A stretch of DNA of 64,000 nt from Yponomeuta sedellus (Eukaryota > Arthropoda > Insecta > Lepidoptera > Yponomeutidae), in the NCBI GenBank assembly GCA_934045075.1, contig OW203732.1:8519001-8583000 (forward strand). The letters run 5' to 3'. Of this stretch, positions 1-64,000 are shown piece after piece. Every line of letters starts with the position of its first letter. Position 1 is the first letter of the stretch. The notes below the pieces were generated by a model. It saw nothing but the letters and a program-made list of their open reading frames with translations, searched no databases and was not told where the DNA came from. A program made the position numbers and the translations under genes.

Positions 1-332
1 AGGTACTCGGGGCTGCAAGTGATGCAAATTACTTCAGCCAGATGTTGCTGCCTGTACGTAATACAGAGAATATTGTAAAGAGGTTCGAAATTTCACTGAT
101 GCCGGTGAGTCGCCCATTAACTCAGTTGAAAAGGATAGCCAGAGGCCGCGGGTTCGAATCCCGCCATGGGTGGAATTTTTAGCCTCTAAATAGGTTTTTA
201 AAATTGGGTTAGAAATTTCACTGATGCTGGTAAGTCGCCCATAGCTCAGTTGGGAGAGCGCTGACACAGTTAGCCAAAGGTCGCGGGTTCGAGTCCCGGC
301 ATGGGTGGAATTTTTAGCCTCTAAATAGGTTT
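1..332 (+). repeat. SINE family 1, two copies head to tail
   Basis: tRNA-derived head with A-box-like TAGCTCAGTTGGGAGAGCG and B box GGTTCGA, followed by TTTTTAGCCTCTAAATAGG. First copy to about 201, second 202-332. The same unit recurs at least nine times in the window. Confidence 0.85.
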
Positions 333-1329
333 ATGACTTTTTTACGCTGGAGACTTAGTCATAAATCGAACAAAATGAAAAATCATAGTAAACACGTGGA
401 GCTACATTCTTCATGATACAATGTTTCAGGATATCTTCTATAAAGTCTGCCTTCGTTTGCACTGCTCGTTACTTTTCCGACATAGTTTATTTCCGTCCTT
501 TCTCTGTCACCATTTACAGAATCGATTGGACTAAAGCCTCTTGTTTAATTTCTGCGAGTGAGGAAAACCGCAACATATATTTCACAGAAATACAAGTGAC
601 ACTAGAAGTCAGACCTTATTGCCTATAACATAAGCTCAAGAATCGAAAAGGATTATTCCTCGATACCGCTGACTGTAACTACCTCTGCGTTGGTCGTTTC
701 TGAAAGCAAAAAAGGCTTTGATGTTAATTTCTTTGAAAAGGAACGTGCAAATAACAGCGTACGAATTTTTAAAAGCCATCTCCTCTTTCTCTTTGAGTTT
801 ATGAAAATTCATACAGCAATTTGAATAAATTTTGTGTTAACTTTGCATCGGAATAGTTAGTAGATCCATTATAAATTCATAGCTCTACGAACACTCAAAG
901 GATCTTGCTAAAAGTAATATTGTCACATCAATAAATGCAACAAAAATTAAATTCTGCAAAAAGACTAATCTACAATTTCGGATACTAATACCTAATCGGA
1001 TACAAGACCACTTTTTACATAAGAACAACTTTAGTGTGGAAGAGCAGGATTTTTCTTCGCGATTTTATGTTTTCCCGATAGTAACAGTTTATCATATCGA
1101 ATAGTAGAACCCTCATTTTCGTAAGAAGATTTTGTTCCACCATGTATATCACGTTTAATTGCAGCACACCGTGCCAATTCATTGGTCAATTCCACAGTTG
1201 CATTGTGGACGGCGACGCGGCGCGAAAGCCCTGAATATTCCATGCAACTGCCTGTCGCCAGCTCATAAATGCTAAACGGACGTCAAGCACTGCTCATTTC
1301 GCCCCATATCCAAATTTGAATGCTGCCGC
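333..1329. other. No gene recognised
   Basis: AT-rich non-coding sequence downstream of the channel gene. Only short chance reading frames; no splice-bounded exon or known repeat seen. Confidence 0.5.
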
Positions 1330-1540
1330 CATTTTACTCCAGTGAACTCTCGCGCTTGGAGCCTATAAAAACAGCGAAATGCGTCTAGGACTCATACACC
1401 GAGGGTTTCGTGTATTAAATCTGTCTTATGTTTGTGTTACTTAGCAAAAATATATTTTCTTTTATCAATTTTAAACCCCTATTAAATTATGTAAATAAAA
1501 ATACATTTATTTTGTTGTTATACTTACTATAACAACAATG
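1330..1540 (+). promoter_or_regulatory. Possible core promoter or LTR remnant
   Basis: GCCTATAAAAACAGCG gives a TATA box, followed about 120-150 bp later by AATAAA and an AT-rich tail. This is the order found in retrotransposon LTRs. No pol or gag sequence lies nearby. Weak call. Confidence 0.2.
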
Positions 1541-1665
1541 CTGCGGCCATGTGAGTTTCTAAACAGCCAGCATGAACTTAGCTCAAATTTCTTTGAGCGG
1601 AATAAGCCGCAACAATTACGCGGTGAGTTCCATATTTAAAATTTAAAAACTCGACTCGTCGAGTC

Positions 1666-1725
1666 GACCACATCAATTGGCGGGATTAATATCCCGGGAT
1701 TAATATCCCGTCAATTGATGTGGTC
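1666..1725. repeat. Near-perfect 60-bp palindrome
   Basis: GACCACATCAATTG ... CAATTGATGTGGTC with centre ATCCCGGGAT; the arms pair across about 28 bp. Probably the remains of a foldback element. Confidence 0.8.
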
Positions 1726-2159
1726 AGTAAAAGAATCAATTCCTACTCGAACAGTAGCCAATAGTCCAAATACCTCGGGAATTGATTCTTTCCATCCTCG
1801 GTTAACAATCTACTATTACTTGTTCCACTCTTCCGCCTCTAATCGTCGTTTCTACTACAAGTACATTAAAAAACTTTTTTTTTACTTTTTTGTTATTTGT
1901 TAGGAAATTCACAAAAAGAACGCATTAAGTTCCGACAGAAGACGTTAGGAAGATAGATACCTAGATAGGTGCATGTGAAAAAGTTGGTTTGAGCTCACCC
2001 CAAGTGTCTGATATAACATTGTATGGAATCAGGCATTACTTTGCGGAAATCCATAATCGCATTAAAATGTCAAAATTACTTTGCTAAATTCCGCCAAAAA
2101 AAGGCGGAATTCAACAACTTATATAACAGTTTAGACAAGTATTTACTTTAAAGTAAATA

Positions 2160-2276
2160 GTTACACATTTGTGTAGGCACAAATAAGTAGGCATTTGTGC
2201 AGGGACAAATAAATACACATTTGTGTATGCACAAATAAGTAACCATTTGTGTATGCACAAAGAACTACACATTTTG
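2160..2276. repeat. Minisatellite of ~31 bp, about four units
   Basis: Units of the type CACATTTGTGTATGCACAAA plus TAAGTA. Each unit is itself a small inverted repeat (ATTTGTG/CACAAAT). Confidence 0.75.
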
Positions 2277-2854
2277 TTGGCAAAAGTCTGACTGTTTTTA
2301 GATAAGCTACAATGAGTCGCGGTAGGGCTCAGTGAACCTTATGTACCGAATTTTAAAAACCTATTTAACTTATGTACCGAGCCCTAAAATGAACTGAGGT
2401 AGCATAATAATGAGATTCATATCACGTATCATAAACTTAAAGAACGTGCTAACATTGTGACCCCAAGACTTCTCTATCGGACTGTCCAAAGTGCAAGTAC
2501 TATCGGCATAAAGGCCTTAAGAGCTTGATACAAACATTTATGCAAAACGGGCATTTGTGGTATCATGAAGTACGATAGCTTGAGTGTCTCAATAAAACGC
2601 CCCTGAAAGATACCCGCTCGGTTAAACTGGCAGTACGTATATGCTTGGCTCTAATGAGATCACACTCGCTGCGAACGTGACAAGAGTCAAGTTGGGCTAA
2701 TCGCGGATATATTCGAAGTCTCGTTTTCAATATAGGTGGATGAGACACACACGGAAAATTACATAATTTTGCGAAACCTGTTTTTAGATTATGTACACTC
2801 GTGTTTAACTGCTGACTTTGAAAAACTTTTGGTGTTATATGTTTAACGCCTACT

Positions 2855-2910
2855 GTCTGTGTGTGTGTGTGTGTGTGTATATGTGTGAGGGTGTGTTTGT
2901 GTGTGTGTAT
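2855..2910. repeat. (TG)n microsatellite
   Basis: Interrupted TG dinucleotide run. Confidence 0.9.
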
Positions 2911-3136
2911 GAATGTGTTTTCGTACCTGGGCATGAGAGAAAGAATCAGTTGTACATTTGTACAAGTGCTATACAGGGATGATAAGGATGTATGATGATG
3001 ATTGCACTTGGTGCCAACTCCACCGTTCCCATGTTAGCAATACATTTGTCGTATTTTCAGACAGTATATTTAAAAATTAAAGGAATTGTGCAGACTAACG
3101 AATAAAGCAAGCCTTAATATCATTATGTTTATACTA

Positions 3137-3367
3137 TTTTTATTTTTAATGCACTAACCCGTGCTAAGGAACAAATTTAAAAACCTATTTATGTATTATT
3201 TATCTATGTACGTAATACAGAGAATAGTGTAAAGAGGTTCGAAATTTCACTGATCCCGTAAGTCGCCCACTGGCTCAATTGGTAGAGCGCTGGCACGGAT
3301 AGCCAGAGGTTGCGGGTTCGAATCCCGGCATGGGTCAAAATTTTTAGCCTCTAAATAGGTTTTTAAA
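3137..3367 (+). repeat. SINE family 1 copy
   Basis: TGGCTCAATTGGTAGAGCGC (A box) and GGTTCGAATCC (B box), flanked by TACGTAATACAGAGAATAG and TTTTTAGCCTCTAAATAGG. The 'ACTAACCCGTGCTAAGGA' tail motif sits at the left end. Confidence 0.85.
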
Positions 3368-3424
3368 TCATTATGTTTATCCAGGTATAGTATTTTCTAA
3401 GGTTAACAAGAGCAGTAGACATTA

Positions 3425-3995
3425 TTAAAACTGTTTTTACACGGACATACACTAACATACACTTAGCGGTACCAACCACTTTATACATTTCGATAAAGTT
3501 AAAGTTTTAGCCCGAGAAGACCGTTTCTTCCCTAGAACGATACGCGAGGCAGTAGAGATCCGCCGGCATCCAAATTTCAATAGAGATCGTGGTTGGAATA
3601 TACCGGCAGCATAGTAACCAGTGCTTAAGTGCATGAGACCCCCTTGCTTAATGTGTGACTGTAGTGTTAATTTTAATTCCAATTAATAATCAATATTTTT
3701 AGTTCATGTAAAATAATTGGATTTATTAATTTAATTTTTTAACTTCAATTACTAATAATCAATTTTGTTGACTTTATATAAAATAATTGAAATACCTATT
3801 TTGGAACGTAACTTCATAATTAACTTTTGTAATTTTTGCCGAGGGTAGTAAACTAACCGTTAATGCTTTCTCAAAGACGCCTGTCACCTCAGTCATCCGG
3901 GACCACGGCACCTGAAAAAGTGCCGAAACGTTGGAAAATTGTAAAAATGTAATAAACGCGCATAAATCCGTTTAAAAACAGTTTTAATTTTATCC
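3425..3995. mobile_element. Non-autonomous element with short inverted ends
   Basis: Starts AAAACTGTTTTTACACGG and ends CCGTTTAAAAACAGTTTT. The right part holds ACCTGAAAAAGTGCCGAAACG. No transposase. About 570 bp. Confidence 0.5.
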
Positions 3996-4839
3996 AGGTA
4001 TTTTAAGTTTATATTGCAAGCTGCTTCTACTTGAAAAAGGCACTTATTATTTGCATGTCATGATAACTCGTAAGTAGCCTGTGTATTTAGACTTAAGTTG
4101 TGTCATATCTCCAATTGAATGTACTTATTTGTTGAACGATACCACTATAAAAACTTACGATTATATTTAAAAAACGTCTAATCCACTCTTATCACAGAAT
4201 TAATTAGAGCCGGCTTGTAACAGGAATTCCTTTCATATACCGACTTTTCGAAATAAATTTTGTGTATTAAAAAAAAATTTAATATCATGCATTGCTACCA
4301 AAGCAATTTTTTCTGATAACCGCAATTTGACGAGAATATAGAGAGAAATATATACAGAATATATATACAGAGAATATACAGGAGGTCATTTGATACGGAT
4401 TGAAATTTTGCGTATGTGCAACATGGTTTAAATATATTTAATATGGGGCGCATCTGGTTTTTTTCTTGCAGTAAAATAGATGCATAGACTTACTAATTTT
4501 AATAAGATCTTTCTTTTTCCACGACATGCCTTCGACTCCCTTACTATGGCAGTATTTGCACAGTCCAATGAGAATGAGCGATTGCATTTGGCTCAATACG
4601 CGTTGATTTAATTCGCCACTGCGAGAACGTCGCAGTGGCTTTGATATAATGCGCAAGTAAACAAGGCTGGACTCTCGCCGCCCACCGAGCTTCTACTGAA
4701 GCATCACTTTGCACCAGTACTGTGGGACTGTTCATTATTTCTATTTGTCGATTTCAGGGAAAGAATATGATCCAGTCTTACTTTTTTAGCGTTACACCAC
4801 CTATTATTTGTATGTATCTATTTACAGTTAGTAAATAGT
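3996..4839. other. No gene recognised
   Basis: AT-rich; short chance frames only. Contains small AATATA runs at 4340-4380. Confidence 0.5.
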
Positions 4840-4940
4840 AGAGATCACTTTTAGTGATAAAACCGCCGTCTGTACTCTTACCTGTGTAATTTATTTTTTT
4901 ATGTACAATAAAGTGTTTTCTATCTACCTATCTATCTAAC
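4840..4940 (+). repeat. Dispersed repeat ending in AATAAAGTGTT(TATC)n
   Basis: GTCTGTACTCTTACCTGTGT ... TACAATAAAGTGTTTTCTAT followed by CTAC/CTAT tetramers. Copies at 30535-30640, 48450-48545 and (reverse) 48755-48870. Confidence 0.65.
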
Positions 4941-6410
4941 ACCTACGAGAAAGCTGCACAAATGTTTTTTTTTTATCTTTTTGAACGTTTATTCGTTGGA
5001 ACTCTGCCATTTACAAGTCTGCAATACTTCATGTTAACAATATGGTTTCTAAAGCTCTCAGATTTTTCTTTCGATAAACACTTTCGTAATTAATTACGTC
5101 CACTTGCTATTTCTTCGTCTTTCGTCTCAAAAAAATTAATAAGAAGTCCAACTTAAACTCGGTAGTTCGACCATTTTGCTTTCCTGTTGTGAAGCCTGAA
5201 AAAGCATCCAAATTCCATGCAACGCAGCAGTCGGCAACTGGTTTGTTTCCAGATAGTTTCATAAAGTTCCTGAAAGGACCCTCCCAGAAGGACGTCCTTT
5301 TAAGTGCCGTGTACGTCAGGCTCTTCCTGGCTAACAATCAGCAAGCTCTTGACGCTGAATGGCCAATACTTTCACCACGACATACAGAGTAAGAGTAAGA
5401 AATGTTTATTCATAAACCATAACACCAAACAGACCATACAATATGAATGGCAACATAGAACGGAAGATTTAGATAGCAAACCTCTTTCGCTATCAATACG
5501 CCAAGAAAAAAGTACTTATTAAATACAATGTTTTTTTCTGGTTTCGAACAAGGTATCTAAGACCAGGGCCAAACAAGTGATTGTGTTGTGTGGAAGTTAT
5601 AATTAATGTACCGTGTTGGTGATGCCGTCGATATAATTCAAATATTTTTTGTGTCTAAGGAGTTCCAAAACTTCAGTGCTTAAAATTTCCAACCTGTGGT
5701 GGGCACTCGTGGTAATTAAGCCCATACCCTCTTTCCAAGAGAAGACCTGTGCCCGGCAGTGGGGCGTATATAGGCTACATAAAAACATCTTTATAAAAAT
5801 AACATGTTTGCTCAATAAACATTAATGTTATTAGTTTAGATACGAAAACGTATCCCAAGTAGTCCCCTTGCATCCTAACTCCCACCTCCCTGACAGCGAC
5901 CACTTCCAGATTAATAGTCCGCATGCCTCAACGTCATCCAGCGGCAAAAAGTACGCCACAATTTACTTCGCGACTTGATACCGCCGCCTAATTAGTTGGC
6001 TGGAAAATACGAAAATATTGTCATAGTTAGTCGTTGTAATCCTTGCTTGGTTTTTTTAACATTGTTTAGTTTACGAGTACTTTTGGTTAGAGGTTAAGGT
6101 TATAACCTCACAAATTTATGTTTCTCTTACTCTGTAAATCTACTGATAGCATTGGTTTTTTTATCATTGTTTTAAATTCTTTTTTAGCTTGAGGTTATGT
6201 TTATTAACCCACAATTTCTTCTACTCCTACAATCTGTAATTCTATTGCTAACAGCTTGTTTTACTGTAAGTAATTTGGCCAACCGATAATTCGAATAACA
6301 TATTGTGCATGAGAAAGTTTGTGTATGATAGATTAGATTAGAATACAATTTTCTATTGTACATACCAGAGAAAAATACAAATGATAGTTAAGATACATTC
6401 ACAGGCGAGA
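4941..6410. other. No gene recognised; fragment of a dispersed repeat
   Basis: 5580-5770 carries a reverse-oriented piece containing CTGTGCCCGGCAGTGGGGCG, a short motif seen again near 7600 and 47750. A 68-residue frame at 5189-5392 (+) has no recognisable family. The rest is AT-rich. Confidence 0.45.
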
Positions 6411-6698
6411 GAAGCCCTACAGTTCTAAGTTGGTCTGACGTAGATTGATATAAGTTACGATTAAAGTGACGCGACCAAAAATCTATCGGTCTTATTTATT
6501 AAAAGTTGATACCACTTAATCCTAGTAAGATGCAGTTTAAGGGAGAAATTCCTGTGATAAACACGCTTTAACTCCGTCTTGAGAGTGCTTAAGTGGGATC
6601 GACTTTTTACAAATAAGACCGATAGATTTTTGGTCGCGTCACTATAATCGTAACTTACTCGTACAACTGGTCAGACCAACTTAGAACTGTAGGGCTTC
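6411..6698. mobile_element. MITE-like foldback element, ~288 bp
   Basis: Left end GAAGCCCTACAGTTCTAAGT, right end the reverse complement. Inner arms also pair (GACGCGACCAAAAATCTATC at left, its complement at right). No coding capacity. Confidence 0.85.
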
Positions 6699-7021
6699 TG
6701 TAAAGCATCCAGGATTAGTTTTTTCTCGAAAATTACAGGGAAAACAATCCTGTAAGCTTGATTTATAATACCCACCCAGCGCGAGTGTAATCCCAGATTC
6801 TGCTATGCAAGCAAAGAGGAGCTCTTAACGAAGGGATGGTCAATAAAACCGAGATCTTCAAGTTTGAAGAGATCAGTATTCAAATACAGTCATATTTTTC
6901 TTACCTACCATTGGCTACGATCAGCATTTGCATTGTAAATTTGAATCTTCGCCAATTTGAGGCACTTTCTGCAAGATTACTAATGCACAGGTAAAGTTTT
7001 CAATGAGATTCTATTATGTCC

Positions 7022-7165
7022 CAGCCAGTACATTTGATCACGTACAGTCGCGTGCACTAACATGTAAACACATGTCACATTAACCTCTTTAAGCCTGATA
7101 TATAAGAAATTTACTATTCTGACTTTGATAAGGTAGTGAAGTGCATACATGTTAGTGCTTGATTC
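7022..7165. mobile_element. MITE family 2 copy (~140 bp)
   Basis: Begins ACAGTCGCGTGCACTAACAT, ends ACATGTTAGTGC. The middle shares TAACCTCTTTAAGCCTGATA with copies at 15945, 26291 and 35213. Confidence 0.8.
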
Positions 7166-7579
7166 TTGTTGTCGATTTTTTTAATTTTTGACGACATCGA
7201 GCTCAATGTTGGAAATTCCCCAATTCCCCTAGCAAGCTATAAGGACAGTCACGTATAACTTCACCCATCGTTGCCATAAAACTTGCGGAAAATCTGAAGT
7301 AAACGACCGGCACTAACTTTTTAATAGACCATTAATGGAGTTAGCAAAAGGCAACGCCTTAGCGCTCATTGAAATTATCGTTTTCGCGCTTTTAACGAAA
7401 ACGGGGGAAAATATAGCATCGGTAATGATGCCAACATTGGGGGAGGGAGGTTATCGATTTTTAGCCAACTTAAAGCGGGCGTGTTGTTTATCAGAAAATA
7501 TAGTACAGATGACAACAGGTCGACCTTAACGACCTTTATTTATTAAAACTTATTATACACTTACCAATCCAAGCCACCA

Positions 7580-7890
7580 ATCCGCGGTGGGCACGAGTGG
7601 TAATTAAGCCCATACTCTCTCTCTCAGAGAAGACCTGGGGGCTGATTCTCGCCCATGCGAATTGAAAGCGTAGACGCAAAATACTCGAAGGCTTAGACAT
7701 TTGTCGAATAAAAATAAGATAATTCGACACAGTCATTAGACATTTATCTTCTCATTCGAATTCAATGTATGTAGAATGGCGTTCAGAATACAGATTTTGG
7801 GTATCGCTCGATTTTTTACGTATAATTCCAAGTCATAACCCTTAAGAGTCGTATACGACTTATTTGCTAATGAAGTGAGAATTGGCACCC
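7580..7890. repeat. Dispersed repeat, intact copy of one split by a LINE at 14.9 kb
   Basis: CCCATGCGAATTGAAAGCGT ... TTAAGAGTCGTATACGA ... GAGAATTGGC. The same series occurs at 14820-15455 but interrupted by LINE sequence. Confidence 0.7.
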
Positions 7891-8121
7891 TGTACCCTGC
7901 AGTGGAAAGTATAAAGGTTACCTAAAAAAATACACTCACAGTTAATAGTACAAAGTACGCGTACGTGTGCGATTAATTTAAATGCATTTTTGTTGCAAAG
8001 TTGCCCGTACTATAACGAATAACAGTACGCGTATGCAAAGATCGATGTGCTATTGACAACCTCAATTCACGGTTACCCTATAGCAGAGATCCTGGTTGGG
8101 ATAATCATCATTTATCTCTCA

Positions 8122-8177
8122 AGCATTCGTTAGTGACAGATTAGGCATTTCCGCCTAAATTGTCACTAACAAATGCT
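8122..8177. repeat. Short hairpin
   Basis: AGCATTCGTTAGTGACA ... TGTCACTAACAAATGCT, arms of about 17 bp around TAGGCATTTCCGCCTA. Confidence 0.75.
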
Positions 8178-8284
8178 AGTTAGAAGGGCTTATAATACAC
8201 AAGGTCACAAGGGCAAATGTTAGTTAGAAGGGCATTTTGAAACTACTTAATATAGATAAAAAAAAATACTGCAAACATATTATA

Positions 8285-9030
8285 GTAAAACTAGCTGACC
8301 ACAAAAACGTTGTTTGCCATATAATTTAGCCTACGACCTATAACTGGTTCTCTGCTTACTCATGGTACCAATTCGTCTCTTTCATTTATTTTATTTTGTT
8401 TCCGTGTTTATACTTTAATTTGTTTTAAATTGTTGGTACCTATTAATGCCTAATTGTTTTTTATTTGCTAAGAATAAGTCTATGAATCACGGCGGGAGAC
8501 TGAAAAACAAGATTAATGCTGAGGCTTCGACCATTTCAAAAGTGTGAACTAAATATGTATTCGTATCATAAGCACATTTTTACTTTTGAATAAAGTTCTT
8601 TTATCTATTTATATCTACATATAACCTGCGACCTATATAGTTATTGTATCTCCCTACGTTTATGTAAATGTATAGTATAGTATTTCACCTTTTTTTCCTG
8701 TACTACGTTTTACCAGTCTCTTCAACACCAAAGGTTTGCTGGAAGACAATGCTTCTTGCATTAAGCACGCCCTTGTACATTTACTAATGTAACTAGTGCA
8801 ATAAATAATTAAAATAAATAAAATATACTTACTAAATAAACTCACAAAAGAATAATAATCCAAATGCTTTAATGTGTGTTTTGTATATGAATAAAGCATT
8901 ATCTTAACTTTTTTTTTTAATTAGCCATCTTATCTTATCTTAATAAAAATCGGTGAAACCGTTTTGGAGGAGTTCGGTAACAAACACTGTGAAACGAGAT
9001 TTTTTTATGAGATTTATTATGATAACTTCA
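8285..9030. repeat. Fragments of 'ACTAGCTGACC' dispersed repeat
   Basis: CTAGCTGACCACAAAAACGT at 8290, CCTGCGACCTATATAG at 8625 and GAAACCGTTTTGGAGGAGTT at 8955 recur together at 28505-28700. The style resembles lepidopteran Helitron-like repeats, but I cannot confirm that. Confidence 0.5.
9013..9018 (-). terminator. Candidate polyadenylation signal AATAAA
   Basis: AATAAA on the minus strand about 60 nt after the channel stop codon. Position is right for a short 3' UTR. It lies in a dispersed-repeat remnant, so a more distal site is possible. Confidence 0.4.
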
Positions 9031-9078
9031 ATATACCGTAGATGTATTAACTCTAACAGAGGTAGAATTCGCTACAAC

Positions 9079-9189
9079 TTAAATCTGAGCAAACAATACT
9101 TCGGATCTCTCCGCGATGATCCTTTGTGCGTCGGGAAAGAACGGCAAAATGTGTATCCAGGAGTCTAGACTCAGGGTGAGTATGGACAC
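9079..9189 (-). CDS. Exon 44: repeat IV, CNBD C helix and stop
   Basis: 36 codons and TAA (9079-9081), phase 0 in. [20 protein letters not shown], then [16 protein letters not shown], stop. This is the usual CNBD ending (VL.L....W..LL..FP.....I). Acceptor ATCTTTACAG. No C-terminal tail follows the CNBD. Confidence 0.93.
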   Translation of the reverse strand: MSILTLSLDSWIHILPFFPDAQRIIAERSEVLFAQI

Positions 9190-12100
9190 CTGTAAAGATT
9201 GAAATCATGTGTAGACTGTAACCATGTAAGTAACTAGAGCTGGGTGATTTCTGAGAATATTCTCTCTGACAGTATTTTAAAACGGAAATTTACTGAGAGG
9301 GAGAACAATGCAGCGTTCATAGCTTCCATAACCAACCCTATTATAACTGAAGAGAGAACGCTCAATTTTTGTATCTGTCTATGATCAATTTCATTCAGTT
9401 TTCGTCCACCTATAAAGAAACCTGTGATGGAAATCGACAAAAGTAACAATAGCTATCAAGTTTTGTCCCATGTCATTTATTCACTTCATTCAAGAAAATA
9501 TTAAGTGTGTGTGGGTGATATCAACCCTTTGTATGTCCCCACAGCTGGGGAATGGATCTCTTTCTGCATTGCAGGAAGTTTAGGCAGAAGTTGTCAAGCC
9601 ACCCATGAAGCCTCTGACATGGCTTAACGACTGCCATAACATGACCGCCGGCAACAACAGCCTTGCGAAGCACGGAAATATTAAGTTATATTGTCAGTTT
9701 CTTGACAATGTTTATAGTACCATTCAATTAACTAAACTCACGTTTGTATGCTAGAGGGGTGGGCAGACAACAGGGTCAGCCACTTGCTACGATCCTAACA
9801 GATAGCATAACATAACATTTTCATATTACAGGTGCATACATTGCTTCTGGCCCCACACAGGATTCCCTGTGTCGTGGAAACTAGAAACAACGACATCACA
9901 AACATGTCAGCATCCAAGACCTGGGTTTTTTTGTCCCCAGCCGGGGTTCGAACCCGGACCTCTTGCTCGGTAGGCAGATGCGCTACCGCTGCGCCACACA
10001 GGTCGTCTCTAGAGATCTCTATACTATACGATAAAAAAAAATTGTTTACACCCAAACAAAAGCTGAATGAAAATAAATACAAAAGTATTTAGGGAGGCTG
10101 TACCTTAGTCTCAGCTCTATAAGAGAAGCAGTGCGCGATGCCCCGGTTCAATCCCTGCATGATGCCGAATACGTCCCCGGGGCCGAGGTACTCGTGGGTC
10201 GTTTCGGTCAAGTCCGAGCGCACAGATACCACCGATACCGTGCCGCTATGCACCCAATACATTCGTGCCTCAGAATCGCCCGCCACCACTATGTAGTTAC
10301 CTGCAAAAATATGCTAGACAGATAGATAGACAAATTGTTTTAATTGCATTCGCACGTTTGTGATACATACAGAGAGCGTGTTACAATGGTAATTAATAGT
10401 AAAGAACTGCGATCCCCAACCCGCATGCCCAGCGTGAGGATTATGGGAATTACCCCCCAATGATGGCACAACCTTGCACTATGGCGCTTATTAGGGACAA
10501 AGCCCTTGTCCAGCAGTGGACTAATATAGCCTGAAGAAGAAGAAGAATCTAGCGTGAAGCAACGACAAGTATTGTACTGTATAATACAGTCAACAGCATG
10601 CCACTCTTATATTCGTGCACGCTACTCGTTTACTATGGGTGACTACCACAAAAACACGACGGTCAACAAGAACAAATGGTTGACTCGCTCACTCGACGCA
10701 AGTAGACAGGAGAGCAGAAAGCACAATTGGTCTTGTAATAAAATTAATAGACGACCGTAATGTTTTGTGGCGCTAAGATGTCAGAGTTTGACAGTTAATG
10801 TACTGGAATTGTACTGGTACTCAGCATGCACACTATTTACGATGGGCGCGTCAAAAGGGCTTTGACTCAGAGCTGTACACTCCAGGGCTGATCTTCCTCT
10901 AGTGCCCGTCAGTACGGTATCTGAATGTTTTAAAAGCAGTACGGTGAAAAGACAGCACGGTGAAATGGGATCTCCAATCACCTCTTTTTTAGCTGCTGAA
11001 AAAGTTCACCTCCATATTAGGTATTATTTATTCGTTCCGTGTTTTGCGTTTAGACGTGAGTCAATGTCCCATGTGCATACGACATTTAATTGGTATATGC
11101 CAACAGATTTTACTGCTTGGAAATCTGAAATTGCATGCATAACCAATTTCAGTTGTCCCGTACTATAATACTACCTGCGGCGCTGAATTGTATGAAATAG
11201 TTGATACTTTTACGACTGAATAAAAGTTGTTCGTTTAACGCTATAAATGTGGATGCTCACATCCTGTTCATGTCATATAACGGGAGAGCTCCTTACAGTT
11301 GTTGTGCAATAATGTCTACCTACCGAACGAAAACAAATTGGAAGAAATAATAATGTTATAGTAATTATTTCGAGAAGGCCTAGTATTTTATCCGGAGTAT
11401 AGAATGAAGCGCTCGTGGCCTAGTCGAACCGAGTGATTGGTATCAATCACTTGAGATAAGCAACAACAGGCACGGTCAGGTGCAGGATGCGTGACCGTCC
11501 TGTGACTACCGCTAGTGGCATTTTTTCGGAGCGCTTCCGTGCTAAAGCCGTTGGTGCCGGCTGTCATGTAATGGCAGTCGTTAAGCCATGTCAGAGACCT
11601 CTCGGGTGGCTTGATAACTTCTGACAGTAAGGCTCGCCACTGTTTTACAATCCTCCACCAACCCGGACTGCAATGCAAGAGACCCGTGCCCCAGCAGTCG
11701 GGACATACAAGGGTTGATATCGATACTGAATATATCTTATACAAGCTGCCTCCGCCAACGTTGTATTGCCATAATAATTAGCCTAGGAACTATTAAAAAA
11801 ATCATAAAATTAGAGAATTCGTTTCAGAAGATTTTGATAACAGACGCTGTGACACTGTGACATTTTATTTATATGTATCAGATTTAAATGAAGGGCACCA
11901 ACGTAATGACATTCCCTACTTTTAGAACTTAAACTTTAGTATCCCTCTAGTACTGTGATAGATAGATAGAATATTCTTTATTGTACAAAGGAATTACAGT
12001 AACAGAAATTATAAAAAAATACAGTACCTACCTATACAAATGGCGGCCTTATTACTAAAAGCAATTTCTTCCAGGCAACCATAGACGGAGACAAGAAAGA

Positions 12101-15100
12101 AATTAGAGACGGGTAGTCGGATACGAGATGATTTGTATTGTTGCCCAGTCACGAATCAGTGGCTGAGCCGGTTGTTTAGTACACATCCGAATCTCACTCA
12201 AACTTAGTCCCGACACAGCTAAACGGGGATAAGATGACTTTTATTCTCAAACACATGACCACAAAGTCTAATGATATGTTTTTTCTATTCGATATTAACC
12301 CTTGTATGTCCACACTGCTGGGGCACGGGTCTCTTCCTGCATGGCAGGAAGGTTAGGCCATATTCCACCACGGGGGCCAAGTCCGGGTTGCCGGAGGTTT
12401 ATAAGACAGTGGCGGGCCTTACTGTCAGAAGTTATCAAGCCACCCATAAGGCCTCTGACATGGCTTAACATGACATGGTTTTTTCTATTATTCTCTAATT
12501 TCTCTCTTTTTTATTTTTATTTCTATTTTGGCAACAGACAGTCACAGTGGTATGTGTTATAAATTGTTACAGTGGAAATATACTTAATGCAAAGACTTCC
12601 AGTGCTAAGAGTACAATTTAAGAGAAAATATAGGTAATTTATTTTATTACAGTCGTCCATTGTGCGGTCCAACTAGTCCCCTAGTTTCCACAACACAAGG
12701 AATTCTAGTACCTACGAGTATGAAAACTAGGGCTTCATCCTATTTTATTAAACAGTTTTGGACATTGCATTATATATAATCTCACCTTTACACCTTTACA
12801 CTTGGGGGGTAGGCGGACACCGGGGATTGCCACTTGCCACGATCCTGACAGACCACTTTCGCTGTATCAACACTCATTATTCGTTGCTCAACACTCACAC
12901 GCTGTAACAACACTCACGCCTTTGTTTGCTAATATATCCTCTAATTATTATTGAAACGAAACCAACTTCTTTTTTTTATTTTTCAATCCTTTACCTGGAA
13001 ATAATATTGTGTAGTCCAGGACCACAGTGAGCTGTCTCAGGAAAGGTTCCCCGGTATCGCCGAAGAGGTAGCAGCCGCGAAGGTGGTGGCCGAACATGGC
13101 CGACATGAGATCGCAGCGGCGCACGTACGGCGTCTGCGCCAGCAGCGCTGGCAGCTGCCAAGGAAATATATTCTTTTGTTAATTATTTACATATTGAAAA
13201 TTGAAAATTCTTAAACTAATACCAGCTGTTGTATCACATCACATTACATCACACTATCACACTAATCACATCACATTATACACACACACTCAATAATTAA
13301 AAAACAAAACAAAAGCAATAATCACATCACACTATAATATTATGAAGGCGAAAGTTTGTGAGTGTGTATGTTTGTCCCTGTAAAATACGCTAGTTTAGAC
13401 GGAACTACCAACAATAAATGCTGATGTTACGAGTATATTGTTGTTTTTATTTTCATGTACCATGTCGCTTTAAAATTTGGTGGCAGTTATGATTAGAAAA
13501 GAACTTTTTTTTATTCTACTTTCAAATGTTATTCCCCTAAATGTTTTGAGCAGCATACGAGTATATTCAAAATTTGAATTTGTCCCCTTAGTAGCAAATA
13601 TTGTTCGGGCGCAGATAGCTAGACCATACCAACATACTCCTTTGGTAAAAGGTACATTTTGTTCTTATCTGTTTTTTCCACCACACAACGTAATCGTGAG
13701 TAACATTTAAGCATTGACGACCTCTGAGGCACAGCGGTAGTGCATCTCCCTACCATGCGAGAGGTCCCGGGTTCGAACCCCGGCTGGGGACAAAAAAAAC
13801 CCCCGGTCTTGGATGTTTACATGCTTGTGAAGTCGCTGTGTCTGGTTACCACGACACAAGGTATCCTAGTGTGGGACCAGAAGCAATGTATGTGCCAGTA
13901 TGTAAATGTTATGTTATGTTAAGCACAATCGTGGCGCGACACTCCACACGCTCGCTCCACCGCAAACAAATTGTCTATAGTGAGTTGCCTGATGAGGAGC
14001 TCCCCGTATCGATAAAAAAGTGGTAGCCAAATATGAACTACTTGACATTGCTGGCAGCTGCCCAGATAAGTTTACATTGTGATTAGCCGCGCAGAGGACT
14101 GACCACTATTCGGTTTAGAATGAATGAATGAATGAATAAGCTCCTGATCGTATGTATGAGCGCGGACTCGTTCGCTCATCGGTCATCAGAACGACTGATT
14201 GAGGTGAAAAAATACGAATGTAAAAACTGTTTTAACATTAAAAACTGACATATTATTGGAAATGGAAATCATCATTCTACTCAGAGAGTTTTTACAATGA
14301 CGTTTTGAATAAGGTAATCATTGTTCCCGAAGCCTTTCCATTTTCTGCCGCAGTTGTTAACTTTTAGTCGGATATTTTGTTTGCAAGCCAAAGTTAAAAT
14401 GTTCGAATAATGGTGAAAGAAACAAACTTTTTTGAGTAGATAATGGCTTCACCCCGACATTTTTTTTTCTTCTAGACGGCTTTTATAATCGATCGGCTTT
14501 TATAATCATTTTTCCTCCACTTTGCGGCGAGTGCTTGTAGCCAACGCCGAAAGTCCAGCAGGGACAAGTTACATGAAATTATAATTTGTAGATTATTAAG
14601 GTACGTTTTGTAGAGCAGAACCTACTAGTGGATCTGTGGGTTAATTAACTTTGCAATGTACGTCGAATATAGCCACAAATTGTAGTTCTATGAAACAGCT
14701 AGATCACGATAGATCGACAACCGACAATTACTGGTATCGGATGGATAGAGAAAGCCTAGTCCAGCAGTGAACGAATACAATCTGATGAAAGGATTCGGCG
14801 TGAACGTAACCACCTCCTGATTCTTGCCCATGCGAATTGAAAGCGTAGACGCAAAATATTCGAAGGCTTAGACATTTATCGCATAAAAATAAAATAAGAT
14901 AACTCAACAGAGTCATCAGACATTTACTTTCTCATTCTAATTCAATCTTTGAATGACAAGATACGCAATAGTCTGATTAGAGAACGTTGTGGACTGAAAG
15001 AGGATGTAGTGACTAGAATTGAGACAGGAATGTTGCTTTGGTTTGGACATGTGGAGAGGATTAAGGAAGATTGACGAAACAAATATATATTACGAATGTG

Positions 15101-18100
15101 AGTGGAAGAGCTGGTAAGGGACGGTAAGGGACGTCCCAGGCGGACATATATCGACCAAATAAGGGAAGTATTAGCAAAGGGGAAGATAAAAAGTACCCGT
15201 AACCGGCGTGCGTGCATGCAACGACTTATGAACGTTGATGAAACGAACGTGATCTGTCAGGATGGTGGCAATTGGCAGTCCCTGGTATCTGCCTACACCT
15301 CTGGAATACAGGCGTGAGGTTATGCATATGTCTAATTCAGTCTAGCATGGTGTTCAACACAGATTTTGACAGTCGCTCGACTTTTTATGTAGAATTCAAG
15401 CCATCAGCCTTAAGAGTCGTATACGAATCATTTGCTAATGAAATGAGAATTGGCTCCCATTGGCTTAAAAATTATAAATGTGACGCGACACTGCACACGA
15501 CGGCTCCATAGCCCCACCACAAACACTATAAAGCCTCGCAACTTCTTGCGCCTCAGGGGATTACGAGGCTAGAAAAGGTTTGTGGCTGAGTGCCGCGGCG
15601 CGATTATAGTGTGAATGACCTCTAAATCTACAGTTAGTGCCAAAGAAAATTGTTTAGACTATACGAGAGCAAAATAAGAATAGTAATCACATTTCTATTT
15701 TATTGTTACGCTTTATTGCATAAAAATTATAGAACCAAAGGTAACGATATTAACCCTTGTATGTCTCCACAGCTGGGGCACGGGTCTCTTCCTGCATCGC
15801 AGGAAGTTTAAGCGCTCGGAAAAATTCCACTAGCCGTAGTCACGGGATGGTCACCCATCCTGCACCTGCCCGCGCCTGTTGTTGCTAAACTCAAGTGATT
15901 GATTCCAATGACTCGGTTCGACTAGGCCACGAGCGCTTCCAAAAGGTAACGTGCACTAAAGTAAATGCACTTGAGACCTTGTCAAAGTTAAAATAGTAAA
16001 TTTCTCATGCATCGTGCTAAAAGAGGTTAATGTCACAAGGTTCTAACCTGTTGACATGTTAGTGTATGCGATTGCACACAGGCGGACTTATTTCTTCAAA
16101 ACAGACTGACTGAGATTCTAAACCATTACCACCCATTACTAATAAGACAGAGAGCGTATAAAAATAAGTTTTTATAACTTATTTTTATGACGGACAGGTT
16201 GTCCGCCCTATGTATCTAGACTATGTATGTACTTATGCACATTTTTATACTTTTAATTTAATTTCACCTTCTCCTAAGACACTGGTTACTCGCGTAGCTT
16301 AGGAGACAGGATGCAACGACTAGAATATTGTTCAATATTCTTGTTGTACTATAGTCTTGATTTAGCACCGATATACGAATGTAAAATGAAAGTGCTAGAA
16401 CGTCTAAAATAACTAACATATGATTATACTGAAAAACACACATATACTCCTTCAATCACGCGAAAACACACACAAAAAACACAAACACACACACACACAT
16501 ATATATATATAAACACACACACATACACAGACACACATAAACTGTGTACTTGCGGCTGCAAGTGATGCAAATTACTTCAGCCAGATGTCGCTGCCTGTAA
16601 GAAATACAGAGAGTATTGTAAAGAGGTTCAAAATTCCACTGGTGCCGGTGAGTCGCCCATTAGCTCAGTTGGAAGAGCGCTGGCACGGATCGCCAGAGGT
16701 CGAGGGTTCGAATGCCGGAATGGGTGGGATTTTTAGCCTCTAAAAAGGTTTTTAAAGCAAACTATTGTTATATTTAATTTCACCTACTAAGATTAATGCA
16801 AAATTTAGAGGTATCACTTACCTGTCGGCCTCTTTCTGTCACCCATAGTTGTTTGACGTAAACCCACAACTTATTTAATTGGTAACCTGAGAACCAAGAC
16901 AAAATAACAGAGTCAATGTTGAGAATTAAGCTAATTTTAGGGCCTGTTTCACAATCTGCAAATAAAGTTCCGGATAAGCTATCCGCAACCAGGGATGCCG
17001 TTTGTTCTAATTTTAAATAAATATTCCTATATTGCGTGTGTTTGTTTAAGGCTTCAAATTTAGAACGGCAGCCCTGGTTGCGGATAGCTTATCCGGAACT
17101 TTATTTGCAGATTGTGAAACAGGCTCTAATCTTTTACGTTTTATCTAATCAATAATGGCATTTAATATGTAACAATGTATGAGCATCGCGAGTCATTAAG
17201 GCGCTTAGGGGCACTAATTAGGCCACCAAAGGAATAAAAATCATAACTTGTTTTATAATAAGTTTGTTTCAAAAAGTAGATATAATAAAGATAAGATAAG
17301 AATATTCTTTTTTGTACACCAGGAAAAAAACAAACAAAACATAATTACAAAGGTACAGTACAATTGGCGGCCTTATTGCTTAGAGCAATTTCTTCCAGGC
17401 AACCCACGATGGAGAGTTGCTGAAGAAAAAGTGAGACGGGTAGTTGGTAGTTATAAATATCTTCGGTAACAATTTTTAGAACATACAGCCTAGAATGTAG
17501 TAGAAATATTCTGGAACTTTAATTGATTTCCGCTAAAAATGGCCGGTTTTGGCGGAAATCGATTAAAGTTTTAGATTGTTGGTCCGAGGTTCTAGGCTCT
17601 AAGAATAGTTATCACAGTTGTTAAGATTTCTTATGTACACTTTTAGATAAAAACGTATTATAAAACAAGTTTTGATTTTTATTCCATTTGTGGCGCTAGT
17701 TATCGCCTCTAAGCGCCTTAATAAATAAGTATCAGTGTATTCGACTGCCTCGTTGATCTAGCAATGTCACGTCTGATTACCATGCCGGAGGCCGTAGATT
17801 CGATTCCTACTGGCGATCGCCGTATATTTGTACAAATGCCTCAGCCTTGCTGTATTTTCATGTTTTTGATGTCTTTATCCTAGATTGTAAACAAGGTCTA
17901 AAGAAAGTGTTGTGAGGAAGTTATTTATTCAAACAACGCAAAACCTGAAAATCATTTCTTCAGTGTTATAGATAAAATTATCACTACAAATAGGCAAAAG
18001 TTTAAAGTTTTTTTTAATTTATTGTACAGACTCGTCAGGTTTCAATATTATATGAGAACTATTTCTTTTTTAAAAACCCATTTAGAGGCTAAAAATTCCA

Positions 18101-21100
18101 CCCATGCCGGGATTCGAACCCGCGACCTCTGGCTATCCGTGCCAGCGCTCTTTCCAACTGAGCCAATGGGTGACTCACCGGCATCAGTGAAATTTCGAAC
18201 CTCTTTACACTATTCTCTGTATTACGTACCGGCAGCGACATCTGGCTGAAGAAGATTGCATCACTTACAGCCCCGAGTACCTACTTTGCAGTTAGGTTTT
18301 TACATCGGAATGATATCGCTGTACCCACATGATTATACTATTTTTATTTTTAATGCACTAACCCGTGCTAAGGACAATTTTAAAAACCTATTTAACCTAC
18401 TTTTTTTTATTTCTTGTACAAACTCGTTAAGTTACAATATTAAATGACAATTTAAAACTTTATTTTTACCGGAATTTTGCTTATTAAACTGAAGAAACGA
18501 GTTTTTAGGTTATGCGTTTTATTCATCTTAGTGTGTCGATGGCAAGCCATCGTGTTGAAAGAATTTATCACTTAACGTAAGGGACTCGCTGATTGTTGCT
18601 GCGTTTTATGAATAACACGTTGTATAAATAACTGTATCGCACAACCGATACTTAACTATACAATTATAACGTCGACCACGACCACCTGTGTGGCGCAGCG
18701 GTAGCGCGTCTGCCTACCATGCAAAAGTTCCCGGGTTCGAACTCCGGCTGAGGACAAAAAGACCCCAAGTCTTGAATGTTTATAAACATGTTTGTGATGT
18801 CGTTGTTTCCGGTTCCCATGACACAGAGTATCCTAGTGTGGGGCCAGAAGCAATGTATGTGCCTGTATGTAAAAAAATGTTATAAACCAAGTTGAGACTA
18901 ACTTATAGATTAGCCTTAGATTACATCCTACTGTAAGGCATAACCCTTCAATCATAGAGACATTAAGGGCTTAATCATCACGCGTACCCACTGAAGATTA
19001 ACCATTTCAAGTGCTTGGGTACAGGAAGATTTCGGGCACTTAGTTTCCTTACGACGTTTTCCTTCGCCTTTAGCGAGTGGTACCTCTACTTCAGTTTCAA
19101 TGTACGTAACATAGAAAACAAAGTCAATGGGAAATGCAGGGGTTTGAAAACGGAACCTCGTGGATATGCGGCATGCATTCTACGTGATACTACTGACCAC
19201 GCTATCACCGCTTGTAACATAAAATAAATTACTTGCAAGACAGCATTTAGATATCTGTTAATAACGCACGAGTATGAAAGTAGGATATCAACATTGTAAA
19301 TAAATAAATGCATGGCATTATTAATGGGCTATCGAAGTTCGACTGGACGTTAATACAAAATCAAACTCTGTTAGCCGATTTATAATGCATGTCCCTACTA
19401 TTATACAAAATTAAAAGATCGCACTTAGTAGTTTCTTGCGCCAGTACGCGCTCTCTCACTCGCATACTCTGAGACGTCACACTGGTTCGCGCGGTGAGGT
19501 AGGCAGTAACATAAATCTGTCTGCTACAATTCTGTCACAGAAGTGAGCGGTAGTAGCCCATGTGGGTAGAGTAATGGACTCGGAAGCGATTCCATCCTGG
19601 TTCGATTCCCAGTTCGGGGATGTATGACTTTGTTTATTTTCAAAATTACGATCAGCTGCGAATTTCTAGTACCAGTATCATACGCTAACGGACAAGGAAA
19701 ACCCGGAAAAGGATACCCGGGGCTTGGTTGGCTCCGCACGTATTGACTGGTCTTTCCTGTGGCGAGGCCGAGTAAGGTGTCAGGATGGTCCTAAATACAT
19801 CCTGACAGCTTTCTGGGCAGCTTACTCCATCTATGACAATGTCCCAGGCAGTGCAGCATCCGAGTAATCCCTTCACCCATCTACTGTGACTGAACATGCC
19901 ACCGAACGCTGTATAAATCATAACATAACATTTACATACAGGCTCATACATTGCTTCTGACCCCTCACTAGGATACCCTGTGTCGTGGGAACCAGACACA
20001 ACGACATAACAAACATGTAAACATCCAAGACCTGTATTTTTTTTTGTCCCCAGCCGGGATACGAACCCAGGACCTCTTGCATGGTAGGCAGATGCGCTTC
20101 CGCTACGCCACAGGATCGTCATCTCATCTCTGTCCAGTTGACTACCCTTTAACTTACTGGAAAGCCCCTGATTCTTCAGGAAGTCGATCAACTCCGTCGT
20201 GGCCTTCTCATAGATGGTCAGGGCATGATTACACGAATGCACCAGCTGCATAGTCGTGGCCAGAACTATAGCGGCGAGCATTTTGCCACTTATTATGCAG
20301 AACATAAGCAGTGTGAGCGAGTAGATGTCGTCTATGACGAACTCGTCGCCACCGGTCGAAGTGAGCTCTGATGTCATCACGTAAAACGAGGTCGCGTAGT
20401 TCCAGATTTGCTGGGGTGGTTGACTGGGAAACCAACGCCATGATTCGTACATCACTTAATGTTAGGAATAACATTTGGCAATTAAAGCTAAGCCAAACCA
20501 ACGCGTTAAAGATGGGCGATTGTGAATAACAATCGAATGACAATTCGATTGTTGAAGTTATTCAGATTATTCGAATAAGCCAAGAACAATCGAATTTCAA
20601 AACAAGTGAGACGTAAACAGTAAACTAGTGCACCTGTGACCTGTACATGCTTAATGCTTATAGCCTACGCGATTTGTGGGAAGAGCAACGACATGGACAA
20701 ACATACATTTTCAGGTGGTTTCGGAAGTTGTTGGAAATTGGTACCTAGCTACTTATTGCTATCAACTAAAAGTATACTTTATTGTACGAGGAAAAACGTT
20801 TAATGTTGTATGGCAAACTGAATGAATGAACTAGCGATTTGCAAATCAGTAATAGTTACCGATTTGCAAATCGCTAGTTTATTCATTCATTTACTACGAA
20901 TATCAATTAAAAGTAGGCTTTGTTACCCGGGAAAAACGCGCAATTTTGTATGGCTACATGAATGAATGAACTAGTGATTTTGCTCGATTTTGCGTGCAGA
21001 CGCTGCACCGGACGCCGCGGCCAAACAGAGGACACCTCGATGCGAACAAGTCGCTACAAGTTCCTACGCAACAACTGATCGCCACCGCGAACGTGTTCTG

Positions 21101-24100
21101 GACGCATTGGTTTGGCCAAGCCTTTAAGGATTTTAATGTAGAAATAAGACTACATATATCGATTAGGAGTGATCGTTGCAAAGACGAACCGTTTTATAAG
21201 ACCGTTTTGTGTTCCGCGACGATAGGACCGTTTTACGTTTCATTATAAAGCAGTGCCAGAGACTCTAAAGCAGTGCCAGCGTTCGTTCGTCGCGAGACCA
21301 GTCCTTAGATTATTTGACGCGGATATGTCCTTTAGTGCTATATTAATAGAGCCTAGAACGTAATGAGATCATTGCGACGTCGTCGTCGGCTCCTTGCTCG
21401 TTCCGTTCGTTTTGGTCTGTGATACAATAAAGTAATCTTTATGTCTATGAGTATACAGTCGAATATCGTGTAAAACAACTTATTTTTTCCGATGTTTCGT
21501 GATTTCGTCTCATTCGCACTCGTTTGACCGTCCTCTGCGACTTGCTCGTTCGCATACAATGAAACCAGTTGCGAACGAGGACCGTTTCGAGGACCTGTTT
21601 TCGTTCCAGAAAAAACGGTTGCGTTTCGTCGTCGAAATATCGGACAACGACCCACTCCTAATATCGATAGAAACTTGGTAACGTCTTAACCAGCACAACT
21701 AGCCAGAAGCTTAAGTCGTAAGAGGAAGCCGTAAGGACCCTAAGAGAAGAAGCGAACTCACGCAGCTAAATAGCACCTTGTAACTCTTTCCAGATCAGTA
21801 CAGCCCTAAGGGAGCATGTTATGGTCTCTTGTGCTAGTTTACTTAGGCAACTTTTAACCGCATTTTATAGCATATATCATTTGTGTATTTTTCAGAAAAG
21901 GGGCGATGACGGCATGGCTTTTTGCCGGGTTGCCTACTTCATTCCGAAAATTCTTTGTTCGAAATACGGTTCACCAGCGAATGACACTTCGATCGATTGA
22001 TTGTTCGACGCATTTTGTATACAATGTTTTTGGTGTTCGGTGCCTTGTTACTTCGAAAACGTTTTGCCGATGGCTCGTTACTTCAAAAAATCTTACACCG
22101 GTGCATTATATTAACGATGATATCGTAGGGGACCCTTTTTGCCTGGGTGGCCGAAAGTGGCTAAAACTGATGATCAGAGGGAATCAATGGGGCACAAATA
22201 TGGATAATTTCCTGCTTTGGCATAACTTTGAGACAGGGTCATTTTCAACCACTTTGTTCTTAAAGTCATATTTATATAGGTATTGAATACTGTTTTATTT
22301 TTTATTTCTTTTGAGCTTGTTCTGAAAATAATCTATAGTATAAAAATGAATCACTAAATGTGTTGGTTAGCGCAAATCTCGAGAACAGCTGAACCGATTT
22401 CGCTAATTCTTCTTTTAGAATATTCCTTGAAGTACGAGGATAGTTCTTACGGAGAGAAAAATAATAAAATAATTAAAGAATCCACTATTAGTCGGTACGA
22501 AGTTCGCTTGGTTCAGCTATGTATGTAATATTTTATTTATGATAAAAAGTATTCTGTGCGTCATTATGCACCTACTTTGTAATCACATTACATAAACTCA
22601 CGCTTGTAGCCTAGAGGGGAAGGCTAAACAAGAGGAAGGTCAGGGGTTGCCATTTGCCACGATCCTGACAAATCTTTTTCACTACCTCAACGATATCAAC
22701 CCATGTATGTCCCTACTGCTGGGGCACGGGTCTCTTCCTGCATCGCAGGAAGGTTGGACCATACTCCACCACGAGGGTCACGTTCGGGTTGGTGGAGGAT
22801 TGTAAGACAGTGGCGGGCCTTACAGTCAGAATTTAAAAACCTACTCGTATTTAGAGGCTAAAAATTCTACCCATGCCGAGATTCGAACCCGCGACCTCTG
22901 GCTATCCGTGCCAGCGCTATTTCCAACTGAGCTACTGGGCGACTAACCGGCATCAGTGAAATTTCGAACCTCTTTACAATATTCTCTGTATTACGTACAG
23001 GCAGCAACATCTGACTGAAGTAATTTGCATGACTTGCAGCCCCGAGTACCTATTTTGCAGTTAGGTTTTACATCGGATTTATCGCTGTACCCACATGATT
23101 ATATTATTTTTAATGCACTAACCCGTGCTAAGGACAATTTTAAAAACCTATTTAGAGGCTAAAAATTCCACCCATGCTGGGATTTATCAAGCATCCCATA
23201 AGGCCTCTGACACGGCTTAACGACTGCCATTATATGACAGCCGGCACCAACGGCTTGTCGTGCATTGCGAAGCACGGAAGCGCCCGGAAAAATGCCACTA
23301 GAGGTAGTCACGGAACGATCACCCATCCTGCACCTGACCGCGACTGTTGTTGCTTAACTCAATTGATTGAATCCAATCACTCGGTTCGACAAGGCCACGA
23401 GCGCTTCTACTTTAACATAAGTAAAGAAAGGAAGCAGCTTCTTACTCGACAAACAAGTGCATCTTCAACGTCCGAATCATGCTGACGGGCGTAAGAGCGA
23501 TTAGCATCACCAGCCAGACGCACGTGAACGTATGAAGTAGGAGTATCACCACAAAGCACGTCATCGCTGTCTAGAAAGTCAATGATTTCGATTTAGTTTT
23601 CTGCGATATCAACCCTTGTATGTCCCCACTGCTGGGGCACAAGTCTCTTCCTACACTGCAGGATGGTTAGGCCATACTCCACCACGGGGGCCAAGTCCGG
23701 GTTGGTGGAGGATTGCAAGGCAGTGGCGGGTCTTACTGTCAGAAGTTATCAAGCCCCCCATAAGGCCTCTGACATGGTTTAACGACTGCCATTCATGACA
23801 GCCGGTACCAACAGCTTAACGTGCCTTGCGAAGCACGGAAAACGCTCGGATAAAATGCCACTAGCGGTAGTCACAGGACGGTGACCCAACCAGCACCTAA
23901 CCGCGCCTGTACTTGCTTAACTCAAGCGATTGATTCCAATCACTCGGTTTGACTAGGCCACGAGCACCTCACTGGTTCACTTGCTTTTCTTACTTATCTT
24001 CTATAGGAGTCGACATACATACTCCTGAAGGGTACAGATAGAGATTGTCAACAGCGGAAAGGCGACTTTAAGCAAGATAGCTACGACATCAATGAGGCTC

Positions 24101-27100
24101 AAATACTCAGGTTACCTCGTGATGTTGGGTACCCTTCATATAAGTGCCATAGCTGCCACTAAATTTCTTGAAGTACGTTGTTGTTATATTGTTGACGACA
24201 GACCTTTTCATTGTTTAGTTTTAATTTATATAGATACTGTTTTTTTACTATTGCCTGTTTTAAATTAAATTTAGTTGGAGTTCTTTCGGTTTATTTTTTG
24301 GGGGTCTAAATCAATATCTGATGGCAAAAAGTCTAAGTTGTTGAATACGGATTTACAGATTCACAGAAAAATAAAAGCATCGACACCTATACGATGTTTA
24401 ATAAGTCTACTTATTTGAAAATAGTTTTAATGAAAATGGATGGATCATGCCAAAAATAAGATTATGTGCTTAGCACCAAACGAATTTAGAGATTAGGAAA
24501 CTGGAGAACCGACGGGGTAAAAGATACACCACGGATCTAAGGTAGTGTACCTGTCGAGGTTAAAATGAGTACCGTTGGTACATTGTGGTCAGTACAAGTA
24601 CATTGTGTTAAATTACCTGTAGGTTAGTAAGATTGTTGGTCAGTTCTGCTGATGTTTTGTTATAAAACTCCCATAAATATTTGATTCTAAACAATTTATT
24701 CAGCCTCAAGTAATGCATCCACGTCAATGATTTTCTGTAAAACGTTTACACACACAATATTGACTTAGTTCTTGTTCGTATATGCTGCCTTCATGAGTAG
24801 ATTCGTATTTACACAATAATTTGTCCCTATCTTTTCAGGGACAAATTATTGTGTATTAAAAATATTTAAAATATTGTGTAAATCTGATTATTATTATAGT
24901 GTAAAACTGTAATTACGAACGATGGATTTGACCACTACACGAAATTTGTTTTTCGCTATTCTAGTCAATTTCAAGACATTTAAGATAAAAAGATGGTATT
25001 TGCTTCTCCATTTAATAGACAGAAATATAAATTACTAGCTGTGCCCCGCGGTTTATTAGGGAAAATAAATTTTCTATTAACAGTAAAAGATATTTTCCCG
25101 CAGCAAAACGTAGCCTATGTGTTAATCCAGGGTATCAGCTAACTCCATACAATGTTTTATTAAATCGCTCTAGACGTGTAGAAGCAACAAACATACACAC
25201 TCACAAACTTTCGCCTTCATAATATTAGTGTGAAGTGTGATGTGATGATGTGATTAGTGTGATGTGACATGATAGTGTGATTTACTTTAAAATTATTATC
25301 TGACTTCTGAATCATTTCGTACTTACGAGAAACAAAAGCCGAATATATCAAGCGGTAAATTGACAAACAAATCGCTGTAGACCTGACACTTGCGTCGGAA
25401 ATAGCGTCGGCGACATCGTTGGGGATCTACGACCAAATCTCCATGCTTATTAGCGTAACCCTGGAGAGCAAAAGTACTTACTTTAGAATAACTGAAGATA
25501 AGATGAACTTAAGTCCATTTATTTGATTGGCAGAGGTTAAGCTTTTAAGTTAAGCTTTTTTATTACCCATTGTATATTTATGTTGCAAATGTATACTGAA
25601 ATAATATAAACTTCATGTAAAAGTAACTAACTAAGAACTTGTATTGTAAAAGAAGTCGAGAAGTGATTAATATTTCTAGTTTTAAAACTTTATACTTACT
25701 TGTTGCTTGTGCTAATAAGAAACATGATAAATTCTTTATCTCTTATTCTGTAGTAATTACGTGGAAATCTATAATTGGTTTTACTAAAAGTACTTTACTA
25801 AGATTTCCCTAACAATAAATAAAATAAAAGTAGACAAGAATATTCTTTAGTGAAGACGATTCCCAGCTGTCACCCCGGGGGACAGGGCTAGAGGGAACTA
25901 ATGGGAACAATCGGTTTAAACAATGGAGAATGGACTCGGAAGCGGAGACCCAGATTTGATTTTCAGTGCAAGAAAGAACCTCTAACTTTGTTTATTTCAA
26001 AGTTAAGTACATCTGCAATTGTGTAGTAGTAACAGCACACGTTAAATGTAAAGGAAAACGACGTGATAAAACCTGCGGCTTTGTTGGTTTCGCACGTGTT
26101 GAGTAGATAAAACGACGAAGCTGTCATAATGGTATAGGTGCTGGGCAAGGACACTCACTACATTTAAAAACCATATCCCAGGCACTGCAGCATCCGAGTG
26201 GTTTCTTCACCCATCTAGTGTGAGTGAAGGTGCCACTCGAGGCTGCATAAATCATCTCATTACGTAGATGCAAAGTATATACTATAATATATACAGTCAC
26301 GTGCACTAAATGTATGCATGTATGCACTTCAGTACCTTGTCAAAGTAGTCAATTTGTCATACATCAGGCTAGAAGGGGTTAATGTGACAAGGTTTCAAAG
26401 TGCTTACATGTTAGTGCACGCGACTGTACTATGTAAGTAAACAAAAGTTTTACCTCGTGGATAGTAAAATATGTTTTTATGTAGAAGTAAATGTCAAATA
26501 ACGCGTGGAACCAAAATATGATCGGGCAGTTGTTGATGGTGACCCAATTGTAGAGCACAAAAACGTAGTTCAGAACAGCCATGATACACGTCACGTAGCC
26601 GAAAACCTGAAATTTTTAAAGGAATAAGATTTAATATTATCAACATAAAAAGTATAAATAAACCCCGCTGATTTTTTGCAATTTTTGCCAACCACAGTAC
26701 AAGTGGTACAAAAGATAAAAATGGAGAGAATATTTTTATTTAACCTGATAAGTTTGGTTTAGTTCATTGGTGCGTCCGTTCGTTTGTTTCTTGGTTTGTT
26801 AGTCCTATGTCCAGTAGCGGACAAGTATGTACTGATTGATTTAATAAAAAGTTTGATTGAAACTTTCTAGTTTGCAATCGGTAAACTGCAATTTGCAGTC
26901 GTTAAACTGCTGTAGTAGACTGGCAGAATTGTTGTTTGCTTAGGAAATTTAGGTACCTACTATTATTCAGTGTTTGTTTTCGTTTTTAATGACTCGCTAT
27001 GCTTATACATACTAAAGTGACTTACATAGATACACACATACGAATAGACTAGATTAATACTTATTCAGATGCAGATGGTATGGCATACGTGATGGGATGG

Positions 27101-30100
27101 TAAAAGCGCTAGGCCAGTCTACTCCACCTTAAAACAATAGCCTAGGCACTGCAGCGTCCGAGTGTCCCTTCACCCATCTAGTGTGAGTAAAGGTACCATT
27201 GGGCACTGTATAAATCATCTCAGATAATCCTCACCATCAGCCATTCGACGCCTACGTGGGACATTACGTAGAAGTAGAAGCCAAAGAAAGCTAGAGAGCT
27301 GTTAATAGTAGATTAGATTAATAAAATAAAAATAAAAATATTTTATTGCGTTATCAACTTAACATTAACATTACACTGTGGTGGGGACTTCCTATTAAGT
27401 GTATAGACACCTGTGCCAGGAAGCCCCGCTTTTCCTATACTAGATGAATTTAATTAAGTTATTTTATTTAGATTAGATTAATACAATTTATTGCACACCA
27501 TAAATTAAGGGGCTTGATGGTGCTTACAAGCGCCACATCAAAAAACATCACTGCTTGTTCTATAATACGTTTTTATCTAAAAGTGAACATGAGAATTCTT
27601 AACAACTATTTTTAGAACCTACAACGCAGAACCTAGAATCAACAACCAAGGACTTTAATCAATTTCCGCCAAAAACGGCCGTTTTAGCGGAAATCGATTA
27701 AAATTAGTCTGTTGATCCTAGGTCCTAGACTAGGTTCTAAAAATTGTTGTCGCAGTTGTTGGAATTTCTCATGTTTGTCATCATCATCGTCGTCAGGCTA
27801 TACTAGTCCACTGCTGGACATAGCCCTCCCTTAAAGAGCGCCACGTTGTGCTATGATAGGGGGTAATGCCCATAATCCCCACGCTGGGCATGCGGGTTGT
27901 GGATCGCAGTTCGGTGGAATTGTACTGCATGGGGCGCTGCTGCCCACCCCCCGGTTCTCATGTTCACTTTTAGATAAAAACGTATTATACTCGTAAAACA
28001 AGTCATGATTACTTTATAGCGCTAGTTAGTGCCCCGAAGCATCTTAACAGATTGGCAGTCGAGAAGTAGGGGGAAAGAATCTCAATGATTACCGACGAAA
28101 TAAAAGTTACAAACTTTGCTACAAACTATTACAAAAAAAGCTTAGCTCCGCTAAAAGGCTTCTTTACCTGATACACGTCACTCCCAGGCCGGAACAAGTT
28201 ATAGGCCAGCATACTGTGGTAAGTAAGGACGCTGGCTCCCGACTTCGCTGAGCTAATATTTGACTGGGAACTTCGCACTGAGAGAACTCCCACTTGAAGG
28301 GGTAAATGGAGATATTAATACATATTGTAGGACTGAAATTGTAACCACGCACATGACGCTACTTTGCTATTTGCCCTCGCTTGCATAATCAACATTTTTA
28401 ATGATTGTGAAATAATGAATTAGTTATAGTTGCAAATCTGGTCTGCCGAGACTAGAAATATAATTAAGGAGATTTTAGGCATATTTCAATTTATATATCG
28501 TACCTTTTCTAGGAAAGTAGCTGACCCCGTAAACGGATTTTGCCATATTAATAAATTAGCCTACGATCTATTCTTATATAGGTATAAAAAAGTGTATATT
28601 TGGTAGGCCAAATATACACTTTTTTAATAAAAATCGTTGTAGCCATTTCGGAGTAGTTCGATAACAAACACTGTGTCATTAGATTTTTTTAATACAGTTG
28701 CTCATAAAGTGGCGTATTGCAGGGACGTATAGCGTGCGGGATGTGGGTTATTACACACTCGTGCTTTTTTTTTACCTTTCCCGCACTCGTGCGTTTTCTT
28801 TCCCAACTGTCAAAATAATGTCTATAAAAAGAAAAACCAACCATGAAGTTTTTACTAAAAAAAAATCATAGAAGTTTTTATGAGCTAATTTGTTTCAATA
28901 TCAGATTTAATGATTTGATTGAATGAGTTAAGTTAGGTTTCATTTCATTTCATCTCATTAAATTTCATTTTCATTTCATATCAATAAAAAAATCTACTGA
29001 AGACTTGGCTGTATGGGCATAGTTCCCTTTGCCTACTAGAAAGGGTGAAGAAAAAAATCTCTGCTTATATTTTTTTACGGTTGGCGCCATTTTCCAAATA
29101 TTTTTTCTATATTAAATTGCTTATTTTTTTCGCAACTGTATTAAAAATAGTCGTTCAGTACACGTGCGGAACCGTCATTGCAAAGTGTTCCGACAAATGT
29201 CTACCCGAGCAGAGGCGCAGCCGAAGGCGAGGGTTGACAGTCGGAAATCTTTGCAATGACAGCCTTTCCGCACTTGTAATGAAATATACTATTATTGACA
29301 TCCGTGACTATTATATATTAGATATGAAGCACAGATTAAAACAAGGAAAATAAAGAGAAAGCATTCCTTTTCAAACAACTCTTAGCAGTCGATAATTTTA
29401 TTTTTCTACTAGCTGACCCTGCGAATTTCGTACCGCCTAACAGTCGATTCTTTATTTTTTTTATTTTTCACTCCGTAAGAACCATCCTCGTACTTCAAGG
29501 AATATTCTAAAAATAGAATTAGCGAAATCGGTTTAGCTTATCTCGAGATTTGCGCTTACCAACACATTCAGCGATTCATTTTTATATTATAGAGATTCAC
29601 GTGTAGGCCATATTTGGCAAAAATCATTGTGTGATTTTTACATTTGACAAAAATGGCCTTTTTCTTACATGAATATTTGACAGTAAATGAAAAGGAAAGT
29701 CGCGTGTTAACGTAAGCCTTGCAGGCGTAGATAGAGTCTCCCTCTACGCTTGCAGGGCTTTGCTTGCGAATGATGCAACAGGATACTCTTTAATTTAGGC
29801 AGATTACGGCGCAGGTCATAAATTTAAGAAGAAGTAACCTAACTCCAAATGAAATGAAAAGGTTTTATTCAAAGTAGCGCAGAAACTGCGGCTTATTGAA
29901 GTTTACAGTTCAAACTAGGTGTCCACTTCAAAATCTAGATAATTTTGGAGAAAAAATGGACAAAAAAATCTCCAAACTCAGACTTTCAGTCTCTCAATTT
30001 TAAGAAACAAGGTATCTCAACTAGAAAACATAGGATCAAACTCTCATGCTTATATTTTGTTTTCTTTTTTAATATGTAGAGTTCCCTTAGGTATAAGAGG

Positions 30101-33100
30101 AAATAAACAAATTAAGCTATAGGTATTGGGATAGGTGACGTATTAGTAAAGGGGAAGATAAAAAGTACCCGGAACCGGAGTACGTGCATGCAACGAATTC
30201 TGAACGAAGGTGATCTGTCAGGATCGTGGCAAGTGGCAGTCTCTAGTCTCTGCCTACTCCTCTGGGATATAGGCGTGAGGTTATGTTATGTATTAGTATA
30301 AACGGCTCATACTAGATTGTTATAATAAGAAAGATAGGTACCTCCCGTTTCAGTGCGACTGGAACCACTCCGAGAATCAAACGCTGAGTCACCTGAGTAT
30401 TTCTCTATCTCGGATTCATCTGAAAACAAAAATTGTTTTAAAACTATATGTACCTATTTGTATTGTTTTAAACTAGTCGTCCGTGAAACGTGTTAACCGC
30501 TACTCTAATCCAAAGGTTGTCTGGAATGGTCTGTTTTTTAGTGTTAGTGATAAATCCTCCGTTTGTACTCTTAGGTTAAGAAACATCTATGTAATTTCCT
30601 TTCTTATGTACAATAAAGTGTTCTCTATCTACTATCTAATTAATAAAAGATCAGTCTAAAGTATGGAAAAAAGAGAACCTTAAAATACTAAAGCTAGATG
30701 CACTATAATATAAGGTATTAATTACAATGAAGTTATTCTATAGTAGTAGTACCAATAATAATGGTGGTTCGAACAGTTAGCTATAAAACGCGAGCCAATA
30801 AATCTATAAAACGCCCCATTAGAACTACTGCTGCTAGAATCCCTAACTCCTTGCTAACAGCTGCTACTGCACAACGCATTATAAATTTCACGCTGTGTGA
30901 AAAATCCTTCTACTTTTCCGACTATAGCGGGATCTGTGGTTTTACTTTTTAGTAAGAACCACTTTTACTGTAGGAAAAATATCGAAATCGTTGGACCGAC
31001 GGTCTGAGACTGCTTCGATTGTCAGCTGGTTGTGGATGGTAGAGGAAAGTGTAGAAGTGTGATGATTCATTGCTTGGTCTCGAAAGTTTAGTATGTAAAA
31101 CTGTCATACTTTTTTACTGTTTTGACTTAATGACGACTGTAAAAGTGTTCGTAGTGACGAGTTGGAGTGGAGATACTTAGACATTTTCTACTGAAATATT
31201 TCTGAAACTGTAAACTTGTCATTGGCCTGAGTTTTTATTGGTTCAGTTTTTATTTCAATTTTAATGTATGTTTTTCATAGCTGTAAGTTTTCTATTACAA
31301 TAAAATAACCTTACCTGAAGAATTTTCTTCAGAAGGAATGTCCATGGTAATCGGGAGTATATAGTCCTTAGTTGTCTCAAATGCTTTGTTCAAGGGTTCC
31401 TGGATCTTCGAATAGTACTTGACGAGGCTAAAGAAAGTCTGACTGGGTATCACTAGCAGGTCCAGGCTTCTACTTGCGTATATCGAGACATCGGAGCAGG
31501 CTATCGCTTGCTATATTGAAACGCAAAATTGCACTATAAAATCACATGAAAAACGTTAAATTTCCAAGTTATAAGTACAGGATGAATCGCTAGTAGCACC
31601 GGGTGCCTAAGTGACCATAAACGATCACGAAGGTTAAGCGACATAGGGCGCGTTCAGTGCATGAATGGGTGACTGTCTTTCACTAACGCTACTAGCAATT
31701 TTCCGAGCGCTTCCATGCTTCGCCAGGCAAGTTAAGCAGTTGGTGCCGGCTGCTACCGATAAATGGCAGTCGTTAAGCCAAATAATACCAGCCACTAGTC
31801 TTGCAAGCCTCCACCAGTCCGGACTTGGCCCCTGTGGTGGAGTATGGCCTATACGTTCCTCAGGGAAGAGACCCATGCCCCTCGGTGGGGACATAATGGG
31901 TTGATGATGATGAAAGATAGGATGCAACAAATTGATAAGAACAATTGTTACAAAGAAAAGCCTAGAAGATGCATATAATTCTACACATCCTTTATCTACG
32001 ACTTGCGTTAGAATAATAACGTACTATCGTATTAGTTAATATTTTTATTAAATCTACGGTAGACTTACCCCGGTAAAGTTCCCAAACATTCCTCCGGGGC
32101 CCATGCAAGTTATCATTTCATTATATGATGACATGACATCAACCTTAAAGCAAAGAATTAGGTAAGGAGTGAATAATATCGATCTAATAGTTTTTTTTGT
32201 CTGTCTTTATAGATCAGTGTCATATTATATTTTTCTTACATACTTTGCAGACACGACACCACATTATACTTTTATAGTCGAACTACAACTTGCACTCGAG
32301 TTATTTGAGATAACATAACATTTACATAAATGCACTTTCATTGCTTCTGGCCCCACACTAGGATACCCTGTGTCGTGGGAACCAGAAACAACGAGATCAC
32401 AAACATGTAAACATCCAAGACCGGGCGTTTTTTTTTGTCCCCAGCCGGGGTTCGAACCCGGGACCTCTCGCATGGTAGGCAGGTGCACTACCGCTGTGCC
32501 ACAGAGATCATCTTTTTTTCACTCATGACCACCGGTGTGGTAATCAGACATGATACCGCTTGTTGGCGACAGATCTCTTTATTTTTTAGTTTTTCTTTAC
32601 GTAGATCGTTATTTATTCATGTTGTCAGTTTTAAACTTAATTAGTTCTAGTTCTTATTATCTCTATTATTATCCTAAGTTTTATTTCATTTTTTAGAAAA
32701 GAAAAGTAGCGGCGCGGTGTGACTGTCTCGTTGATCTAGCGGTATAGACCGCTAGATCAACGAGACAGTGACAGTGTAACAAACACACTTCTACGTAGTC
32801 AAAAATATCACAAATACATACATGAAACATTCCTATTCTGATATTCGAGCAAATATCATGAACCTATCGATATTCGAGTAAAAAACATATAACTCCCACT
32901 CACCTTCCCGCGATAAATAATATAAATGTAGGGCTGTATATCCCGGCACTGGATGACAGTTTCGCCCTTGAGGAAGTACATCTCAGTGAGGTGTTGTGTG
33001 ATGACCCTGATGAAGGACCGCTCTACGTTGCCGAATAGCGGAACTTCCCTTAGCGTACGCTCGTACATGAACACTAGCGTATCTTCCATGAGAGCCGAGT

Positions 33101-36075
33101 TCAAGAGGCGGCAAATTTTCTACAAGATTTGATATACATTGGTATTTGCAACTACGTAACGAGATTATTTTTACAGTGTCAAGTGGAACTTTCACTTACA
33201 CTAGATCGGTGAAAAGAACACTAGGACGTTGCAGTGCCTGGGACATTGTATTTCAGAGGATTTAAGCTTGCCTGACACCTTTTGTTCTAAATTACTTATT
33301 TAAGAAATTTAAAGAATACATATTCCTGCGATGCAGGAAGAGACCCGTGCCCCAGCAGTGGGGACATACAAAGGTTGATGTCGAACAGAATACATATTAA
33401 AAAACAACCTTCACTGAAACCTGAGTGAGGTGAGTTAGTCATCCAAGTCGCGGGTTTTCTCACGATGTTTTCTATCACGGTTAGCGAGTAGTATTGCTAT
33501 TATAATTTTGCTAGTCTACGTAAGTTTGAAATTAACAGAGTATAGTAATAATAATTTCCACACAACAAAATCACTTGTTACCTGGCGCGATAACCTAACA
33601 ATGACTTGGTTGGTATGAGGCAACCTATACTAAGGCCATGAAATCTTTGAATAAAATAAGCTTTTTTATCATTCTACAGGACACATGAATATATGAAAAT
33701 ATTCGTTAATTTTGCGAACTGTTACATACTAAGGATCAATAGTTACGATACATACTTGAGGGTTACTGCCGTTAGTCCTCTTCCAGATATATTCAAAGTA
33801 CTTCAAAGTTTTCTCAGCTAGCACGGGCTCAGTGTTCTCTTGATACAGAAAATTACGAAGGTCATTTGTTTTCTCCTAAAATAAGAAAAACAATACTTCT
33901 TTAGAACTATTGCTTTGTTGCACAAAATAAATAGTAAATTTAAAAACCTATTTAGAGGCTAAAAATTCCACCCATGCCGGGATTCGAACCCGCGACCTCT
34001 GGGTATTCGTGCCAGCGCTCTTTCCAACTGAGCTAATGGGCGACTCACCGGCATCAGTGAAATTTCGAACCTCTTCACAATATTCTCTGTATTACGTACA
34101 GGCAGCGACATCTGGCTGAAGTAATTTGCATCACTTACAGCCCCGAGTACCTACTTTGCAGTTAGGTTTTACATCGGAATGATATCGCTGTACCCACATG
34201 ATTATATTATTTTTAATGCACTAACCCGTGCTAAGGACAAATAATAAAAGCCTCTAAATAGGTTTTTAAATTTGCCCTTAGCATGGGTTAGTGCATTAAA
34301 AATAATATAATATAAATAGTATTGCAACCAATATTTTGAGTCGCGTTGTCAAAGCCAGGATCTACCAAAAAACTTATAAGAAAACAATAAGAAAGTAACG
34401 ATTCTAAAATCTTGCTTTCACGGAAGCGCCAACTTTTCAATACAGACGTATTGAAACGTGACATTGAAGCGTTTTGTAGCGCATCTGCCTACCGTTCGAG
34501 AAATCCCGGGTTCCATCCCCGGACAAAAAAAAACTGAGGACAAGAAAAAAAACCCAGGTCTTGTATGTTTACATGTTTGTGATGTCGCTGTTTCTGGTTC
34601 CCACGACACAGGGTATTCTAGTGTGGGGCCAGAGGCAATTTATGTGCCAGTATGTAAATTTTATGTTATGTATTCTGCTCATCCAACTCTAAAATCCAAA
34701 CTCAAGGTTTGACAATGAGCCTTGGAGCGCCAAATGAAACGGGATTAAATTCGTAACACCACAGTACGCCTCTGAACCAAACCTGCTAACATCACAGTGG
34801 CGACAGCATAGCTCAAGAAGAGGCAGGCTGTCATTATCTGCCGAATTACCCGAATACAGTCCTACATAGGAAAGTCACCTATATCTCTTGTGGCTTCTCG
34901 CTAAGGTGGTCAATATCTCATGTGACCAATCGCAAAAGTGACGGTCATCTCACAAAACCTACATATACATTGACAAACGGTGACCGAGGGTAACTGAGCA
35001 CTGTTTCGCTGTCATTGATGAATAAAAATTTACTAATCTATGTATAAATTATCATATTCTTGTTGCCAATTCAACGAGTGCACATTTGTGCTGTTGAAGT
35101 ACAAGGAGATGTTAACTGTGTACTTTGTCCGTTATGTTACTGTTTTTTTTATTCTAAGCATTTGTGTTGTAAGTTGTGTTATCTGTAAGGAACGTAGTCA
35201 TGACTACTAACTTGTATAAACTTCAGTACTTTGTCAAAGTCAAAATAGTCAATTTCTCGTACATCAGGCTTCTAGCCTGCAGCCTAAAGCATAATGTGAG
35301 AAGGTTCTAAGGTTTTTACATGTTAGTGCACCTATATTACCTATATTTTGGCATGTTTTGAGTGTTAAGCCCTTAAATAAATGTTTTCTTTATCTATCTA
35401 TGTAAGTTTGGAAGCTTTGTGTACCCACTCTGTGTTCCAGCAAAGCATATGCGGCTGAGGATCGCGTTGAAGCAACGTAGCCGAACATGAAAGCAAAGTA
35501 TAGCACTCCGAAGATCTGAAGCATCATGACCATCACGGTGTCGGTGGCGTTAGCCACAATCTCTGGCGTGCAGCCGGATCCTGGTCAAACAGGAACGAAC
35601 ATATAGTTGGCCGCAAACTTTGATATAAGCAAGCAAACTGAAGAATGGTTGTAGAGGTCTAACAAAAATTGGTCAAGATATTTTCGTGAGTCAAATACTA
35701 CGCCAAAGTTCTTATATGAAATATCACGTAATTTTTAATATTTAGAATTATTGTCATTGTTTAATTATCCTGTCGCCAAATCCATGACCACAACTTTTTA
35801 TCAAGCTTGTTTGCGCTAGACCTCCTCCGGCCGTTAAGATAACCGGAGTCCAACGAAGAAGCTGTTACTTGATCTATATTTATCCTTACAATATATTTAA
35901 CTTTCTAACTTTTATATGACACAAACATAAAATGCAATGTAAGTACTAACCAAGAAACATTTCGAAGACCCAGTAGAAGGTGTAAATGTACTCCAAAACG
36001 GCAACTAAAAGAGATTACAGTTACTGTCAGCACAAAATATTTACATAATACTGTAGATAACTCTAGAAAAGGACA

Positions 36076-36109
<34 letters not shown>

Positions 36110-39100
36110 ATAGCATAAAGGAGTTAAATCTGTTGAGCCCAAACTCATAAAATTTATATAAGAGGCTACGGATGTTAATAGTTGGTTTTACACCGACTGT
36201 TTCAACATAGTTTGATCATAGGCGATACCATTTTTTTTTATCAAAAAGTATACGGCGGGTAAACATAGTTAGTAAGAACTAAAGTGTGTCTATTTATTGT
36301 CACATAGGTGGATGACTGTTTAAGAGCATTTATGCACGGACGGCGTGAAGCAATGTCAAATCATTAACCTCTACGACTGCGAGTACTTTGCAGATCAGTG
36401 AAGTTAGTTTTCTTCTATGGCCAACGTAGTTATGTGCCCATATTTTTTTCACCACCACATAGCTTATACTTTCCTAAGGCCTATTCTTTGCTTTATCAAT
36501 CAGCGTTATTGGTAAGGTTCTAAGTGAAAACTACCTGATGATGATATGATGGCACAACCTTGCGCTATGGCGCTCATTAGGGTAGGGCTATGTCCAGCAG
36601 TGGACTAATATAGCCTGAAGAAGAGGAAGTAAAAACTAACTTCACAGACCTATAAAGTACTATAAGGATATGATATTGCCTCGCGCCCGTCCGTCAAAAG
36701 AAAGTCCAAATTGCTACGAAGTGAACTTTTTAAACGACGTCTCACGAGTTGACTCCCTTACAAACGCAGTTTAGCAGTTTTAAGCATGTTCAATTGCGTC
36801 CTCTAAACGTTATGGTAAAGCTCCATTGCGTTCTAGCTCGTTGTCTGTACATTAAAACCAAAGCACGTCTGTATGAAAATTGCAGCTCGAGTGGTGAATC
36901 AAGGGGCGACATGGAGCTAACTAACGCCACGAATGGAAAAATACCCTTATTTGAAATATACTTCTGCAAAACGTGAACATCTGAATAATGATGGTGTTTT
37001 CCTATTTGTAATAACTACGAACTACACTTAGGGTCCATAACCTAGGCCTTTAATCGATTGGTGTTGAAAATGCTTGAGATTTCTGAGGTATTGTTTTTGC
37101 AGAAACTTTTATTTTTTCGAGCGTCTAGAGGCTTTCAAGCCAGCCGGCAGTGCGAACCGTGTGACTTAAACGGCAATTCAAATACAGTCGTAATTTGGTT
37201 TTATAACAGGTTCTGTTAGCACCTTAACTAACCTGTGTAAGACTGCTTCGCGCCGTTCGTCAGCAGCGCGGAAGTACAGTTGGCGTACAGTAAGTACGAG
37301 TTGGGTGGTAGGGAAATGGTACAGGTGGCCACGAACGAGAATGCTGTGGCCACGTTGACCACCGTCAAGGCCAAAGGAAGGAACTTGAACAGAACGACCG
37401 CTTGGTTCACGCGCATTATGTCACCTTCCCAGTAGTGGAATGCTCCGGTTATTCGGAAAACCTGGAGAAAGGTTGAGATTATTATTGGCGTTAAAATTAT
37501 TTATTTCATTAGGTGGATACTGTACATTAAGCAGGGTTAACTAGTCTGTAGTTTATTCTAGCCCACCCATGCACCAAAGCTCACCAAACCGAAAAAGGTA
37601 TAGATACCGCGAACCACTCACATAAAATAGCTATAACGATAACACACCTACTTCACGTGGCCGGCTATTTTTTGGATTTTATTTTGTGTGCTATAAAGCG
37701 TAACAAACAAACAAGATTTCAAAACAGAAAAACAATAGGGAGTTTACGTAACGTGCTACGGCGTAGTAAGCTACGACGTAGTAGTTAGTAGTAGGCCGGC
37801 CGTATTGTTCGGATCCCCGAATCGGTGGCTAAATTAAAACTTACTTGGAACATTTTGTTCAACCGATATAGATCTTGATTAACGTTGCTGTTCATGAAAC
37901 TTATCTGCAAAGTAATAGGTATACAATACGTAATATAATTAACGCATTTTTTAAATGTATCATCACTTTCTAAAATAAGTGTTTCCACAAAACCCGTGGT
38001 CTTCCTTTCTTTCCACATAAAGTAAGGTTAAATATAAAGACCATAATAATAAGCATTTTGTGAACTATACTTGTAAAGACTTATTTACCATCACATCGAA
38101 CGGGAATACAATCATGAGGTCCAACAGAAAACCGTGCTTCAGATAATGGGATATCGTAAGCAGCGGATGCGTTACTAGCAGCGACCGATCATCATAGTAA
38201 GCTACGTAGGCCATCACTACCAAGTCCGCATAAAGGAATATGTCTGCCCAGTAGTAGGTGCTTCGGAAATAGTGTTGTCGTGTCTAAATATCAAAATGGA
38301 CAAACATTTTCTGATTAGAAGGGCTGACTACTTGTGAGTTTGGTAAGATACAAGCCGCTTCTTTACAGATATTTAAAGATTTAGTAGATTGCAGCACATT
38401 AAAAAGTTTGTCCTATGTCTTATTTCATAGAACTATTCTTGACTATAATTCACGGTTTACTATTACAATTCAATGTACATTGCGTAACCGATTAATGCAC
38501 AGCAAAAAATGCCGCCGATTGTAATGAACCTTTGTAAATAATTTTTGTTTGTTTTTTCTGTAGAATAAATAATTTCTCTATCATGTTATTAACAAGACAT
38601 GACTACGCAATGTGCATGGAATTGCCATAATAAACTATGAATTGTAGTTGTATGAAAGTCAGGGCTAGGCGGAAGGTTACCTGAGGATGGTCGGTTTAAC
38701 TGTCCATAGGAGGAGGAAGAACCTGGTATGTGCTATTTAGAAATAGCGGAGCTCATACTGCGCACGCAGACTTAAAATCTGCTCGTCTTATACGCATTAA
38801 CTCGAAAGCTTTTATCATGCTTCTAAAACATGATTTTAAAAGTTTTGTTCTGTATTAAAAGTGAATTTGGTTGGCTAAATCAACCATCACATCACTTTTT
38901 AAAAACCTATTTAGAGGCTAAAAATTCCAACTCAGCTCAGCTCAGTTGGATAGAGCGCTGGCACGGATAGCCAGAGGTCGCGGGTTCGAATCCCGGCATG
39001 GTTGGAATTTCAGCCTCTAAATAGGTTTTTAAAAATTGTCCTTAGCACGGGTTAGTGCATTAAAAATAAAAATAGTATAATCATGTGGGTACAGCGATAT

Positions 39101-42100
39101 CATTCCGATGTAAAAACCTAACTACAAAGTAGGTAGTCGGGGCTGTAAGTGATGCAATCTACTTCAGCCAGATGTCGCTGCCTGTACGTAATACAGAGAA
39201 TAGTGTAAAGAGGTTCGAAATTTCACTGATGCCGGTGAGGCGCCCATTGCTCAGTTGGATAGAGCGCTGGCATGGATAGCCAGAGGTTCCGGGTTCGAAT
39301 CCCGGCATGGTTGGAATTTCAGCCTCTAAATAGGTTTTTAAAAATGTCCTTAGCACGGGTTAGTGCATTAAAAACAAAAATAGTATTATCACATCACTGT
39401 CAGTATGTTAACATGGATCATTAATTGGTATGTTTCCAATCGAATAAAGTATCTAGACGTTATCGGACTATGAAAAAATTCAGAGGTCAGTCTAGTGGTC
39501 GAGTCATCCATATTCATTCGAATAAGATCACAGTTTTAACGAATGTATTCATTATGTGAGAAAACTCTGTGGAAGATCAGAAATAACACAACATTTAATT
39601 TGACGTATGTACTTATGTGAGTGGAAGGGCTGGTAAGGGTCGTCCCAGGCGGACATACATCGACCAAATAGGGGATGTATTAGCAAAGGGGAAGATAAAA
39701 AGTACCCGGAACTGGTGTGCGTGCTTGCAACGACTTATGAACGTTGATGAAGTGAAGGTGATCTGTCAGGATCGTGGCAAGTGGCAGTCCCTGGTCTCTG
39801 CCTACCCCTCTGGGATACAGGCGTGAGGTTATGTATGTATGTACTTATGTAAAATAAAACACTTACTGCAATATTATATGGTACTAGTACGACGTAAATG
39901 AAGGCAACGAGAAACCGCAGAGAGCACCAGCACTTCAGAAACAGCCCGTGAGGCGTTATGGACCCCGGCAGTATAACGTATCTTATATGCCTGGAATAGT
40001 ACATTACACAACTAGGGTGGTAATACAAAGAAAGGCCGAGATCGCAGAAGTTTGCGGCCCGAGCTGCAAGCGAGGGACGTAAATATGCGATCGAGAGCTT
40101 TCTTTATTACCTCCCGTGTTGTGTACATCTTTTTATGTCTACACATGGCCAGAAAGCGGCTTTTTCCGTACGCGCAGCGTGCGGAAAAAGCCACTTTATT
40201 GCCAGGTGTGGCATAAATATATTAACGTACTTGCAGCTTATGTATGTATTCGAAACTCTGCTTCTTAGTCCTATGAGTGATAAGCTGTACCAAGGCCGGA
40301 TTGCGTCTGTGCCTTTGGCCAATAGGTATTTATGTTTCATTTACCTTTTTATTCCACTTAAACAATTGTTGTTTTGTGCTACTGCAGCTTGTTCAAAAAC
40401 AATGGTTTTATAAAACACAAGTGTTGCGCCTTTTTTGTAGTTTGTTTCTCAGTCATCTGTTATATCGGAGAGACTGAGTCAGAGAGAAAAACCCAAAGTA
40501 TTTTTTTAATAACATAACATTTACATACAGGCACATACATTGCTTCTGGCCCCACACTAGGATACCCTGTGTTGTGGGAACCAGAAACAGCGACATCATA
40601 AACATTCAACACCGGTTTTGTCCCCAGCCGAGGTTCGAACTCGGGACCTTTTGCGTACTAAATTGGACAAGTAAGAATAAATAGACTATAAGTGTAAACT
40701 CCAACTAGGTTCTTCTGCAGTCAGTAGTTTTGTTGTGTGTGTGTGTGTGTGAGGGTGTGTGTGTGTGTGTGTAGATGAACATTGCTACCCGCTTACTGAC
40801 CTCATAATCCCTAACTGATCAAACACCTTGGCATAAGTCCTAAAGTGGCGACCGGTCATCACGACAAAACTCTCCTTAATCTCTTGCTAGAACAATGTAT
40901 GAGAATTCAAGCTACTGACAATTGATAGATCATTAAGAAATAGTGGTTAGTAGGTGCTTTTACTATATATTCACCGTCTTATTGGTATAACGCAGATAAT
41001 CTTCAAACCCGATACGGTTAATAAACTTTGCTCGTTGAAAGTTTCATTATTTATCGATTCTGAAGAAACGGTTTTTTGGGTTTGCGTTATTTCAATAATA
41101 CTCCAAGGTAGGTACTCCTACTCGTCTAACAAGAAGGATTGTCGGATAGCTTTAGTACACGTGGATTCTACTCGGTTACATATTTAAGTTTTCTCAAATA
41201 TGAAGATTGATCAGTTGTGAACAGTACCAAGTTGAAGTTCTTAGGGCCAATTTCTGAATTGTCCTTAATCTATTATCTCTAAAAAGTTGCAAATGTGTTA
41301 TTGGCACAAGTAACCGTTTTCAGCACGACCATTTTAAACCAGCTATTAATAAGTTTGTACATACCGGAACAAAAGGTGCAATAATATTGCTTGTTAATAT
41401 ATTATATTAACAAGTCACGTTCTTGGTAAAATTTCAAGCAGTCCAGTAAATGGTCATTAAACGGTCGGTTAATGATTAGTCGGGATGCTATTGTTCCTAG
41501 CACACCAAGGACAGGACAGCATTCAAAACCATTTTACAAGAACTGAACTCTACGAGTAACTCGCCAGGGGACATATTCTATACATTAAAGATCGTTATCA
41601 ACCCTTGTGTCCCCACTGCTGGGGCACGGGTCTCTTTTTAGGCCATACTCCACCACGGGGGCCAAGTCCGGGTTGGTGGAGGATTGTAAGACAGTGGCGG
41701 GCCTTACCGTCAGAAGACATTTAAGATCGAATTTTGCAAATCAGTCATGAAACAGTCAACATTAAATTAACTTTACCGCTATCCTGTTAATTTTCGTGTC
41801 AAACTTCCCAGACAGTGGCTTGGCCTCTTCAAATTGTTCGGCCATACTTTTTATTTCGTCGTTTTCTAAAACCTGTTAAAGTATTTATTTGCAAATTAAA
41901 AGGTCTGGAGATTGTGAATTTTGCTCGTAAGGTCATTATTTACAATTTTAACTCTAAGTTCAGGAATATAGTTGTTTTAACTATAGGTAGTCATTTGACT
42001 CTTTCAGTGCCAGTTAATTTAATCTCCTAACTAATGTTTTCCAACTTTTCTGTCACGTGCTACAAATAAAATACATAACGAAAAATCCTACAAAGTCTTA

Positions 42101-45100
42101 GTCTCCTTTCATATCATTAAGAAAACGCAAAACTGTCTTTTATCTCTTACAGAGATAAACTTGCCTTTGTACATGTTATTTCTTATGTAATGTCCTATTT
42201 AATGATTTGTGTGCAATAGAGTATAATAATATTTTTTTTATTTATTTATTTAAGGCACATAAGTGTAATGAAATTAAACAAACCAAAATCACAAAAACGG
42301 TTTATGCGTGTTAAAAGGTTTATGCGCGATTTTCGGAGTACACTCTATACAATACACAACATACACCATGATTAAGCTCTGCGAATCGGAGCGAAACCTG
42401 GTCGGACTTTTCCGATATAACAACACCCGTAAGTAAATCCGGACTAGCAGTCTACAATGTGTTGTGCTTACGAAAGTTTTAGTTCAAAAATACACAACAG
42501 TTTATATATAATATGGTAATCAACATTAAGTTGATTAACTTAAACCCGGATTCACCTACTTGCTTAAGTAAGTGAATCCGGAACCAAGCTGATAATATGT
42601 GGTGTTTAGGAAGGTAAGTTCGAACATTAGTTTTAGCTTAAGAGGTACTTTTTCAATATAAATCTCCTTATAACTGTCACATACATTTTACATTCACTTC
42701 GAACTTTAAAGACTTTCTTATGCAGTTGAGCGTACATTATGTAAATGAAGGGTACATACGGTGGCTATAGGGTGAAACACGTCCGGGAACGTGCTGAGAC
42801 ACTGCACTAATGCACTGTACTCTATGTGGAGCAAAATGCAATTCGTTGTTGTCAGGGCCGTGTACACCTGCATTTAAACACAGGCCCATTAATCTGCGGA
42901 ATGCTCTTGAGAACGCCGCGTAAGCCGAGCTTTACTCTGCACAAGAGGATTATCGTTTCATTTCTGTTTGAATGCGGGAATTAACGTCGTCGTTAAAACA
43001 TTTAAGTAAAATCGTAAAATAAAGCTCAAAATATGTAGCGCGTTGCTAGTGATTACACTAGGCAAGCCTTAATTAATCCACGATTGTGATTTGGTTGATG
43101 ATTTTGCTAAGCTGATCTGAGCTAATCAGAATCATAAGATAAAAGTACAAGTGAACCCTGTTTGTAAAGTTAATACAAGCTTAATATTAAATTGTCATAG
43201 CTGGAATTCAATGGAATCTGTTCACTTCTGGATATAAGCCTCCGCCCCTATTCTTGTTTTAATTATCACTTTAAATTTCAAGTATGTGTCAGAAAATAAA
43301 AGGTAATGTTGAGCATACCAATGCTTTTGCACCAATGCAGGTTTGCAAAGCAAAGTAGAATAAAACGACATACCTTAGGCAAACCATAAAGCATTTCAAT
43401 GGCCCCAAATTGACTCCCAGGCCCAATAGAGGAGACCACGTTGCCATGGTGACTCACAAGGTTGCAGTGACCCTGAAATATAAAATATTGGAGACAATAT
43501 TAGATATTTATTTAATTTCATTCAAATTTGGTCTACACATACAAACAGTTGATAGAAATCATTACGGGATGCCATAATTACTTCTAAGTAATAAATAAAA
43601 ATAAATAAATATTAATGGAGATATTACACAGATCTCGTTAGCCCTATACTAAGTACAACTAATTGACTTGTGTTATTTATAGGTGCTAACTCGACGATAG
43701 ATTTAATACAATAAATACCTATATAACATCCAAGACCCGAGACAAACTACAAAAGTTCGTTTCCTAGTTTGACCCGGCCGGGGATCGAACCCGAGACCTT
43801 CTGCTTTACAGTCAGCGTGCCAAACTGCTGCGCCACCGAGCCCCTCTTTAGTCAACTCGTTCATTTAACATAAAATACGTATTATTTCCTATTAGAAGTA
43901 TGTGTTGTGTTACTTTGATTGACAGGATACGCAATAGTCTGATTAGAGAACGTAGTCGACTGAAAGAGTATGTAGTGACTAGAATTGAGAAAGGAATGTT
44001 GCGTTGGTTTGGACATGTGGAGAGGATGAAGGAAGAAAGATTCACGAAACAAATATATATTGCGAATGTGAGTGGAAGGCCTGGTAAGGTACGTCCCAGA
44101 GGACGCCTAAATAGAGGATGTATTAGCAAAGGGGAAGATAAAAAATACCCGGAACCGGCGTAAGTGCATGCAACGACTTATGAACGTTGATGAAGCGAAG
44201 GTGATCTGTCAGCATCTTGGCAAATGGCAGACCCTGGTTTCTGCCTACCCCTCTGGGAGACAGACGTGTATATATGTATTTCCTATTATCAATAGCTTGA
44301 CATGTAACGAAAACGTTTACAATTAGATTAAAGTTCAATGAAAAGAAATACATAAAACTCTCCGCAGCGCAGAATCCCAGTTACTCACACGTCCACCATT
44401 CATTAACAAACGTTGAAGATCATCTATTGGCACAAAAAAAACGTTTGGCATCCGTAAACTTTGTTATCATTCGATAGACCGTTGCTATACACTATTGCTA
44501 TAAAGCGTCTTTAGGTGTTTTGGAATCTGTGTTCCAGAACACAGTACATTGTTATAGTGCTCCCACATTGCCGTTAGAAAATGTTTAGTAATTTTTGTAA
44601 CATTTGTTAGCAAACATTTAATTGCAAATGTTAAAAAATGTTTTCATGTTAGAAAATGTTTAGTAACGTTAAGTTAACAAATTATAGCAAAACAAATTAT
44701 AACAAAATTAAACATGTGTTACCTTTTGTTTGTAAACCTTTTATAAAGGTTTAAAATGTAAGGTTAAAATGAAAGCTATTACAATGAGCAAATCCTCTTC
44801 CATCTTCGTGTAGACTCCCTCAGAACGCTAAGCAAACTGCGAGCCAACACCAGTTTTAAATGTTAGTAAAGATTAATAAACATTTTCTATTAGTGTAGGA
44901 GCACAGTTCCTAACAAAATGTAACAATTGACAACATTTGTTAGTAAATTTTTTTATGTTAGAAAATGTTTACAAATATTTTCTAATGGCAATATGGGAGC
45001 ACCAACATATAACAAAGTATCTGAAACCTTCTGCACTATGTACATATCCCGGCTGATATCAGCGGCGTGCTGGATGACCTCATTGTCGGGCAACACGATG

Positions 45101-48100
45101 GTCCGGCTGTTGGCCGCCACCGTCTGCAGGAAGTCGCGACTGCACTCCTGACGAAGACATAGGTCCCGATTGGACTAGGCAGATTTTCCACGTACAGATG
45201 ACAGAAGAACAACCTTTCCATTTTTGTTGCAAAGTTACCAGTAACGCAATTGGATAGTAACAAAAACTATTATATATATATCCACATTTGGTTTTTCTAC
45301 ACTTATAGAGTACAAGTGCAGTCGTTTCCAAATTATTACTTGGTGCTATCAATAAATCTATCTCTATGACGATGAATCCGAATTTAACATCATAATTCGT
45401 AACATAACTGACAAGGTTTCTGTAACGATCAAAAACACACTTGTTTCGTAAAAGGCAGCTATAGATATAGGCATATCAAAAAATTATATACCTCAGTTTA
45501 CAAAATCCATAAGATAAGAATATTCTTTATTTTACACTTATTGTATTGTATCCATATTAACAATATACTAAAACAAACTTACAAAAATGCAAATTAAATG
45601 TAACTATGTAAAACCTTGTTGTCTCCACTGCTGGGGCACGGGTCTCTTCCTGCATCGCAGGAAGGTTAGGCCATACTCCACCACGGGAGCCAAGTCCGAG
45701 TTGGTGGAGGATTGTAAGACAGTGGCGGGCCATGCTGTCAGAAGTTATCAAGCCGCCCATGAGGCCTCTGACATTATATGAAATTATATGTAAAATAAGT
45801 CCGTAATATGCAGCAGCAATAAAGGTGCTGATACAAGACACATAAGCTTGGGTATAAAATTAAGATTACGTTGCCACTACATACGATTAAGTTAGCACTA
45901 CACACAATTAACTCTGTTAAACTTACTAACTTGAAATAAAGGACATTCGAGGAGAGTTTCCACCATCTCAATGGACAAGATTTCTTGCTGAATATTAGTT
46001 GACATATGATTAAATAGCTCTTGAGTGGATACGGCGTTATTGTAGTACCTACAATAATCAAATGTTTTGTTAGTACTTTCCACGGTCATGTGCAGTACGC
46101 AAAAGTGGCTTGAGTGTGTTCACGGGTTGATGAAGACGAAATGAGTACTCGTTAATTTTCCTCCGGACATACCTACTAAACACGCTGAAATTTGGGTGGT
46201 TTAAAAGCCGTAATTAGTAATTAAAAGTGCCTTCTATTTGGACTAATACTTTTAAGTTTCTTATTAATTAATAAGAGGCATTACATAGTCTGAAAATTCG
46301 CACAAAGAACATACTTTTAAGTATCTAAGACGTAAAATAAAATAAAATAAAGTTGAGAAATCTTGTTTCCAATTTAGTAATAAAAATAAAAAAAAACATG
46401 TCCAATTAGTACCGTCTCTGCCTCTACCAGATTAATAAACGCAGACCGGCGGTACGAAATCAACATTCTGAATTGATTCGATTCGAGATTGTGTCGAGAT
46501 ATTTTGGAAAGTGTCTTTTTGTTGCTTCTAAATCGTATTCGAGAGCTTTGTAAAGGCACCTTCATTTGCTATGGCCTTTACACCACCCAAAATTCGTGGT
46601 ACATTGATGTAGAATATTCTATCTACATCTCTATCTATATTAATTCCATTAACACTCTACATTGAATTAAAACTTTACTGAGTTATCACAAAATACCTTG
46701 TGATTTTTATGTTTGTAATATTTTTATGATTATATTTTTTTTTTTCGTCAAAACAGCCGACGACGCGAGCTCCTTCTCTCCTCACCATGAGCGAAACATG
46801 CGAGTAGTTTAAGAAATTTCCGATTCGTAGTTTATTATGAAAATTCGGTACATTGCGTAGCAGAGTCAACTTGTTAATCTGTTGGTTAACTACTTTGCAA
46901 TATACATAGAATTGTTATAGTAAACCATAAAATTGTACCTATTTCAATGAAACATGCACCTGGTCAGAGTCTTCGGAGAAAAAGTCAAGTAAACAATTCC
47001 GAAATTAAGTTAATATCGCTACTCTATATACTATAGTATCTATAATATAAAAATTAATTGGTGAATGTGTTGGTAAGCGCAAATCTCGAGAGCAGCTAAA
47101 CCGATTTCGCAATTTTTTTTAGATTATTCCTTGAAGTACGAGGATGGTTCTTAGGGAGAGAAAAAATAAATAAAGAATCGACTGTTAGGCGGTACGAAGT
47201 TCGCTGGGTGAGCTAGTTATAATATAATAAATAATACCATTGAATTTGAAATTCAATGATAATACTAAGTATAGTAAATTGTGCTTGCGAAAGTTTTAGA
47301 TTCCGAAATTTCTTTTCGGGTTCAACTTCCTTTTCATCTAAATATAAATAAAATAAGCGTAGATATATATAAAACGCGTATCCGCATCCTTGTTGCCTTG
47401 AAACTATATTTTCTATCCAAACCGACAATAGAATACAAAGAAAAAACTCACCACTGGACGCAAAAGAACTTTTTGACTCGAGCCTTGATTTTGTGACTCA
47501 CGTGGTTAACGGAGAGGAAATAAAACAGCTCCCTCATCGACTCCTGCAGAAATAGAATAAAAATCGGCAGTTAATTGCATCCGCTCGCCACTCATTTCAT
47601 TATCGGAAAATCTCCGCACAAATTTATAAAACAGGTATTTTCCCTAAATGATAATGCACATTCGTACGCTTCTCTTATTTTTTACGCAAAACAGAATTTG
47701 AATCGTATTTATCAATGTCAAGATTTTTATGTAGCCCATTGCAGGGCACAAGCCTTCTCTCAGAGAGCGGACATGGGCTAAATTATCACGCGTGCCCACC
47801 GCGGACTATAAATTTCTACGCTGGACTATGTGAATACGATACCTTCCTCTAAAGGTCGCTAAAACGAATTTTCGAAAACCTCATGCCATAGATAAGTAAG
47901 ACAAGGATGAAATACAAATTTAGTACAACAATAAGTGTTACAGTTGCCCAAATAGGAACCTCATTATTGTATAAAGTTCCATATACATTAGTTTTAAAGA
48001 CCTAAAAGTAACCATATACATATAATTATTCATACTTTCATCTAGGGTAGGCAAATAACAAAATTTGTCACTTTCCAAGGTCCTGCCTGGCATATCTTTT

Positions 48101-51100
48101 TCGGTTCACTACAATCAATTGCTCGCTTGCCTCATTAATAAATAAGTACCAAATATGGTACTTATGTATTAATGAAGAGCAAGATATCAATAGATATACG
48201 TAGAAACGGACCTACGCCCGTCATATTAAGTTATGTACCTTAAATTTCTGTTTCCTTTGGTGCGCCAGCATGTAAATGCTGCTCAACTTTGCCGTGTAGA
48301 AACACAGGACGTAGGATCCCATAATAAACAAGAATGAAACCTTGAACACAAAAAGGAACACAGGTTGTCTACACTCCTTTAGATGTTCGTCTACCATACA
48401 CTCCCTTAGATGTTCTAAAACAAGATCGGAAGAGATCGCTGTTAGCGATAAGACCGCCAATTGTATAACATTATTAAATTTAAGAATCATGGTTGTAATA
48501 TTTTTCTGGTTGTGCAATAAAGTGTTCTCTCTCTATCTACCTATCCATCCATCCATCCGTCCGTCCGTCCGTCCGTCCGTCCGTCCGTCCGTCCGTCCGT
48601 CCGTCCGTCCGTCCGTCCGTCCGTCCGTCCGTCCGTCCGTCCGTCCGTCCGTCCGTCCATCCATCCATCCATCCATCCATCCATCCATCCATCCATCCAT
48701 CCATCCATCTATCCATCCATCCATCCATCTAAAACAGATTCGATAAAGTAGATAGATAGATAGAGGTAGGAACACTTTATTGTACATAAAAATGGAAATT
48801 ACACAGATATTTCTTAACCTAAGAGTACAAACGGCAGCCTTATCACTAAAGTACCATTTTCTACAACGGTCACGGTTTACACTGTTACAAGATTGACACT
48901 GAAGTCTGCCTCAAACACTAAAGGCCAGTTTCTGAATTGAGATTTCGCTAAGTAAATGGTTAACTGTAGTGCTGTCTCTTCGAATTTGTCAGAAAAGAGC
49001 GTGACAGAACGTTTCTTAAGTATTTACTTAGTGAAATTCTCAATTCAGGAACTGGCACTTTGGCTTTCACGGCATTATCCTTCAATCTCAACTAGTATAA
49101 ATAAAAGTAAGTATAGAATAAAAACCGTGCCTGTACGTCGATCAGAACGGTGCCATCAGAACGAAAAACGCCACCGAGTGTACCTACCAAAAACAAACGC
49201 CGACCACGGTAGATTTATCAAAAGCCAGCGACAGATAAGTTATTGGTGTGCTACCACGTACTTCTTATTTTACTTCTTCCTTATGAAATGTGTCTCTGTC
49301 ATTAGATGTTCTGAATAACTTTTCCGCAGATAAACACCACCCACTCTCGATATGAACCCTTTATATGTCCCCACTGTTAGGGCACGGGTCTCTTCCTGTA
49401 CGGTAGGAAGGTTAGGCCATACTCCACCACGGGGGCCAAATCCGGGTTGGTGGATAGTAAGACAGTGGCGGGCCTTACTGTCAGAAGTTATCAAGCCGCC
49501 TATAAGGCCTCTGACATGGCTTAACGACTGCCATTACATGACAGCCGGCACCAATGGCTTAACGTGCCTTGCGAAGCACGGAAGCGCTCGGAAAAAATGC
49601 CACTAGCGGTAGTCACGAGATGGTCACCCATCCAGTACCTGACCGCGCCTGTTGTTGCTTAACCCAAGTGATTGTTTCCAATCACCCGGTCCCGCTAGGC
49701 CACGAGCGTTTCGCACCGCACCCACTCTCATTCCTACCTATTTGAAGTTTTCTCATTGGAAAATAATTTCATGTCCTTATCTCTCATTTTAAATCTATTT
49801 TCTTCAATAGATTATCTACAAAAACTCTAATGGGTGTACTCACCACTAGCAAATCAGTCCCACCAGGAGAATACGCACCCGTGCCTGCGCCGACAACTAC
49901 AGAGGTACCAAAGGCTAGCGCGGTCAGAGTCGGTGACTCGTGTTTCGCATCATTTGTCACAAACACCTTCGTTTCCCAATATATGAGCTGCATCATCCAG
50001 GAATGCTAAAGGGTTTTATACAGAGATTTGGTATCCGTGGACGTTGCTCAGTTGCTTTTCGAGTGGGTTTGCAACAAAAATGTGGATAATGTTGAGACAA
50101 AAAAAGAGAGAGCAGTCGACCCGTTGCTGCGAGTACGGGACGAGAAACAATCGCTCTACTCCCCTATAAAAACACGTGCTTTAGGCCCGTTGGCTCCCTC
50201 TCAGAGACGTTCTTCAGCACTGCTGAAGAACATCCCAACCCCCTGATCCGCGAAGCAGCGGCTTACTCTCCGCCCACGACGGACCCACGTTACCTGGTGC
50301 GCAGGCCCAGGAACGTACTCGTTGACCCGCCCGACAAATTGTCGTCTGACCTGAACCACCTCTTAGAGGCTCGGTCTCAGTCAGACGCGCCCCCCTCCTC
50401 TGCCAGTGTCCCCCCTAGGGGAGGCACTGCTCTTTCATAGCAGTTTTGTAATATAAACTCTTCTAAGCGGACGCTCCGCTAGGGAGCTCCGCTGTGCGCC
50501 CTCCTCGGCCTCGAGGGGGGTCGCTCCCGATGTGGGTTTAGGGGTCTCTAGGACCAAAACCAGTCCCAAGGTGGTGTTTAGTGGGTAGGCGCACTTCTTG
50601 TGAGTCCCACATTGGCAGCACGGCCGGGTCCGTGCTGTTATGCATGAGCATTCACCACCTCCCTCCCCCGTGTCCTCCGGAGGGTGCCCTTTATAGGGTT
50701 AAAAAAAAAAAAAAAAAGCCCGTTGGCTGAGATCCATCGAGCTCAAGTCAAAGATAGACAGAAAAATCTGAAGGGCTGCTGCGAGTGAGCAAGACATACA
50801 TACGTCCTGCAATCAACTTGTACCTGCTTTCTCCAGTGTGTAAGGTGGATAAACGTTGATTAGCTGTCGACTTTAGTAAGTTGTGAACGATATCGCGTTA
50901 AAGATTTTTTGATACGTATAAACGAACAGGTTGTTAAAATCCTACACTGAATTATAAAAATAAAGCTACATAGAAAAGGAGAAATGTAAACAAAAGTATG
51001 CTTTTTGCCAATATAGTAAGTAGGGATTGCCATACTTTACGACATAGCTTCCTTGGACAAGCGTACAGATACAAGAAGCAGCCGCCCCAATAGCTCAGCA

Positions 51101-54100
51101 TTCCGATTACGATGCCGTATCGCATTAGGCAAAGGAACTAAAACAATAATGTAGATAATACTTAACAAATACAAGTATATATTTATTTAGACCCTGCATA
51201 AGTAGTACGACAACTGACGGTAGGTGCGCGTTTTAAAGTAACGACTTTCTCGTAGGTACATTAACTGTCAAGTTATAACATTTTACTTAGCACCACAAAA
51301 CGCGTGGCTCTTGTTGTCATACTAACCATGCAGACATAAGATTATTAAGTGAAATTACGTTACACCCGTAGAAAACTACACAGTATACTATCGCTTTGCC
51401 ATCGCATAGTCCTAAAACTCGTACTTTAACAAACAATATCGTAAAAACCTATTTAGAGGCTAAAAATTCCACCCATGCCGGGATTCGAACCCGCGACCTC
51501 TGGCTATCCGTGCCAGAGGTCGCGGGTTCGAATCCCGGCATGAGTGGAATTTTTAGCCTATTAATAGGTTTTTTAAAATTGTTCTTAGCACGGGTTAGTG
51601 CATTAAAAATAATATACCAATAACGTATTTATAGGTCTGGACTACTGACTTCAATTCGAATGTTTTATCCACTGCACAGATACTCACTTTAGCGTTACTG
51701 TAAAAGCTCTGCTCCCACCGTTTCAAATAGTCCCAGATGTGCCAGAACTGCAATATGGGACATAACCGGGCCACTTGACCCCCTGCGCTCTCCCCTTGAG
51801 GGTCCATGGTATCGCTGAATATGTACACAGGAAACACAGATATGATGTCCAGGTAAAACCCAAAAGTGGACATTTTCACCTCCGCAATCTCTTTCACCGT
51901 TGTCTTTATGACACTCTGAAATCACACATTAGTAAGTAAACTCACGTGTGAAGCCTGGAGATAGAGACTAAGATTAACCATCTTTCCTGATCCTGAGAAG
52001 CTTTTCTCACACATAATTGGGATTAAGATGACCGACTTTGCCTTGGTTAAACTTCTCTTAGAGATATTTTCGGTGAGTTCAGTGATTGGGCAGTGAGCTG
52101 GTCAATCAGAAAAACCGTAAACTACCGATCGTGAACTACCAACCAGTTTCAACGGGAACGTCACGTCTCTGAGTCAATATAGTAATATAGATCCCCCACT
52201 CTAACATTAAAAGCAAACTTGTTAACTAAACGAAGTTTTGCATTTGCTTGCATATCGCGTCGTTCACTATATCGAATACCAGTTGATATTTTTTTGGAAC
52301 GACAACTATAAATAGAAGATGTTAGTCGGCATCAGGCGTGTAGCCTTAAAAGTACTTATAGAATACGAAGACAGCCATCATCAGTCTCAACCATTTTGGA
52401 GGGAGATAGATGACCCGAACACCAATGAAACAAAGAACTTCCTATAAGGATTGGCTGATATGTACCTTTTGTACAATAGCAGTAGTCAGCTGCAAATAAA
52501 TGTGTAGCAACAGTCCAGTTTTCACAACGGCACAGAATATCTCTTCCAGCTTGTTGGTGTTGTGCGCCAGAATAGCCACGTAAGGACACATTATGCATGA
52601 ATACAGCACCAGAAAGAGATGTATCGCGTCGATCATTCGCGTCTGTAATTTCATATCAAAATTCATGAATAAGTTGTTGAAGGTAGGGTCTTAAGTAACT
52701 AGTGTTAGCTGTCTAAATGGAACGCAATCGTAAATCGGACCAATCAAGGGCAACAATCCATGATTCAGAATCTCCTTTCATCCACAATAAGTATGTCTCT
52801 CACAAATTTAATAAAATTTTGTCAAATCGTAGCTTATCAAACATCGCAGCTCAAGTTAAATTTTTACCTTTTTACCAACGTCTCTCTGGCCGTTATTCAA
52901 ATAATTGTTCAACCGCGCAAGTATTTTTCCTATGGAATGGTACACATTAGAAATATTTTTTGATGATTGAAACAATTTAATTAATTAATAATTGAAAAAA
53001 AAACACCTGTGTGGTGTTGTTTGCTAAGCTCCAAAATTCCCTTTTAAAAGCCTTAATAAGGAATATAGGTATACCTATGTTCCTTATTAAGGCTTTTTGA
53101 AACGTCACACAAATAATATTTGTTTTTATATTATAGTCGTTCATTCTTTCTTGACATAATATGAAGACGTATGAAAGTATGAATAGAAAGAAACGTAAAT
53201 ATGCGACAACCGGGACGTGTTATGTTAAATGCAAATAAATTTTATGCAAACAGTCCCTCTTTGTACGACTGTTCGTTGATAGTAAGTGCTACGCCGCTGA
53301 TTCCGTAGCTTAGTCTACCATAGTTATTACGTAGCGCTGATATTGTCCTAGTATAATTTTAAGACTACAAAAAGAACATACAAAGCTGGTGTTAGGCTCC
53401 AGTATCCAAGGGAAAGACGAACTGAGACATATACGTGGGAAGTCCACTGTCGTCACGTTTTTAGCCAGTACGTACAACTCCAAATATTCCGTTGTAAACT
53501 TCGCCTTACGGAAATTTTTGTCATCTGCATGGAAATAAACTTTTGTTCGTTATCTGTTTCCAATGCATCTTAACAACTTTGGCCTTACATCAATCTAACA
53601 TGGGCAACTCTTACCTAACTGTGTTTCTACTTATTCTATACAACGAGTTGAAAATATTGCAAAATCTAAGCAGTATCAATAAATTAAACCACTTCAGACA
53701 AAAAAGGTTTCTTTTTCATTTTCAATGATTTTGAAACTTGACGAGGGTCGATTTCGGGTTTACTCGCTTTGGCTTACTTTATTGACACGTTAATAATGAG
53801 CGGAAGTGACCACTCAGCCGATTAATGTAGAAGAAATGTAATGCCAATACGTCTTCCACAGTTAGCGCGTGGTATCACTACTACCAATAGTCTATATTCA
53901 TAGGTGCTATATTACATTCGTAGGCTACTACAAATTACTTAACAAATGCAGTATTTGGATGAAAGGTTTCCTCTCTCAATATCTATATATTATATAGATA
54001 TTGTATCAGAAAAAAGTTACACTATTATAGCCTTTATCACCTCGGTAATACATGTGTGAATCATCCGTGAAGGTCGAATCTTCATCCGCTACGCCCGCTA

Positions 54101-57100
54101 AGTGGTCTTTAAGCACTTTCATTGGTCGGTATCGAGTGCGGATCAGCCTCGAGTCTCCTTTGTCGTACTCTTCTATGGCTTTCTGTATTATTGCGACAAA
54201 TACCAAGTTATTGAGCGGGTAAATGATAAAATATTTTTCTAGTGTCGCTTTACGAATGTGACTATGACTTACCCAATAGCCTACGCTCGGGGACTCAGGC
54301 ATCGTAGGAAGATCGGGAGGAAAATCAGTTGATGGAAAAATAAAAACGGTCGACAACAATAGAAATTATGAAAATGGGCGAGTCTTAAAACAAATAAACG
54401 CAATGGAAATGGTAATAAAAAAGGACCACACAAAAATACGATGCTAATGGCGCGAGAAAATTTCCAGTAAAAAAAAACAAAAGAGCGGGAAATTGGAAAA
54501 AGATGAAAAAGTTTCAAAATACCAAAGAGGTTTGCATTCTGTCTGTGGGGCACTGACCTCTATGCTGCCATGCCAGTATTCGGTCGTATAGTACTAATGC
54601 AAATAAGTCGCCACTCACCTATTCCTTTTGCTATTTTCTTTCCTACAGTGATTTAGAAACGGCGAACAGACGTCAAAGTAAATTTGAGTATATTTTAAAT
54701 TTACAGGTATTTAATAAACTCACGCCCTGTTTCCCGAAAAGGTAAGCAGAGAGCAAGGTTTGCCTCCAGCGACGACCTTGACAGACCTCTTTCGCTTGAT
54801 CAACATTCAGCACGCACACCGGTTTCAGTCACTTTACAAGCAATTTGAATAAATCTTTATCTTTTCTAATTTATTAATAATTGACAATTTTTAGCCTATA
54901 TAGACCCCACTGTAAGGTACAAGCCTTCTCTCAGACAGAGACAGAGGTTTTTGAACACCTCAGACACTCAGGTTTCCTCAAGATAAAAGATAAAATTAAG
55001 AATGAAAACGAAGGTAAACTAATTTTAATTCGTAGACATTGTACTATTTGTTATCTAATTATAATTGTCTGGGTGTGCAATAAAGTATTATTTATCTCTA
55101 TCACAGAGAAAAACCTCTATCTATCATCTCCTTACGCTTACTTAATTAGTTTGAACCTGCAAATCTACCTACCTAAATTGCTACCTACCTGACGAGCTTT
55201 ACATTTCTTCAGTCTCGTATCGAGAATGTTGCGAATCTTCAAAAACGTAGCTGGTTGCTCGGACATAGCTTTCATAAAATCTGTTCGCCGCAACATCTGC
55301 GGACAAGAAAATAAGTTACAAAGGTGACTATTTGGTGTAGTGCCAACTGATAGTTAATATCATTTACCAATTATTTAGCTGACAAGAATGATTGTGGGCA
55401 TTACCACCCAATGATGGCACAACCTTGCGCTATGGCGCTCATTAGGGGAGGGCTATGTCCAGCAGTGGACTAATATAGCCTGAAGAAGAAGAAGAAGAAT
55501 GACTGCCCCGCTACGTGGCAGATGAGACTATGGCACCTTAAATGTACTTTTAAATTATTACATTTTCTTTTTGTTGTTCGATCGATACCGATATCGACCC
55601 TTGTATGTCCCCACTACCGTGGCACGAGTCTCTTCCTGTATCGCAGGAAGGTTAGGCCATTCCACCACGGTGGCCCATTCCGGGTTAGTAGAGGATTGTA
55701 AGACAGTGGCGGGCCTTACTGTCAGAATTTATCAAGCCACCCTCAAGGCATCTGACATGGTTTAACGACTGCCATTGCATGAGAGCCGGTACCAACGGCA
55801 AAAAATGTCACTACCGGTAGTCACGGGATGGTCCTGCACCTTACGCGCCTGTTGTTGCTTAACTCAAGTGATTGATTGCAATCACTCGGTTCGTCTAGGC
55901 CACGAGCGCGCTTTTTGTAGGACACTGTATACATTACATAAACTCACGCCTGTATCCCGAAGAGATAGGCAGAGACCAGATATCGTCACTTGCTATGGTC
56001 CCAACAAACCTCAACAAACAATATTGGGTGTAATTTTTATCAATTTATAGGGAAGAGCGGGTGATCGTGCTCTTCCACTATAAAAGGAAATTTCCTGCCA
56101 GGCAGATCGTAGGCCTGGGGACGGCCGGTCCAACTATTGTTAGTCGGACGTTATATTTATGGTATGTCATAATATTGAAACACTTTCATTGCGCGGTGCA
56201 GGAATGTTGGTGTAGTGCGCGCGCAGACTTGACATGTGCTCGCCACAAATTTCTTATTAATTTAATGGATATGACTAATGGTATTACCTAAATAAAACTT
56301 ATAAAGAACAGATAGTCCAAGAGCACAAAGGCACTTTAGCAAAGGGGAAATAAAAAGTACCCGCAACCGGCGTGAGGGCATGCAACGACTTATAAACGTT
56401 GATGAAGTGAAGGTGATCTGTCAGGATCGTGGCAAGTGGCATTCCCTGGTCTCTGCCTACGCCTCTGGGATACTGGCGTGAGGTTATATATGTATGTATA
56501 ACCCAAGAGTTCTATAGGTAAAAACAATTACCTGAACTTCAACATAAGTGGCCGCTGTAACAGTAACTTTCGCTGGTATCGAATACAGCAAACTCAACTC
56601 TCCAAGTACCTACAAACAACAATAAAAGTATCATTATGTTCTACAAACTTTAGCCTTGCTATTAAGATTCGTAATTATGTACCAACGTATCTCAGATTTT
56701 CTCTCTCTCTGTCTCTTCGAGAAGTTTATGGATTAAATGGAGTGAGTTAAAGCAGAAAATGGTCTATATGTGACAAATTTTATGCAAATCGATTAGCATG
56801 CGTGATGGAAAACCAAAAGGATGAATGAACAACAACTTCGCATTCACTTCACTTTGACATTCACTATATTAGTGGAGAGATAGTTGGATCGGAGCGTTCC
56901 GAATTAGAGTATTACTTTTTTCTGGTGCCTACAATAAAATAACGTATAAAATATTTATCACCAACTGGATTAAGTGACATCCGTGTGATTAATACCATCG
57001 ATAAAATATTTAAAATTTTATCTATCTATCTTTAAGTATATTAACATCGATAAAATAATTAATATTTTATCGATGTTAATTTACTTATTATACTTATCGA

Positions 57101-60100
57101 TGTTAATATAGCTTACATTTTGGACAAAATTAACATACATACATAACCTCACGCCTGTATCCCAGAGGGGTAGGCGGAGACCAGGGACTGCCACTTGCCA
57201 CGATCCTGGCGTTCATAAGTCATTGCACGCCGGTTCCAGGTACTATTTATCTTCCCCTTTGCTAATACATCCCCTTTTGGTCGATGTAAGTCCGCCTGGG
57301 ACGTCCCTTACCAGCACTTCCACTTACATTCGCAATATATGTTTGTTTCATCAATCTTTCTTCCTTCATCCTCTCCACATGTCCAAACCAACGCAACACT
57401 CCTTTCTCAATTTCAGTCACTACATTCTCTTTCAGTCTACAACGTTCTCTAATCAGACTATTGCTTATTCTGTCATTCAAAGTAACAATAGGTACACACA
57501 CTTCTCAAGAACCTAATTTCTACTGCATTCATTCTACTTTCTTGCTTCTTTTGCCACACCCAAGTCTCGCTACCATACATAAGTGTTGGGACCAGCACAC
57601 CATTATGAATAGCCGATCTAGCTCTTTTGGAGATGTTTCGCTGCACACAATGGAGTGCAAGGCACCGTTTACACAATTTCCCGCGTAAAAACCGAGTAAA
57701 AACTCTTCTTTCTATATCACCTTCTCACATTCCATCCCTCGTAAACAGGCTCCCCAGATAGACAAATTCTTTTACTTGTTCCACTCTTTCGCCTCTAATC
57801 GTTATCTTGCACTCAGTCATTTCATCACCTTTTTCAAAGACCAGTACTTTCGTCTTACTCACATTAAGGTTCATTCTTTTCCTTTTAAATGCCTCATCCA
57901 TTACTGTGACTTGTGTCTGCAGTTCTTCCACCGACGATGCGAACACAACTTGATCATCGGCGTATAACAAGCATTTCACAAGTAGCTCACCCGTCTTTAT
58001 CCCACATTCATTCTCTTTCAGATCAGCCAGGTAACTAACTATCCATGAATAAATTGAACAACTACGGCGATGCGACACATCCCTGTCTCATACCCTTGCG
58101 GATGCTAAACCAGTTAAAATTAACAAAAGTGTTTAAATAACAAATCTACACTCTTGGTTAAATGAAAATACGAGTAACCTAAAGCAGAATCTATAAGCCA
58201 AACATGCAAATCGATAAGCATGCATGCTGAAAGAATATTCACAATAGTAGTGGAGTAGATATATGCATTTATGAATTAACCGTTCCCTCCTTGAAAGCGA
58301 TGACCGGACTATCATCGTCCTCATCCGAGAGCATCTCAATAGTGCCACGCTTGATGCACATAAGGCCGCTCTTGACTATGCCCTGAGACCAGATCCGCTG
58401 GCCCTCTAGAAAGATTTCGTGGCGCATTAGCAGGGATATCTGCCGCATAAAGGCTTCGCCTAAAAAGAGGAAACATTAGAGAAAAATTAAGAAAGCAATA
58501 TGAGATAAGAATATTGTCTATTGTTCGAGTACCTACATTGTAAAACAAATACAAAATAATTAAAAAATTTACATAATACACACAAAAATGTACATTACTT
58601 ATTTCTAAAAGCAATTTCTTACAGGTAACCTTACGATGGAAAGTTGCTGAAGGAAATTAGAAATACGAGTAGCCAGTGCAAATTTGAATACTGATACATA
58701 ATAATACACTTACATAAGTACCTTTACTTAGATAAACTTATATAAATAAACGCATATATTGCAAATGTGAGTGGAAGGGCTGGTGAGGGACGTCCCATGC
58801 GGACATATTTCGACCAAATAGGGGATGTATTAGCAAAGGGGAAGATAAAAAGTACCCGGAACCGGCGTGTGTGCATGCAACGACTTATGAACGCCAGGAT
58901 CGTAGCAAGTGGCAGTCCCTGGTCTCGCCTACCCCTCTGGGATACAGGCGTGAGGTTATGTATGTATGTAAATAAAAGCACAAAACTTATACACAATGTG
59001 TTGGTAAGAAATGATCACTCACTAGTCTCCCTAAACACGATAGTCCTATGGAAGAGCCCGACATTTATATCGAAGATTAGCTCCATCTGTAGTGGCAACG
59101 GCAGCTTTTGCAGATGCTCCGAGTCCAGAACTCCGTCCTTCATGCACCAAAGTTGCTGTTTGTATCGGCGAGCCTGCTCCACGAGCCATTTGGGCGCACG
59201 ATGGAACTCCAGGTAGCTGATCATGTGATGGTACTGTTTGGGAAGACGAAAATTATAGTGAATCGATCTATACAGTTACAGTAAGGCGGTGCACAACTAA
59301 AAATTATAGCCACATTCGTCACATCAGATAAGATTTATTTTATTTTATTTAAACCACTTTTTATTTACATTTTTCAAATCACATAAAAGTATTATTAGGT
59401 CAGGTATTGGTACATGATATGGTTGATATTGTCAATCAAGAGTTTAATAGGTAATCTGTTCAGTGAGGACCTGGTTCTGATGAATTGACAGTGTTCAAAT
59501 ATTCATATCAATATGTTTACTTAGGTACTAAACAAAAACCGATAGCGGTATAAAATGTTGACCAAATGACATAGCTGGATACACACAGATACACGCGGCA
59601 ACATAACTCTAATTAATTAATTAATCGGTATTAATCACAGATTAATGGTCTGTTATTTTATTTAGCTAGATCTTCTGAATGGTTATCCCGCGTTAACGAG
59701 AAAGTACACTTCTTAGAGTGATTGTACGTGATTGATTTAAAAACCTATTTAGAGGCTAAAAATTTCACCCATGCCGGGATTCGAACCCGCAACCTCTGGC
59801 TATCCGTACCAGCGCTCTACCAATTGAGCCAATGGGCGACTCACGACATCAGTGAAATGCACGGGTTAGTGCATTAAAAATAAAATAGTGTAACGTGATT
59901 GATTGTTTAGCTATTATGTTGTTTAAAATATTAAATCGTTAATACGAGTAGTTTAGAGTAAATGAAGGCCACATACTCGCTCCACGAACGTGAGTCGTCT
60001 GGAGCTCTCAATGATCTGGTCCCAGGCCAGCAACCCGATGAACCGGTAGCGCATGAAGACGCATCCCAGCAGCATCAGAATGGAAGTTATCCATTTATCC

Positions 60101-63100
60101 AAGGAAGTCTAGAAAAAATAATGGGAAACGTACTTACAACGAATATACGAAAAGATTGGCTCAAGAACAGTAAAATATTTCATTGCTGTGCTCTTCAGAA
60201 TTTAAAGCATCGCTTACCGCTGGATAGGCATCGCCAAATATAACATTAAAGAGGCGACAAGCAGAGTAATACCAACACGTCTCATAACTGCAAATACAAA
60301 ACATTGTATTTATAGAAAAGCAAGTATAATTACAAATGCCTATAATAACACAGTCAAAACCCTTAACTATATGAAATTAAAGTGCAAGCGTTCATTCTTA
60401 GACAACCAAAATTTCAATTGTTAAACAAAAGTTAGTTGCTTCAAGCAGCAATTTCTAAACCACTACCGGGGTGACGCACATTAACCTTTACACCACGAGG
60501 ACTCTACTCGGCTACTTTAAGGGCGACTTAGCTACTAAAATATAAAGGGTGATCCGCTGCTAGTAGTAAACAACGTCCTACATACTTAGTCCTCATCTGA
60601 TAATATCTTCTTTACTTGACTTCTTACAAATTCACAACGAAATTTGGTCATCAGTTTTCAAGTAAGGGTAAACTTAAAATTTAATGTTAAGAGTACAGTC
60701 GACAAGACCTTTACATTTTAGTTGCAAAGTAGACTGCAAACTGAGTGCCGGGATACGTATAGGTCACGACGCAACCATAAGCAGACAAACTCACTGCTTT
60801 GTGGGGGTCCTGCTAGCTCAGTATGAACTGCATAAACATAAAAACACCAGCTCGGACTGCAAAGTTTTGAAGAAGAAATTCAGCCTCTCTAAATGTTTAC
60901 ATCTTTCCTTTCCTGCTTCTGTGCGATAACGTGTTCTCTACTCTTGCAAAACCTACTGAATGCTTACGTATCGAATCTCAGCTGCTCGGAGCCAACGTGG
61001 GGCGGGTAGCCGATGGCATGCCAAGGCTTATCAATCTTCGGCTTCAAGTGCGACGAGTACCAGGTGCAAGCTCCCGCGTGTAAGATGAGGAGAGCTAAAA
61101 TGGCGTGCTCGATGAGGAAGAGCAGTTTGCGTGACCTGTGCATCTGGAAAAGAACGAAATAGGCAAATAAAGAGGTTACACAAATCGCACAAACATAATC
61201 TAAAAGGTTGGATTCACTTTGTAGTATGAGTATTGTGACAACTCTTGAGCAAAATAAAAACGCACCGGTAAGATGAAGACCAGATAATCTTATGTATTTT
61301 AAAAACCTATTAAGAGGCTAAAAAATCCACCCATGCCGGGACTCGAAACCGCAACCTCCGGCTAACCGTGCCAGCGATCTCCCAACTGAGCTAATGGGCA
61401 AGTATAGGCATAAGTGAAATTTAGAACCTCTTTAAAATACTCTCTGTATTACTTACAGATAGCGAAGTTACTCGCAAGTTATTCGCCTGCAGCAAGATAG
61501 AATATTATTTATTGCATGTACACCAGGAATTACATAAGAGACATAAAAAATAAGAGTCCATTACTAGTGGCGGCCTTATTACTAAAAGTTATTTGTCCCA
61601 GACCACCAGATTGAACCCAATCTGACTGAACTGAAATATTGTAAACCAATTTTAATATTTCAGTTCAGTCCTAGCGAGTAATTGAGTACGTACATTAAAC
61701 AAGGTATTTATAAATATTTCTTAGTGTATGTACTGTTTAAATATTCTACGTACCTACTATTTTTTCTCAATCTTAAAATTCAATGAAATTACTAACCATA
61801 CTGTTCAAGTGCCAGAAGTATGTGAATAGCCTGTAAATGCGGGCAACGTTTATCCACCTCCAAATCACTCCTATATAGTAGTAGTCACATGATTTTGTAA
61901 CTGTAAAGAAGACACAGCCGTAATTCTAGTATTAATAATCTTCTTTAATATAAAAATGAATCGCTGAATGTGTTGGTAAGCGCACATCTCAAGAGTAGCT
62001 GAGCCGATTTCGCTAATTCTTTTTTTAGAATATTCCTTGAAGTACGAGGATGGTTCTTACGGAGAGAAAAATAAAAAAAAATAAAGAATCGTCTGTTAGG
62101 TGGTACGAAGTTTGCTGGGTCAGCTAATAATAATAATAATAAATAAAATTTACATACAGGCACATACATTGTTTCTGGCCCCACACTAGGATACTCTGTG
62201 TCGTGGGAACCAGAAACAACAACATCACAAACATGTAAACATCCAAGACCTGTTTTTTTTTGTCCCCAGCCGGGGTTCTAAAAACCGGTTTTTAAATAGT
62301 AATAAATCTACTATATAAAAATCTCGTGTTTGAGTTTCCTGTCGAAATCCTCCGAAACGGTTTCACTGATTTTTATGATTTGTTGTGTATATTTCTAATA
62401 TCTAAGAGTAGGTCTTAGCGCAAGTACTAATATAAAAATCTCGTGTTTGAGTTTCTTATCGAAATCCTCCGAAACGGTTTCACTGATTTTTATGATTTGT
62501 TGTGTATATTTCTAATATCTAAGAGTAGGTCTTAGCGCAAGTACTAATATAAAAATCTCGTGTTTGAGTTTCTTATCGAAATCCTCCGAAACGGTTTCAC
62601 CGATGTTTATGATTTGTTGTGTATATTTCTAATATCTAAGAATAGGTCTTAGCGCAAGTAATATTGCACAAGATTTTATAATTCCAGCTTTTTTAGGTCT
62701 AGCCCCTAAGAGTTTCTTCATCTTCTTCTTCATTCTATATTACTCCACTGCTGGACATAGCCCTCCCCTATTGAGTGCCATAGCGCCCTGTCTTCAGCTT
62801 GCCGCATCTAGCATCTGCCAGCAGTTTTACGCAGATCGTCATCCCACCCGGTCGGAGGGCGTCCTACACTACGTTTGTTGAGTCGCCGTCTTCACTCAAG
62901 AACACGTTTACTCCAACAGTTGTCGGTTCTTCGCGAGATATGGCCAGTCCTCTGCCACTTCAGCTCACTTACAGTTTATATTTCACAATACATTTGCCAA
63001 GAGTAGTGACTGAACAATAACTGTTTTAAATTAACAATAACAAATAAAAAGGAGGACCAGACTTAGACTTACTAAAAATGACTCTCTTGGTTATCGACTC

Positions 63101-64000: not shown

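Follow-up and report, generated by a model that had tools for sequence, protein, structure and literature searches.

Gene structure and anatomy of the four repeats

The window is a 64,000-nucleotide stretch of the Yponomeuta sedellus genome (C12:8519001-8583000, in an assembly of 657.5 Mb and 57 contigs). Its minus strand holds exons 3-46 of a 46-exon gene for a four-repeat channel protein (9079..63428), in frame and with one terminal stop. The exon chain was obtained with a self-written protein-to-genome spliced aligner, using the Cydia splendana orthologue P0018 as query and the minus strand of window positions 63600-8000 as target. It runs from 63428 to 9082, with the stop TAA directly after it at 9081-9079; an AATAAA is found at 9013..9018 (minus strand), 63 bases on from the first base of this stop codon. 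The alignment gives exactly 44 coding exons in one frame (63428-9079; 6,036 nt, divisible by three, sole stop at the end), as an earlier note on this DNA had claimed. The extent of the gene given there, 9079..63428, held for the 44 exons and the stop, but 63428 is not the beginning of the gene, since the adjoining DNA has two further coding exons, at a distance of 1.5 to 2.7 kb from the window edge. Exon 1, with the start codon (MLMSVSEPSLG...), is at 66658-66609 on the scale of the window (minus strand). Exon 2 is at about 65649-65511 (minus strand), its end at 65511 being fixed and its acceptor being 65649 or one of several alternatives. The full model encodes 2,074 residues, and all 45 of its introns are GT-AG. 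Two candidate exons were dropped from the alignment: 63600-63469, a spurious match in a simple repeat, and 29506-29483, a 24 bp gap-filling micro-exon with a weak donor whose removal leaves the frame the same.

The four repeats and their linkers are all on the minus strand, and each repeat consists of S1-S6, a C-linker and a cyclic nucleotide-binding domain (CNBD). Repeat 1 (55189..63428; exons 3-11, residues 64-499) is joined through a linker at 53382..54182 (exons 12-13) to repeat 2 (42760..52642; exons 14-23, residues 595-1030), which has few charges in S4. A linker at 40801..41872 (exons 24-25) leads to repeat 3 (31315..39990; exons 26-35, residues 1091-1565), and a Ser-rich linker at 28168..30419 (exons 36-37) leads to repeat 4 (9079..26606; exons 38-46, residues 1633-2074). 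Modal identity per 25-residue block is 0.75-0.86 in linker 1-2, which is at or above the mean of the protein (0.75); most values in linkers 2-3 (0.62-0.76) and 3-4 (0.61-0.73) fall short of that mean.

The spliced protein contains four stretches that match the Pfam cNMP_binding domain. It does not reach Pfam Ion_trans, and Ion_trans_2 is sub-threshold (E 0.023), so the membrane parts were recognised through relatives and not through Pfam. S1, S2, S3, S5 and S6 are visible by hydropathy in each repeat, and the pore helix and S6 are alignable in every repeat. S4 was placed by alignment; it has R/K at every third position in repeat 4, few in repeats 1 and 3, and fewest in repeat 2. Together, the Pfam CNBDs, the hydropathy helices and the aligned S4 bear out the prediction of four complete units.

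Folding was carried out on the Parnassius protein P0046, a half-length orthologue that runs from the repeat 2 C-linker to the end; P0048, a broken gene model, was excluded. The AlphaFold model of P0046 has a mean pLDDT of 63, and its repeat 3 pore helix appears to be mispredicted in the underlying gene model. Repeat 4 is mostly at pLDDT 70-89, with a low outer loop at 38-44, and is modelled as six membrane helices, a pore helix, a C-linker and a CNBD. The nearest solved chains to the P0046 model are CNGA1/B1 (7rh9_D, E 2.4e-18, TM-score 0.82 by target; matched repeat unspecified). By sequence, the nearest solved families among the best 60 of 143 matches are SthK, CNG, HCN, SKOR, KCNH and GORK, and no CNGK is named among these 60.

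The introns carry other elements. A reverse-transcriptase fragment (RVT_1, E 2.3e-8) lies at 57728-58087 on the minus strand, between exons 9 and 10, and long simple repeats are found at 63462-63905 beside exon 3 and at 48536-48740 between exons 17 and 18. The window also has eight tRNA-like matches (Ser, Gly, Phe, Tyr; 3265-3336, 9933-10002, 18097-18173, 18685-18755, 32436-32509, 33967-34043, 43770-43842 and 59764-59839). These may be tRNA-derived SINEs, since the sequence in which several of them sit has matches elsewhere in the window. A self-comparison of minus-strand ORFs for repeat finding was swamped by interspersed repeats.

A predicted single chain across Lepidoptera

A protein search with the draft product, a check that the earlier note had proposed, returned 52 proteins, of which 49 are lepidopteran, one is from the body louse and two are further proteins. 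The 49 lepidopteran proteins share 53-66% identity with the window model, far more than chance would give. Most of these are titled uncharacterized or hypothetical protein. Thirty-four of the 49 models are at least 1,800 aa long and are modelled as single chains, ten are 1,500-1,799 aa and five are shorter; the search is confined to proteins with lengths between 0.55 and 1.75 times that of the query, and models under about 860 aa fall outside it. The expectation that automatic annotation would probably split this locus does not agree with the 34 long models, within that same size range. In Hyposmocoma kahamanoa there are two different proteins of the window type (P0042 and P0044), on contigs of equal length, and an extra duplication is possible in this species.

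These data support one lepidopteran gene that encodes four fused CNG-type units, with a single predicted mRNA. By the gene model, the protein has four 6TM + CNBD repeats in one chain, as in CNGK, and not one unit per chain in a tetramer of separate subunits, as in the single-unit HCN and CNG channels. It is highly improbable that the locus comprises several genes of one or two repeats each, wrongly fused in the earlier note and in gene predictions. Fifteen of the 49 database models do not reach 1,800 aa, the gene structure is a prediction from DNA, and linkers 2-3 and 3-4 fall below the mean conservation of the protein over most of their length, as might be expected of joined genes. However, there is no stop or frame break between the repeats, every intron has GT-AG borders, and linker 1-2 is as conserved as the protein at large or more so. 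The long single-chain models also argue against joining, although gene models of related species are not mutually independent, and the order of the repeats is the same in the louse (three repeats present) and in sponge-type proteins.

Descent from the CNGK family

CNGK channels (tetraKCNG; found in sea urchin, Ciona, zebrafish, corals, sponges and choanoflagellates) have the same architecture, in which one chain carries S1-S6, C-linker and CNBD four times over, and a K+ current in sperm is among the traits of the family. Two partial louse proteins, Pediculus P0050 and Polyplax P0053, share the family and the repeat order with the window protein at 24-25% identity. Among the louse, sponge-type and other repeats that were compared, the best matches of window repeats 1, 2 and 3 are repeats 1, 2 and 3 of P0050, respectively. 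The repeats were cut by hand for this comparison, as the full multiple alignment had set the third louse pore under repeat 4. A protein search with P0050 returned only five proteins, one of them lepidopteran, and absence from that set means little.

In a careful tree of 31 repeats, the insect repeats 1, 2, 3 and 4 each form a clade with 100/100 support. The insect repeats join the glass-sponge-type repeats of the same number for repeat 1 (91/84), repeat 3 (97/92) and repeat 4 (91/87); for repeat 2 the join is without support in this tree, and has a support of 88 in a 47-row tree. The sponge-type rows are P0051, which shares 82% identity with an Oopsacas minuta (glass sponge) protein, and P0058. 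In clade tests, the constraint that unites insect with sponge-type repeats could not be rejected for repeats 1 and 3, and repeat 2 needed none. Identity between the window protein and the sponge rows is only 17-20%, yet the kinship in the trees is repeat by repeat. A further row, P0061, groups by number for repeat 3 (97/94) and weakly for repeat 4, but not for repeats 1 and 2. P0054, P0063 and P0064 form a separate, distant four-repeat group in the 47-row tree, and their own third filter is altered (VVIGD-like).

Repeat-by-repeat common descent with CNGK-type proteins is thus found for repeats 1, 3 and 4 in the 31-repeat tree, and the joining of the window gene to the louse and glass-sponge-type four-repeat proteins upholds the choice of CNGK as the right precedent. 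The trees, in which sponge-type rows and not sea-urchin or fish sequences stand for the known CNGK proteins, indicate that the gene is CNGK-type by descent and is a moth member of this family. In the accessible parts of the open-licence CNGK literature, neither an insect member nor a member without any K+ filter was found. As far as those parts go, four-repeat CNG channels are known, the insect member and the loss of every K+ filter are new, and the gene brings the CNGK family into insects.

Loss of the K+ filter in all four pores

CNGK pores carry GYG or GFG according to the portions available of PMC4749565, and the window protein has neither in any of its four repeats. This is the most unusual feature of the gene, and the earlier note is silent on it, as on the two relatives described below. 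Its filters in order are IFGD, GTGA, GCTP and GGDE, and those of Lepidoptera are mostly IFGD, GxSD/E, GCTP and GGDE/GSDE. The window protein and 49 others gave 50 rows, from which rows gapped at the filter were dropped; the canonical G[YFL]G is found in 0/42, 0/46, 0/48 and 0/46 rows for repeats 1-4, respectively.

The repeat 1 filter (IFGD; 60230..60241, minus strand) has I, V, L or T in place of the first glycine of GYGD in all 42 rows, and N, F, G, D and P in this region are each present in 42/42. The repeat 2 filter (GTGA; 49874..49885, minus strand) is looser, with an acid in 40 of 46 rows that is absent from the window's own repeat 2; other Lepidoptera mostly have GxSD/E here. The repeat 3 filter (GCTP; 35564..35575, minus strand) has its cysteine in 48/48 rows. 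The repeat 4 filter (GGDE; 20342..20353, minus strand) reads GGDE in 36 rows, GSDE in nine and GGEE in one, with G in 46/46, D in 45/46 and E in 46/46.

Unlike the window protein, the louse P0050 has GFG in all three of its pores, and P0053 has GFG and GYG in its two aligned pores. The sponge-type and coral rows likewise keep GFG or GYG in the repeats that they have. The window protein shares a non-K+ filter and a CNG fold with ordinary CNGA channels, and differs from them in the number of repeats, since the CNGA family has one repeat per chain. The TIGET filter of ordinary CNG channels gives a less selective cation path.

It is quite improbable that the protein is still a K+ channel like the sea-urchin CNGK, with an unusual filter. 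Its CNGK ancestry is clear and repeat 1 keeps FGD, but the canonical filter is missing from every row counted in each of the four repeats, and two repeats of a paralogue from this moth still have GYG/GFG (see below).

Related loci in the same genome

A six-frame search identified a second four-repeat CNGK-type locus, here called paralogue B (C10:11122453-11147333, plus strand; loci L015-L018). Its filters in repeats 1-4 are ALGD, VGYGD, AGFGD and TGTGD, so that repeats 2 and 3 are canonical and repeats 1 and 4 are changed. The four-repeat model of paralogue B comes from spliced alignment and open frames, and is incomplete. In a concatenated tree, for which 36 residues of B repeat 4 had been translated out of frame, paralogue B groups with the window gene against the louse at a low branch support of 49/18, and neither alternative is rejected (AU p 0.25 and 0.37). 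Shared intron positions were considered as a marker of kinship and set aside, as two of the 29 B introns share their place and phase with the window gene, where random placement gives a mean of 1.3.

Another multi-repeat locus, the third and a more diverged one, lies at C13:7862015-7836601 (minus strand; loci L021-L024). Its 739-residue open frame spans the last part of repeat 1 and the greater part of repeat 2 without a G[YFL]G, and matches to a repeat 3 CNBD are found downstream of the frame. An exon of an ordinary single-unit CNGA (TIGETPQP) is present on C36.

With two of its four filters canonical, paralogue B is an intermediate in the same genome, and the lice represent the unconverted state. 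The window gene can thereby be seen as a natural experiment on the domain-by-domain conversion of a K+ pore.

Nucleotide pockets of the CNBDs

The Glu and Arg that mark the phosphate-binding stretch in HCN and CNG channels are missing as a pair from all four CNBDs. Arg is found in the pocket stretch in 0/39, 0/45, 0/48 and 0/45 rows for repeats 1-4, respectively. Repeat 1 keeps the Glu in 39/39 rows and has a Lys one position off the place of the Arg in 39/39. Repeat 2 has lost the Glu and has a Lys in 48/48 rows, and repeats 3 and 4 have lost both Glu and Arg. The ordinary CNGA exon on C36 differs in keeping the Glu and an Arg-rich pocket (GEVSVL...NRRTANV).

The available text of PMC4749565 describes the sea-urchin channel ApCNGK as gated by cGMP at repeat 3, and the zebrafish CNGK as gated by pH instead of cyclic nucleotide. 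In contrast to ApCNGK, repeat 3 of the window protein lacks both the pocket Glu and the Arg, and does not by its residues appear to be a cGMP-binding CNBD. Direct cyclic-nucleotide gating of the window channel is therefore unlikely as judged from the residues. Some ligand binding is possible in repeats 1 and 2, given the Glu of repeat 1 and the Lys near or at the place of the Arg.

The sponge-type P0051 and P0058 keep PRT in repeats 2 and 3. The louse relatives share the absence of the pocket Arg with the window protein in repeats 1 and 2, and their repeat 3 ends early. Since the louse repeats 1 and 2 have no Arg but still have the filter, pocket loss seems to have preceded filter loss, unless the pocket was lost twice.

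A conducting pore or a silent one

All four filters are lost, but in three repeats the residues that took their place are strongly constrained, which suggests a working pore of other selectivity rather than decay. The reading that we favour is that this CNGK-family chain, without K+ filters or the Glu+Arg pair, probably folds alone into a four-domain channel that is neither K+-selective nor opened by direct cyclic-nucleotide binding. In such a channel, the four repeats of one chain would surround a single pore, and the backbone-lined K+ sites would be broken at the filter. The entrance would be lined by side chains instead, with Thr/Ser from repeat 2, Cys, Thr and Pro from repeat 3, Asp-Glu from repeat 4 and an acid from repeat 1. 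This may favour a less selective cation path, as with the TIGET filter of ordinary CNG channels. Voltage sensing would be mainly on repeats 1, 3 and 4.

The altered pore could also be closed to ions. The main alternative, which we regard as rather unlikely, is a four-repeat membrane protein that does not conduct ions, for example a partner protein in the membrane of sperm that senses voltage or acts as a scaffold. Such a protein might well have every filter changed, as is seen here down to the missing first filter glycine of repeat 1, and most of the CNBD pocket residues are gone as well. Conservation is also higher in the cytoplasmic than in the membrane parts, and repeat 1 shows this most clearly. 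On the other hand, some of the new filter residues of repeats 1, 3 and 4 are invariant among the rows compared, for which a dead pore would have no need, an alignment of pore helix and S6 is possible in every repeat, and the repeat 4 model folds with a pore helix.

If the pore of the favoured reading conducts, its working would resemble that of the four-domain Nav, Cav and NALCN channels, which have four unlike repeats with a different filter in each. These channels are not among the solved families matched by the window protein (best 60 of 143), and the window protein has CNBDs. A 2018 review describes the CNGK homologues, in the sections at hand, as being without obvious adaptations or specialisations of the four domains (PMC6259924). 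With its own filter in each repeat, and three of these held across the Lepidoptera compared, the window gene looks like a counterexample to that description.

A possible role in sperm

CNGK is expressed in the sperm of sea urchin, Ciona and zebrafish, according to the accessible passages of PMC8835908 and PMC4749565. A sperm role for the window gene is inferred solely from this expression of the family in other animals. The available part of PMC6660944 suggests an unknown substitute Ca2+ channel in animals scored as lacking CatSper but having sNHE and sAC. The same part reports that sNHE and sAC are both expressed in silkworm testis and that Heliconius has two CatSper alpha subunits left. A search for CatSper-beta (PF15149) gave no matches, and the control was likewise without matches anywhere, so the result carries no weight.

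The window gene would be a concrete candidate for the substitute channel suggested in that part of PMC6660944. An extension of this, which we consider unlikely, is that in Lepidoptera the repeats of a four-repeat K+ channel changed one after another to give an asymmetric cation channel of four domains (FGD, SD/E, CTP and GDE), which stands in for the lost CatSper as the calcium or sodium entry channel in moth sperm. If true, this would be a second natural route to a Nav/Cav-like architecture, with an unlike filter in each domain.
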